Notes under the pieces: generated by a model
Databases searched by the model: none
Told to the model about the DNA's origin: nothing
Seen by the model: only the letters and a program-made list of their open reading frames with translations
Source of the DNA: Erodium maritimum
Taxonomy: Eukaryota > Streptophyta > Magnoliopsida > Geraniales > Geraniaceae
Direction of reading: 5' to 3'
Length of the DNA stretch: 64,000 nucleotides
Assembly (NCBI GenBank): GCA_963921825.1
Contig: OY997593.1
Location: 64,030,039 to 64,094,038, forward strand
Made by a program: the position numbers and the translations under genes
Shown here: positions 1 through 64,000 of the stretch, piece by piece
How positions within the stretch are numbered: the stretch's first letter is position 1
How the letters are laid out: every line of letters starts with the position of its first letter

Positions 1-1462
1 GAGGACTCAAGAACACAAAAATGGAGGTGGAAACTAGCCAAACCCGAAATGGTAGGAGGAGGGAGAGAAAAAAGTTGATTCCCATTTGTGTTTGTTATGT
101 TGAAAAAAGATGACTTAAACATAACAAACCCCATACTTGTCCAACTAAAGGCATGGGACAAGCATGGGACAAGCATGGTGACAAGTAAGGTGTAAATAGG
201 ACAAAGTATGGCAAGACAAGATTGAGTTAGGTGGCGAATTACCAACACCTTAATCCTTGTCTTGCTTACTTAGTACTAATTAATCAAGACTTAATTATCT
301 AGTTCCATGGGCCTTGGTTGAATGAGCCTTTCATGGGCCTCTTGGAACATGGCCCGTGGCCATTTCCAACGAGGTACCGTGATTTGCTCATCGCCTCCAA
401 GCCTTCCATACCAGAAATGTCCAACATTATCCAACGCGATCAATCCCAAGACTCCAAGCCTTGTCTCGATCCGTAAAGTCATATTCACTTACGGGCACAT
501 GACCTAAAACCCAGTTTTGGTCATATCCCGAGACAACTCCCTTTTGGCCATTCTCCATAAATGTGTCAATGAGTTTCATCCTCCGGTGTGACACTTAGGT
601 TTATGCATGTCAATAGATCAACGTAAAATCCCATTTTACTTGATCCTATTTAAGTGGCAACTAACGAGACTTTAGTATTGCCTGACACTGCATAACGAAT
701 CGACCATGTCGATTCTAACCTTTCCGGCGTCCCTGTCATTATCATTTTATCTCCGATATCCTGATTGAGATAAGGCATAGAGCCGTCATCCCTATTATTC
801 TCAATCACTGTTCCTTGATATGTGAATGACTGAATATATGATGCCCAATATCATGTGCATGGCCATGCTATTCTTTCAGTCGCTCTCGATCAAGTGGCCG
901 AGAACTGATATCTTTCTCATACCTCAGTATGAGGGATAAATCCCTTAGCCGTCTTTCGTGTCACTCATGTAGCCCGTCCCCAAGCCAATCCTGGCAGTTA
1001 TGGAAGCCCTGTTACGGACAACGTTAGGCTCAGGTCAAACTCAGTTGTTGACTACATAACGATCACAAAGACTCCTTGGTCTAAGGATACATGACAAGCT
1101 ACGACAATGAATATGTTCATGACTTGATCTATGGCACATATTCATGTCGGGTCGTCCAATATCATGTCCCACATGATATCTATGATCAGACTCCGGTATC
1201 CCGTTCCAATGACTAACAGAACGTAAGCCATAAAGAGCCATCTTTCATACTAGTAGCTTCTAGTGAAACTTTGTTGACTAAGGACCCATCGAGTATGATC
1301 TATCTCGATCTATGGTTCTATTCGCATTGTGGGAGTAGATTAGAGCACACATCGATATATTAGTCCAACACATAACTAATATAAAACCGCTTTAATTTTA
1401 TTGCTAACGATGATATATACATTTGGACATTTAGGATTGAACTACGGGCACTAAAACTAACA
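1..1462 (-). mobile_element. Truncated Copia LTR, third copy of the 48.4-kb family
   Basis: This is the reverse complement of the first ~1459 bp of the 1688-bp LTRs found at 48449-50136 and 55220-56907. The LTR begins at 1462 (reading TGTTAG on the minus strand) and runs off the window edge at base 1, so about 230 bp are missing. It is visibly more diverged from the other two copies than they are from each other, so it is an older insertion. The flank above 1462 is not the polypurine tract seen before the intact 3' LTR. This copy is therefore the 5' LTR of an element or a solo LTR, and it lies inside the gag start of another element. Confidence 0.9.
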
Positions 1463-1468
1463 AATCTG

Positions 1469-1615
1469 TCATTTAGTTCTCCATGCCATGTCTTCAACGC
1501 TTGGCCGAAGATTCTGAACTTGCTCCGTGAGGTCTAGCACCGATAGATTGAACTGTTGAAAGCTTGCTTCTGCTGCTCGGTGCGCGACATCGTTGAGGTC
1601 GGAAGCACTTGTCAT
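1469..1615 (-). pseudogene. gag N-terminal fragment of a small-LTR retroelement
   Basis: A 48-codon frame begins with ATG at 1615-1613, 8 bp past the primer-binding site of the adjacent LTR. It reads MTSASDLNDVAHRAAEA and continues hydrophilic until the Copia LTR insertion point, where a stop occurs. Position just after LTR and PBS is what makes it gag. The sequence itself is too short to assign to a clade. Confidence 0.45.
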
Positions 1616-1622
1616 CGTCACT

Positions 1623-1632
1623 TCTGATACCA
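1623..1632 (-). other. Primer-binding site complementary to initiator tRNA-Met
   Basis: On the minus strand TGGTATCAGA lies a few bases after the LTR end. It matches the 3' end of plant initiator tRNA-Met, as do the primer sites at 46332 and 50138. It fixes the orientation of the LTR at 1636-1963. Confidence 0.6.
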
Positions 1633-1635
1633 ATT

Positions 1636-1963
1636 TGTCAAGCGTTCGAGGAACTTACTTTGCTTTATTGATGATCAAGAATCGATTACACACTCACAAT
1701 GCTCTACGGGAGCAACTGTTCTCTGTCTCCATACTACAAGCTTATACAAAAATGGTCCAACGAAGAAGACGACCTCACCTATTTATAGACTAAATTCGGC
1801 AATCGGTTGACCAATACACGTCATCGCTGACCGTAACAAACTAACATAAAGTATAACGACCTAACAGCCGACGCCAACTATGCACCACGTGCCCTCCAAC
1901 TCAGCGCTCGTTACCACACCCGCTCTTGCTATGACAACGTTTTGTTCTTCTTTATCCCTGACA
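1636..1963 (-). repeat. 328-bp LTR of a small-LTR retrotransposon
   Basis: The segment is bounded by TGTCA and TGACA, the inverted ends expected of an LTR. A primer-binding site follows immediately on the minus side. A TATAAATA box on the minus strand at 1787-1780 would serve as the LTR promoter, directed away from XPB. No second LTR is visible because the Copia insertion and window edge remove it. The upper boundary is chosen from the inverted ends and could be off by a few bases. Confidence 0.55.
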
Positions 1964-2382
1964 CTACAAAGCTTACAAAGGACAGATTAACCTTTACAAT
2001 TTTCTAAGTATCATCACTTAAATGCCAACGGAGAAGAAGCAGTTTGATTTCGATTTACCTCAAGTAAACTTCGCAGTCGAGTACTGTGTAAAATTTACAA
2101 CCACTGAGATCAACCTTAAGACATCTCTCAACCCCAACAGAGCTCTTAGCCCATGGGGTTGACGGATCTGGGCCAGCCATTCTGGTTCGCTCGAACCTCA
2201 GCACTTGGCCCAATACTAAAAATATAAAGTGATTTTGGGAGATTAAAAAGGGAGAGGAAAAACAAAAGGTTTCCATTCTACTGTTCTCGCGCGGAGATTC
2301 TTCTTCCACAATCTCCCACACACTCTGAAGCTTAGAACTCAAACTAGACTTGGTCTTGCGGCTCTACTGAATCGAACCAGAC
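1964..2382 (+). promoter_or_regulatory. XPB upstream region and 5' leader
   Basis: This 419-bp interval separates the retroelement LTR from the XPB start codon and must hold the core promoter and leader. An AT-rich AATATAAAG at 2219-2227 is the only TATA-like string seen on the plus strand. No other control site can be supported. A 95-codon open frame on the minus strand here has no recognisable similarity and is not called. Confidence 0.4.
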
Positions 2383-5300
2383 ATGGGACATGGTAACCTA
2401 GATCCGTCCAGAATGATTCATGTATTGATTCGTCCATGTATGGCGGTTAACCTTCCATTATTTCAATTTCAGGCGGCGACAAGGGCAGGCCTAGCAAGAA
2501 GCCCAAGTTTCACGCCAAGGTTCATCGATTTCCCGAATCCTTCTGGACTTGGTTGCATAGGTTTTCTCTAAAAGCGTTGTGATTCTCATACAATCGAGCA
2601 ATCTGTGCAGGATGATCACCGGAACGCAATGGTCGACGAGGAGGATGTCTATTTCGGGGAAGAAGCTGAGGAAGATCCCCGGGACGGTACCAATTTCTGC
2701 TAGTTTTGACTTTTTGTTTATTGCGATTTTATTTGGGTTTTTGATGGATTTGGATGTGGATTGGGGAATAATGCTGCGATTGATTTGGTGTGAAACAGAA
2801 GGAAAAAAGAGGGATTTTACCAAATTAGAATTGAAGATTGATCATGCCAATAGGCCTTTATGGGCTTGTTCTGATGGTCGGATATTTCTGGAGACATCAT
2901 CTCCTCTTTACAAACAGGCTTATGATTTTCTCATTGCAATAGCAGAACCGGTTTGCAGGTATATTTCATTGCTACAATGTCTGTGACTGTGATTTTGTAT
3001 GCTAGTTTATATAGGCCAAAGTAACAATAATGCTGTTTTTGTATTGTGATGCAGGCCAGAGTCTATGCACGAGTACAATTTGACCCCACACTCGTTGTAT
3101 GCTGCTGTTTCAGTTGGTCTTGAAACGGATACTATTGTGTCTGTTTTGAACAAGTTGTCCAAGACCAAGCTCCCTAAAGAGATGGTCGATTTTATATATG
3201 CTTCAACTGCCAATTACGGGAAAGTGAAGCTTGTACTTAAGAAGAATCGCTACTTCATTGAATCCCCGTTCCCAGAGGTAAGTTGTTATGCTGCAACTTT
3301 CTCTGGCCTTGATGGCATTTAGAGTTTTCCCTAGTCAGTTAATCATGTTTTGATACAATGCTTCACTGGCATATGCAGGTATTGAAGACGTTGCTCAAGG
3401 ATGAAGTTATATCACGTTCAAGGACTTCTTCTGAGGTTTGTGGCATAATGTTGGTTGATTTTGTTCTTCTTTGTTTTCACTTTTTATCCAATAACTTATC
3501 TGCGAGTCCCTGGATTTACTAAATACATCCATGTCTGTTTCCTGTCGCCATGTGCACATTGTTGTGGATACATGAATATTCTGTACAATTCTACCAGCTT
3601 TTCATTTCCCCCACCATAATCATCATTTCATTTATGTAGTCTGTATGTAATTTGTGAATGGGGTTTAATAGCTTACATAATTTCCAACTTAGCATGATCA
3701 ATACTAATAGTATCATTAGGTTAGGTTAGTTTTATTTATCTATTTTATCTTTTCATGATTATAGTAATGCAAACTTTTAATGATCTCACAGTGGTAAAAA
3801 ATGGTCCCAAGTTAATTAATTAAATAAATAAAACTGTGCCATATGCTTCTTAAACCCCGGGTTTCCTTTTTCATACTTTACTCATGTTTCTCTATATTCA
3901 TCATAAATTCATGTTATGCTTTCTGTGTGGGCTCCCAGGGCTATGATGGATTTACTATCAGCAGAGCAGCCGGTGACATGGGTAGTAGTCATGATGAGCT
4001 ACTAACTGAAGCTGAACTGGCGGCTGCAGCGGAAGAAAAAGAGACTCATGCATTCGAGATCGATCCCTCTCAGGTAATGCATATGAACGCATTTGAGATG
4101 AACCAAATTCTTTATTGTCACTTGGTTAGATCAACCCTATGGAACGGGGAATCCGCAAATTGCCATGCAATACTTCATAAACTGTACATTGCAGACCAGA
4201 AAAAAAAAATTGTTGCTTGGTACAACTTAACATGAACCAAACACATTTTTGAGTTGATTGTTTTACTTGGCTATTTGTCTAAAGTGTTAATGTTCTTTCA
4301 CCCTAGATTAGGGAGGTCCTGAGTTCAAACCCTGGTATAAGCAATCTTATGTCTATTTAAAGAACCAAGTGACTAAATGCTCCCTTACTTCTACATAAGT
4401 AAGGTTCTTGATCTCGAACCTTTGCTTGGTACACAGCAGTTGATAAAAAAGTAGATGTTATCTAGAGACTGAAGTTGTTCCTTTGTTTCTCTACCTGAAC
4501 TACTCATATATTTATTTGGGATGGGATTTGGAATAATGGTTTCTACTTTCAAGTCAATGCCTAGTATTGTTTCCTACGGATATTGGAGTTTTTATTATTT
4601 GCACTTAAAATTTAGAGTTCTATTACAAATTATTTCATTGTTAATTTTTGGCAGGTTGAAAATGTAAAGCAGCGTTGCTTGCCAAATGCTTTGAATTATC
4701 CCATGTTGGAGGAGTATGACTTCAGAAATGATTCTGTGAGCTACTTGTCCAAAATCTTGTTCCACATTTTGCAATGTTCAATTGTGTGATTGGTCATGTT
4801 CAGTGGAGGAAGATTCTGCAACTTCAGATTACTATCAGTATCTTACAGTTATTTTCTGACCTTAATAAATACTTCGGTGACGCTGCAGGTCAACCCTGAT
4901 TTGGATGTGGAGCTAAGTCCTAAAGCACAACCACGGCCATATCAGGAAAAGAGCCTCAGTAAAATGTTTGGAAATGGTAAAAAATAGCTTTTGTCTGGTA
5001 ACATATATGCACATGATAAATAATTTAACTAATCTTAACGTGCCCCCTCTTAAAAATGTTTAAATTAGACTCGTTCTTTTCCTGGAATTGTGGGAGCAAG
5101 GGAATAATATATGTAGGGGAACTTGCAGGTACAAGCGAAACTTAAACTACAAACTACAAACCATATGGTTTCTGTAACACTAGGTTCAAAATTCTGGACA
5201 TTCGGGAACGAATCATATTCTGAAATACCAAGTTCAAAATTCTGGACATCCGGAACGAAATCAAATTCTGGAATACCAAGTTCAAAATTATGGACATTCG

Positions 5301-8300
5301 GTTATAACATTCTGTAAATTTAGATTGGTTTATAGTATAAGGAGGTTTGTAGTTTAATTTTGTTTGTACCTGAATATGCTCCTATATATATATCTGAGAT
5401 TGAAAAGAGGTGAAAATTTCGCTGATAAAAAAGAGAGGTTCAGATTGCAGGCTGGAATTACGGTGTTATAGTTGGGATAATCAAGAAGTTTACCTTTGTA
5501 TCATTACAGTTGAATACTTTTTTTCTGCTTGTGACTCTTTTTTCTCCTAATTATGTCATTCCACAAACTCTTTAGATACTTAGTAAGACTAAATTTAAAA
5601 GTTCCTGATTTCTGCTATGTCAAGATTGAAGTCAAGGAGATACATTTTTACTTGAAAATGTAGGTAGAGCAAGATCTGGCATTATTGTGTTACCCTGTGG
5701 TGCTGGAAAGTCATTAGTTGGTGTTTCTGCTGCCTGCCGGATCAAGAAGAGTTGCCTTTGTTTGGCAACAAATGCTGTTTCAGTTGATCAATGGGCTTTT
5801 CAGTTCAAGCTATGGTCCACTATAAAAGATGAAAACATTTGTCGTTTTACATCTGATAGCAAGGAAAGATTTCGAGGTAATGCTGGGGTGGTTGTGACAA
5901 CATACAACATGGTTGCTTTTGGAGGTAAACGATCTGAAGAATCAGAAAAGATTATTGAAGAAATAAGAAATAGGGAATGGGGGTTGCTTCTCATGGATGA
6001 GGTAACCCAATCAGTTTATAATCAACGAGCCTCTTTACCTTAACAATGAGTCATATTATGAATTGTGCAATAATGTATCCATCCTTGTCTTCAGGTGCAT
6101 GTGGTTCCTGCTCATATGTTTCGTAAGGTTATCAGCATCACTAAATCACATTGCAAGCTTGGTCTGACTGGTATTTATGTTCATTACATAATCTACACAA
6201 AAGCTCAAGACAATCTTTCCTGTTTTTCTTGCTGTGAGTTGAGATGTTCTTGTCTGCTAATTTGTAGCAACACTTGTGAGAGAGGACGAAAGGATCACAG
6301 ATTTGAACTTCCTCATTGGGCCCAAATTGTATGAAGCAAATTGGTTGGATCTAGTTAAGGGAGGATTTATTGCAAATGTTCAGTGTGCAGAAGTATGGTG
6401 TCCAATGACAAAGGAGTTTTTCGCTGAATATCTAAAGAAAGAAAATTCCAAGAAAAAACAGGTTTAATATAGAATTGCCCTTATACTGACCTACTTCCCT
6501 ACTCAAGACTTGTTATTCTTATTTGAAAGTAGATTGATTTTGTAGAGTTTCTTATGTTTTCTCTGCTCATATGTCGTATGTTTTCTTTAACACTTTCAGG
6601 CACTTTATGTAATGAACCCTAACAAATTTAGGGCATGTGAGTTTCTCATAAGGTTTCATGAACGAGAACGTGGTGATAAGATAATTGTTTTTGCTGACAA
6701 TCTCTTTGCACTCACGGAGTATGCAATGAAGCTTCGGAAGCCCATGATTTATGGAGCAACCAGGTTGTCCATGCAATTTAATACTTAATTAAAGCTCTCT
6801 TTCTCTCCCTTCCCCTATCTTTTAGTTTAATTTCATACCAGTCTTTACTTATGTTGTTTTATGTCTTTAATTGTCTCCATATTTGTGCAATATGCAGCCA
6901 TATTGAGAGGACGAAAATTCTCGAGGCTTTCAAAACTAGCAAGGATGTGAACACTATTTTCCTTTCAAAGGTATTTTCTGCATAATACAATAGCAAAGCA
7001 CTCCGTTACAACCCTTATGGCACAAACTACGAATTTTGGAACTTTGTTCGCACTGACTAGTTTCCAACTCATACTCACCCTAGTTGCGGCTAATCGTTAA
7101 ATAGTTTCCAACAAATTGTGAACAAGTTTCCAATGTTTGTAGTTTGCACGTTGGGCTGTGTGTGTTCCTGAATGCTAGTCTAGAGTAACAATTAGGATGG
7201 AATGAAAACTGAAAATATCTATGTTCATCGGATTGAATTTTTGACGGCCAAAATGTTTCCAAACTATTTGATGTAACATTGGAAAGTTCCAAACTTAATT
7301 TTAGCAGCTAAAATTGCAATCCAATAGCTATGGTTAGTTTCGTTTTCATATTTAACTTTCCAACCTTCGAGTTTTCACCTGAGGGCCATTGGTTTGTACT
7401 GATTCAACGGCCCAGAGGAGTTTCTAGTTTTTCACCGTAAGTTTTTTTTACTGGAGATCTCCCCTATATATATCATTATGTTCTTCGGTATTTCAGTCAA
7501 GTCTTGGAGCTTGATTCTACAGATTTTAATTGAAATTGACTACTATACTTGGCCTAAGAAAGGTCAATTTTATGGGCTTACAGTGTTTAATGAATTGGTA
7601 TTTTGGTCAGAGTGGGACTGGGACATTTTAGTTGGTAAACACGACACAATGTGTTTGACAAGATTCACAAACTGTCCCTTGTATTTTTACTATAATAACA
7701 TTCTTCAAATATTTTCATTGCCCATTTTAAGTATTATATTCTCATATTAATTTATATACAGCTAAAAGGTAAGGGATCCTGAACCCATTGGTTAACTGCT
7801 TCTGTTATAGGTCGGTGACAATTCAATAGATATTCCCGAGGCAAATGTGATAATTCAGATTTCATCCCATGCTGGATCAAGGCGTCAAGAAGCACAACGA
7901 TTGGGCCGTATTCTTAGGGCGAAGGTCAGTTTTCGTATTTTCTTTTTGCATCCCAAATCCTAGCCTCAATTGGACATTAGCTTATTGAGTATGGTTTAGC
8001 TCATTAAATTATTTTTAGGCAATGTGGACACTTAGGTAGGGAAGGAGGGAGTATTTGTTTCATGCCTTCATTTGAACCATTAGCGTGGTCATTTCAAAAT
8101 AGGAACTGTTTGCTGACAGTGTTGTCTTCACATATGCTTTATTTTACCAAAGCTTGCTTGTCCAACTGGTCAAGTACTTGAACTTGAATCCTTGGGACCA
8201 GGGTTTAAGTCCCAACAGCGGTTCCTTTATAGTCCTTATTTATCTTCTACTTTGGTTGGGACCCAATCTACTTTTCTACATAAGGGATGATCTTGAGCCC

Positions 8301-9415
8301 ATTTCTTGGTACTTCCAAAAGCTGATAAAAATTTATTTCCTATTGGCATATGATAGTTAAATTTCTTATTGTATTGACAGGGTAAACTGCAAGATAGGAT
8401 GGCAGGTGGCAAAGAGGAGTACAACGCTTTTTTCTACTCTCTCGTTTCAACAGATACTCAAGTATAAAATATATTTCATTCAAACTTGTATAAATTCATT
8501 ATTACTAGTGGTAATGACTTCTAAAATGAGTCGCACACTTAGTACATAATATATCTTCTTTCCCTACTTCTCTGCTTTTGCAGGAGATGTACTACTCAAC
8601 TAAAAGACAACAGTTCTTAATTGACCAAGGTTATAGTTTTAAGGTTGGACATCTATCCCTCCACTTAATTGAAACTAGTGTATATTTCTCATGGACAAGC
8701 TTTGAGTATTGGACAGAGTGGATCAGTTTTGCTTTATGTTAAATAATTAAAAACTCTTGTTCATATGTCAAATGTGGTGCTTCATAAAGCATGTTTTGAA
8801 CTAATGCTTGATTCAGTAATGGCTACAAGTTGATCAAACTATTGGATTATGCCCAATCTAGATCTCGTTGTGTGTGTGTATTTGTAATAGGTTATAACAG
8901 GGCTGCCTCCACCTGATTCGGGAGCTGATTTGAGTTATTATCATCGCGACGAACAGTTACACCTTCTTGCAAAGGTTCATATCTTTGCTTCAGTAAATCT
9001 TTAATGCATTATCTCTGCTAAATATTTCTGACACGTTGTACATGCCAGGTTATGAATGCAGGTGATGATATGGTTGGTCTAGAGCAGTTGGAAGAAGATT
9101 CAGATGACCTTGCCCTTCTGAAAGCCCGTAGAAGGCCAGGGTCTATGAGTACAATGTCTGGTGCCAACGGGATGGTTTACATGGAATATGGGTTGGTTTC
9201 CTATTTCATTTTTACCTTGGTTCTTATGAGTCCTATTTCTTCAAGAGATTATGTAATGTCCTTTCCCCACTAAATCCATTTCCAACATTTATTGATTTAT
9301 AAACCTATGTCTTATTTACAGCACTGGTAAGCGACCTGGACAGGGTCATTTGGTGAAGAATAAGCCAAAGGATCCAAGTAAGCGACATTACTTGTTCAAG
9401 AAACGCTTTGCCTGA
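2383..9415 (+). CDS. XPB1: XPB/ERCC3 (RAD25) DNA helicase-translocase of TFIIH, 20 exons
   Basis: XPB is the 3'-5' ATP-dependent translocase of TFIIH, used for promoter opening and nucleotide excision repair in the nucleus. Exons inferred from family alignment: 2383-2392, 2473-2519, 2611-2686, 2799-2958, 3055-3277, 3379-3435, 3939-4073, 4655-4735, 4889-4976, 5664-6001, 6095-6170, 6268-6461, 6600-6763, 6898-6970, 7811-7924, 8381-8461, 8584-8643, 8891-8974, 9049-9191, 9322-9415. All introns are GT-AG and phases join to 766 codons including stop, so 765 aa against about 767 in Arabidopsis. Visible motifs are Walker A GAGKS (residues 305-309), DEVH (404-407), TAT (430-432), the RED motif (435-437) and the QxxGRxxR arginine-finger motif (603-610). 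All are intact, so the gene looks functional. The first coding exon is only 10 nt, and the start choice rests on the MGxG N-terminus of plant XPB. Introns carry SINE and MITE insertions. Confidence 0.96.
4266..4450 (+). mobile_element. SINE-like insertion in XPB intron 7
   Basis: A tRNA-like head carries a Pol III B-box-like GTTCAAACC at 4323-4331. The body shares TTCTACATAAG and CTTGGTAC, in the same order and at similar spacing, with the insertion at 8152-8331. It ends in TTGATAAAAAA, a SINE-type tail. No clear target duplication was found, so the edges are approximate. Confidence 0.6.
5182..5314 (+). repeat. Tandem repeat, about 48 bp x 2.7, in XPB intron 9
   Basis: Three imperfect units start at 5182, 5231 and 5279, each containing GTTCAAAATTCTGGACAT or a close variant. 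The third unit is cut short. It lies within the 687-bp intron between exons 9 and 10 and has no coding effect. Confidence 0.8.
7950..8053 (-). mobile_element. Truncated Stowaway-like MITE in XPB intron 15
   Basis: The right end, read on the minus strand, is TACTCCCTCCTTCCC followed by sequence like other plant Stowaway arms (GTCCAC). It includes the TA target dinucleotide. A degraded CCCAAATCC...GGACA near 7955-7975 could be the opposite arm. Only one convincing terminus remains. Confidence 0.45.
8152..8331 (+). mobile_element. SINE-like insertion in XPB intron 15
   Basis: Related to the copy at 4266-4450. It has an A-box-like TTGTCCAACTGG near 8158, a B-box-like GGTTTAAGTCCC at 8202-8213, the shared TTCTACATAAG (8275) and CTTGGTAC (8305) blocks, and a GCTGATAAAAA tail. 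The insertion lies wholly within the intron and leaves the splice sites intact. Confidence 0.6.
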
Positions 9416-9528
9416 TAGAATACTGAAACAATATACTATCGCGGGGTTTACCGTGGAAATTCAAATAGGGTGATTAGGCTCCCTTCCTGTTTTATATATT
9501 CGTTCCTGTAACACATGCGAATTTATGT

Positions 9529-9578
9529 AACATATAGATGAGCTATTCTGATAAAAAAAAAACATATAGATGAGCTAT
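9529..9578. repeat. 18-bp direct repeat flanking a 14-nt A-tailed insert
   Basis: AACATATAGATGAGCTAT occurs at 9529-9546 and 9561-9578, with TCTGATAAAAAAAA between. The insert matches the tail of the SINEs in XPB introns. The structure fits a retroposition event that copied only the tail. It lies about 115 bp past the XPB stop, probably in the 3' UTR region. Confidence 0.6.
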
Positions 9579-9714
9579 CATCCACTTACGAAGAAACATG
9601 TACTTCTCGATCTTTGTTCGATTTATTTTGTTGCTCTGCAATTCTGCATGATACATTTCTCTTCAGAAGTTCGAACAATGACCTTTTTCAGCAGAGGCTT
9701 TTACTTTGTGAATG

Positions 9715-9905
9715 ATAAAGATGTAAATGCTTGGTTCGTAGTACTCCAAACTGGTTTGTTGTCATGACTTGAATCATTATCATTAAATTAGATTAGAGAT
9801 TCAAATAAATAATAAAGATGTAAATGCTTTGATTCGGAGTCCGAACTGTTTTTTTTGTCATGACTTGAATCATGATCATTAAATTAGAGGTTCAAATATT
9901 GTGAT
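9715..9905. repeat. Tandem duplication, 97-bp unit x 2
   Basis: ATAAAGATGTAAATGCTT begins units at 9715 and 9812. Both continue with TGTCATGACTTGAATCAT and CATTAAATTAGA. A third diverged relative of the TGACTTGAATCATGA part occurs near 10629. No gene is seen here. Confidence 0.75.
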
Positions 9906-12300
9906 TGTGATTCCAATTCTGACCACCATATTGGGGATTCAAACATTTCTTGATCTGAACTTGCATTTGACGATTGAGGGGACCGTCAGCATTATCAACA
10001 CCTTCTCGAATTCACTCACCTTTTTTCATGAATGCAAAAATAAAATAAAATACATACTGTATTTTGTTTGAACAAGTTGAAACTGATGGTGAATTGGTTT
10101 TAGTTTGGTCAGAGTTTGAGTCTTCACTTTTGGATTTCGTTTGAGCATCACCTTCACTCCCACTAATACTTCCTTCTGTCATGAGAGCTCCAGAAAAAAG
10201 AAATGGGAACGTGTTGGTAGGGTGGTAATATCGAGCTCTCTTCCCACACATTTCGGATGGGAGTTCTAGTGTTTTGCACAGTGTGGTTGATTACGTGATC
10301 GTACTTGATTGCATATGGGTTTTGAGTCTATTGCTAAAACTAGGGTTGCATGTGCTCATTGGGTTTAATTTTGATTGTGCCCTAGTTCGTTTGGTTTTTG
10401 ATTGAATTGATAATTTGAGTTTCAAGAATCGGTTATTTGTTCTTTTTTATTTTAACTTGTTTTGTGTGTTGATTTGTAATGGGTTTGGGTTATATGGGTA
10501 TAATGTTGTTCATATTTATTTTGAATGGACAATGGTTCGTAGAGAATAAAACTATTGTGAATGTAAAAAAGATTCAGATATATATAATTTATTTGTAATA
10601 TTACAAACTACGTAATTGTTGTTGGTGTGACTTGAATCATGACCTCCAGATTTAGATATTTAAGCATTGTGATTGTGATTTCAATCTTAACTATCAGATA
10701 AGGATTCGAACACTGTCGAAGAGACCCGTGAGAGATTCAAATATCATGTTTGTGATTTCTATCTTGACTAAGATTCAAACACTCGTCTTGTATTTGAAGA
10801 TTGAGGAGACAAAAAGATGGTTTGAACTAACATTGTCACTAGCAAGAAGTTGCTGAGAGACCCCACGAGCACACTTTGTGATGATATTCTTGTATCGGAT
10901 CCTACGTTGGAGCTGAAGTAACTTGTGTCTGCTGCCATAGCAAATGCAAGGAGCTATAATAGAGACCTAAGCAGAAGCTATAGATCATGGGGACTCCTCC
11001 CACTCATTTGACTGCTTTCTCCTCGGACATTCCTTCCTTGTGCTCTCCTTTTCTCTCGTATGGATTGACTCATTGTCATTGCCACTTCACACTAATGGAC
11101 TCATTGCACCTTTTAGCTAAACAAAATAAAGGACAAATAAGATTCTCTTAATCAAAACCCTTGGAAAACAAGTATTAGATTAGAGAGACCCATTACTATC
11201 ACATCACTCTCTATTTGCCAAATGGTGTGTACAATGTCATTAAACAATTCCTACTATGCAGTAAAGATAGACCAAGTGAGTGCTTAGAGAACCCTTTTAG
11301 GTTTAGTCAACTGAGAATTTTTTTAATTCGAACCGAAAATCGTACAAGACCAGACATATAAAGTTAAATTTATACACGTGTGTCAATTAGGATCAACAAC
11401 TTTATGCATAATATATAACGTCTCGTGTCGCTTCTCTCAAAAACTTTGGTCGGAGTTTTAATAACATGAAACATTTTTAAACTTGGACTATAAATATCAT
11501 ATCAGATTCCATAACATAGCAACTTTGCTTGTACTTGTTTGATCAGCATTGAAACTTTAACTTGCTTTTCTTGTTCGCGATTTAGAATAAGATACTATAA
11601 TGAGAGACGATAAACTGATCAAACGTGGATGATTGAACTTCTAGACACATTTCCAGTCAACTAGTTTAGAGCTATAATTGGTTAGAATATTACTGAGCTT
11701 TCACTTGGTTATTGTTTTTCTTCATGACTGATAATCTTGGCTTAAGTATTACCAAAAGTTTGATCAGCACTGACATAAGGATTCTTGTTGTTGTCTGCTA
11801 CAAGTAAAATATGAATACAACAGAAGCGGTCCACTTAGCAATCATATGCCATTCGTGGACAAACGGAACAATGATAATATGATTAATTATTGTTAGCATA
11901 CAACCACTAAACAAATCAATGGAATAGAACAAGAATTTCCATCTTCTTGGACTCAAGCACAGCTCAGCTGTTGAGTCAGTTGCTTACTTTTTCCCCATTT
12001 TTTTTTTCAGAATCTTTTGGTCTCTTCTGCAAAAAAGAAATCACTTTCTGGGTATCTTTCCAAGAAGCCTACGGATTAATCATCTCATGAATAGGGTGTT
12101 ACAAGCAATATTTTAATAATCAATTCTTGCAGTTTTAATGTGTTAGTCAAAAGATTAGTCTTGGAATCATTGTCCCGTAAGTGTTCATGATCATAAGTTT
12201 TAAATATAAACATTTTTCTTTACCGTTCTTTCCTTGAAAATGACTCCACCTAAATATCATCTCTAGTGGTGACTCTATTTCTTCTTTTTCATCCGATCCA
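9906..12300. other. Intergenic AT-rich region, no supported gene
   Basis: No recognisable protein, RNA gene or bounded transposon was found. The longest open frame (10012-10251, minus, 79 codons) starts MCGKRARYYHPTN and is Ser/Asp-rich but matches nothing I know. It could be an exon or chance. Confidence 0.5.
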
Positions 12301-12809
12301 ATGATTAATGGGAAAACTCTGGGTCCTAACCTATTTGAATGTTTCATTTTAACGTCCTAACCCAGACCAACGTTTCGTTACAGTTCCATACACGAAAGGT
12401 TGGAACTTTTACAAAACCTGATATGAACCGTTCAAATTAACGATTTCCTTAACATAGGAAGTGAAAAGTCGAAACTACAACTCCATTCACGTTAACCTTT
12501 CAGCTCCCCATGCCCGTTAAACATGCAATTAGAACACTTAGTATACATATCCAACAATTTTTCAACACTGAATTTCAAAATAATGCATTATTTTGGGAAA
12601 GAGGAGCTGAAAGGTTAACGTGAATGGAATTGTAGTTTCGACTTTTCACTTCCTATGTTAACAAAATCGTTAATTTGAACGGTTCATATCAGGTTTTGTA
12701 AAAGTTCCAACCTTTCGTGTATGGAACTGTAGCGAAACGTTGGTCTGGGTTAGGAAGTCAAAACGAAACGTTGAAAAAGGTTAGGAACCAGAGTCATCCC
12801 ATGATTAAT
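12301..12809. mobile_element. Fold-back Mutator-like MITE with 9-bp target duplication
   Basis: Two 198-bp arms (12310-12507 and 12603-12800) are near-perfect reverse complements around a ~95-bp spacer. The ends read GGGAAAACTCTGG and, inverted, GGGATGACTCTGG. Both sides carry ATGATTAAT (12301-12309 and 12801-12809), a 9-bp duplication typical of the Mutator superfamily. The 491-bp element encodes no transposase and is non-autonomous. The intact duplication and matching arms suggest a fairly recent insertion. Confidence 0.9.
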
Positions 12810-12902
12810 ATGGTTTGTTTCAGGTATTTCTATTCAGCATACATGATGTGTTCACTCCTCTTGGGTTTCGTCGATAGATCCTCTGTTTTAGGGTCGATTA
12901 TT

Positions 12903-13360
12903 GGTTGATTTTTTTTGCAGGATCTAGAGTCGATGCTACTAAGGAATTGTTCTCTGGTGGGTTGTGGAGGCCGGGGGTGTTGGTGGGTGGCCATATGATG
13001 ACTCACTTATACTATGATTTGGGAAGCAGCATCAACGAAACGGAGTCCGGGAGCGCCAGACACGGGCTTTGATGATCGCGGGACACCGATAAGGAGCAGA
13101 GGCTCAATCTTTGATCCTACTCTTCCCTCTCCCCGAGTACCCCTCGGATTCCTTCGAGTTAAGGCAGAAGACGTGCCAGATGCGTACAATCAACTGAAGA
13201 GGGTTGAATGCCCTAAGTATACACATAGGATAGTCATATATTGTATGTCGTTCTTATGTGTTTCACTACATCTAAACGCTGCGATGAAAAAAAACTATCT
13301 TTGTTTCAAGGTTAATGATGTGAACGTAAAATGCATCTATTGTAGATGTTTCTAGCCCAT
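12903..13360 (+). other. Unrecognised GC-richer segment with an exon-like frame
   Basis: The segment follows a TTTTTTTTGCAG acceptor-like string (12909-12920). One frame (13014-13355) is open and includes LPSPRVPLGFLRVKAEDVP. Composition is richer in GC than its neighbours. I recognise no family. It may be a captured gene piece or a pseudo-exon. Confidence 0.3.
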
Positions 13361-13439
13361 ATTTCTAAGCTTTTCAGTCCCGGGATTATGTGATTTAATG
13401 TATTTTTCTCTCTATTTATGTAATTGATCTCTTTTCAGG

Positions 13440-15570
13440 GGTATTTAGGAGTTTGATATGAAATAAGGAGTTTTGGAGTTAAATGGAGCAAAAAATCAAC
13501 GCGATATGCGGTTTCGAACATACCCTGTTGCTTAGCAGGCGACTCATTTGGCTTGGCTAGATTGCAGGACAGTCCTCGGCTGGTAATAGGTGGCGCCGTG
13601 GTTGCTTGTGGTCGGTGTCAGATAAGGCATCCTCACTCCCAAGTGACCATGTGGCCACAGGATACCAGAGGGGGCCATTTCTTCTTCCAATAGGTCCCGA
13701 TCACTAGGGTTGGACTGATAGGTAGGTCCAAAATTCCCCGGTCCTTGGTGGCTGGTGGACATGGTAGTGTGTGCATTGGCAGTGCGGGCAATAAGGTTGA
13801 TCACATTCTCTTCTTGTGGTGGGCGTAGTCGCTGGACCGACCACTTGTTCCATTCCGTAAGATAAGCATTCAGTGGCCAAACTACCAAGGTGTGGATGCG
13901 GCCCTCCGAAATATTTACTTCTCGACCACCCTTATATTGCGGTACGATCCATGAGTTGTTGGTGCCTCTCGTGTGGTGTCCGGGAGGGGGCGTTGTATTC
14001 GTCCAGAGCGGTCGTGCTTAAAGAGCCGACCACTTCTCCCAGTCACAGAGGTAAAGTTCAATCACATATTTCCCTTCGAGATCTCCATGATCCGAATTAC
14101 AAGTGAGATTCACGCCCTTGATCGTATCGTCCTGTCGGTGACGGTACTAGATTGTACGTTTGGGATAGAAGGTGTGAGCCAGGGAGGGGCGACTGTAGTA
14201 ATGTAAGGGACGGGGGAGTAACACCGATGTATTATCTTGTAATTTTAAAGAATTATTAATTTAACTCCTTATCTTCGAATCTGAACGGACCAAAAATACA
14301 ATCTTATAAAGTTTATTAAATAACATAATATTAAAAATTAGAATAGAAAAAAATTGCCCTCCCCTCGAGTATTGACGTCGACCAAAAGACGTTATGATGA
14401 CGATGACTTAAGCCCCCGCTTTTAGTGGAACCCCGCCACTATTGGGACAATATTGGAGCACCGGGATGTCTCGCCATTGTTGCACCGCCCCAACCACTAC
14501 CCGAACCCTCGTGTAGGGTCCCTCCACTATCGATACACCCCTATGAAGAGGACAACTCTGGCCATGTTCTCTAGTGGCTGGCTTTCTTAGGTCGACTATA
14601 TCGTCCCAACTATTACCCCACCTTCCTCGTTGGAGGGACTCCATCACTTGTGCGCCCTCATACTACGGGCGAGACGGGTCATGGCTTCCACTAGCTTCCC
14701 TTCGGAGTTCGATCTAGCCGACCTGCACCACCAATAGTGCACCTTTGGTTGTGGGGAAACATAAATCAAGCATACCCCTTCCGCTCTCCGGACATCAGGA
14801 GGGACATTCGACCCTAGACTGAGGCGCGAGACTCGCTGAATACCCTACCCGAGCCCAGACTCCCATCCAACAGGTTCGTACCTATGGAGATCGATCCACG
14901 ACCAATAGATAATGTTTGAGGGGATCAATGAGGGGAGACTAAACGCTCAGGGTAACCGGGACATGATGCGAGAGAACCCAATGCTCTTTAGTGTTCATGT
15001 CATGGTGGACATGTGACCTCCAGTGGAACATCGGTTTGGCCCCAATAGCCGGAGACGAAGTCACATCCAATGACACTTCTTGTTTTGAGCAAGGGAAAAT
15101 GGAAATCGAAACCATTCTACCCGACCACTAGTCAGGACCCACTGCCACAATTCCCCTATTTCACCGGGAAGTACCGATCATTTCTATAATGAAGAAGTAG
15201 AGTACATTGACCTGGGGAGAGTGTTTGGCCCCAGTGAAGCACAAGCGAGGTCGGCAAAGCAATCTCGCTGGTCATCATGATAGACCTAGGGCCCCACGGG
15301 GTGTCTTTGAGGAGCCACACCCCGACCTGTATAAAATAGGTCCCATATATTTTTCAGCTTCCTCCTTTCTTTGATTTGTTTTTTGGACGTATGTTAAGAT
15401 AAAATAGGTCAATTCAAGTCGAGACAGGAAAAGTCTTTTAGTACTCATGTACCGCTTACCATACGAATAGGGACCCACTCCCAACCGTTATCACTGGTTT
15501 TATCGGACATTCAATTATAGGATCAGTGTTTCGCTTGCCACCGCGAAACGTTATCTTATCCTTTTATTAA
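13440..15570. repeat. Decayed unclassified repeat, probably an old retroelement
   Basis: The region is GC-richer and has only short frames broken by many stops. It includes a gag-like stretch near 14910-15000 (plus; MFEGINEGRLNAQGNRDMM). It ends with GGATCAGTGTTTC near 15520, a string shared with the end of the 23571-26640 region. No LTR pair, primer site or catalytic motif could be defined. Confidence 0.4.
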
Positions 15571-17193
15571 ATCTTTTTTCACTATTGTATAATCACCATG
15601 ATCTAGTTTTTTAGTTTAATAAAATAGTATCTATTATGCTAAAAAAATAGTAGAATATCAATTTATGGAGTTTCCACCCTAAATCCGAAAACTCCATTTG
15701 CCATGCCATGATGTTTCAACTCATATATGATCTGTTTGAAGACCAAGAAAAAGTAAGGCAAAATGGGTTGGAAAGATTCGGTCTTTTGGTGATGCTCGTC
15801 GGTTTTTTATGGGTTATTTGATAGCCTCGTAGCTTAGCTAGGCTGTCACTCCAATGGCAACTAGGGCCTTTCCCTGAGAAAATGTAATGAAGAAGATGGA
15901 TGAGATTATGATAATGGTTGGTGTTTTTGAATTAGATGCTGTTTAGGGCTTGTGCTTTGACTTCATACAAGTCATGGATTCACTTTGCTGCTACGATTCA
16001 AGGAAAAAGAAGCAAGTGCTGTTGCCTTATTCTAGTCCAGAAATAGCTCCTTAAAAATCTCCAACAAACCAATCATTTCACATTATGCAAAGCTACCAAT
16101 ATTGCTTGAATGCATATATGGAGATTTTATATACATGTCCTTGCTCTTTGGTGATGATGCTTCTACCAAACCAAGCATCTTGCTTTTCTCTTGCTGTATA
16201 GTTGTCTCAAAAGTGTGGATTCGAGCACAGAATTAGCATTTCTTTGGTGCTCTTCTTCTTTTGTTTTGTTAATCTCAAGGAATAGTGTTGGGTGTCTATT
16301 GGTCAGAGATCTGAACTCTTGCAAGTTCTTGTAGTTATGGCCAAGAACAAGATGGGTTTGAGAAAACAAAATAAATAGAGGATAAAACTATCTTCTGGGT
16401 TTGGAAAGTTTTTGATGTGTGGTGTATGCTTCTCTCTTGGGATTTTTGTTTTTAATAATCTTTTCCTGCTTCTTCTTTACCCATTATTCTTTTGCTATTA
16501 GCGCTCCAAAAGTGGACTTTTTCAATTTTGAAGTTCCAACCATGTCCAATCATGAGTGATGTGAAAAATAGTTCATAACCCATCACAACCTTGGACAGCT
16601 GATGCCTTGTTAAATCATATCATAACTGTTGCATGAAAATACAAAAGTCCACCTCCCTTCAACGTTACCTTTTAGACAAATATTTTGAGGGTTGACCATT
16701 TAAGAACGTGTACAATGGACTCGACGTTGATTACTGTTGGAGTAAAATTTATTATCTCGTTGTCAACGCCGATCAATGTTTTCGGTGCACAAGTCACCGC
16801 CACATCAAGGATTCGTTTAGCATCGACACGAACACAATAGCGAGCTGAGTCGTGGAGATCGACGACTTTGGCAAACGTTGAATCTGAACGCCATGTCGTC
16901 ACCTCGTGTCGCCTCAGCGCACCCTAAACGACGTGTGGTGTTGTGATGTCTAAATTCCTCTAAAATCAAAGTTGTAGAAAATGTTAGGCGTTAATCGGGT
17001 ACTTAGAATCTTCGGAGACTAATTTATATATATTTTTAGTTATTATTAAATATAAGTACACATATAATAAAAATAAAAATAATATTATATAAATATGATG
17101 ATAAAATAATAGTATAAATCGTACTGCATTAAATGAAAAATAATATCAAATATAAAAACAATAGTGATAATTTCAAATAATAAAGACAAAACT
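15571..17193. other. Intergenic region, nothing identified
   Basis: AT-rich sequence with a low-complexity stretch near 17020-17170. A few short open frames (for example 16672-16902 minus) show no recognisable motif. No RNA gene or bounded element was found. Confidence 0.5.
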
Positions 17194-17208
17194 ATCGTAA
17201 CCGTAACC

Positions 17209-19694
17209 AGATACAGAAATCACAATATTTCGGACGAAACTTAAAGCATCACAAAGCGCAGCCGCTCTCTAGTCTCTGCTAGGGTTTGCTATGAGTGCAG
17301 GTTTTGCGAAGACACAGCCGATTTCCATGGAGCCTTCGAAGACGGTGACGAGTGGAGAGGAGGGTGTGGCGGACGTCGTCCACTGGGGACCGCGTCTGAT
17401 GGTGTCCGGCGAGCATGGTGGTTCCCCGTTGGTGGGGGATGTCCTCGGGCACGGGTGGGTAGAGCCGGAGGAGGACTCGGAGCGGGGCTCTGAGGCTTCG
17501 ACGGAGGGGACGCCGGTGGAGGAGATGACGCCGGTGGAGGAGGTCACACCGGTGATATCGGTTGGGGCTTGGTCGGGGAGGGAGTCGGGCCAACCGGTGA
17601 TGCAGTTCTCGGCTGCACCGGTGGCGGAGGAAGGCTGGGTGGTGGGTGGTCGGCTTCGTGCTGGACCGCCCACACTCCGCCGTACGGTGGCGAGGGGACC
17701 CAGGCCGCGCCGGCTGGGCGGTGGCGAGAACCGGAGCGGGACGGGGCTGGGCGGTGTTGATGCCGTGGAGGGGGTGTTGCATGGTACGGGAGACGATCCA
17801 GTGGTGGTCTCATCGGATTCTGTGTCCGGTTTGGGGGCGCGGCTGGGGTCACCAGAGTCGGAGGCGGAGCTGGCAGCGAGGGAGACGCCGGAGGAGATGC
17901 CTTGGCGGCGAAGGCAGGGAAAGGAGCCCATGGCGGCTAGGGTTTCGCCAGGTCGGGTCAGGGAGGAAGCGGGCTTGGGCCGAGGGTTCATGTCTGATGC
18001 CCGTAGGCCTGTTCGTCCGCGAACTGGGCTGGGCCCTCATCCGGGCTGGACTCGGGGCGGTGTGGGTGACGTAGCGAAGTGTGCCGCCCGATATGAGGCG
18101 GGCCGGGGTGCATATGGTGGGCCGGGCGGGGCGGACCCGAGGGCCAACCCGGTTCGGGTGCCTGACTCGCCTTTCGGGGGCGAGGCAGTGGGGGCCAATG
18201 GAGTTGATAGGGGGGCACAGGTGGAGCTGGACCGTCAGATGGGGGCTATGCGAATCAGGGAAATCGTGGTCCCCGTTCAGGAGGTTACGGGAAGGGGCAA
18301 CTTGTATAAGTACGCGATGGCAGCAAAGGTCCTGACCTCCAAGACCGTATTCTGGAAGTCAGTGGTGGCGCGTATGGAGGACGTCTGGGGGATGAAGGTC
18401 GAGGCAAAGCCACTGGAAGGGGGTCTTGTGGCCTTCTTTTTCAGGACGGCCAAGGAAAGGGAGAGGGTTCTGCTGGGAGAGCCCTGGTCCTTTAGAGACT
18501 CTTTGGTCCTGTTTACGGATCTGAGAGCACATATGCAGGTTAGTGACCTGCAATTCCACCATTTCTCGGTTTGGGCGCGGGTCTCAAATCTGCCGGTAGG
18601 GGCCTGGACGAGGGATGTGGGCTTCAGGGTTGGCAACGCGCTGGGCGTCTGTCAAGGTGTCGATATTGATAAGGACGGGCTCTGTTGGGGGGACTTCATG
18701 AAGGTTCGGATCCGGGCTGATATCAGGATTCCTCTGCAGAGCTAGCTTTGGTTCCGCCTCTCTGTCTCGCAGGTACGGACCCGTCTGTTAATTTCTTATG
18801 AACTTCTACCTGAACATTGCTTCGGGTGCTGCTGTGCGGATCACCTCTTTCCGGTCTGTCCGGTTGTGGGCAGCTCGAGGGGTGTATCCCTGAGAGCACC
18901 TGGGGACCCGCGATCGGCCTTGGAGAAGGCGAAGCATGGGAAGGCCACCCCGGGAACGAACTGGACCTACTTAGGTGGGTCGGACAGAGGTGTAGGGGGG
19001 GTCGGACAGAGGTGTCCGTGCTAAGGAGGCCCCACGAACACCAGGGCGAACGGAGGGGCCGGGGTGGTGGGGGCGCAGTCAAGCAGGGATCGAGGAGGAC
19101 CGGGCCGCCTGGATGGCAAGGGATGTGGCCCCGTCACTGTCTGGGAATAAGAGACTAGTGCGGGAGGAGGAGCCGGAGGAGGAAGAGGACTCGGCGGCGT
19201 CCAATGAGGTTTCACCTACAGCGGCGGGGGGCTCCAAGCACCCTCGCCTCCAGGAATGAGTCTGACAGGGGCCAGGGAGGGGTTGGTCGGTTGTACCTTC
19301 TCCCTGGTGTACAGGTGGCATTGGTACCACCAACAGCTGACATGTTACTACCCTACCACTTCGGGGTCAGCATTCCCGCGTTCAGGAGCCCTACCACTAT
19401 CACGCAAGGAAGGACGACGCACGCTGACATACCGGGGGAGTAATTGGTCCACCATTGTTTACCTATCGTCTGGTCTGCTCGATCAGTTCCTTTGGTTGGC
19501 GTACACTGTATCGGTATCTCCGGATGCTACCGCAGTCCCAAATCCCCGACCTCAAATTATGCTACAGAGCACATTTACTCTTTATGCACTTGTTTTTTCA
19601 GTTATTCCAGTTTGGTTTATGTACGACGACTTCCCATTGTGGGGTCCCCGAGTTACTTTATAATTAATGAATATTACCATTTCCTCTAAAAAAA
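17209..19694 (+). mobile_element. ORF1-only LINE, 2.49 kb, with target duplications
   Basis: The element ends in an A-tract (19688-19695). It is flanked by ATCGTAACCGTAACC (17194-17208) and ATCGTAATCGTAACC (19695-19709), 15 bp with one mismatch. Between them lie a short leader, a long ORF1 (17291 to about 19259) and about 430 bp of 3' UTR. There is no endonuclease or reverse transcriptase. The target duplication shows the copy was inserted in this form or lost ORF2 by a clean internal deletion. It resembles in layout the LINE at 41009. Confidence 0.8.
17291..19259 (+). pseudogene. LINE ORF1, DUF4283 plus CCHC zinc knuckle, interrupted
   Basis: ORF1 of plant LINEs is a nucleic-acid-binding protein that packages element RNA. 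The first 484 codons (17291-18745) are open, with a Gly/Pro/Arg-rich N-terminal half. A DUF4283-like region follows (about residues 318-430; YKYAMAAKVL, GEPWSFRDSLVLF), then a WARVSNLPVG block. A TAG at 18743-18745 interrupts the frame. Beyond it the same frame gives a zinc knuckle CX2CX4HX4C at 18818-18859. A frameshift then moves to a Glu/Asp-rich tail (EEEPEEEEDSA) ending at a TGA at 19257-19259. Large open frames on the opposite strand here are composition shadows. Confidence 0.8.
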
Positions 19695-20029
19695 ATCGTA
19701 ATCGTAACCTAAACCCTTTAAACATGGGGGTATATATATTTATATCCCTTCTAAGCAATGTTTTTACTGATAAAGAAATATATTTTTTTTGATAAGCGAG
19801 GTGAATTTCCATTGATAAAAGAAGAAGTACAATGGATACAGGAAAAATCAAGGTGATTTATCCTGCAAAAACTAAACTGCATAAATAAGAAAAGCCGAAT
19901 AAGAAAACGAACGGCTAAAAATCGGATATGACCGAACATAAATTAAAAGAAGCAACTCCTCGGGGTAAATTGCCATGTCACGAACGTAATACACTGAGAA
20001 AAAAACCCCACCCGCGTGCTCGGGTGAGC

Positions 20030-20409
20030 CAGCCCGAGAACCTGGGGAAGTATGTGCGCAGCTCGTCCCAAAGTGTAGCTCGAACATTCTCATTAGACGG
20101 GCTGTAAACGTTTATTAGGACCAGCAGGAATGGGGAACCAATCAAAATTCAAACCATAAAATAGCATGCTTTAATCGGTACAAGAGAAACCTCAGATCTC
20201 CAAATAGACAATATACCACCTGAAGCTCCATCCGCAGGGGAAATTCAATTACCCAGAAAACCGCAGCTCCTCAGGTAAGAGGGGAAAGAGGCAACCTTGG
20301 TCTCCTGCAAAAATACAAAATCCGGACGAGCTTTCCTGATGGTACAACCGATACTCCATCTCTTAAGGACGGAGTTCGTTCCTCTCACATTCCTTGAGGG
20401 GAACTTCAT
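20030..20409 (-). pseudogene. LINE ORF2 endonuclease N-terminus, truncated
   Basis: Starting with ATG at 20409, the minus strand reads MKFPSRNVRG and then PDFVFLQETK, the start of the apurinic-type endonuclease domain with its catalytic Glu in QET. Two in-frame TGA codons fall where the family usually has Trp (in GNxIS and VxILIG). The domain breaks off after LINVYSPSNE...YFPRF. No reverse transcriptase follows. Confidence 0.75.
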
Positions 20410-20598
20410 GCTATCAATTACAAAGACGGAGAGAGGGAACCGAATTCAGGTCATCCAGTTCTTCTTCATCACAGACATCCTCATAAAAATCATCTTCGTC
20501 CCCTTCTAATTCAAGTCGTTCATTGAGCTCTAAGTAGAGATTATCAAATTGTTCATGAACAGATTCAGAGACACGCAAAGCTTTGATACCGACCTGTT

Positions 20599-22205
20599 TC
20601 ACGTAGTCCCACTTCCTCTGATTCGCAGATCGCACATAATGTTGCTCTGAATTAAAACAGGCGTCTGGTATATCACAGGGGATCGAGGAGCAGCACCTTT
20701 CTTCGGAACCAGAGAAGCAGACTTGATCGGGAGAGGGGAGGATTGAATAGCACGAGTCTGTTGGTCCAAAAATATAGCAGCAAAGGATGGAGAGTTACCC
20801 GCTGGCTTTGGAGATGTACCCGAACCGGAATTGTTATTCGATTTAGAGATAGAGTCCCCAACTTGTGAAACAGATGTCAAATCAGTACTGAAGTTGCGCC
20901 CTTCTGCAACCTCATTTGAAGACTTAGGTAAGCTAATCTCCGGAAGACAAGTTTCTGGGATCTCAGTAGCGTCAATCCCTGTCAACACTAATGGAAAGGT
21001 CAACTGGTTCAATGTCAAGCTCACAGACTTATAACCACATTTGGTGTTACTGTGAATTAACACATAAGCGACATCATAAGACGCAGAGGTCGGGTTAGAG
21101 TCGCAATGATGATGCAAAAGGGTTCCCAAGGAGCTCCCTATTGCCTTGATCGTCGCTTCAGACCTTCCATGAAAAGGAATTCCTTCGACCTTAACCCATT
21201 GGATAAAACCACCCAACGTTACCAACGCACCTGAATTGCTAAGAACATCGAACCAAGGATTCAGTCTGTTCCAATTATCCCTCTCAAGTATATCACGAAG
21301 TAAAGGATCAAGCACTATAAGGAGGAAAACCCGATGTCCAAAAGATCGAAGGGCAACATCCTTTAGACCTTGAGAGTGAAGCACAAAACTTAATTGCGGT
21401 ACTTTCCAGTTATTATGTGCAAGAACCAGTATGCCCGACATTGCCAATTCCTTGGCCCCTTCAATGATTGTGCCATGAATTGGCTGAACCGAATTACTCG
21501 AATAAACTGGTTTTGGGGATGAGGAACTCTGCTTCCTACGGGATGATTTGGCTTTAGGCTTGGCATAGGCCACCAATAACTTGAAACCATCCTGAAGCGT
21601 ACCATTAAACGCCTCCACCATGGCTTCAACATGATCCGAGTGTATCCTCACAAAGCCAAAAAACTTCCCGTTGCGATTCGATTGCTTGCAAACAAAGCAA
21701 TGTTCAACCAATTCCGAGCCAAACAGATTTTTGAGCCAGGAATCGTCTTTACCCGGAGGAATATTGCAAACAAAAAGTTTGCGTCCCCCTTTACCTTCTG
21801 ATCCAATGAAACAGAGGCGACGGGAGTGGATTGAGGTGCAGGGGCTGTAGGTTGTTGCTGCTCAAAAATCTGTACAATGGACGAAACCCGACCCATACGT
21901 TGCCCTTGCGTCGGACTGGAGGGAGCTCCGGAGAGAGACGAACGGTTACCAGCCGGAGCGACGACGACCGATCGAAGACGACTCGATCCAATAGCACGAA
22001 CTGGAGAGGAGGGAACCTGGGGAGCTTTCCCTTTCCGTACGTCTCTCTTCATTCTAGGGTTCCTGAGTGCTGATCTGGGGATCCACAATAGATTCTCCTT
22101 GAGAAACATAGGAGGACGAGAATGCCGATCAGTACTGGCAGGAGAGACCTGCCGGAACAATGTCACTGAAACCGACCAAAAGAAATTCGGTAACAACAGT
22201 AACAC
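20599..22205 (-). pseudogene. LINE ORF1 with RRM domain, one frameshift
   Basis: The N-terminal part (22205 to about 21790) is Ser/Pro/Arg-rich. Near 21790 the frame must shift to continue into an RNA-recognition motif. RNP2-like KLFVCNIPPG is followed by RNP1-like GKFFGFVRI near 21665-21640. Downstream comes the plant LINE ORF1 block with FIQWVKVEGIPFHG (about 21210-21165) and a Ser-rich tail ending at 20599. RRM-type ORF1 is known for plant L1 elements, so this is a different LINE lineage from the zinc-knuckle copies at 17.3 and 41.1 kb. Confidence 0.7.
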
Positions 22206-22509
22206 GCGAACAACACCCCTTCCCTGAAAAAGCTCGCGAACAACACCCCTTCTATGAGCGCACTGGTTGAACGAAACTCAACGACGGCGAGTTCCGAGCC
22301 AAGTCAACGGCGACGAGTTCCAGGCCGACCGAGTCCAGCTTCGCGACAATACTCCGAGAACAACACAGCCTGTTCTGCAACGAGGATTGTCCCAGGGCCA
22401 ATCTGAAGCGAGCAGGAGACGAGGCGGCCGGAGAGGGTCGGGAGCGCGATGGCCGTGACGACGGCGGCGGACCCATCCCTGACTAGGGTTTCGCACGCGT
22501 CAAATTAAA

Positions 22510-23076
22510 AAAAAAAACTTTGCGCAAATGTTACTTATGTCCATCAGGGTTTTATTTGTACAGTCGTTAATCACCGCGTTGTTGTCTCTCTCCGTCACCA
22601 ACAATGCGCCTCCGATCTCGGTTCTAGCCCCTCTCTGTAATCTTGATGGTTTTCGTCTGCTTCTCCACGACATCAGTCTCCATCCCCGCCTCGGATCCCC
22701 TCTTCTGAGCAGCCCCTGTCGCCTCTACAACTATCATTGAGTCCGCCATCAGTGTATCCACCTCCTTGGCTTCCATCGAGGCCTTCTTCGCGATCTCTAT
22801 CATAGTTCTGGGTCAAATGATCGAATGATTTTGTTTTACTTTGTCTGCTTTTTTTTCTTTTTTGCAAGGTTAATGATTAGTGAGCGAAGATTCAGGGATT
22901 CTACCCAAGGATTCAAGGACTTTTACCGGGAAGGATCCCTGAATCACATCTACTATTGTCGCTTTCCTTTCGTTGAAACTGATGAGGTCAGGTTCGGTTC
23001 TCCACCAGACAAAAAAAGTCAGCTCCATGTTATCCTTTCTGAAAATTAATAAATCTGTATCTTTTGCTAAAAAAAA
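22510..23076 (+). mobile_element. Plus-strand retroelement 3' portion with A-tail
   Basis: The segment ends AATAAATCTGTATCTTTTGC followed by eight A residues (to about 23076), a plant LINE-type 3' end. AACCCTTAAACATG follows at 23077. A near copy, AACCCTTTAAACATG, lies just before the LINE cluster at 19715-19729. That suggests a target duplication and that the minus-strand LINE landed inside this older insertion. No ORF is recognisable. Confidence 0.4.
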
Positions 23077-23213
23077 CCCTTAAACATGTGTGATGGTGAA
23101 ACTACAATTAGAATTTGTAGTTTGATAATTGAATGTTCGTCTTGTTAATTTTGTTAATTTTTTTGGTAGTATGCTCTAACAGTGATTAGAAACCAATTAA
23201 TTGTCAAGTCTAA

Positions 23214-23431
23214 TAAGCATGTTATTTTTTTATAAGCTCGAAAAATTTATTAATAAGACCGATTCCAAAAAAGAACTGTAATGCCTTGATTCAAGAAGAA
23301 TCAGGGTAAAAGTCAAACGGTTACAAATGAGCTCCAATAATAAGAGCTAAAAGGCCAAGTATTTTCCTAAAAACGAAACAAGGAACAAAAAGAAACTGAA
23401 AAGGTAACCTTCCAATCCTAAGCATGTTATT
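23214..23431 (-). mobile_element. 5'-truncated LINE 3' end with 13-bp target duplication
   Basis: TAAGCATGTTATT occurs at 23214-23226 and 23419-23431. The 192 bp between, read on the minus strand, end in AAATTTTTCGAGCTTATAAAAAAA, a LINE tail. This is a dead-on-arrival copy with no coding sequence. Confidence 0.75.
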
Positions 23432-23451
23432 TATTTATTAGAGTTTGTATT

Positions 23452-23570
23452 TTTTAGCACAATAACGAGCAAATTTTATTGATAAAAAGTGGAAAGGTCG
23501 TATAGGTCGTACATGCTTGTGAATAATTGAGATAGGATGAGATACAACTCCAGTAACGGCCGAAGCACTG
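23452..23570 (-). mobile_element. LINE 3' end fragment, minus strand
   Basis: On the minus strand the end reads TATCAATAAAATTTGCTCG, then GTGCTAAAAAA, similar to other LINE tails here. Its upstream extent cannot be fixed and coding sequence is not seen. Confidence 0.45.
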
Positions 23571-26500
23571 ATCCTATAGTTAATAACCCGGACAGATACA
23601 TGGAGAGTGTAGGGGGTCGATCCCTATTCTAACTGTGTTGAGTAAGAATGATCCTATGAGTTCCCCTCGTCTCGACTTGATCGATACTGGTGTGTCGCAC
23701 TAGGCGACCAAGGAGTATGTTAGGGAAAGGAGGGGGATGGGAACCAGACCACATCTGGTTCAGTGGGGCTGAGGTGTAACTCCTCGGTAACACCCCAAGT
23801 TACCTTAAGTGACTCATGGTGACCCGCGAGACAATTGACCATGCCTCGCTTTAGTCCTCTCGAGGCCATATACCGTCTAGGTGTTTGTGGATTCTATGGT
23901 GTCTTGGGGGAGGGTCTCGGAGCCAACCATCTCCGGGGATAAGACGTACTACTGAAGCACCACCGGTCCCTATACCGGGGGGGGGGGGGTGGGGTGGGGT
24001 GGGGTGGGGGGTGGCTCTATGGCCCTAGGAGGGGAAATGTACCAATTGGGTTCTTCTCAGAGTATCCTTTGTATTAGATACAATGATTTCTTAGTCCCTT
24101 GATCATGTTTTCTCTTAGCTTCGACATAGGAATTGTTCCCACCTCTCATGTCTTGATAAGGACGGATTTCTAGTGTCACTTAGAGTCGCATCACTATTGG
24201 CGTCGTCCATGTCTCCTGGGTAGAATCATGATCCGTAATAGGCTAAAAAAAGGTACGATCATAATGGTGGATTGGCCAGCATTGGTAGGGATCATCTGAG
24301 GAGGACCAACGATCCTGACCAGCTCGTGTTCCTGCATCTGCCGTCTGGTCTCTCGCACCATTGGTGCAGACCATGATTCTCTCTTGGCTAGATCGACTCC
24401 TGTGATTGGGAAGACGATGTTACGGGTAGGGAGGGATCATAGATGACGGGCGTGCCTTAATATTTCCCCGCTATCCTCTATCGACATCAACTGGGTCGGA
24501 GATCCATTGGGGACTGAGTTCTTTTGCGGGGGCCGCCAAAATCTGACGGCGTGGTGGTTGGTATCGTGGTTCCGATATGACATGATGAGTGGCTGGATGG
24601 GGATATACCATTTTAAGTGATAGGAGACGACGATTAGTGGAAAGGGCGTCGGATCCACCCCGTGAGATGATCTGAGATTCCTAATGGGCTGATCGGGCCG
24701 TGGTTTGGCGCCGAACGAATAGGTGGGACGTTGGGGAAAATACCGGTGACCAAGGTGATCTAAAATCCATGGAGGGTGGCTGGTCGGAGAGAATATGTGA
24801 CTCAAAGAGTGATCGACGGAAGATGAAATGGCTTAGGGGAAAGGGAGAGTTTGAAAGTTTGAAAGAACTCTAGGCGGCATAGATTGTTTATTTGATATTT
24901 GTATTAGAATTTGTATTAATTTATATGAATTTTGTATATTTTAATTAATTAAATACAACTTATTATCTAACGAAACATTAATTCTTAAAAATTCCAAATC
25001 AAATATCTATAGTAAACCCGCATATCTCAAATCAATACTCTGAACTAAAAGCCCAAATACTCGCATTGCAACTTGAATTCTTTAAATCAATTAGTTGGTT
25101 ATATTTCCTTGAATTAATTATTTGCTTACAATAATTAAATACAATTTCTTATAACCAATTTTTTCCCTTTAGGGTTTCTTATTCTCTTTTTTTTCTCGTT
25201 TTCAATATGTCGCAGATCGTCATCTGAGGAGCCTGTCTTAGTCCTCAGCCTCCCCTCCAACCTTCTGTCCATCCACTACCGTCTTAGATCACCTCGAATT
25301 GGAACGATAGGATTATTGGTGTCCACTACCATCATCAAATATTCTCGTCTGCATCCACCATTATTGGCGTCGGATTTTACGTCTTCAATATTCCCACCAC
25401 CGGTATCACCGGAACCACCACCACTACGACCCTCCCTGGCCCACGCCTCCTATTGCGATCCATGAACCAACACTATCACCAGGAGGACGAGAGAAATATG
25501 GATATGGCCCTACCATGGAACCCGTCTCGGGGAGATTCTTGTGACAATACTCCCACCTAATCGGAATCTATTATTACGAGTGGCATAAATGGTCGCTTCT
25601 TTAGGAGAAACCGCTATGGAAGGATGTCGAGGCCTAAGCAACGTCCACTAATAGACCGCACACTAACAACACGAGTAAGTCAAGAGCAACCTCGGGGAGG
25701 AGCACTACTGAATAGACATATCCACGAAAAGGCTCCCTGACCTCTCGAGGTGTCCCTAAATGAATGGAAGAGATGACCGGTCTTGCGACTATGGTTACCA
25801 CATGAGGAAGAAGCGGGTCTCCCTATTGTACAAACCCCCAACGCTAGTGTCGCAAGGGTGGAACTACGCTGTCCAAGAACCAGAATTAGTTGAACCACAA
25901 TCCAATTAGGCTTCCCCACAAGAAAGGCTCAGGCAACGAGATAGGCATGGTCTCGCTCAATAGGGCCATCTACGCGAGGATCCCTTGCCCCCCGACCTAC
26001 CTCATGACGATTAGGAGAAATTGCTGGGTTTACAGGTGTGGCTGACGTTGGAAGGTGAGGATGTCACCCCCCCCCCCTCGAGGTTTCAACAACAGTAGAT
26101 GGAAAATCTTCAATGGTCCTAAGTTTTTAGGGAACACAAACACAAGCCCTCATTGTCCTTACGGGGGTAAATGCAAGGTATACCACAAACTCTGGTCCTG
26201 ATGGAACAGTTTCGAGGCACAAAATGCCTCGTGGGTTACCATGAGTCCTTTAAGGCATTCTGGGGTGTTTATTAGGACACACATTCCGGTCTTTGTGAAT
26301 CAGATACATTCTGATTCCTAACCTCCTCATTTCCTAGGCATATTCCTTGATCGAACGTTACGACACAACTACATCGATGAAGTTGAGACGGGGAAAGTCT
26401 CATGGAATCACAACGCCAAGCACAGTTGGAATAAGGAATCACCGCCTACCATCTCCCTAGTTTTAACCGGGTTTTTAGATATTGGATCAGTGTTTCAGTT

Positions 26501-26640
26501 GTCACCAATACTGTATCTCATCATTTCCGTTAACTATCATAATTGTACGGTCTTCCTGACCATCTTATTTCTATATCAATAAAAGTCACACAAGTATACT
26601 ACAAAAACTAATATTTCTTATATTACTATTATTTCTAAAA
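23571..26640. repeat. Decayed repeat region with short broken frames
   Basis: GC-richer stretches (23571-24840 and 25200-26460) flank an AT-rich core. No frame is long or recognisable. The end near 26490 shares GGATCAGTGTTTC with the decayed region at 13440-15570, so both may be remains of one family. A G-run block lies at 23977-24013 and a C-run near 26067-26077. Confidence 0.4.
23977..24013 (+). repeat. G-rich low-complexity tract
   Basis: Thirteen G residues are followed by four further G runs (4, 4, 4 and 6) separated by single T. The composition would allow a G-quadruplex. Its length may be uncertain from sequencing. Confidence 0.8.
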
Positions 26641-26649
26641 AAAATGGGT

Positions 26650-27930
26650 TTTATCTGCCTCTGCTCCGCTCTCGATTAGGTTCCACGTCGTTGTTGACAC
26701 TCTTCCGAAAAGGCTGCAATTACAACCTTTTCCTTTCCCCTTTCACCTCTACTCGATATTCAGATTTTGGCACGAAATTGCAATGGATTAGGATCTAATT
26801 AAACCTCACTCTCATCGCCTAAGCTTCTCCTCCGTCAACATCGCCGACCGTCCTCTTCCTATTGGAGACTCTAATGATCGATGAAGCCATGCTTTCCATT
26901 CCCTAACAAAACCTAGAATTCCATGGGGGCACATGGGTTCCGTAATGGGTCTTTGAGGAGGAATTTCATGCTATGGACGATTTGGATTATGATGGAAATG
27001 AGATCCTTCTCGGTGAATCATATGGATTTTTAGGTCAAGTGTCCACATCATGATCGGGTTCAAATAACGGGCATTTATGGGGAACCAAGGAGCCTTGTTG
27101 CGTCGTTTAACGAGTAAGGATTAGGGTCGTTGGGTGTTTATTAGAGATTTTAATGGAACCCTCGATCCTAACGAGATTACTAGGGGGCATCCATATCCAT
27201 CTCATCTTATCGAGGCATTCTGGGAAGCTGTGATTGATATTGACATGGTCGACGTCTCATCGCAAGAGTATGACTTCATATGATATAGGGGTAAGAAGCA
27301 GGGCAGCCTTGTGGAATCTCGTGTGGATAGGGCTTTGTTTCCTCGACCTCTCTACCACTCTCTACATGAGTTGCAAGTTGGGGTACTACTACGTTGGATC
27401 ATATGACGATTCTCTTTACTTTGAATGTCTCTCCCCTCGGCCTTTTCTATGATATTTCCATTTTGAGAGTGGGTGGACCCAAGACTCATCTTACGTGCTA
27501 CTAATCCAGGCAGAATGAGATACCACCCCCACCAACTAGATTTCCTCGCATCTTTAAGGCATTGAATAGACCTTGGACCAATAGGGAAAGGATATCCTTT
27601 GGGAAAACTGTTATCACATCCGATAGTGTCAGTGGACCATTGCCATCCTCAACACTTGCACAAACATATCTGGTAAGAACAGAACGGAGGACGTTTAACG
27701 ATCGGTACGAATAAAAATCATAAGGACTTTTTGCGTCAGAGGGAGAAATGGAGATCGAATCTTCGATTGTCAGCATTGGTCCTCAAAATCAAAGACTCCA
27801 TTCGAAAGATTGACTTTCAACTATGAAGAGAGCCCGAATTAGATTGTTAAATCAAAGAAGGAGATTGCAAGGGAGGCCAGACTAGATGCTTTAATATGAA
27901 CATCACATGAAAATAAGGCTATCCACAATG
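26650..27930 (+). pseudogene. LINE ORF2 endonuclease relic
   Basis: Broken frames together spell the endonuclease part of a plant LINE ORF2: ITGIYGEPR (about 27065), the VFIRDFNGTLDPNEITRG equivalent of the usual GDFNE block (about 27138-27190), and YRGKKQGSLVESRVDRAL (about 27283-27340). A linker with EKWRSNLRLSALVLKIKD follows. Numerous stops and shifts make it non-functional. Neither boundary carries a tail or target duplication. Confidence 0.7.
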
Positions 27931-28145
27931 ACGTCGAAATAGGGTATAATTACGTCGTTGAATCATACGAGGTGCAGGTTTCAGATGTCAAATCGAGTCG
28001 GTGCCGTCTGTTTGATTGAAATCTTCGAAATCTCCGAATCGATGTCTAGGGATCCAAAGACTAGGGCGCCTGTCGAATCGACGAATACAGGCCCAAGAAA
28101 ATCGAGCCCTGCGAAGAAGCTTCTAACGCGTGACAACGATTTTGA

Positions 28146-29517
28146 ATGTTGAAATTAATTTCGGCTCTTAAATATCTAACCCTTGAAACTTCTTTTTCAC
28201 GAATCCTCTACAACTTCACCACCATTGTCTCTCTAGTGCTTCCCAGTACCATTCCGATTCAGGCAACTTGTTGTCAACTTCCGTACGTTTCCTCGACGTC
28301 CACCGTTATCCCCCTCCACTTCGTCTACTTAAATGGTCGGGTTAAAGAGCTTGCGGCACCCCCTGGATTCCACTTGGAAGATGACGTTTCGCCAACACCT
28401 AACAATCCAGAGGAAGTGCATGAAGAGTACTATCGGAGAAACCGGCGGGTGTGCGATTTCGTATCTGATTCACAGTATTACGGCGACGACAAAGAGGAGA
28501 GGCATTGGGGCCAAGATTCGGAGGAATATGTCTCGACGTCGCCTGATCAATGGAATTTACCGGCCACCCCTCTACGTAGCCGAAACCCAGACACATTGGG
28601 TTCATCATCGCCATTACTCATTGGAATGGAGTACGAAGGTCCACACACTTGGGATACGAGATCGTGATCAGGGTCGGGACATTATTCCGCGCGCAAGGGC
28701 TACACCAGGAAGGCATTCCCTACTACACACTGTCCACGACCAACTCCACCAATGTATCGGGTGATCGTCCCACCACCACCTCCAATTGAGCCAGATTTTG
28801 AGACTCTAGCTCCTTCTCTTCGGTATCGAAAATGGACACAGGTGGAGGAGTTGGCCTTGGTTTCAGCCTAGTTAAACAACTCCGAGAAATCAAGCATTGG
28901 GGCTGACCAGTTGTCGGAGTGCTTTTGGGCGGGCATCCACCGTGAATTCCTCGAGGCGACGAGCAGAGGACATGGCCTAGAGCGAAGTGCAAAGAATTGC
29001 AAGAAACATTGAGAGTTACTATCTGGAAGGTCAAAATGTTCCAAGGTTGTTGGTTGAAGTTCAAGCACATATACCAATCTGGTAGATGCGATGAACAGGT
29101 CATCGATGATGCGGAGCGAGAATACATGGAGAGATACAATAACGTCTTTGCTTGGAAGCACTAGTGGCAGCTTGTGCGAGTGAAGCCATGTTGGCAGCAT
29201 CGTTTCGAGAACGAGTTCTCGGCCACAAACGGTAATTTCATTAGGAGTGAAACACGACGCACACCTAGAACTCCCGGCCTTAGCGACCCAATGTCTCAGA
29301 TGGACATGCTAGCGATCGCTGCTGAAGATGCCGATAGAAGAGGGCCTGGACCAGTTCGCGGGCGCCAACTTATTGGTCGAACTACCGCGAAGGCTAAGAA
29401 GGGGAAGGGCCTGGAGGGAGGCCATCCTCAAGACAACCAATCACTGACCGCTAGGTTGCAGGACATCGAGCAGGATCGGACCCTCCAGCAACAGGGCTTG
29501 GAGTCCCTTATGCGGGA
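28146..29517 (+). pseudogene. SANT/Myb-like transposon-associated ORF with stops
   Basis: One frame from 28146 gives an acidic region (KELAAPPGFHLEDD...), then a TGA at 28665-28667. It continues in frame to a Pro-rich linker (MYRVIVPPPPP) and a trihelix/SANT-like domain WTQVEELALVSAxLNNS...GADQLSECFWAGIHREF (about 28839-28945). The usual Trp of SAWLN is a TAG here. A second motif, with WQLVRVKPCW near 29163-29195, resembles the end of this domain in NAM-associated/Harbinger-type plant proteins. Several stops show decay. A downstream LTR insertion cuts it at 29517. Confidence 0.6.
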
Positions 29518-30403
29518 TGTAAGAACCGCCCCCGGTCGATCCCGGTCGAACCTGTGATTTTTGGCAAGTTTGACTTTCGGCCGGAAAAGTCAACCGAGGA
29601 CTCCAGGAGTCGTTCGGGACCTTCCCGCGGCCCAAAAAGCTTAGCCGTCATCACGATTAGCTTAGTTGGGCCATTTCCTTTAATTTGACTGTAATATTGG
29701 AAAAGTCAACGTTTGATCAAACCGAAACTTTATATCGAATAAAAAAAAGTAAATTAGAAATTCTTTATTTTCCTAAGAGCTAAGTGGTCCCCACTAGGAC
29801 ACATGTCCGTAGTGGCTTGGAGGAGAAGAAACGGGTCTTCAATGACCCATTTACCCTCACAAAAGCCAAAATTGGAAGGTTGGACCGAAGGGTATTTATG
29901 GAACTTCAACAAACTAGGTTTTTAAAGCATTTGGGGTCACTTTTCTCCTCTTTATTTGTGCTGGCCGAAATTAGAGAGAGAGAGGAAGAGAAGAAGGAGC
30001 TTTGAAGCTTGAAGGTGAAGAAAGGTGCAAAAATGGATACTTGAGGTTGTTTGCTTCCCCAAAACTCTCCAAAACATCATCTTCTTCATCCCCATTCCAC
30101 TCCTAAGGTAAATCCTTCATCTAATTTTTTTTCCTTGAGTTTTGATTTATGGGTTTAGAAGGAAGAACATAAAAATGGTTGGGTTTTGGGAAGATGACAT
30201 TGCATGATGTTTTTTTTGAAGATAAAAAGGAAGTAAATGATGGGTTTGGTTTGGATTTGTGGAGTTTTGGTGAAGACCCATGAAAGGTATTGAGTTAGTG
30301 AAGGTTTTAGAGCTGTTTTGGAGGTTTGAGATTGATAAAAATGGAGCTTTGGACTGTATTTTCGTGAAAAAGGGTGCTGGAGGAAGAAGAAGGGCGAGTC
30401 TGC

Positions 30404-30548
30404 CCAGACCCGTCATGGATCCGTGACGGGTACCGTGACGAGAGACGTAACAGTTCCGTGGCAGAGGCCGTGACTGCACGTGTCACTGTTCCATGACGTC
30501 ATCCGTGATAGGTGGCCTCACGGATCCGTGACCCGATCCGTGGCAGAC
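30404..30548 (+). repeat. CCGTGAC-rich degenerate repeat block in LTR
   Basis: About ten spaced copies of CCGTGAC, CCGTGGC or ATGACG variants occur in 145 bp of the plus LTR. The minus-strand LTR has an equivalent block at 34128-34360 built on CCGTG and CGGACCGTG. No protein-coding role is likely. Confidence 0.65.
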
Positions 30549-31403
30549 CTGTTTTGGGTCCTTTTTGGGTGTTTCCTTCTAATTCAAACGTTTATCTTGA
30601 ACCGTTTGTTTTGGGGACTGTAACTTAGATGTTTGGCTCTTGAACCACCTTTGTTTAGTCTTTAATTATAGTTTGGTTTGTGATCCAAGACCGTAGACCC
30701 GAGCTCGACGAAGGAGGAAGCCTTTGGGACCGCAAGAGAGGACGAGGAGGAAGCAAGCCAGGTCGTCAGCAACTAGGAGTATTTGATCGTTGAAGATTTC
30801 AAGGTAGGGAAAAGTACTAAACTCCAGTCTTAATTTAAATGCTAATAGTAGGCCTATAGGATAATAATAACCGGAAATGTCCTAGTTTGCATATAGGATG
30901 TGATTCACTAAATTAACCGCTTTTCAATTATATTAATAACCGAAAGAGTCTTGTATGCATATAGGATGTGATTCACTAGTTTAACCGCTTTCGATACTTT
31001 GGGAAATTGCCGTGCTGGTAGAATGGTCATGTCGAGCCTTAGGATTGCCTGTTGAATGGATTTATTGATGATTGTTTGTCCCTAGTATTGATGCATGTTT
31101 CGTCTTTAGGTTTATATAAGAGTTACACTAAGCTAGATGAATTGTAATGATTGTAATGTGAATGGTGTATCCATGTATTGAGTGATTGAATGAATGCTTG
31201 AGTGTGATGTGTTTGTGCTTCGAGGTATGATCGGGTGAGTGATAGACCGATGGAACGTGGTTGGTAAGTTATGCCGGTAAGCGTGATTGATGGTATGAGT
31301 TCTATGTGATTTGTTGTGGTAAGATTGTTGGGTTTGTTAAGCTGTGGTTGAACTATGACTTGTGATGCATGTTATTCTCTTGTTGTGTGTTCCAAGAGGA
31401 GTT

Positions 31404-31671
31404 GTGTTCCGGTATGGTACCTACACCGAGGGAGTATGCCGGTGTGGGGTAGTACCTAGACCGATGGTTTGTGTTCCGGTATGGTACCTACACCGAGGGA
31501 GTATGCCGGTGTGGGGTAGTACCTAGACCGATGGTTTATGTTCCGGTATGGTACCTACACCGAGGGAGTATGCCGGTGTGGGGTAGTACCTAGACTGATG
31601 GTTTGTGTTCCGGTATGGTACCTACACCGAGTGGGTATGCTGGTGTGGAGTAGTACCTAGACCGACGATAT
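31404..31671 (+). repeat. 67-bp tandem array x 4 in LTR
   Basis: Units begin at 31404, 31471, 31538 and 31605 with an exact 67-bp period. Each holds ACACCG and CGGTGT about 15 bp apart, able to pair as a short hairpin. Similar units form the arrays at 45194-45545 and 62178-62530. Confidence 0.9.
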
Positions 31672-32175
31672 TGTGTTTACCCCGATGGGAATGCTGGGAA
31701 GACCGATGAGCATTCCGGTATTCGTGTTATTTGTGGTCTTATTCCGATGCTACGTGTTCCGGAGAGACTTGTGTCACCCCGATGATATGTGTCCCTTCGA
31801 GGATGTTTCCGGGAGGATATCTTGTTTCACCCTAATGATCTGTGTCCCTTTGGAGACATTTCCGAGAGCCCCGACGATATGTGTTCCTTGTGGGTACATT
31901 TCCGGGAGTACCGATGATATGTGTCCCATCGCGACCAAGGGGCATTCCGATACGATGTGTTGGTTTGTAAGTCGATCGAAGTGTTGTGGTTTAAATCATC
32001 TGTATTCCCGTACTTGTGTGTTCTTTAGTTGTTTCTATTTAAAGACTAAACTGTCTCTCCCTCGATTTCCTGTTTATTGATTCACTAAGCTGTTTTTCCG
32101 CGTTAATCTCCAGGAGTCACGTTGTTATTAAGTGTTGTAATTCTTGTTGCTCTTTACTGTTGGCGTCTTTTGTTT

Positions 32176-35100
32176 TGTCACGCCCCAAATCCGGTTTTGA
32201 CCGGACTCGAGACGTGACCGGAGTTAATAATAGAAAAATGATAATTAATGGACATAAACCTTTAAAATATCAAAATAAACTTCCTCAAATCGACATCAGT
32301 AAATAGTTAAAAAATCTCCAATAAGTCACAGCTCAACATAAAGGGTAAGATATAAAATGTTAAGTACAAAAGACCAACACAACTCTATGACAATCCCCAA
32401 GACAGACTGAAGCTCCCAAGCCTCGAACTCTCTAGACATCAAGTACGCCTGTAAAACAGTAAGAGAAACAGAAGGGGTGAGCTTACGCTCAGTAGGGAAA
32501 ATCATAATTAAGTTTACCTTCAGTTTAGTAATGAAACAGTCTTAAAATGGCAACGTAATCACAATTAAACCTTACCAACAAGGAAATACTAGGTAACAGT
32601 GTACATAAGAATATTATCATATTCTCAAAGATAAATACAACTCTAAAAGATGGTATGGAATGTACCAATAATACGTTACAACTATTAAAATGGGAATAAG
32701 TAATATCACACCAACCACTTGCTTTCTCAAGCCTCCGATCCATGAATAGATTCTAGTGTCACTTCGGTTCCCATATTCCGATCCACCAGAGTATTCATAT
32801 CACATCAGATTTTCCCTTGTTCCAGAGGTGGCACATACATCTGGGATACCGGAAACCATCCCCTCGGGACGCTCATCGTCGGGATTCCCGGAAATGCCCC
32901 CAAAGGACCATGGTCATAGGGAACCAAGGTAGTGCTCCCGTAGGAAGCATACACTTGGGTGAAACCACAGTAACCATTTCTCACAGAGGAATCCATCCAA
33001 CTGCCCCGTAGGGTCCAATAACCAATGCTCTCAAGCTCCAAAATCAATCCCTGTAGTATCCAATAACCGCTGCCCGCAGGCCCTAATAATCAATCCCCGT
33101 AGTATCCAATAACCGATGCCCTCAGGCTCCAATAATCAACCAATATCCCGTAGGATCTGCCAACCACCAATGACCATAACACCACCAGATTACCCCCCGG
33201 TGTAGTACCAAATCGAACAACCAAACATTTCAAGAATAAGAATAAGGAAAATACACTATAATTCATCCATCAATCAACACTTATCGAATCATACTTTCAT
33301 CACAGCAAAGACACACATTAATGCTCCACACTTACTGTATACTTACCTGTCACGAACCATCGGTACATCGATCACCTGATTGTACCCTTTGGCACAACCA
33401 GTCATACTCGATCATCCGTTCAATCAAACAATTATTTCAACACGCAATCACCCACCCAATCAAGTAAACATTCAATCAATCAATCATATAAACCTTCAAA
33501 CGAGCATTCAATCATGCGATTTTACTAGTTTCATTAGACTCTTAACTTATCCTTAACTAGGCAAACAAGCATGTGAACCTAACACAACAACTAATCCGAG
33601 GGCTCATCACGATCTCTCTACCAGTAAAACAAATCCCAAGTATTGAAAGCGAGTTACACTAGTTATTCTCATCCTAAGCATGCATACTAGACACATCCAT
33701 TTATTAGTAATTGAAGGACGATTATTCTAGTTATTCATATCCTATATGCAATTTTAGGACCTTTCCGATTTTATTAACCTATTAGGCATACTAGTAATTG
33801 AAATACTCGAGTAGTTAGACTTTCCCCACCTCGTGGTCTTCCTCTAAAACTATGTTGTCAAACTCGGTAGTCACAACTTCGTTCTTCACACGGGTTCCGG
33901 CGTGATCTTTGTTCTTTTAGCTCGGGTCCAAGTTCTTCCTTCCTTCCTTTCTTGGTACCACGGTCTTAGACCACAATAAGACCAAAAATTAGTAACTCAA
34001 CGATGCTCTTCTCCCACAAATACATAACAATACTCAAGTAATGGAAACAAGGTTTAAAGAAATGATCTAGGAATCGAAAGAGATTGAAAAGGAAGGTTTT
34101 TGGGTCTGGGAGTTTGGTCCGGAAGGCAGTCCGGTCCGTATCACAGGCCGTGCCGGAATCTGGCACGGACCGTATCACAGACCGGCCCGGTAACCAGCAT
34201 GGACCGTGTGACAGACCGGCCCGGAGTCTGACACGGACCGTGTGAGGTACCGTGCCGGACTCCCGTCCGTTCCGTGCCGCGTACCGTGCCGCGTACCAGA
34301 CCCGTTCCGTGCGGCCTGCCGTGCCGGCACATGGCCCGGTCCGGGTCACCTGCCGTGCCAAACCTGAACAGATCCTTCCCCTTCTACCCCAACTCGAATT
34401 CCACGAAATCAACTCAAAAACCCCATTTCCAAGTCCTTCAAACTTCAAAATGTTCAGCAAAACTCTCCAACCAACAACACCCTTAATGGGTTCATCAAAA
34501 CTTCAACCAAAACACAAACAAACAACCTATCTTCACTCACCCAACTCCAATAATCATCAAAATGACTAGTTCTTCAACTCCAAGCCAAAAACCCATAGAT
34601 TGAAAGTGGATGAAATGAGAAGTTTAGAGCATACATACCTTGAAGATGTGAAGGAGATGAAGCTATCAAGCTTGGGAAGGAGAAATGGTGGAAAGATGAG
34701 CCAAAAATCTTCTCTTTGCTCTCTTTCTTCTTGCTCAAGCCAAGAGCTTCTCTCTTCTCTCCCTTTAGAAATTCTCAGCTGCAAAATGAGGGGAATGGCT
34801 GAATTTGTGTCCAACAAATGCCTTAAATGACCTAAATGCTAAATGACCAAAAACCCCTTTCTAGTTTTATCCATTTAGAGTCTTTGGGGAGGGTCAAGAG
34901 GTCATTTCAACTCATTTTCTTCTCTTCCAAGCCTCCTATGCCATGTGGCATTGTGAGAGCCACTTTATTTCATTAAAGTTCCAGCAGTCCAATTTTAGTC
35001 GGGAAAGTCGATATAAAGTCCAAGTTTGACCAGAAATTGACCGTTACAAAATTACAGTCAAACTGAAGGAAATGACCCAACTAAGCTAACCGTGATGACG

Positions 35101-35229
35101 GATAAGCTTTTTGGGCCCTGAAAATGTCCCGAATGACTTCATGAGTCTTCGGTTGACTTTTCCGGCCAAAAGTCAAACTTGATTAGAAATCGCCGGCTAT
35201 ACCGGGGTCTACCAGGGGCGGTTCTTACA
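32176..35229 (-). mobile_element. Solo Gypsy-type LTR, 3054 bp, minus strand
   Basis: On the minus strand it starts TGTAAGAACCGCCCC at 35229 and ends GGGGCGTGACA at 32176. Both termini match the family ends, and there is no internal region or second LTR. It sits inside the plus-strand LTR of a related element. The flanks share TTTGTTT (32169-32175 and 35231-35237) with a one-base offset, so a target duplication is plausible but not exact. A GC-rich CCGTG block lies at 34128-34360. Confidence 0.85.
34128..34360 (-). repeat. CGGACCGTG-type degenerate GC-rich repeats in LTR
   Basis: Imperfect repeats of CCGTG, GGCCCGG and GTGCCGG elements occur in about 230 bp. They create overlapping open frames in several phases (Arg/Gly/Thr-rich), which is composition rather than coding. 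Confidence 0.6.
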
Positions 35230-35597
35230 ATTTGTTTAATCGTACTAATTGGGACTTTTGTTGGAAAAGCGTGGGTCCTTTTTACTTTAATACTTTTTCC
35301 TACTGAGCGTAAGCTCACCCTCTTCGTGTTTAATGTTTTTACATGTTTCATTGCTGATTAGGCGTAGAGGACGTTTCAGGGCTCGGGAGCTCGTGGAAGG
35401 TCCGTGTGATGTTTATGTTAGAGATGTACTCTTTTGTCTTACTAAACTATGTTTTAAATAGTTCAGATTTGAGCGGTTGACTCATGCTTTATTTATTGGA
35501 ATTGTTATTTTGAAACCTAACATTTGTAGTTGAATTGTGTTTAAAATTCACTTTTATTATTTTCCGAGTTCACGTCTCGAGTCCGGTCAAAACAGGA

Positions 35598-37038
35598 GAT
35601 GGATACATCCAACATGGACCCGCAGGCAGCGGCAACCCATCGGTTGTTTCTGGATGGCATGACCAAGAGAATGTCGGGGTTGGTCTGTAAGTTGTTCAGT
35701 TTTTTGTTGTAAATACCAAAATCTTGTTTCTGTACTGGGCTTTTCAATATTAATCTATGTTATTTATGTTTCAGGATGTTGGGGAGATTTATCGTTCTAT
35801 TGCACAACGCTAACAACATTGCACCAGAGCTTTACACCAACATGACCAACATTGCACCAATTATGTACCACTGAATTACGACTACATTAGGGAAGTGGAA
35901 GAGGATTTAATCGAGTTTTTTAGTCAAATAATTATATTTTATTGTACTTTCCATTGATGACTTACATTTGTAGTTATCAAACTTTTTAAACATTCAAACC
36001 CGTCAACATTGCAATGAAAAAACCAAGCCAAACACTACACGTTATGTATTCCAAGGCCAATCACTGTTTACACGCCATTGTGTACACAAAAAGATTGGAC
36101 TCTGCTCTTTAGGTGAATCAGCGTCTATTTGGAATGGATATTGATAGTTTAATATGAAAAATAAAGCGATTTAGACCGAGATTAGACCAATTCGATCTAA
36201 TCTCACTGTGGATATTCTAAGAGTTACTGTCTCCATGTTTAAAATATACGGACCTTATTATCACTAGACAGTCATATTGAGGGTCTTTGCTCATAAATAG
36301 AAATTCTGGAGTCAATGGACCTTTAACAACAATATCATATGAGTTGCAGTTATTCCCAATGTTGTTGGATGACAAGTGTTTTGTTTTATATGGACATAAT
36401 GGGTTGCTGCACTAACAAAAGGTGAAGAGTATAATGTCAAGCAATGCCTTCAAAGTTCAAAGTTCACAACATGTTCGAGAACAATTATTTAAGGAAAAAA
36501 AATGAACCAATGGGATCATCTTTTTCACAAGGGGAAAAAACTTGACCAAGAAACTTCCTGTAATCTTCTTTATCTCGACAGCTCTCAAATCCTACTTTTG
36601 CCATAGTTCTTTCCAAGTTCTTCAAGATTCTGACATAACACCAACTTAATTTCATGTCTCCTTAACTTCATAGCAGTAAAACTGATATTTTTCTTATGTC
36701 GACTGATCCGATAGTCAAAAAATTCTCTCGTGTTTTTATGTTAAAGGTTCGGATCAGAATTACACTATACAAGAACAACATTTCCTTGCTTCCTTGTTGA
36801 TAAAAAAGAAAACTTATTAGAGTGATACTAAGTCATTATTGATCAATGATTATTACAATATACATTGGAACCAAGTACTATGCTTAATACAACTGCAAAT
36901 TCTTAACCTCAGCTTGAGCTACACATTTTTTGGGTGAACTTATTGAGCTACCTTTTCAGTTCAACCAGAAAGGCCTCGTCCTCGTACTAAGAAAAAAGAA
37001 AGTCATGGTTAGAGACTCGAACCATGTGAAGGTCTCAG
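35598..37038. other. Intergenic region downstream of the CCT gene
   Basis: Just past the broken LTR an ATG frame (35599-35709) reads MDTSNMDPQAAATHRLFLDG and then reaches a stop. I do not recognise it. The remainder is AT-rich and contains the presumed 3' UTR of the CCT gene near 36800-37038. No bounded element was found. Confidence 0.45.
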
Positions 37039-38185
37039 TCAATAGCCATTGTAATGGAACTGGTTTTGACCATAATAATGGTTCATAAATGGCCATCCTT
37101 CTTCAAGCAGCCCATACTCGTCTTCTTCTTCGTCTCTAGCTGAGCACGAGGCTTTGGGAGTCTCGCCGGTCTCGTCGTTGCGCGCGAACCTGCCACGTAT
37201 GCGGGGACGGTTGTCCGCTAGCGTTTTTCGGCATGCATACTTTGGAATCAGAACAGAGACATATTCAGATCGATCGAAACACGTAGCTGAATCAAAATGT
37301 CGTCTTCTCCGACGAATCTTGTTCAGTTTAGACATAAAAATGGGTAATGGAGAGTTTACCTTAATCGTCTTGTTGAAGTTCCTCTGGTTTCGCTTCGCTC
37401 TGTACTTGAGAATCTTCTCTTTCCTCTCCTCTGCACTGTACCGCCCCACCTTGAAGCTCGATTCCTCCATGAACGAGATCTCTGATGCCAAAGGGCTCGA
37501 TAGCGACCTCTGTGTCACCTGAATCGTTCTCATACTCTGAATAAACACAAAAAAAGAAAGATAAGCATCTTCTTCCATCACAACACCATAACACAAAACA
37601 GAGGGACAGAGAACTGACTTGTAAGTCGCCGGTGCTGCAAACCCTCCTCATATGTCCGGCCAAAAATCCGGTTTCCGGCGAGCTCATGGCTTGGCTTTGA
37701 AAATTGGGAGATTCTACGACGGTATCGAATCGGGGCTGGAAGCAAAAACCAGTCTTTTCTCGATCAAAGTAGTTGCTGCTGTAGCTCCTCTGCATCATCT
37801 TCCCCACATTCTCGCCGCCGCTGTAACTGTGAGGAGCGAACAAATCCATTTGAAAGTCCTCAGCTTTGACCTCCAAACCAGACGAATCTCCATACCCATT
37901 GCCCAAATCCGAACCATTGGACACATCCTGCAACTGGGTCGACTGATAAAGGCTCAGATTCTCCATCTGGTAGCTCGGAGGTAGACCGGCGACGAACTGG
38001 TCCAGAAAATTAGGGTCGTCGAAATTGATCTCCGGGTTTTGCTTGTCATCGGAATTTGGTAAAAAGGAATCAATAATGGGAGAGAAAGAGTCGGAGTAAA
38101 GCTGCATGTCTGCATCGGAGGGAACCATGTCTGGGCTCGGATGGAGAAACAGAGATTCATCAAACACGTAGAGATCAGAAGACAT
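37039..38185 (-). CDS. CCT-motif transcription regulator (ASML2/CMF type), 3 exons
   Basis: Exons on the minus strand are 38185-37619, 37536-37360 and 37239-37039, with GT-AG introns and phase 0 joins, giving 314 aa. The start MSSDLYVFDESLF matches the N-terminus I recall for Arabidopsis CCT-motif-family proteins without B-boxes. The CCT motif spans about residues 226-268 (ERKEKILKYRAKRNQRNFNK, then YACRKTLADNRPRIRGRFAR), split by intron 2. CCT supports nuclear localisation and protein or DNA interaction, and relatives regulate sugar-responsive or flowering genes. There is no B-box, so it is not a full CONSTANS protein. The acidic tail after residue 268 ends FHYNGY. All parts look intact. Exact function is inferred from family only. 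Confidence 0.9.
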
Positions 38186-38758
38186 TTGGAACCCAATTCT
38201 GTATCGATTGAACTACTCAAGAACTAGAAAGAGGGAGAGGATGAAAAAAGGCAAAACAAATACCAAAAAAAACACTGTTTTTTCCTTCTCTATGTTCCTC
38301 AAATTTATTGCTGTTTTGTCTGAGCATTAGCTTTTGAAACCGCCATGACACTTGTTGCTCTGTTTTTGTTTGATCAACGGCTCCAGGGAACAGAGGAGGA
38401 AGAAGACAACCGAAGAAGAGAAAATGCCACTCTGTTTTTTCAAATAGCCAGAGACCACTCCACTACTGCAATTCCTGTATAAAAAGAGCCCAGATATTTA
38501 TTTAATCTCACCCGATACTTCTCCATATTTATACATTCCACCTACTAATTCTTTCTTATTTCATGATATCCCTGATACTTTTCAAAATTTGTAGATTCCA
38601 TTTCTACCACTATGTTAGTTTCTCTGAGCATCGCCTATGATATGAAACCATAGGACGATTGACGCTAAAAGCGAATACCATCATCGCCTTTGTGTGCGAT
38701 TTTTTTTCAGAATCTTCGTCTCCAAAGCCTCAGCTGGAGTTCTGTGTTCGGACCGGCC
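38186..38758. promoter_or_regulatory. Shared upstream region of divergent CCT and PLAC8 genes
   Basis: The two start codons face away from each other across 573 bp. A plus-strand TATAAAAAG (38475-38483) could serve the PLAC8 gene. A minus-strand TATAAATA (about 38533-38526) could serve the CCT gene. If both are used, the transcripts would start within a few tens of bases of each other. A CAG acceptor-like site at 38708-38710 might end a 5' UTR intron. TATA assignments are by eye. Confidence 0.45.
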
Positions 38759-38811
38759 ATGGGGTCGCAGGAGTATCTCTACAAGATGAAGCTCGGCCAG
38801 AACTATCACAA
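38759..38811 (+). CDS. PLAC8-family protein, first coding exon only
   Basis: ATG at 38759 opens 17 codons plus two bases: MGSQEYLYKMKLGQNYH, then a GT donor at 38812-38813. This matches the N-terminus I recall for plant PLAC8/cell-number-regulator-like proteins (MGSQ-YLYKM-LGQ-Y, then NLWHTDL). The expected second exon encoding NLWHTDL and the Cys-rich domain was not found by reading up to 64000. Position next to the CCT gene agrees with Arabidopsis gene order. Either intron 1 exceeds 25 kb or the gene is broken by the insertions downstream. Confidence 0.6.
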
Positions 38812-41008
38812 GTAACCTTGGTGTAGTTCCTAATTTTTCTTTTGTGTCTTGTTTTGGGTTCTGATTTCGTTTCAATTTTGCTTCTGCTCTGTGGTGTTTC
38901 ATCAGTGGAAATTTCCTGTTATTTTATTTGTTAGTGTACTTCTGTAGATCTTGGGTGTTCTTCGTGACGTTCAATGCTTCTTGACTGGACTAGCACTTAG
39001 CTAGGGTTTTGACTATCAAAATTTTCATGCTCGATGATATGTTTTTTTTCCTACTTCATTGAAATGTTGAGTTTATTATAATTTGGGTTTCTTTAGTATA
39101 TGACGTGGAACTTTTATTCGTATTAATAATTTAAAATAAAGAATACATATGTGAGATCTGATAAGAGGCCGAGACTCGGCTTATAAACAAATTTCTGAAC
39201 GTTAATCTTATAACTACGATACTCGGCTAATCCAAAGGAAACCGTTGTGAGGCAATCCTAAATGTGATGGCTGATCAGACACAATTGGTTGTGGTCATTT
39301 CTCAACTCGACCTGAAAATTCTCATGGTAAATGATTTGGGGCATTTGATGGTATAACGGGCATTTAGGGAGAACACCAGGAAGTGGGGGAATCAGGATGT
39401 CCGGTTTACACCGACCTTAGCAGGGTAATGCGTGCATTCCCATACACACCTTGTTGCTCGTCATTCGACTCATTTTGCTGGGGCCAACAAAGGCTCTTGT
39501 TTGTGGTCCATGACATCTCAACACTGCCACCGATTTTTCAGTCGCTGTTGTCGACACTTCGGGGAGGACACCACCCTCTTCCAGAATCGCCCACACTTGC
39601 AAAGCCAGCCACTAATCCTGATTTTCATGATTCAGATCGGGAGGTTGAGGGGACTTCGTGTGGATATCCTTAGTGAACGGAATCAGGTATATCTTGTTGT
39701 TGGAGACTTTCCCGTCCTCCTGCTGAAATTGGTGGTCCGTGAAGAAAAGGAAGAGGCATGGGGCCATAGTGAGGCCACCACAAGCGGTGGTGCTATAGCA
39801 GATCGTCTGTTATTTTTGCCGTCGATCGTTCCGAGATGGACTCCTAAGCAGAGATACGAGATGAGATAAAGAAGGAGGTGGTGGTGATGGTGGAGTGGTG
39901 GGAGATGGACAGACTGTTGTCCGTGAGGGAGGGCATTGTATGTGATGTGAAGGGATGACTACGGCGACAAGAATAAATGGTGGCATCGCTGCTGGTGCAC
40001 GAGAACCGACTAGAGCTTTCGAGACGAGAGCAATTGATGTTCTCACTCTCACTGGCGCACTAGGGTTGGCTGCCATGGGAAAGAATTATTTCCTAACCAC
40101 TTAGGTTACGTATAGATCAATGAGGTTTAGTTCAATATAATTTGGGTATTTTGTTTGTGTAGTTTACATTCTTGCAGTAGTCTCTTATTATTTTAGTGTT
40201 TTAGATTTTATTTTACATAATTAATGAGTTGTATTCATCTTTATACGAAAAGGTTATTCGTGATGTCAAATAAGAAGTTGATAATATATTGATGCCTTAA
40301 GTTAAAGTGAGTGTCCTATATCAGAAGTGTGCGGATATATTAACCACTTAATAAACATATTGATGCATCCACCTATCAACTTGAGCTTCTGGGCTGGAAT
40401 GTGTTTTGACATGTTATCAGAGCTGGTTTGGGTGCCCTCACTTAGAAGGAATGTTAAAGTATATGTCCCATAACGAAAATTTGTAAATTCATTGATCACT
40501 TAATAAACATATTTTGATGAGCTTTGACAATAACCTCATTCTTGAACTATAAATCAAACCTAGAGAACAATATAGATAGAATTCTTCTCCAAAATCCATA
40601 AGGTTATAATAATTAAGGGAGGGAAATGATCGGTTAACTGACCATCCCCTCCAATAAGAGCCCCAAATCGGAACTGGTCGATCAGATTCTTGACATCGAA
40701 ACCTGTAAACTATAAAATTTTCCAAACATTGAACGATCAGATCAATTTCCTGTTTTAACTTATCATCAAGAAATGACTCTTGGGCCTCTAAAATGGGTCA
40801 GATCCATTGGGTCAAGAGGAAGCCCAACTGGAATCTAAACACAAAAAATGCTTAATTCAACTATAAAGTAAAGAACAACACATAGGTATTTTTTTTCCAG
40901 CCAAAAACCACTAAAGAAGGATAAAAAAATTACCTAAAAACTAAAATTTAATCATTTCTTAATGATAAAAAATAAATACATGCCATGAACTAATATCTCA
41001 AAAATAGA
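38812..41008. other. Putative PLAC8 intron 1 or intergenic, with old repeats
   Basis: No exon is recognisable. Near 39380-40080 a GC-richer block has broken frames in both directions. Its minus-strand frame ending at 40076 begins MAANPSAPVRVRTS but has no known domain. The rest is AT-rich. Confidence 0.4.
40302..40529 (+). mobile_element. Candidate miniature LTR element
   Basis: Two related segments (40302-40411 and 40452-40529) share TTAAAGT, CACTTAATAAACATAT and a TTTGACA end. The first is followed at once by TGTTATCAGAGC, one mismatch from the initiator tRNA-Met primer site. Only about 40 bp separate the pair. The segments are unequal in length and no target duplication was found. Confidence 0.3.
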
Positions 41009-41057
41009 AAAAAAAAACAGCTCTCCAATTAACTTTTCTGAGGTTCCTCTCTAACCT

Positions 41058-43064
41058 ATGTGGGTTCTCACCGCCGCCGCCCTCTTTCACCCTCTCCGAC
41101 CACCTGCCTCCAGTCACTCCACCGCCCCTCACTCATACCACTCCTCTCTCCAGCCAGTGCCATCCAGCCGAGCTTGCTCTCCGTTGTCGTGGTCCGCCTT
41201 CGAACGCCTGTGCCTGGGCTTCCACCGCCGCCACAGTCTCCCATCGACACCAACCGCGCCCATTTCCGATCAATCGATGTCAGATCTGCCTCATCCCCAT
41301 CTCCATGAGTCGGAAATGGTCAACTCCGACCAAATCCACTCACATGCAGAGGTCCATCGCGACCTCGGGGCCTCCGTCCAGCACCATGCCCGTCGCGCCG
41401 TTGATCTCCCGCCGTTGCTCGGTCCGACTTCTGTCTCCCCTCGGCAGCCGCCACACACGACGGATCTGAAGGACAAGCCGGGCTTGTCCTCGAAAGATTT
41501 GAAAGACAAGCCGGATCTGACCTCGTCCATCACGACGCCTCTGGTCGTCGGCGATGCCACTGCTCCACCGGAGTTCTGTCCGGCTTCCACCGGACTGCCG
41601 TCAACGCCGAGGGAGGCCTACCGGGATTTGATCACCCTTCCCCGGCCAATCCAGTCTCCGGTGAGTACCCACCGTCCTCCTTCGACCGAGCGGGGACAGA
41701 TTGCTAGCCCCATCTGCCCGAGGGCTGGCCGGCCAGCGGGGACGCCTTCGGAGGTTCAGGCAAGCCGCATCTCCCCAATCCCGGATTGGGAGGATGAGGA
41801 TGAGGAATTGGTGGTCTCGGACGAGGGGATCCCATTATTTACGTCGGGATCGTATGAGTTCTCTCTGGCAGCGAGGGTTGCAGGGAACGGATCGCACAAC
41901 CAACACATCGTTTGCGGGATGATGTTGCGGAATTGAAAGGTTGCGGGGATACGGGTGGAGTTCCTGTCCCCCGACGTCACGGGTTATCACTTCCCGTCTG
42001 CCAAGTCCATGGAAGATATTCGCCATAAGGGTCCCTGGAACTTTAAGGGCTTTCCCATCCTCCTTGAACCGCTTCGGCATTTCGATCGAGCTGAAGACAT
42101 CAGCTTCAACCACGTGGAGCTCGGGGTCAGGGCACTGAATATCCCGGGAGGAGCGAGGAACTCGTATATTCGAGGTCTCGTGGCGGGCAGTATAGGCACA
42201 CAAATCCTGGCGGCCCCAATTCTGACGGTCCGACGGGAGGACAGACATCTTTGGTTGCGGGTCTGTATGGAGCTGTCTCGGCCACTGCGGCGCAGAACCA
42301 GACTTCGTTTCCCAGGTACAGATTCCTCTATTGTGATAGATCTGCAATATGAGAGAGTGGTGGACTTTTGTCGCAGGTGCGGCATGTTGACACACAGGTT
42401 ACCGAACTGTCAGACCCTGCTGCAGGGGATTGGCCGTGAGGAAGTCCGATATGATTGGTCTATTCTGGTTCCCCGGGACTTGGACGTGGATCAGCTGCTC
42501 CAAAGGGTCTGGGAGACACCTCGTCCAGTATCACATCCGGCGATCACATACCTCCTGGGCGATCTAACCCTGAACTCTATGGTCCGTTCTAGGGAGATTA
42601 CCATGGGCGCTGAGTCGTCCAATGCAGGCACTCTGAAGCCTGACTTTCTGGCTAAGGTTAACCACGAAGGGTTAACCACTATCTTGCAGGGGGATGGCCA
42701 TGGAGCACCCAACCCGCCACCCAGGCCCACAAAGCCTGACTTCCTGGCTAACATCCACCCTACTGCTGGCCCTGAGATCCGAGCTCCCCCCGGATTCAAT
42801 GCGATGATGAGGAAGGAAGAGGAGACAGATCCACGGGGCTACCCGGTAGGCCCTCAGGGGAGTCTAGGCAAAGGTGGACCCAGCAGGGGAAAAGGAAAAA
42901 TGACCACCCTGAAGACCAGAAGTGGCTCGTTGTATTCCCGTCCACTGGAGACAAAGAAGCAGAGGGGCAACCCGACTGATCAGCAACAACCCTGGTTTCA
43001 TCCATTTACGGAGGAGGAGCGAGCTGATGGGGCGGAGGTCCAGAGGCCTCTGATGGAGGAATGA
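41058..43064 (+). pseudogene. LINE ORF1, DUF4283 plus CCHC knuckle, one nonsense codon
   Basis: A single 669-codon frame runs from ATG at 41058 to TGA at 43062-43064, broken only by a TGA at 41934-41936. The N-terminal ~270 residues are Pro/Ser/His-rich. The DUF4283-like region includes GPWNFKGFPILLEPLRHF (near 42030-42083), followed by LWLRVCMELSRPLRRRTRL. A zinc knuckle CX2CX4HX4C lies at 42369-42410. The C-terminal ~200 residues are basic and Pro/Gly-rich. No ORF2 follows. One stop in over 2 kb implies a fairly young copy. Confidence 0.85.
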
Positions 43065-43388
43065 TCTGCCCCAGCAGAGGTGGGTGGAGTTGGCCCCAGA
43101 CTATACTTACAGACCCGGGACAGCCATTGCTGGGAGGTTCCGGGCAGTATGCATCATCAGCACCAGTTATTTCCGTTTATTGCTATTACTTTTATTCTTG
43201 TTGGGACTATTTACTTTATGTTGGTTTTGGAACTTGGTTTATTTTCCCCCGTTATGTTGAAACGATGGTAGGGAGTTGTCTTGAGTTGTTGCCCACGAGT
43301 TTATGTGGGCTAAAATAATGGGTCCATGAGTGGCGGGCTTGCTATGGTCGGCCCGGACAAACACCTGGAACCCGAGGCGGTCACACCT

Positions 43389-46328
43389 TGTAAAGACCGG
43401 GAAAATTTTAATATTTGAATTATTAAATATTAATGTCGAGGTTGGGAACGAGTTTAAATTTGGATCGAAATCGAAAAGAAAAGAGAAGAAATAAAAGAGA
43501 GAAAAAATGTTGAACTAAAGACTCAGACTGGGCCGGTCCACTGACCGGGCTCAACTTCACTCCTTCGGGCCAGACCAGCTTCAAGCCCAAAAATCGCGCA
43601 CCAAGCCCAGGCCCTCTACGAACCCTACTTCTCGCGTCTTCAACCTTCCGCGCACGCATACCGAGGGACGCTATCGCCTTTCAGATCCAATTCCTCTTCT
43701 CTCCTTCGTTTCTCTCTATCCTACTCCCTCTCTTCTCAGACCCAAACCGACCACCGCCGTCTCGCACCGCCACGCCCTCGAGACCTACAACCTGGACGAC
43801 GACCACCAGAACCAGGACGAGCTGCCGTCCCTTCGCCTGATTCTCCCTCTCCAGCTTTGATTCACGACGCGCCGGTAACGGAGAGGGACTGACTTGGGTG
43901 GGTATCCTCTGTCGTCTTTTTTTGGACTCTCCGACCACGACCAGTTGAACCCTTCGCAGCGACGTGGGGTTTGGGGGACGAGTTCGCCGGAAAGACGCCG
44001 ACAAACACCTCGCCGCGCCAGATCCGTGGTGGACGGAACGCGGACTGCGCGTTGGTCACCGTCCCCCTTCCTGACGACCCTCCGAACACGGTCGTCCTCC
44101 TACGGGGCTTCCCTGCCACCACGCCGCCCCGTCGAGACCAGTGAGCTCGCCGGAGACATCGCCGGAACCTCCTCAAGCCGGACGAGCTCGGATTCACCGA
44201 GTCTGGACTGGGCCTGTATGGCCGTTGGGCCAGGGCTCGAATTAGCCGAGTTGGGCCGTGGGTCACGGACCAGGATTTGAATCAGACCCAGAACTCTGGA
44301 CCCGGGTTTGGACCGGATCTGGGCCGGGTCTGGGGCCGGATCCGGGTCAGAACCGGGTCGGCAGACTTTAATAATTAAATAATTTAATTTATTTGACAAA
44401 AATTGGTTTTTAAAGGACTTTTTGGACTGTTCTGAGGACCGTTGGTTATACCGGGACTGAGTGGACCTTTTATTTGTTTAACTCAGATGGGACTTCGCCC
44501 GAGAGCTGGGACTTCGCCCGAGAAGACGAAGACCAATCCGGAACCCGTGTGAAGAACGGAGTAAAGACTAACCGGCTTTACAGCAGAGTTTTAGAGGAAG
44601 ACCACAAGGTAGGGAAAGTCTTAACTTCTCATTTAAATAACGTTTAGTATGCCTATTAGGTTAATAAAATTGGAAAGGTCCTAAAACTGCATATAGGATG
44701 CGAATAACTAGATTAAATGTCTTTCAATTACTAATAAACAGATATGTCTAGTAACCATGCTTAGAATATGAAATCACTAGCATAACTCGCTTTTAATACT
44801 TGGGAAATTGATTTACTGGTAGAGAGGTCGTGATGAGCCCTCGGATTAGTTGTGTGTTAGCTTCACATGCCTGTTTGCTAGTCATTAGGATAATCAAGAG
44901 TCTAATGAAACTAGATCGAATGCTTGCTTGAATGTTTGAATGTTGAACTTGAATGCTTGAATCGTTGGTTGATTGTTTGAATGCTTAAAAGATTGAATGG
45001 TTGATCGAGTATGACTGGTTGTGCCAATGAGGTACGATCAGGTGATCGATTGACCGGTGGAGAGCAAGTGGTAAGTGTAATTATGGGTGTGAATCACGTG
45101 TGGTGTGTATTGGTGAACGTGTGTATTTCTTTAATTGATTGTGGACCCTGCGGGGCATTGTTTGATAGATCCTGCGGGATACCGGTTAGGGTACCCACAC
45201 CGTTGAGGATTCCGGTGTGGGTTGGTTTACAGGAATGATTAATGGTGATTTGGTATTGTACCCACACCGTTGAGGATTCCGGTGTGGGAATGGTTTAAGG
45301 GAATGATTATTGGTAATTTGGTATGGTACCCACACCGTTGAGGATTCTGGTGTGGGGAATGATTTACCTTGCGGGGCATTGGTTATTGGATATACACCGT
45401 GGAGGATTCTGGTGCAGAGAATGATTTACTCTGCGGGGCATTGGTTATTGGATATACACCGTGGACGATTCCGGTGCAGAGAATGGTTTACCCTGCGGGG
45501 CATTGGTAGTTGGACCTACACCGTTGAGGAGTCCGGTGTGGGTATTATTGGTCCCTGCGGGGCATTTGGATGTTTACTTTGCGGGTTTGGTTACTTGGTT
45601 GATTCACCCAAGTGTATGCATCCTACGGGAGTATTACCTTGGTTCCCTATGACAGATGGTTCCTTGGAGACGTTTCCGAGAATTCCGATGATATGCGTCC
45701 CCTTAGGGATGTTTCCGGCATTCTCGATGTTATACGTCTTTGAGATGTCATGCGTCTCCTCTGGACCGAGGGAAAATCCGACATGACACAACGAGTATTG
45801 TGGATCGGAGGGTGGCGACTTCATGTGCCACGACATTTATTAAACGCTATATCCTTTATTGATTATTTAAGAAGTGCTTTGATCCTCTTATTTTCCTGCG
45901 ATCATTATTGACTCTTTGAAATTGTTACACATTCGATTTGCCTCTGTATTTCATTATCGGTTTGGTTTCTCGTTTTGTTAATATTTGAATAAGCTTGTGA
46001 ACTCTTGTTTATTAACCAAAAAGGGTAACCTGGTTATGCATTTTCCCTACTAAGCGTAAGCTCACCCCTCCTGTCTTTGTGGTGTTTCAGGTGTTGAGCG
46101 GGAGCAGTATTAGCTGGACTCTCGAAGCTTGGGAGCTATGAGGGTTTAGCTAGGTCTAGAGACGTGCACTTTTTATTTTGGATTTCATATTTATTATTGA
46201 GTTGTGACTCTTACTTTTGAAGGTTTTATACTAGTTTGGAACTCTGTTTATTTTCCTTTATCTCGTTTTAATTGTAAATCGCTAGTCACTTCTCGAGCCC
46301 GGTCAAGAATCGGATTTGGGGCATGACA
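43389..46328 (+). repeat. 5' LTR of the Gypsy-type element
   Basis: 2940 bp, TG...CA ends. A GC-rich first third (about 43600-44350), a hairpin array at 45194-45545 and a conserved AAGCGTAAGCTCACCC at 46052-46067 precede the end. Short open frames here recur in the 3' LTR because the two are copies, not because they are genes. Confidence 0.93.
45194..45545 (+). repeat. Array of hairpin units in the 5' LTR
   Basis: Six units about 63-68 bp apart contain CCCACACCG...CGGTGTGGG or decayed forms (CACCG...CGGTG). The first two have perfect 9-bp arms around TTGAGGATTC. The same array occurs in the 3' LTR at 62178-62530, and a related 67-bp array at 31404-31671. Confidence 0.85.
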
Positions 46329-46331
46329 ATT

Positions 46332-46343
46332 TGGTATCAGAGC
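46332..46343 (+). other. Primer-binding site, initiator tRNA-Met, Gypsy element
   Basis: TGGTATCAGAGC lies 3 bp past the LTR end, complementary to the 3' end of plant initiator tRNA-Met. Confidence 0.9.
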
Positions 46344-46836
46344 CTGGTTTCATTTGAAACGGGTTTAAATTTTGAACTTGTTTTCAAAACCTCGGACCAA
46401 CGTCAATTAGGTGGGTAGAGTTAGGAGGTCTAAGTCGTGTGCTCAGTGACGCAAGTGAAAATATTTGATGCGTAGAGTGGGAACGACGCGAATCTTGATT
46501 GTCTCAATGATTGTTTACATTTGAATCTCTTTATTATGATGGTTACATCGCTTGATCGGGATCCTTACCCTATTGACTGTAAGATACAGTGATCGGGGAA
46601 GCCGAATGGTTGAGATCGGTATTGGGTTAACGAGCGGTTATCGAGCCGTTGCAAATTGGTTGTTGAGTAAATCATTTGTTCAAAAAGATTGTTAATTTGA
46701 GTTTTTGTGGTTTGGTGGCAATGGTGTGAGTTGTTAAGCTAAGAGTATACTATGACGGTTGTGATTTTAGGAGTGTTTTTGTTGAGGTGTACCCACCTTC
46801 CGACTAGAAGTCGCTAAAGTGTGCAACGATTCTGAG

Positions 46837-46922
46837 ATTTTGGGGCACGAGAACCCCGTGGTATTTTGGGGCACGAGAACCCCGTGGTATTTTGGGGCAC
46901 GAGAACCCCGTGGTATTTTGGG
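46837..46922 (+). repeat. 26-bp tandem repeat x 3.3 with GGGG/CCCC arms
   Basis: Units at 46837, 46863 and 46889 read ATTTTGGGGCACGAGAACCC plus CGTGGT, then a partial fourth starts at 46915. Each can pair GGGG with CCCC across 8 bases. Confidence 0.9.
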
Positions 46923-48175
46923 GAGCATGAGAACACCGTACACTGAGAACTTCGAGGAACATGGGAATTTCGGTTATTGATTGTGTTGTGTACCTTGTGT
47001 ATTGATTGTGTTGTGTACCTTGGCGGAGCGTGAGAACTCTAAGTATTGAATGCCTTGTGAAAATTAATTGGTAGTGTCGATTTGTTTAAGTGCCCACCGT
47101 TCTTTAAAAATTAAAGTTGAAATTGCTATTGAGTCGAAATCGTTAGTGAGTTTGAAATGGGCTTTGAGTTTAAAGCTAAGACTTAACTTAAATTTGAAAT
47201 TGAGCTCGAAAGGAAAAGTAAGTCGAGATTGAGATTGAGATTAAGATCGGGTTTAGATCGGAGGAACGAGCGATGCTCGTGTTGATTATAACGCGTTGAT
47301 TAAATGATTATTGAGGGATTTGCCGCTTAGGACGACCGTTAATTGTTAAGTAAAACCTGAAGGGTTAATTTGACCGGGTAATAATGAGTTATTTGCTAAG
47401 ACCCGCATGGGTTATTTATGGTGTTCAAGAGGTTGTGTATTTGAGATGTTTTGTATGCACTTTATGGGTAGGACTCTGTGTACAGGTTATTATATAAATG
47501 TCCCGCTTAAGCGGATGGTTAGAGGAAAATACAAACGAGTCATGCCGAATTTTCGGTAGAAACTGAAGTGTTTGCACTATCACGGGCTGACTCAAGGGCG
47601 CCACTGTAGTCGAGCGTGATAGAGGGATGTCAAGTGGTTACAACAAGATTCGGGGACGCCTGAATCGGGTTGTAACGACGTGAGATCGACATGAATGTTA
47701 TAAGGAAAAAGTAAGGGATGAAGATTACGGAAAAGAGTTGAGGACATAAATTGTGAGATTTATCGTGTTGCGATTCTAGACCCTAGTGTTGGGAAGAGAC
47801 CCAATCGAGGGGTATGCTTGTTGCTTTACGAATTGTGTGAATTGATTGAGATTGTCCCTCCTATGGGAGTTGTTTGGTTTGGTTGAACACCGTTGATTGT
47901 TGTTGTGAGACGCACTAAGTTGCGGCCTTTGCTACCTATATATAAAGTAGTATATATATATATATATATCTAATGAGCCAAGTGCGGTTGGTCTTATTTT
48001 GGTCTTTGTGGGACGCGCGTGAACGTCCTTGTGTTTTGATCGAACCGGTTGTTCTAAACGAGACTACGTACTACCGATCCAAGTAGGATCCCTTTTAGAC
48101 GCATGAGAACGTCCCTTTATGAGAAATCGAACCGCTTGAGTTAAATTGAGATTATGAGTACTTACGTTTTAAATG

Positions 48176-48448
48176 CAATGAGTACACGAGATGTCCCATG
48201 TTTACAGTCCGAGAGGGACCAAGAGTCGCCCCGCTGTGGGGCAGAGCCAGACACCAGCCGTTGGTCTGGTAGGGACAGCGAGCGCCAGGGTGCGGCTTCC
48301 ATAGGGCACCAGAGTTTTAAGGTAGACTGGTAGGGTCACCATCGAGCGTTCCTACAGTCGCAGAGTCGACTTAGGCGACCCCTAGGGATAAGGTGGTTCG
48401 CGCAGTACCAGCAGCGCTCAGCATTCAGCAGGAGACTGCAGTACCGGC
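48176..48448 (+). pseudogene. Gypsy gag, N-terminal part before the Copia insertion
   Basis: An ATG near 48178 opens an Arg/Gln-rich frame (MSTRDVPCLQSERDQ). It is soon broken by a TAG but remains readable as low-complexity Gln/Arg-rich sequence to the insertion point. The other part continues after 56912. Assignment rests on position and composition. Confidence 0.45.
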
Positions 48449-50136
48449 TGTTAGTCTTAGTGCCCGTAGTTCAATCCTAAATGTCCAAATGTATATATCA
48501 TCGTTAGCAATAAAATTAAAGCGGCTTTATATTACTTATGTGTTGGAGTAATATATCGATGTGTGCTCTGATCTATGCCCACCATGCGAATAGAACCATA
48601 GATCGAGATAGATCACACTCGATGGGTCCCTAGTCAACAAAGCTTCACTAGAACCGACTAGTATGAAAGATGGCTCTTTATGGCTTACGTTCTGTTAGTC
48701 ATTGGAATGGGATTCCGGAGTCTGATCATAGATATCATGTGGGACATGATATTGGACGACCCGCCCTGAATATGTTCCATAGATTAAGTCATGAACATAT
48801 TCAGTGTTGTAGCTTGTCATGTATCCTTAGACCAAGGAGTCTTTGTGATCGCTATGTAGTCAACAACTGAGTTTGACCTGAGCCTAACGTTGTCCGTAAC
48901 AGGGCTTCCATAACGGCCAGGATTGGCTTGGGGACGGGCTACATGAGTGACACGAAAGACGGCTAAGGGATTTATCCCTCATACTGAGGTATGGGAAAGA
49001 TATCGGTTCTCGGCCACTTGATCGAGAGTGACTGGAAGAATAGCATGGCCATGCACATGATACTGGGTATCATATCTTCAGTCATCTCACATATCAAGGA
49101 ACGGTGATTGAGAATAATAAGGATGACGGCTCTATGCCTTATCTCAATCAGGATATCGGAGATAAAAGGATAATGACAGGGACGACGGAAAGGTTAGAAC
49201 CGACATGGTCGATTCGTTATGTAATGTCGGGCAATACTAAAGTCTCGTTAGTTGCCACTTAAATAGGATCAAGTAAAATGGGATTTTACGTTGATCTATT
49301 GACATGCATAAACCTAAGGGTCACACCGGAGGATGAAACTCATTGACACATTTATGGAGAATGGCCAAAAGGGAGTTGTCTCGGGACATGACCAAAACTG
49401 GGTTTTGGGTCATGTGCCCGTAAGTGAATAGGACTTTACGGATCGAGACAAGGCTTGGAGTCTTGGGATTGATCGCGTCGGATAATGTTGGACATTTCCG
49501 GTATGGAAGGCTTGGAGGCGATGAGCGAATCACGGGACCTCGTTGGAAATGGCCACGGGCCATGTTCCAAGAGGGCCATGAAAGGCCCATGCAACCAAGG
49601 CCCATGGAACTAATTAATCAAGTCTTGATTAATTAGTACTAAGTAAGCAAGACAAGGATTAAGGTGTTGGTGATTCACCACCTAACCCAATCTTGTCTTG
49701 CCATACTTTGTCCTATTTACACCTTACTTGACACCATACTTGTCCCATGCCTTTAGTTGGACAAGTATGGGTTTTGTTATGTTTAAGTCATCTTTTTTCA
49801 ACATAACAAACACAAGACAAGAATAGGAAACACATTTTCTCTCCCTCTTCCATGGCCATTTCGGGTTTGGCTAGTTTCCACCTCCATGTTTGTGTTCTTG
49901 AGTCCTCAAAGAGAAGAACTACGTGGCTTTGATTCCCATGTGGATACGTAGGCGTCTTGGAGACTCAAGCCAATCATTCGTTACCCGGTGTTCTTGTTTT
50001 GGTAAGAACTAGTGCTGAATTTTTCTCTTGTGAATCCATTCTTTGTTAGTTGTTTCATGGTTTTAATCGTCTCTTGGTTTTCCTTGATTTTCCGCTGCGA
50101 GTTGGTTCATCTCCAACCCTACCTCGAGACCCAACA
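48449..50136 (+). repeat. 5' LTR of the Copia element
   Basis: 1688 bp, equal in length to the 3' LTR. Short conserved frames such as the 66-codon one at 48670 exist in all three LTR copies only because the LTRs are copies. Confidence 0.96.
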
Positions 50137-50137
50137 G

Positions 50138-50149
50138 TGGTATCAGAGC
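50138..50149 (+). other. Primer-binding site, initiator tRNA-Met, Copia element
   Basis: TGGTATCAGAGC begins one base after the LTR end. Confidence 0.93.
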
Positions 50150-51692
50150 CGTGCTACCTTCGGGATTCACAAGACGGTGTTCAAAGTTTCGGTTTTGCTT
50201 GAAAGTTTCGTTTTGGCATGTTATTTTGCTAAATTGTTTGATAACATGTTTTAAATTATTGTTTATGGATTTAATGCATGTAAAATGAATTTTTGAAAGT
50301 TATTTCAAATCTGAAAATTTTGAAAAAAATTTGATTTTTCGGGTCTCGGGAGCGGGACTCTCGGGGAGCCGAAACCGAGACCGAATGGGGCTCCGTTGGA
50401 CGGAGCTAGGCCAAGCATGACCATTGGATGGTTGATATGCCAAGGCTAAACCATTTTTTTAGTTATGACGAGTTTGGAACCGTCATGACGAACTCGAAGA
50501 TCAAATGTTCAAAAGTTTCATTTTTGAACGGTTTCGATAAACCGAGCATCAAAAAATTTTCGAAACTTGGCTATGAATTAAAACCGGAAAATCACATGAT
50601 GTTTGATAACATTCTTGTTTGATAACACGATGTGTGATGTGATGTTGGCATGGTGTACATAATAGCCCCGAGCTCGATTTAATTATTTATCGCTTTTCAC
50701 GGCCTGCGAGCCGTTAGAGTTAACGTGTAATTATTCTTTCAAGGTGTGGTCGTCGAACCACTTGTTTGTAATATTTATTTATTCCCGACCTGTGAGTCGT
50801 GTATTAATTTGTAATATTTTACTCAAGACGAAGAAAGGGCGAAAAGGTCATTTGGTGGCTTTTCGGGTGTTGGCATCGGCTTGGAGTCGGTGGAGCTCAA
50901 GAAGCTAGTGGGAGTTAGTTTAGGGGGCTATTATGTGCACATTTATCGCTTTATGCTTGGTTTAGTTTATGCATGATTAATTCTATGTGTTTTAGAATTG
51001 CATGCTTAACTTTATTTACCGAGCATATCACCTCACATGCAAAGATAAAATTGGAATTTTAATCCTTGTGTGTGAACCCTTAGAACCGTCATTGCATTGG
51101 ATGTAGTTGACGGGTTCAAAGGAAGAATTACATTGGATGTGATTTGAGGCATCATTGCATTTGGAATGTAGTTGATGTGCTCATCGCATCTAGGATGTGC
51201 CAAAGTTTTGAACACAACTGGACAAGTAAAAGCGGGTCATGTCCGATACCTCCCAATCATCAACACCTTACTACCTCCCCGTCCTATGGTTGTCGTGCGC
51301 ATTAGCGGAGCATCCATGGGGAAGCGGGGTAGTAGGTTTGGACGACATATGTGGGTGTCGTGCGCATTAGCGGAGCACCTACATAGTGACGAGCCATAGT
51401 TGAAAATTGGTGGACCCGACTACGATTCTCGGCCTGAGGTTGAGCTAGGGTAACAGATAGGGTAAGTCGTGTACATAAGTACATACCCTAGCCAAGAGTC
51501 ACATTGGATGTGATTGGATGGAGTCCTACCTACATAGCTCGATTAAGTGGTGAGCATTAGTTCATCTAAATCGAGTGAATCAAGGATCTTGGTTTCAGAT
51601 TCTAAAGGTTTAGAATTGATTGTTGGTGTTTAAGCTTGATCTTCATAAAATTTATTCAGTTTACTGATTGAATTTTATCTGTTGTAGATCAA
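50150..51692 (+). other. Copia 5' untranslated internal region
   Basis: About 1.5 kb lie between primer site and gag ATG. Near 51072-51200 several short phrases repeat (CATTGCATTGGATGTAGTTG, ATTACATTGGATGTGATT, CATTTGGAATGTAGTTG), a degenerate minisatellite. No coding sequence is recognisable. Confidence 0.6.
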
Positions 51693-52200
51693 ATGGCAAA
51701 TTCAGCGAACATTAATAGTTTGTCATTAAAAACCATTCTTGACAGGGTCAAGCTAAATGGGACAAACTATTTGGACTGGTACAGAATTTTGAGGATAGTC
51801 CTCAAGTCTGAACGCAAAGAATATGTCCTTGACAAGGCTGTCTCTAAGACCATATCAGAGTTACATGAAGTGTCATCAACTGCTGAGAAGAATATCTCAG
51901 GGATCTGGGATCCAAGGATATTCTGATGGTCAACAAGGGAATTGGAAGTGGCAAGGGCTGGGCCCATGCGCACTTGGCAGGAAAGATGAGACACCTGAGA
52001 ATGTCTGCTTCTACTGCCAACAACCTGATCATTGGAACCGGGATTACAGGAAGTTCACGGCTGATCTGAAGAAGGGCAGTGGGACTGCGCCTTCATCAAA
52101 TAGCCTGGATGATCTGAAGAAGGGCAGTAGGACTGCGCCTTCATCAGGAAACCTGGATGATCTAAGGAAGGGCGGTGGGATCGTGCCTTCATTCGGTATT
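51693..52200 (+). pseudogene. Copia gag, deleted and frameshifted
   Basis: The start MANSANINSLSLKTILD, then VKLNGTNYLDWYRILRIVLK, is a typical plant Copia gag N-terminus (UBN2 type). The middle of gag is missing: sequence jumps near 51900 to a different frame holding the zinc knuckle at 52005-52047. There CX2CX4HX4C has Tyr in place of the last Cys. A 16-residue repeat (DLKKGSGTAPSSNSLD) follows in three copies. Confidence 0.85.
52063..52200 (+). repeat. 48-bp coding tandem repeat x 3 in Copia gag
   Basis: Units at 52063, 52111 and 52159 (last partial) encode a 16-residue DLKKGSxTAPSS motif. The 48-bp period keeps frame. Confidence 0.85.
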
Positions 52201-52234
52201 AACTCTATAGAGCTACATCTCTCTACTTCCAAAG

Positions 52235-53110
52235 ATTCATGGGTATTAGATACCATGACTGAATCTCACACATGCACTAATATATGGTGGCTGAAAGTAG
52301 GAGAGATTTGGAAAGCACGAAATGGACCTCAGAGTTGTGGCAACTGCTGTAGGATCCATGAGTCTTGCTTTGCCAAGAGGCCTTGTCTTAGTATTGTATA
52401 ATGTATATTGCATACCTACTTTTAGTAGGAATATTATATCTGTATCCGTGTTTGACAAGGAAGGATATAATGTTAATATTGGAAATGGAGTTTTCAATGT
52501 TCTATGCAATGATATGTCTTATACCAGTACTGACATGCTTGGAGGATTGTACATATTAGATATGGGTAACAATGCCTCAAGTTCTATATATTCCGTTAAT
52601 ACCAAGAGGTCTAAATCCAACGATTTAAACCTAACTCTGTTATGGTACTGTCATTTGGGTCGCATAAACAAGAAGCGCCTATCAGCACTTCAGAAGTGCG
52701 GGCTTTCAGGTTCATTCGAATTCCATTCGATCGATAGGTGCAAGGTTTGTTTGATGGGCAAAATGACAAAAGTGCCCTTTATCGATCGCGATGAAAGGGC
52801 GGGTGAATTATTGGGGCTGATACACTCGAATGTGTGTAGACCAATAAGTTCATTTGCCAGAAGGGGTTTTAGCTACTTTATCACATTTACTGATGATTAC
52901 AGTAAATATGGTTATGTCTATTCGGTGAGACATAAGTCTGAAGCTTTTGATAAATTCAAAGAGTTTAAGACTATAGTAGAAAACCACCTCGACAAAGGTA
53001 TTAAGGCACTTCGATTGGATCGAGGTGGAAAATACTTGACCACCGAGTTATTAGATCATCTAAAAGAGAATGGGATCCTTTTGGAATGGACTCCTCCTAG
53101 GTCACTGTAG
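52235..53110 (+). pseudogene. Copia protease and integrase, catalytic residues lost
   Basis: Protease: the usual D-T-G is DTM at 52249-52257. A frameshift leads to the GAG-pre-integrase motif (LWYCHLGRINKKRL, CKVCLMGKMTKVPF) near 52640-52780. Integrase core: the first catalytic Asp (HSD) is Asn at 52829-52831. The second (FTDDYS) is kept, and the Glu of GGEY is Lys at 53030-53032. A stop follows at 53108-53110. Both integrase changes are compatible with single G-to-A transitions. Confidence 0.85.
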
Positions 53111-53288
53111 TTGAAAGGTGTAGCCAAACGGAGAAATCGGACATTGTTAGACAATGGTCTGTTCCATGATTAGTTGGACTGATCTCCCAATCTCTTTTAG
53201 GGGTTTTGCTCTAGAGACGACCGCATTCATAGTGAATCGGGCTTCGACGAATGGTGTGGAAGGGACACCATTTTAAAAATGGTACGGG

Positions 53289-54600
53289 ATGATGCCCGCT
53301 TTGTCCTTCCTAAAGATTTGTGGTTGCGAGGCTTATGTGAAACATTTGGTTTCGACTAAGCTCGAACCAAGATCTGAGATATGCACCTTCGTGTGGTATC
53401 CCAAAGCAACAAGGGGATACTATTTCTACAATCCCAGTGAGAACATGGTGTTCGTCGCTTGGGGTGGGGTCTTTATGGAAAAGAAGTTTTGTTTCCAAAG
53501 ACGTCATTGGGAGGACTGTGCATCTCGAAGAAATTCAGGATGGTACAGATCTGTCTAAACCAATTGACAACCCAGTAGAAAGGAGCCAGAGATTGTCGTA
53601 GAGTGAGAACCAATTCCTGTTACAATTCCGGAAGGTCCAAGGCGATTTGAAAGGGTCAATCTTCCACCTCCAAGATATGGTATCCGGAGGTGACAATGAA
53701 GTCATGGTGGATCACGATGATCCAACCACCTTTCAAGAAGTCGTGGATGGGCCCGACTCCGAGTTATGGCTGGGAGCCATGAGGGAGGAAATGCAATCCA
53801 TGTCGGACAACCGAGTCTGGGAACCGGTTGATCCCATCAATGGTGTGAGGACCATCAGATGCAAATGGATCTTCAAGGTGAAGATGGACATGGACAACAA
53901 CCCTCTGACCTACAAAGCTCAACTGGTGGCGAAAGGTTATAGGCAGATCCAATGGATTGACTATGAGGAAACCTTCTCCCTAGTGGCTATGGTCAAAATC
54001 GATCCAAATTCTTCTTGACATAACTGCGTATCATAATTACGAGATATGGCAAGTGAATGTCAAAACCGCTTTCCTAAATAGAAATTGACTGAGTACGTTT
54101 GTATGTCTCGGCCCAAAGGTTTTGATGATCCAAAGAATAAGGGAAAGAGTTATAAGTTGTTGAAATCCATTTATGGATTGAAACGAACTTCTCGGAGTTG
54201 GATCCTTCGTTTTGATGAAGCTATAATTGGATTTGGCTTAATCAAGAACGAGGATGAATCTTGCGTTTATAAGAAGGCTAGTGGGAGCAAGATTACCTTT
54301 CTGGTTCTCATTGAAAACGACATCCCAACCTTGGACGAGACTTAAGCTTGGTTGAGGAAGTGTTTTTCAATAAATGACTTAGGCGATGCTTCTTATATCT
54401 TAGGGATTAAGATATGTAGAGATCGCACCAAAAGGGTCTTGGATTTAAGTCAGGGAACCTATGTGAACAAGGCATTGAGTAGGTTCTTGATGCTCGATTC
54501 AAAGAAAGTACTCTTACCCACTAGTCATGGCATTCATCTCAGCAAAACTCGGTGTCCTAAGACAGCTGATGAGCTGAAAAGGATGATGAGAATCCTATGA
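53289..54600 (+). pseudogene. Copia reverse transcriptase with YVDD region deleted
   Basis: After an integrase C-terminal piece (53289-53558), the RT begins near 53700: WLGAMREEMQSMSDNRVWEP, then CKWIFKVKMDMD and YKAQLVAKGYRQ. A stop near 54016 and a short shift precede MSRPKGFDD and LKSIYGLKR. At 54301 the frame reads LVLIENDIPTL. Family members have YVDDILL between LVL and I, so about seven residues including the catalytic aspartates are missing in frame. A TAA at 54343-54345 follows, then the RT tail (FSINDLGDASYILGIK). Confidence 0.87.
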
Positions 54601-55204
54601 GCCTAGGGGCAGGATCGATCATCTATGCCATGACATGTATGAGACCGGACGTCTCATAAGCCTTATGTTGTACCAGTAGACATCATTCTAACCCGGGGGA
54701 AAGATGATGTTGAACTAGTCGTCGAAGGATGAGTAGACGCTAGTTTTCCAAGACAAATCCAGATGACTTTAAAAGTCAGTCAGGATATGTGTTTACGCTG
54801 AATGACAGAGCTTTAGCTGGGAGAGCGTAAAGCAAGATACCATTGCCGAATCTACGACAGAGGCCAAGTACATGGATGCTGCAGAGGCAGCTAAGGAGGC
54901 TATGTGGATTTGGAAATTCATGGCAGGGCTGGGTGTAATTAAAAACCCATCCAGCCCCGTGAATCCATCTTGCGACAACACAAGGGCCATTGCGCAAGCT
55001 AAAAGCCTAGATCGTATAACAAATCAAACATGTACTGCGGCGTATCCACCTCATCAGATAAATACTGAACTGAGGTGAAGTGAAGATAACCGATATTGCA
55101 ACAGATGATAACATAGCCAACCCTTTGACTAAGGCAGTGTCGCTGCCTGAACATGTTAGACATGTAAAGTCGATGGGGACATATTGGAGTTTAGATTGGA
55201 ACTA
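54601..55204 (+). pseudogene. Copia RNase H and C-terminal end, decayed
   Basis: Fragments MDAAEAAKEAMWIWKFM, SCDNTRAIAQAKS and a closing NxANPLTKAVSLPEH-like stretch mark RNase H (54870-55160). Several stops and shifts interrupt it. The segment ends just before the polypurine tract. Confidence 0.8.
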
Positions 55205-55219
55205 GGGCAAGTGGGAGAT
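55205..55219 (+). other. Copia polypurine tract
   Basis: GGGCAAGTGGGAGAT lies immediately before the 3' LTR and would prime plus-strand synthesis. Confidence 0.85.
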
Positions 55220-56907
55220 TGTTAGTCTTAGTGCCCGTAGTTCAATCCTAAATGTCCAAATGTATATATCATCGTTAGCAATAAAATTAAAGCGGCTTTA
55301 TATTACTTATGTGTTGGAGTAATATATCGATGTGTGCTCTGATCTATGCCCACCATGCGAATAGAACCATAGATCGAGATAGATCACACTCGATGGGTCC
55401 CTAGTCAACAAAGCTTCACTAGAACCGACTAGTATGAAAGATGGCTCTTTATGGCTTACGTTCTGTTAGTCATTGGAATGGGATTCCGGAGTCTGATCAT
55501 AGATATCATGTGGGACATGATATTGGACGACCCGCCCTGAATATGTTCCATAGATTAAGTCATGAACATATTCAGTGTTGTAGCTTGTCATGTATCCTTA
55601 GACCAAGGAGTCTTTGTGATCGCTATGTAGTCAACAACTGAGTTTGACCTGAGCCTAACGTTGTCCGTAACAGGGCTTCCATAACGGCCAGGATTGGCTT
55701 GGGGACGGGCTACATGAGTGACACGAAAGACGGCTAAGGGATTTATCCCTCATACTGAGGTATGGGAAAGATATCGGTTCTCGGCCACTTGATCGAGAGT
55801 GACTGGAAGAATAGCATGGCCATGCACATGATACTGGGTATCATATCTTCAGTCATCTCACATATCAAGGAACGGTGATTGAGAATAATAAGGATGACGG
55901 CTCTATGCCTTATCTCAATCAGGATATCGGAGATAAAAGGATAATGACAGGGACGACGGAAAGGTTAGAATCGACAGGGTCGATTCGTTATGTAATGTCG
56001 GGCAATACTAAAGTCTCGTTAGTTTCCACTTAAATAGGATCAAGTAAAATGGGATTTTACGTTGATCTATTGACATGCATAAACCTAAGGGTCACACCGG
56101 AGGATGAAACTCATTGACACATTTATGGAGAATGGCCAAAAGGGAGTTGTCTCAGGACATGACCAAAACTGGGTTTTGGGTCATGTGCCCGTAAGTGAAT
56201 AGGACTTTACGGATCGAGACAAGGCTTGGAGCCTTGGGATTGATCGCGTCGGATAATGTTGGACATTTCCGGTATGGAAGGCTTGGAGGCGATGAGCGAA
56301 TCACGGGACCTCGTTGGAAATGGCCACGGGCCATGTTCCAAGAGGCCCATGAAAGGCCCATGCAACCAAGGCCCATGGAACTAATTAATCAAGTCTTGAT
56401 TAATTAGTACTAAGTAAGCAAGACAAGGATTAAGGTGTTGGTGATTCACCACCTAACCCAATCTTGTCTTGCCATACTTTGTCCTATTTACACCTTACTT
56501 GACACCATACTTGTCCCATGCCTTTAGTTGGACAAGTATGGGTTTTGTTATGTTTAAGTCATCTTTTTTCAACATAACAAACACAAGACAAGAATAGGAA
56601 ACACATTTTCTCTCCCTCTTCCATGGCCATTTCGGGTTTGGCTAGTTTCCACCTCCATGTTTGTGTTCTTGAGTCCTCAAAGAGAAGAACTACGTGGCTT
56701 TGATTCCCATGTGGATACGTAGGCGTCTTGGACACTCAAGCCAATCATTCGTTACCCGGTGTTCTTGTTTTGGTAAGAACTAGTGCTGATTTTTTCTCTT
56801 GTGAATCCATTCTTTGTTAGTTGTTTCATGGTTTTAATCGTCTCTTGGTTTTCCTTGATTTTCCGCTGTGAGTTGGTTCATCTCCAACCCTACCTCGAGA
56901 CCCAACA
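55220..56907 (+). repeat. 3' LTR of the Copia element
   Basis: 1688 bp. The differences from the 5' LTR that I saw are mostly scattered single substitutions between about 55970 and 56875. Confidence 0.96.
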
Positions 56908-56912
56908 CCGGC

Positions 56913-57860
56913 ACCAGAGTCTGTGCCTATGGCCGACGCCGTCACTATCGAGAGGCCAGGTTAGATGCACAACAACACGGCCAGGCTCTCAAAAATCTCC
57001 GCTGATTGAGAACGCAAATCAATCCCGGGAGTTCAGACCCCGAGGCAGCTGTAGTATGGTTGTAGTAGATTACCCGCAACTTTTTTAATTCGAGAGTATT
57101 CGGTTGGTCATCTGAGAATGTTTTTCGCGACCGTTCAGCTTGAGAGAGAAGCATGATACTGGTGGCAGCATGTGCAGATCAGGGTTGGAGGTGACTTTTA
57201 GCTGTTCGATAGATTGTTCCTGGAACAGTATCTTTCCCTCGATCCATTCGAGAGGACCAACACCAGCAGTTGTGAATATGCAGTAGAGAGGGATGATCGT
57301 CTTTAAGTATGAGGCGAGGTTCACGTTCCTGTACCACTTCGCGCCGAGATGGTGCAAACCGAGGAGAGCCGCCACGGGCGTTCGAGAGAGGACTCACCCC
57401 GTCTGTCGCGGATCGAGTTATTACCTTCAGGATGAGGATTAAGAAGCATCTTCGGGAGACCGCCAGAGCACGGAGGACCAGGCCGAGGCCGAGTGACTTC
57501 CTAAGGTCGTCAAGGAGTCGCAATACTAAGAGGCAGAGGACCTCAGGATTGTTTCAACCACGGACCCTGTCCGATGGGACACGACGGGTTAGTGCAGCAG
57601 CGTCAGTTGGACCTGCCCCGCTGGCACAGTTTTGTCCTTCGTGCAAACTGTTTGGACATCTGGGCCGGAACTGCCCATGGAATGTTGTATTCACAACCCA
57701 TTATGCAGGTCGGCCTACGAAAGCCGACAAGAGGACATGCTATCGCAGCAATAGATTCTTCCACCACCACCGAGAAGGAAAATCTGTTTCAACAGGGCCG
57801 AGCATACGCGATTGCCGGGCCCCGAACTGAGGGACTTGATACCGATCTCGAGATCGCTTA
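56913..57860 (+). pseudogene. Gypsy gag, C-terminal part after the Copia insertion
   Basis: Frames shift several times but spell gag: KYEARFTFLYHFAP near 57310, then RAFERGLTPSVADRVITF near 57378-57431. A zinc knuckle CX2CX4HX4C follows (CPSCKLFGHLGRNC, about 57634-57675), then QGRAYAIAGPRTE near 57795-57833. These are landmarks of plant Ty3-gypsy gag and its junction to protease. The protease DTG site is not seen after it. Confidence 0.75.
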
Positions 57861-60363
57861 GAGTGCCCGTTTACAATTTACATTGTGGATTGTGTTTGCG
57901 AACACCTGAGCTTTACACGTGGTCGTGTTGTTTTCGTGGTTATTTTCTATGGGAACGGAATTAAAAACTAGTACGCCCACCCGTATCTTAAACACACCAA
58001 CCAAAGGTGCGATAGTACCAACAAACGCCCGTTAGGGTTTGAAAGAGGAGTAACAGACCTAGTAGTACCAGAAGTTCTTTCCCTTCTTCGATAGTGAGAA
58101 TCGAGTTTTAAGAACCGATTGGTGAAACATCATACGTTCGTAGAACACTTTCGGCAGCGAATGCCCGAACAGTGAATGGCTGCGGCCCTGACCAGTAAAC
58201 GGTCCGAACGGTTACAAGAGATGAGCAGGCAACGATGAGATCAGAGTAGCGCAGCGGAAGCGTGGTGGGCCCATGCCCACAGGAGTCGTAATCGACAGCT
58301 CCTTCTACCCCTGCTAAAAGATTTAAGTTTTAAGGTTCGAACCGTCGAAACATTGTTGTTTAAAATTTCCGTCTAACGAGCGAAAAGTTGCACAAGTGTG
58401 TGCCGTACTTAAGAGATTGGAATAGAATGCGCTCCCTACGTTCGTCCCGGAAGGACTAAACGGTTTTCCGCCAGTTCACGCGGAAGAGACGATTAACTTC
58501 GAGAGTTGTTCAAACGACTTCCCTAGCGGAGAAGAATATTGAAGACGAGAACCGGGTACAAAGGTGTACCTTTGCCAGCAAGAGAAGAACGAACGCCAAA
58601 CGTCCCGCGAGGATTAAGCATAACCATAAGGTTACGCCTTAGAAGTGAGAGCACCTCACATTAAAACCCGACAATGGATAGCCGAGGGCGACTACCACAA
58701 GCTTTCAGGCCAGTAACAAAATGGCACTGAACGAAGCGTGTGTGGTAGGTCAGATTTTGTGCCATGCTTGGACACAGGGAGAGTTAAGGTTTAATCGTTG
58801 TTGGTTTTGAGTTATTCAAGGAACGATTGAAGGAATCGCACTAGTTTCCGAACCGTTCAAATTATCGAGATCTCAGTGCATGATGATTACTCCTTATGGA
58901 GTGACTTGGGTGGACTTGACTGTAAGTTATTTTGATCGACATCTCGTGAATGAGCGTCAACGGTATAAGGATTACCATCGATCGAGATAAACTTTATTGA
59001 TAAATCTTGGATTGTGTTTCGTTGTCGAGTGAGGTTATTGTACGTTTATTTTGGTGTCTTGAAGGACGCCTACTTTCGGCTAGAGTGTCAGTACGAGGTT
59101 CCACCATTCTTGTTATTGAGCGTCGCTCATCCGACAAGATGTCGGTAGAGTTCGTAGTTGTACGGGACCGTGCACCGGGTTTGAGAACCGTGGTCTCGCA
59201 GATACAATAATTTATACGAAGCGACTTGTGAGATCGTTTTGTCAGAAGGGTGAACCGGTATCGACGGTAAGAGAATTATAGCAAGTTGGTTAACTTTCGT
59301 AATCGACCGTAGTTGAGATTTGTTGGTTTCTCCTTATTCTAGGATCGTGATACTTGTTGAGTGTTTGAATCTTTTTCAGGTTGAGAATCTTGAACGGTTT
59401 TACCAAGTGTGACCTGTCGTTAGGATTGGGCAAGTACGCCGCACTTCGGATGACGTGAGCTTCTAATGGTAGCACGTTTTGAGGCGTGCCGACTTCTGAC
59501 TAGAGTTCGGTGCTTGATTTATTCGCTTGTTTGAGGTACGCCTACCTTTCCGCAAGATGTTCTGAAACGAACGATTGTTCCAGATCCTACAGTGTTAGCG
59601 AGGCCTTTTGTTTTGTTGAATGAAGTGCGTATTATTTCCTTGTAATTTTTTTGTGGCTGGCCTTGACTTGTTAGTATTTGAGTTCTGTTGGGATTAATCC
59701 CGTGGCGACCACTAAGGAGAAAGTGGTTGATTTACGTTTGTGTGTGGTTCCGACTTTGTATTGACGAGTAAAGAGTTCCAGCAGGATACCTTTGACGACG
59801 GAAATTCCGGTGTAGGATGTCAAGATCTTCACCTTGGCTTTCTTAAGTGTTTAGATGTTCTCGGCTTGGGTTGTTACTCGGTATTCTTGAGTGGTGAAAC
59901 GTTGCGCGTTTTTTTTTCGTGAGGTTGGGTAAGGCGGTTTTGTACCGCTAAGAGTGACGTTTGAGGAACTATCGTGATCTAGTGAAGCACGATTAAGTGA
60001 ACGTCGCATAAATTCAGAGACGGTTAAAGACAGGGCAGAGCCGACAGAAGAGTTACACAGATGAAAGGCGCAAGCCTCTTGAATATTCAATTGGTGATCA
60101 GACTTTTTCGAGAGTGAGCCTAAGAATGACCTTAGCGGCTCGACCGCGTCGGAGGCAAGTCCGCCCCGCGAATTATCGTACATTTTGAGATCTTCAGGCA
60201 GAACTAGAGTCGTTGCCTAACAGCTTCCACGTGTTCCCGAACTGTGGAAGTACCTCGCGGATCCCCCGCTTGTGAGTTTTAAGCGAACGTTCCCTGAGTT
60301 AGGGTCAAGAGGAACGCGTTCATTTTAAATTTCGAGGACGAAATTCCTTTAAGGGGGGTAGAC
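57861..60363 (+). other. Gypsy internal region, mostly unrecognisable, integrase tail at end
   Basis: No protease or reverse transcriptase motif could be found. Near 60060-60125 a frame gives RRKPLEYSIGDQTFSRVSL, matching the FxVGDxVFLRVSP block at the end of Gypsy integrase. The region ends with FKFRGRNSFKGGRL and the polypurine tract at 60349-60363. An initiator-tRNA-like sequence is at 58240-58316. It is either a heavily deleted pol or foreign sequence. Confidence 0.55.
58240..58316 (+). pseudogene. Initiator tRNA-Met-like sequence inside the Gypsy element
   Basis: The first ~35 bases match the 5' half of plant initiator tRNA-Met as I know it, apart from one G-to-A change: acceptor strand ATCAGAG, D-arm GCGCAGCGGAAGCG, anticodon stem GTGGG, then CCCAT. 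The anticodon loop is one base short (CCCATG against CCCATAA). The pairing strand CCCAC remains. The T-arm half is altered (AGGAG...CTCCT with a 13-base loop) and no CTCTGAT strand closes the acceptor stem. It is therefore not a functional tRNA gene. Confidence 0.65.
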
Positions 60364-63314
60364 TGTAAAGGCTGGGAAAAATTTAATATTTAAATTATTA
60401 AATATTAACGTCGAGGTTGGGAACGAGTTTAAATTTGGATCGAAATCGAAAAGAAAAGAGAAGAAAGAAAAGAGAAAAAAAATGATGAACTAAAGACTCA
60501 GACTAGGCCGGTCCACTGATCGGGCTCAGCTTCACTCATTCGGGCCAGACCAGCTTCAAGCCCAAAAATCGCGCACCAAGCCCAGGCCCTCTACGAACCC
60601 TACTTCTCGCGTCTTCAACCTTCCGCGCACGCATACCGAGGGACGCTGTCGCCTTTCAGATCCAATTCCTCTTCTCTCCTTCGTTTCTCTCTATCCTACT
60701 CCCTCTCTTCTCAGACCCAAACCGACCACCGCCGTCTCGCACCGCCACACCCTCGAGACCTACAACCTGGACGACGACCACCAGAACCAAGACGAGCTGC
60801 CGTCCCTTCGCCTGATTCTCCCTCTCCGGCTTCGATTCACGCCGCGCCGATAACGGAGAAGGACTGACTTGGGTGAGTATCCTCCGTCGTCTTTTTTTGG
60901 ACTCTCCGACCACGGCCATTTGAACCCTTCGCAGCGACGTGGGGTTTGGGGGACGAATTCGCCGGAAAGACGCCGGCAAACCCCTCGCCGCGCCAGATCC
61001 GTGGTGGACGGAACGCGACTGCGCGTTGGTCACCGTCCCCCTTCCTGACGACCCTCCGAACACGGTCGTCCTCCTACGGGGCTTCCCTGCCACCACGTCG
61101 TCCCGTCGAGACCAGTGACCTCGCCGGAGACATCGCCGAAACCTCCTCAAGCCGGACGAGCTCGGATTCACCGAGTCTGGGCTGGGCCAGTATGGCCGTT
61201 GGGCCAGGGCTCGAATTAGCCGAGTTGGGTCGTGGGTCACGGACCAGGATTTGAATCAGACCCAGAACCCTGGACCCGGGTTTGGACCGGATCTGGGCCG
61301 GGTCTGGGGCCGGATCCGGGTCAGAACTGGGTCGGCAGACTTTAATAATTAAATAATTTAATTTATTTGACAAAAATTGGTTTTTAAAGGACTTTTTGGA
61401 CTGTTCTGAGGACCGTTGGTTATACCGGGACTGAGTGGACCTTTTATTTGTTTAACTCAGATGGGACTTCGCCCGAGAGCTGGGACTTCGCCCGAGAAGA
61501 CGAAGACCAATTCGGAACCCGTGTGAAGAACGGAGTAAAGACTAACCGGCTTTACAGCAGAGTTTTAGAGGAAGACCACAAGGTAGGGAAAGTCTTAACT
61601 TCTCATTTAAATAACGTTTAGTATGCCTATTAGGTTAATAAAATTGGAAAGGTCCTAAAACTGCATATGAGATGCGAATAACTAGATTAAATGTCTTTCA
61701 ATTACTAATAAACAGATATGTCTAGTAACCATGCTTAGGATATGAAATCACTAGCATAGCTCGCTTTTAATACTTGAGAAATTGATTTACTGATAGAGAG
61801 GCCGTGATGAGCCCTCGGATTAGTTGTGTGTTAGCTTCACATGTCTGTTTGCTAGTCATTAGGATAATCAAGAGTCTAAAGAAACTAGATCGAATGCATG
61901 CTTGAATGTTTGAATGTTGAACTTGAATGCTTGAATCGTTGGTTGATTGTTTGAATGCTTAAAAGATTGAATGGTTGATCGAGTATGACTGGTTGTGCCA
62001 AGGAGGTACAATCAGGTGATCGATTGACCTGTGGAGAGAAAGTGGTAAGTGATGGTAAGTGTAATTATGGGTGTGAATCACGTGTGGTGTGTATTGGTGA
62101 ACGTGCGTATTTCTTTGATTGATTGTGGACCCTGCGGGGCATTGTTCGATAGATCCTGCGGGATACCGGTTAGGGGACCCACACCGTTGAGGATTCCGGT
62201 GTGGGGTTGGTTTATAGGAATGATTAATGGTGATTTGGTATGGTACCCACACCGTTGAGGATTCCGGTGTGGGAATGGTTTAAGGGAATGATTAATGGTA
62301 ATTTGGTATGGTACCCACACCGTTGAGGATTCCGGTGTGGGGAATGATTTACCCTGCGAGGCATTGGTTATTGGATATACACCGTGGAGGATTCTGGTGC
62401 AGAGAATGATTTACCCAGCGGGGCATTGGTTATTGGATATACACCGTGGAGGATTCTGGCGCAGAGAATGGTTTACCCTGCGGGGCATTGGTAGTTGGAC
62501 CTACACCGTTGAGGAGTCCGGTGTGGGTATTATTGGTCCCTGCGGGGCATTTGGATGGTTTACTTTGCGGGTTTGGTTACTTGGTTGATTCACCCAAGTG
62601 TATGCGTTCTACGGGAGTATTACCTTGGTTCCCTATGACAGATGGTTCCTTGGAGACGTTTCCGAGAATTCCGATGATATGCGTCCCCCTAGGGATGTTT
62701 CCGGCATTCTCGATGTTATACGTCTTTGTGATGTCATGCGTCTCCTCTGGACCTAGGGAAAATCCGACATGACACAACGAGTATTGTGGATCGGAGGGTT
62801 GCGACTTCATGTCCCACGACATTTATTAAACGCTCTATCCTTTATTGATTATTTAAGAAGTGCTTAGATCCTCTTATTTTCCTGCGATCATTATTGACTC
62901 TTTGAAATTGTTACACATTCGGTTTGCCTCCGTATTTCATTATCGGTTTGGTTTCTCGTTTTGTTAATATTTGAATAAGCTTGTGAACTCTTTTTTATTA
63001 AAAAAAAAGGGTAACCTGGTTATGCATTTTCCCTACTGAGCGTAAGCTCACCCCTCCTGTCTTTGTGGTGTTTCAGGTGTTGAGCGGGAGCAGTATTAGC
63101 TGGACTCTCGGAGCTTGGGAGCTATGAGGGTTTAGCTAGGTCTAGAGACGTGCACTTTTTATTTTGGATTTCATATTTATTATTGAGCTGTGACTCTTAC
63201 TTTTGAAGGTTTTATACTAGTTTGGAACTCTGTTTATTTTCCTTTATCTCGTTTTAATTGTAAATCGCTAGTCACGTCTCGAGCCCTGTCAAGAATCGGA
63301 TTTGGGGCATGACA
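60364..63314 (+). repeat. 3' LTR of the Gypsy-type element
   Basis: 2951 bp. It differs from the 5' LTR by scattered substitutions (five in the first 53 bp) and small indels. The hairpin array recurs at 62178-62530 and the palindrome GAGCGTAAGCTC at 63038-63049. Confidence 0.93.
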
Positions 63315-63395
63315 CACCTCGTCCTACTTGATTGCCTTTTGGCATTAATGAAATCTCCGGTTACTCGTTTCAAAAAAAATATATCTCAAAATAGA

Positions 63396-63807
63396 GTGTT
63401 ATAACGTTTGTGTCATGTTCAACACAATAAAGAGAAATCAAAATAGGACATCACATTCAGATTACAAATCCAAATTGATATTCAAAAACATCATAAACAT
63501 AAGTTTTATCTCTTCACTTTATTCTCTTGTCTTAATTATTCAAAGGGGTACATGTCAACAAAGATAAGTGAGTAAAAACTGAAATTCAAAAACATTAAAA
63601 CAAGACAAAAATAAATAAAACAAATAAAGTAAAAGTAGAACAGGTAACCTAAAATTAAAACATATCCAAACAACAAATATCATTCAATTCATGAGCATTA
63701 ATGGAACTTTATTTTTCAGAAACTGGTGCAAAATATAAAGTTTGATATTAGTACAACGTCAAATACAAAGTGGAGAGATGTCTGAACGATATACCATCAT
63801 CCAAAAT
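63396..63807. other. AT-rich region between LINE tail and hAT remnant
   Basis: Nothing is recognisable. It may be the 3' flank of the hAT copy read on the minus strand. Confidence 0.4.
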
Positions 63808-64000
63808 TTATAAATTATCCATTTCAGCCTCCAAAGCTTTAGTACAAATCAAGGCTTGTATAATCATCGTAGTCAAGGAACTCGTGAAATCTACGAGTAT
63901 TCTACTTCCACTACTAAAAACGCATTCACTTGAAACTGTTGTGACTGGAATGGCTAGAACATCTATAGTCATTCTTGATAGAATGGGGTATCAGTGGGCA
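63808..64000 (-). pseudogene. hAT transposase C-terminal dimerisation domain, broken
   Basis: Read on the minus strand from the window edge: a TGA at 63993-63991, then YPILSRMTIDVLAIPVTTVS and SECVFSSGSRILVDF, ending at TAA (63810-63808). The SSE-x-FS-x-GGR-like block is the signature of the hAT dimerisation domain. The TGA sits where family members usually have Arg or another residue before YP, so the copy is probably dead. The rest lies outside the window. Confidence 0.85.

Follow-up and report, generated by a model that had tools for sequence, protein, structure and literature searches.

Two probable families of ORF1-only LINEs of plant L1 type in the genome of Erodium maritimum

In a 64,000-nucleotide stretch of the Erodium maritimum genome (contig OY997593.1; the whole stretch is called the window here), two LINEs very probably belong to two families of ORF1-only elements of plant L1 type that are long-lived and high in copy number, and the one protein that these encode is of an RNA-binding type. 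Each is about 2.4-2.5 kb long, with a DUF4283/zinc-knuckle ORF1, a 3' UTR, an A-tail, target duplications and no detectable ORF2, as the first-pass annotation had described. For these two copies, its likening of the elements to mammalian HAL1 is supported by a junction shared between copies, separate target duplications and a low ORF1 dN/dS.

Anatomy of the two ORF1-only copies

Copy 1 consists of the following parts.

17208-19694, + strand: copy 1, ORF1-only LINE of the zinc-knuckle type, from 5' end to A-tail
17193-17207, strand not applicable: 5' target duplication, ATCGTAACCGTAACC
19695-19709, strand not applicable: 3' target duplication, ATCGTAATCGTAACC
17291-19259, + strand: ORF1 (broken), ending in ATGA
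19260-19687, + strand: 3' UTR, with a core at about 19350-19430 that is similar in L008, L019 and L018

The A-tail is A8, and the first ~49 nt of the element seem specific to copy 1. Its target duplications are identical at 14 of 15 positions, a match reached by 0 of 2000 random pairs. ORF1 has a stop at 18743-18745 and, further on, changes frame close to a tandem duplication of 22 bp (18974-19015); this duplication was one of the short repeats that were all a repeat search returned. Pfam places DUF4283 at about 18371-18712 (55.5 bits), and a CX2CX4HX4C knuckle was read by eye at 18818-18859 (zf-CCHC_4, 15.1 bits, below the cut-off). A 151-aa stop-to-stop frame across the end of the element (19208-19663) was considered as a second gene and rejected, since by eye neither L008 nor L019 preserves it. 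Folding four 3' UTR stretches of copy-1 type with RNAalifold gave 54 pairs, 9 of them with compensatory change, and a covariation term of only -1.75; we claim no structure.

Copy 2 is in two parts, with an LTR retrotransposon between them.

41009-43388, + strand: copy 2, ORF1-only LINE of the zinc-knuckle type, part 5' of the LTR-element insertion
63320-63380, + strand: end of the copy 2 3' UTR and A-tail
40993-41007, strand not applicable: 5' target duplication, ATATCTCAAAAATAG
63381-63394, strand not applicable: 3' target duplication, ATATCTCAAAATAG, one base shorter
41058-43064, + strand: ORF1, ending in ATGA, with one in-frame stop at 41934-41936
43065-43388, + strand: 3' UTR, first part
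43389-63314, strand not applicable: LTR retrotransposon splitting copy 2, not part of it

The target duplications of copy 2 agree at 11 of 12 positions ungapped, which 5 of 2000 random pairs also reach. Pfam finds zf-CCHC_4 at ~42270-42413 (39.8 bits) and a sub-threshold DUF4283 at ~41943-42206. The LTRs of the element inside copy 2 (43389-46328 and 60364-63314) are 96.7% identical, and the 5-bp duplication CACCT flanks it on both sides. This insertion contains gag_pre-integrs, rve and RVT_2 domains, and within it lies a nested LTR element (48449-56919) whose own LTRs are 99.2% identical.

In each copy, one of the two ORF1 domains is thus sub-threshold (the knuckle in copy 1, DUF4283 in copy 2); in L052, of the copy-2 family, zf-CCHC_4 scores 33.7 bits. 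With DUF4283 and a knuckle in ORF1, an A-tail and target duplications, both show the features of the plant L1-type zinc-knuckle group. No EN or RT domain was reported in the three frames after ORF1 at a limit of E<=5, at which HMMER filters nonetheless drop most weak matches. Neither copy has the EN-RT ORF2 of an autonomous plant L1; the third LINE of the window, copy 3, keeps a stub of it only. Both have the ORF1 that had first been called long, but stops break it in each, together with a frame change in copy 1. The repeated layout also stood, but in two different families: copies 1 and 2 have no DNA similarity and their ORF1s are about 22% identical, which rules out a single family.

A shared junction and separate insertions

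Loose first-look matches gave thousands of candidates per family, of which the best 40 were scored for each. In the copy-2 family (best 40 of 2159 candidates), the junction of ORF1 and 3' UTR is uninterrupted, with no ORF2-sized insert, in 39/39 other scored places; these are 83-95% identical to copy 2, and 35 are near full length. In the copy-1 family (best 40 of 4237), the same holds for 38/39 places, the one exception ending short of the junction; here identity is 85-98%, 38 places reach the 3' end and 27 start at element position 35-58. The junction recurs at about 69-70% DNA identity in L021 and L022+L008, which come from an unselected 292.5-kb sample. From the best scored copies, an element of either family has a short 5' UTR, an intronless ORF1 running to ATGA, a 3' UTR of roughly 375-430 nt and an A-tail.

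Most of the copies sampled are also separate insertions. Seven of 10 have clear, exact target duplications of 12-17 bp, all different, where 90 mismatched pairs gave a maximum of 9; in the other three, the exact flank matches (5, 9 and 9 bp) are not clear. A 3' end like that of copy 2 is found in L021 and in five sampled copies (L042, L044, L046, L048 and L050), the last ending in a T-rich run with no clean A-tail. The listed copies are spread over all of contigs C1 to C9, and no relatives were found in plasmids (tblastn) or in viral contigs (pattern scans).

Copy 3, an internal-deletion derivative

Copy 3 lies on the opposite strand.

19781-22510, - strand: copy 3, internally deleted LINE of the RRM type (RRM and DUF4283 ORF1, endonuclease stub, 3' UTR)
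20026-20412, - strand: APE endonuclease stub (ORF2 N-terminal), followed by the deletion junction and then the 3' UTR

The first-pass annotation was right that this copy is of RRM type and lacks RT, but the endonuclease stub means that it is not ORF1-only, and placing all three copies in one class was rejected for this reason. RRM_1 scores 20.2 bits, just under the 20.7 cut-off, and DUF4283 17.5 bits, below its cut-off; across 136 aa, the stub shares 41.9% identity with ORF2 of the full LINE L016. A convincing target duplication was looked for and none was found. Matches of its relatives break near element position 2477/2492: one on C1 at 111.63 Mb has an ORF2-sized interval of 3174 bases between the matched parts, and one on C2 at 19.508 Mb has an RT match 662 bases past the matched part. 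We take copy 3 as related to copies 1 and 2 but a case of its own, derived from an RRM-type LINE by internal deletion. The HAL1-like reading is weaker here, given such ORF2-bearing relatives, although the exact deletion is common to one other scored copy, which is on C5 and 98% identical.

Copy 3 bears on the idea that all of these are ordinary LINEs in which ORF2 went missing separately each time, through a deletion or template jumping, so that the likeness in layout is coincidental. Internal deletions are known in non-LTR elements, as described for Hebe (PMC2861651), and the relatives of copy 3 partly fit such an account. For copies 1 and 2 it is contradicted by the junction, present in nearly every other scored place and in relatives as distant as 69-70%, and even the copy 3 deletion recurs on C5. 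ORF2 loss is not unique to each copy in either family, and we consider independent losses extremely improbable as an explanation of copies 1 and 2.

Selection on ORF1 and conservation of the 3' UTR

To what extent is ORF1 constrained in elements that have no ORF2? We compared copy 2 with L051, L052 and L021, and copy 1 with L022+L008; L051 and L052 had been chosen for absence of stops. Over about 400 codons, dN/dS between these few copies lacking ORF2 is 0.17-0.28: 0.17 (0.11-0.25) for copy 2 and L051, 0.28 (0.19-0.41) for copy 2 and L052, and 0.17 (0.12-0.25) for L051 and L052, whose ORF1s are both open at dS 0.44. Against L021, values are 0.20-0.23 at dS 1.3-1.4. For copy 1 and L022+L008, dN is 0.20 with dS saturated, 195/300 bootstraps being finite and dS lying beyond the reliable range. 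A frame-shift control gave dN/dS of 1.21-1.95, and third positions are in excess (85 vs 24 and 27). In two other copies, ORF1 is stop-free over 665 and 635 codons. By these substitution patterns, ORF1 is under purifying selection between copies without ORF2. The 3' UTR is conserved too: that of copy 2 is 76% identical to that of L021 along its whole length (288/377), a JC distance of 0.283 (0.231-0.352) that is about five times less than the ORF1 dS of 1.43.

Constraint of this kind also bears on whether the copies are processed retrocopies, that is, mRNAs of one or a few domesticated DUF4283/zinc-knuckle host genes pasted by LINEs and never replicating themselves. Retrocopies would have the same anatomy (intronless, with an A-tail and a target duplication), and both DUF4283 and zf-CCHC_4 are over-represented among plant pseudogenes in Table 1 of PMC7935947. 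However, copies from a single parent are expected to diverge mostly neutrally, and the low dN/dS of L051 and L052 at dS 0.44 calls for several sources, each under constraint. Among the 68 listed matches to the copy-2 ORF1 (best 66 of 12193 candidates), none is seen to be split by an intron; one on C5 that falls into several pieces is split by overlapping frame changes. L021 has the same 3' UTR at dS about 1.4, the layout occurs in two very different families with thousands of loose first-look candidates each, and the ATGA described below fits a LINE origin. We therefore regard retrocopies as quite unlikely.

ORF2-bearing LINEs in the same genome

ORF1 ends in ATGA in copies 1 and 2 and in L008, L019 and L021. 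In a zinc-knuckle LINE with ORF2, this motif is the overlap of the ORF1 stop with the ORF2 start, and its retention in ORF1-only copies points to two-ORF LINEs as the ancestors of the families. One zinc-knuckle-type LINE runs on into an open EN-type ORF2, read only through the endonuclease. RT-bearing LINEs with long open frames are also present (e.g., 1272, 1235, 1230 and 1223 aa, the match stop-free). Possible helpers are the RRM-type LINEs with RT and the zinc-knuckle LINE with EN-type ORF2.

The existence of such zinc-knuckle LINEs makes it conceivable that the families of copies 1 and 2 are no more than the non-autonomous bulk of a live two-ORF family, one that has their ORF1 and 3' UTR and whose autonomous members supply the constraint and repeatedly spawn a single deleted form. 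The places listed are the top-scoring ones, and whether the same 3' UTR occurs in a two-ORF relative was judged from the best 40 of 2159 and the best 40 of 4237 candidates only. Yet 77/78 other scored places cross the junction without ORF2 and the 78th stops before it, and 0/111 listed copies (78 by DNA, 33 by ORF1 protein only) have any of the 111 listed RT matches, the best 111 of 16208 RT candidates, at a distance of 15 kb or less. In the 292.5-kb sample, EN/RT follows 0/6 zinc-knuckle-like elements, and four LINEs have ORF2 sequence together with an ORF1 that can be recognised, all four being RRM-type. This sample comprises 29 stretches, each 10 kb long and placed at a round position on contig C1, not randomly drawn, plus one 2.5-kb extension; the census excludes L006 and L020, whose RRM-type ORF1 matches are near a stretch end, and three short RRM-only matches that may be host genes (L016 8.1-8.3 kb, L022+L008 4.2-4.4 kb and L026). 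Finally, for the junction to be shared beyond a dS of 1, the identical deletion would have had to occur many times. A live two-ORF source is thus unlikely, and the two ORF1-only families are the reading we prefer.

Discussion

We now have evidence of selection on ORF1 in families with no copying enzyme of their own, and such families probably borrow it from relatives that are complete. How could this work? A Pol II transcript of an ORF1-only element would be translated into ORF1p, whose DUF4283 and knuckle would attach it chiefly to the RNA that encodes it. Two-ORF LINEs of the same genome would supply EN and RT (ORF2p) in trans; from the sequences at hand, we infer mobilisation in trans by full LINEs. 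ORF2p would make a nick in the target, start reverse transcription from the A-tail and perhaps recognise the conserved 3' UTR. A need for ORF1p in cis would account for the retention of ORF1; action of ORF1p in cis does not follow from dN/dS by itself. The ancestors would have been two-ORF LINEs that lost the span from the ORF2 start codon to the 3' UTR.

It is tempting to generalize. There is, in our judgement, an even chance that ORF1-only LINEs are an old class in plants, one that has kept moving over a time in which synonymous sites became saturated but ORF1 and the 3' UTR were conserved. This would be a split system, in which the satellite makes its ORF1p in cis and EN/RT come from other L1 lineages (perhaps RRM-type ones among them), with at least three lineages in one genome (copy 1, copy 2 and the RRM type with an endonuclease stub). 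In a plant genome with two large, very different families in which ORF1 is selected though the copying enzyme cannot be made, a question becomes testable in plants: why does a LINE parasite need its own ORF1p, and is it ORF2p or ORF1p that acts in cis? There is also a warning for annotation, as DUF4283/zinc-knuckle "genes" may in many cases be neither host genes nor decayed LINEs but ORF1-only elements that move.

No plant case of ORF1-only LINEs was found in the literature searched, where the known analogues are HAL1 and HeT-A. SINEs, LARD/TRIM and other non-autonomous retroelements likewise rely on the enzymes of another element and, to our knowledge, have no conserved protein under selection. 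The non-autonomous forms named in the portion of a plant TE review drawn on here (PMC9033089) include LARD, TRIM, SMART, MITE, SNAC and SINE, and an ORF1-only LINE is not among them. Celine of poplar, as described in PMC11288735, is a two-ORF L1 of 6114 bp; it has a DUF4283 ORF1, an A-tail and target duplications in common with copies 1 and 2, whereas the EN-RT ORF2 is found in Celine only. The EKA family of powdery mildew includes very many loci derived from LINE ORF1 (PMC4641428), but EKA genes are described there as co-opted effectors, with a truncated ORF1 that lacks the nucleic-acid-binding half, and not as a mobile ORF1-only class.

HeT-A of Drosophila telomeres has one structural ORF1 and no RT, and its retrotransposition relies on another element (PMC4700185). 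The single ORF1 and the lack of RT are as in the plant families. In contrast, HeT-A inserts at chromosome ends, with EN dispensable, and the plant copies are dispersed over C1 to C9 with target duplications, not restricted to telomeres.

HAL1 was reportedly first presented by Bao and Jurka in 2010. Its ORF1p is of the mammalian type. HAL1 (half-L1) is derived from mammalian L1, codes for ORF1p only, is non-autonomous and has several origins (PMC5753468). The copy-1 and copy-2 families also code for ORF1 without ORF2. Unlike HAL1, they have a DUF4283/zinc-knuckle ORF1, in two lineages about 22% alike; in copies 1 and 2, Pfam finds no domains other than DUF4283 and zf-CCHC_4, and no homology to mammalian L1 ORF1p. 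A further difference from HAL1 is that selection on ORF1 is directly evident in the plant families, in comparisons of copies that are themselves ORF1-only.

Anatomy of the ORF1-only LINEs

Two LINEs in the window have an ORF1, a 3′ UTR, an A-tail and target duplications and lack ORF2, as the first-pass annotation had described them; Pfam domains and flanking sequence agree with that description.

ORF1-only LINEs of the window
Copy 1: 17208 to the A-tail at 19694, + strand; 15-bp flanking duplication with one mismatch
Copy 2: start 41009, interruption after 43388, end 63380, + strand; flanks ATATCTCAAAAATAG and ATATCTCAAAATAG

Copy 1 has a DUF4283 domain (55.5 bits) and copy 2 a zf-CCHC_4 knuckle (39.8 bits). 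In each ORF1 the other of these two domains is sub-threshold: DUF4283 of copy 2 is weak (22.4 bits, under its cut-off), and the copy-1 knuckle scores 15.1 bits, with a readable CX2CX4HX4C pattern. Pfam reported no endonuclease (EN) or reverse transcriptase (RT) domain in any frame downstream of either ORF1. Both ORF1s are lightly broken; within that of copy 1, a 22-bp tandem duplication (18974-19015) lies close to the frame change. The two ORF1 proteins are ∼22% identical (E 5e-10), and the copies have no DNA similarity in common.

The interrupter of copy 2 is a 19.9-kb LTR retrotransposon with LTRs 96.7% identical and a 5-bp duplication, CACCT. This and other features of the window (plant DNA by its LINE and gene families; C6:64030039-64094038 of a 763,042,520-base assembly in 40 contigs; GC 43.6%) are as follows.

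Other features of the window
1-1463: inverted copy of the inner LTR, 94%
12308-12802: palindrome of ∼500 bp, matching its reverse complement at 85% identity
37039-37647, minus strand: CCT motif (48.7 bits) in an open frame, probably part of a CCT-type host gene
43389-63314: outer LTR element, interrupting copy 2
48449-56919: inner LTR element nested in the outer one, with copia-type domains and LTRs 99.2% identical

Copies 1 and 2 represent families of fixed layout

We ran six genome-wide searches, five by sequence and one by family, scoring only the best candidates in each, and drew a sample of 30 stretches from the same genome (292.5 kb, including 15,429 N). When copy 2 (2380 bases) was the query and the best 40 of 2159 first-look candidates were scored, the junction between ORF1 and 3′ UTR was crossed uninterrupted in all 39 other scored places, at 83-95% identity, and 35 of these were near full length (start ≤64, end ≥2368). 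With copy 1 (2487 bases; best 40 of 4237 candidates scored), 38 of the 39 other scored places crossed the junction and reached the 3′ end, at 85-98% identity; in the sole exception the match stops before the junction. The common junction that the first-pass annotation had proposed to look for is present, and copies 1 and 2 are members of families with a fixed layout.

More distant relatives were found in the sample. L021 matches copy 2 at 68.6% across ORF1 and 3′ UTR and has, by eye, its own target duplication, AAGTATCCAACTCCAA. An element spanning L022 and L008 (L022+L008) is 70% identical to copy 1 and shows, by eye, an apparent decayed duplication. L019 keeps the 3′ UTR and, by eye, an apparent ORF1 start, with no match in the middle of ORF1; its copy-1-family element lies at ∼6860-8400 (minus strand), with the DUF4283 part unmatched, and is a further, shorter deletion form of that family. 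Only part of the 3′ UTR remains in L018.

For five further copies of each family, 10 in all, we compared the two flanks. The longest exact repeats were 5, 9, 9, 12, 12, 12, 13, 15, 15 and 17 bases, and no two had the same sequence; among 90 mismatched flank pairs used as a control, the longest was 9, attained by 5. Separate target duplications, which the annotation had also proposed to look for, are thus clear in 7 of the 10 copies and not clear in three: the two 9-base repeats are not significant alone, though in the expected places, and in the C3 copy at 73.3 Mb the flank comparison showed no duplication. Nine of the 10 copies (flanks L031-L050), among them two whose duplication is just 9 bases long, have 6-47 private nt separating the 5′ duplication from the point where the conserved sequence begins; in copy 1 this stretch is ∼49 nt (17208-17256). 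It could mean that transcription began further upstream in each source, or it could be filler from 5′ joining.

Constraint on ORF1 and conservation in the 3′ UTR

Two copy-2-family members have a stop-free ORF1, L051 (665 codons) and L052 (635 codons). From DUF4283 to the C-terminus (∼400 codons), dN/dS was 0.17 for copy 2 and L051 (bootstrap 0.11-0.25), 0.28 for copy 2 and L052 (0.19-0.41), and 0.17 for L051 and L052 (0.12-0.25). These 0.17-0.28 ratios bear out selection on ORF1 from few sequences. Choosing L051 and L052 for a stop-free ORF1 biases toward constraint on their own recent branches; copy 2 and L021, with one stop each, give the same picture despite that choice. Comparisons against L021 gave 0.20-0.23 (dS 1.3-1.4), and the N-terminal part of ORF1 gave 0.45-0.52. 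A shifted-frame control of copy 2 against L051 and L052 gave 1.21-1.95, and the differences between copy 2 and L051 by codon position (24, 27, 85) show a third-position excess. For copy 1 and L022+L008 (245 codons; dN 0.20), dS of ∼2.8 is saturated, so the ratio of 0.07 is not usable as a number. Stop-free frames were few among the 68 matches listed from a protein search with the copy-2 ORF1 (best 66 of 12,193 candidates scored): four near full length, two partial and one small piece, the rest having 1-6 stops. Because the ratios are low while inserted copies decay unconstrained, we infer that the source lineages needed ORF1.

The 3′ UTRs of copy 2 and L021 are 76.4% identical (288/377; JC distance 0.283, 0.231-0.352), against an ORF1 dS of 1.43 in this single pair. 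L008, L019 and L018 each match a 66-78-base core of the copy-1 3′ UTR at 84-88% identity; outside it, L018 has diverged. This conservation suggests that the 3′ UTR may carry a cis-acting signal. A specific 3′ end has been proposed as a requirement of one plant L1 lineage, others recognising poly(A) (PMC3747384).

Origin and candidate helpers

RT-bearing LINEs are abundant in this genome (best 111 of 16,208 candidates scored), several with frames of 1223-1272 codons. In the sample, all four LINEs with ORF2 sequence and a recognisable ORF1 are of the RRM type; L012 and L009 hold ORF2 pieces, with no ORF1 found in the sampled stretches.

Sample LINEs with ORF2 sequence and a recognisable ORF1
L016, L013: RRM type, by Pfam
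L029: RRM type, most of ORF2 deleted, by similarity to L016
L028: RRM type, ORF1 end read by eye

None of the six zinc-knuckle-like sample elements (L021, L022+L008, L019, L002, L013 at 754-1600, and L018) has EN or RT downstream, counting L002, identified by tblastn alone, and L018, which has no ORF1. Zinc-knuckle LINEs with ORF2 do exist. Of five zf-CCHC_4 matches with equal scores, we sampled the sequence downstream of one (L053) as far as the endonuclease: there the ORF1 end leads via ATGA into an endonuclease frame (Exo_endo_phos, 54 bits) that stays open for 285 codons or more. The five matches, with open frames of 501-502 codons (C3:66572034, C2:8896496, C6:68451509, C7:48616617 and C8:9950862), are probably a young two-ORF LINE family. 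The ORF1-only elements end ORF1 in the same ATGA as L053, which makes descent from zinc-knuckle two-ORF LINEs of that kind the most likely origin. Their present helper may be of either type, zinc-knuckle or RRM.

Copy 3 and its relatives

The third copy (minus strand) had been noted as lacking RT. It has an RRM/DUF4283 ORF1, both domains sub-threshold in Pfam, and after it the beginning of an APE endonuclease that is 41.9% identical over 136 residues to ORF2 of a full sample LINE. Only this EN start is kept, and relatives bearing ORF2 exist, which qualifies its place beside copies 1 and 2. Among the best 40 of 415 first-look candidates scored, one C5 place (98%) has the copy-3 junction in common, and at 22 places the 5′ part and 3′ end matched as separate pieces. 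The pieces on C1 at 111.63 Mb (93-95% identity) are 3174 bases apart, far enough for an ORF2 to fit; in a C2 relative for which the search reported no 3′ piece, an RT match begins 662 bases past the matched part. Copy 3 is thus a deletion derivative of two-ORF LINEs. At the other 21 of the 22 places merely 49-696 bases separate the pieces, a share that is not a genome-wide proportion, since limited downstream search reach would favour short forms. In seven of these (69-72% identity), ORF1 and an endonuclease stub precede the 3′ UTR, and the joins fall at comparable positions; the other 14 have 115-696 bases between matched parts.

Copy-3 relatives with the stub layout, 49-80 bases between pieces
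C1:35033055-35035350
C9:31516794-31519089
C5:44614908-44617207
C1:142833970-142836219
C8:68188484-68190734
C1:104248299-104250561
C1:135464738-135466360

Among the relatives listed, forms too short to hold a full ORF2 are common, and RRM-type elements with an endonuclease stub are apparently a further non-autonomous group.

Comparison with known systems

Among the open-access papers listed, judged by titles and abstract starts, we found no report of plant ORF1-only or non-autonomous LINEs, a result limited to that literature. HAL1 and HeT-A, while not relatives of copies 1 and 2 in the strict sense, are nearest to them in layout and in supposed way of working.
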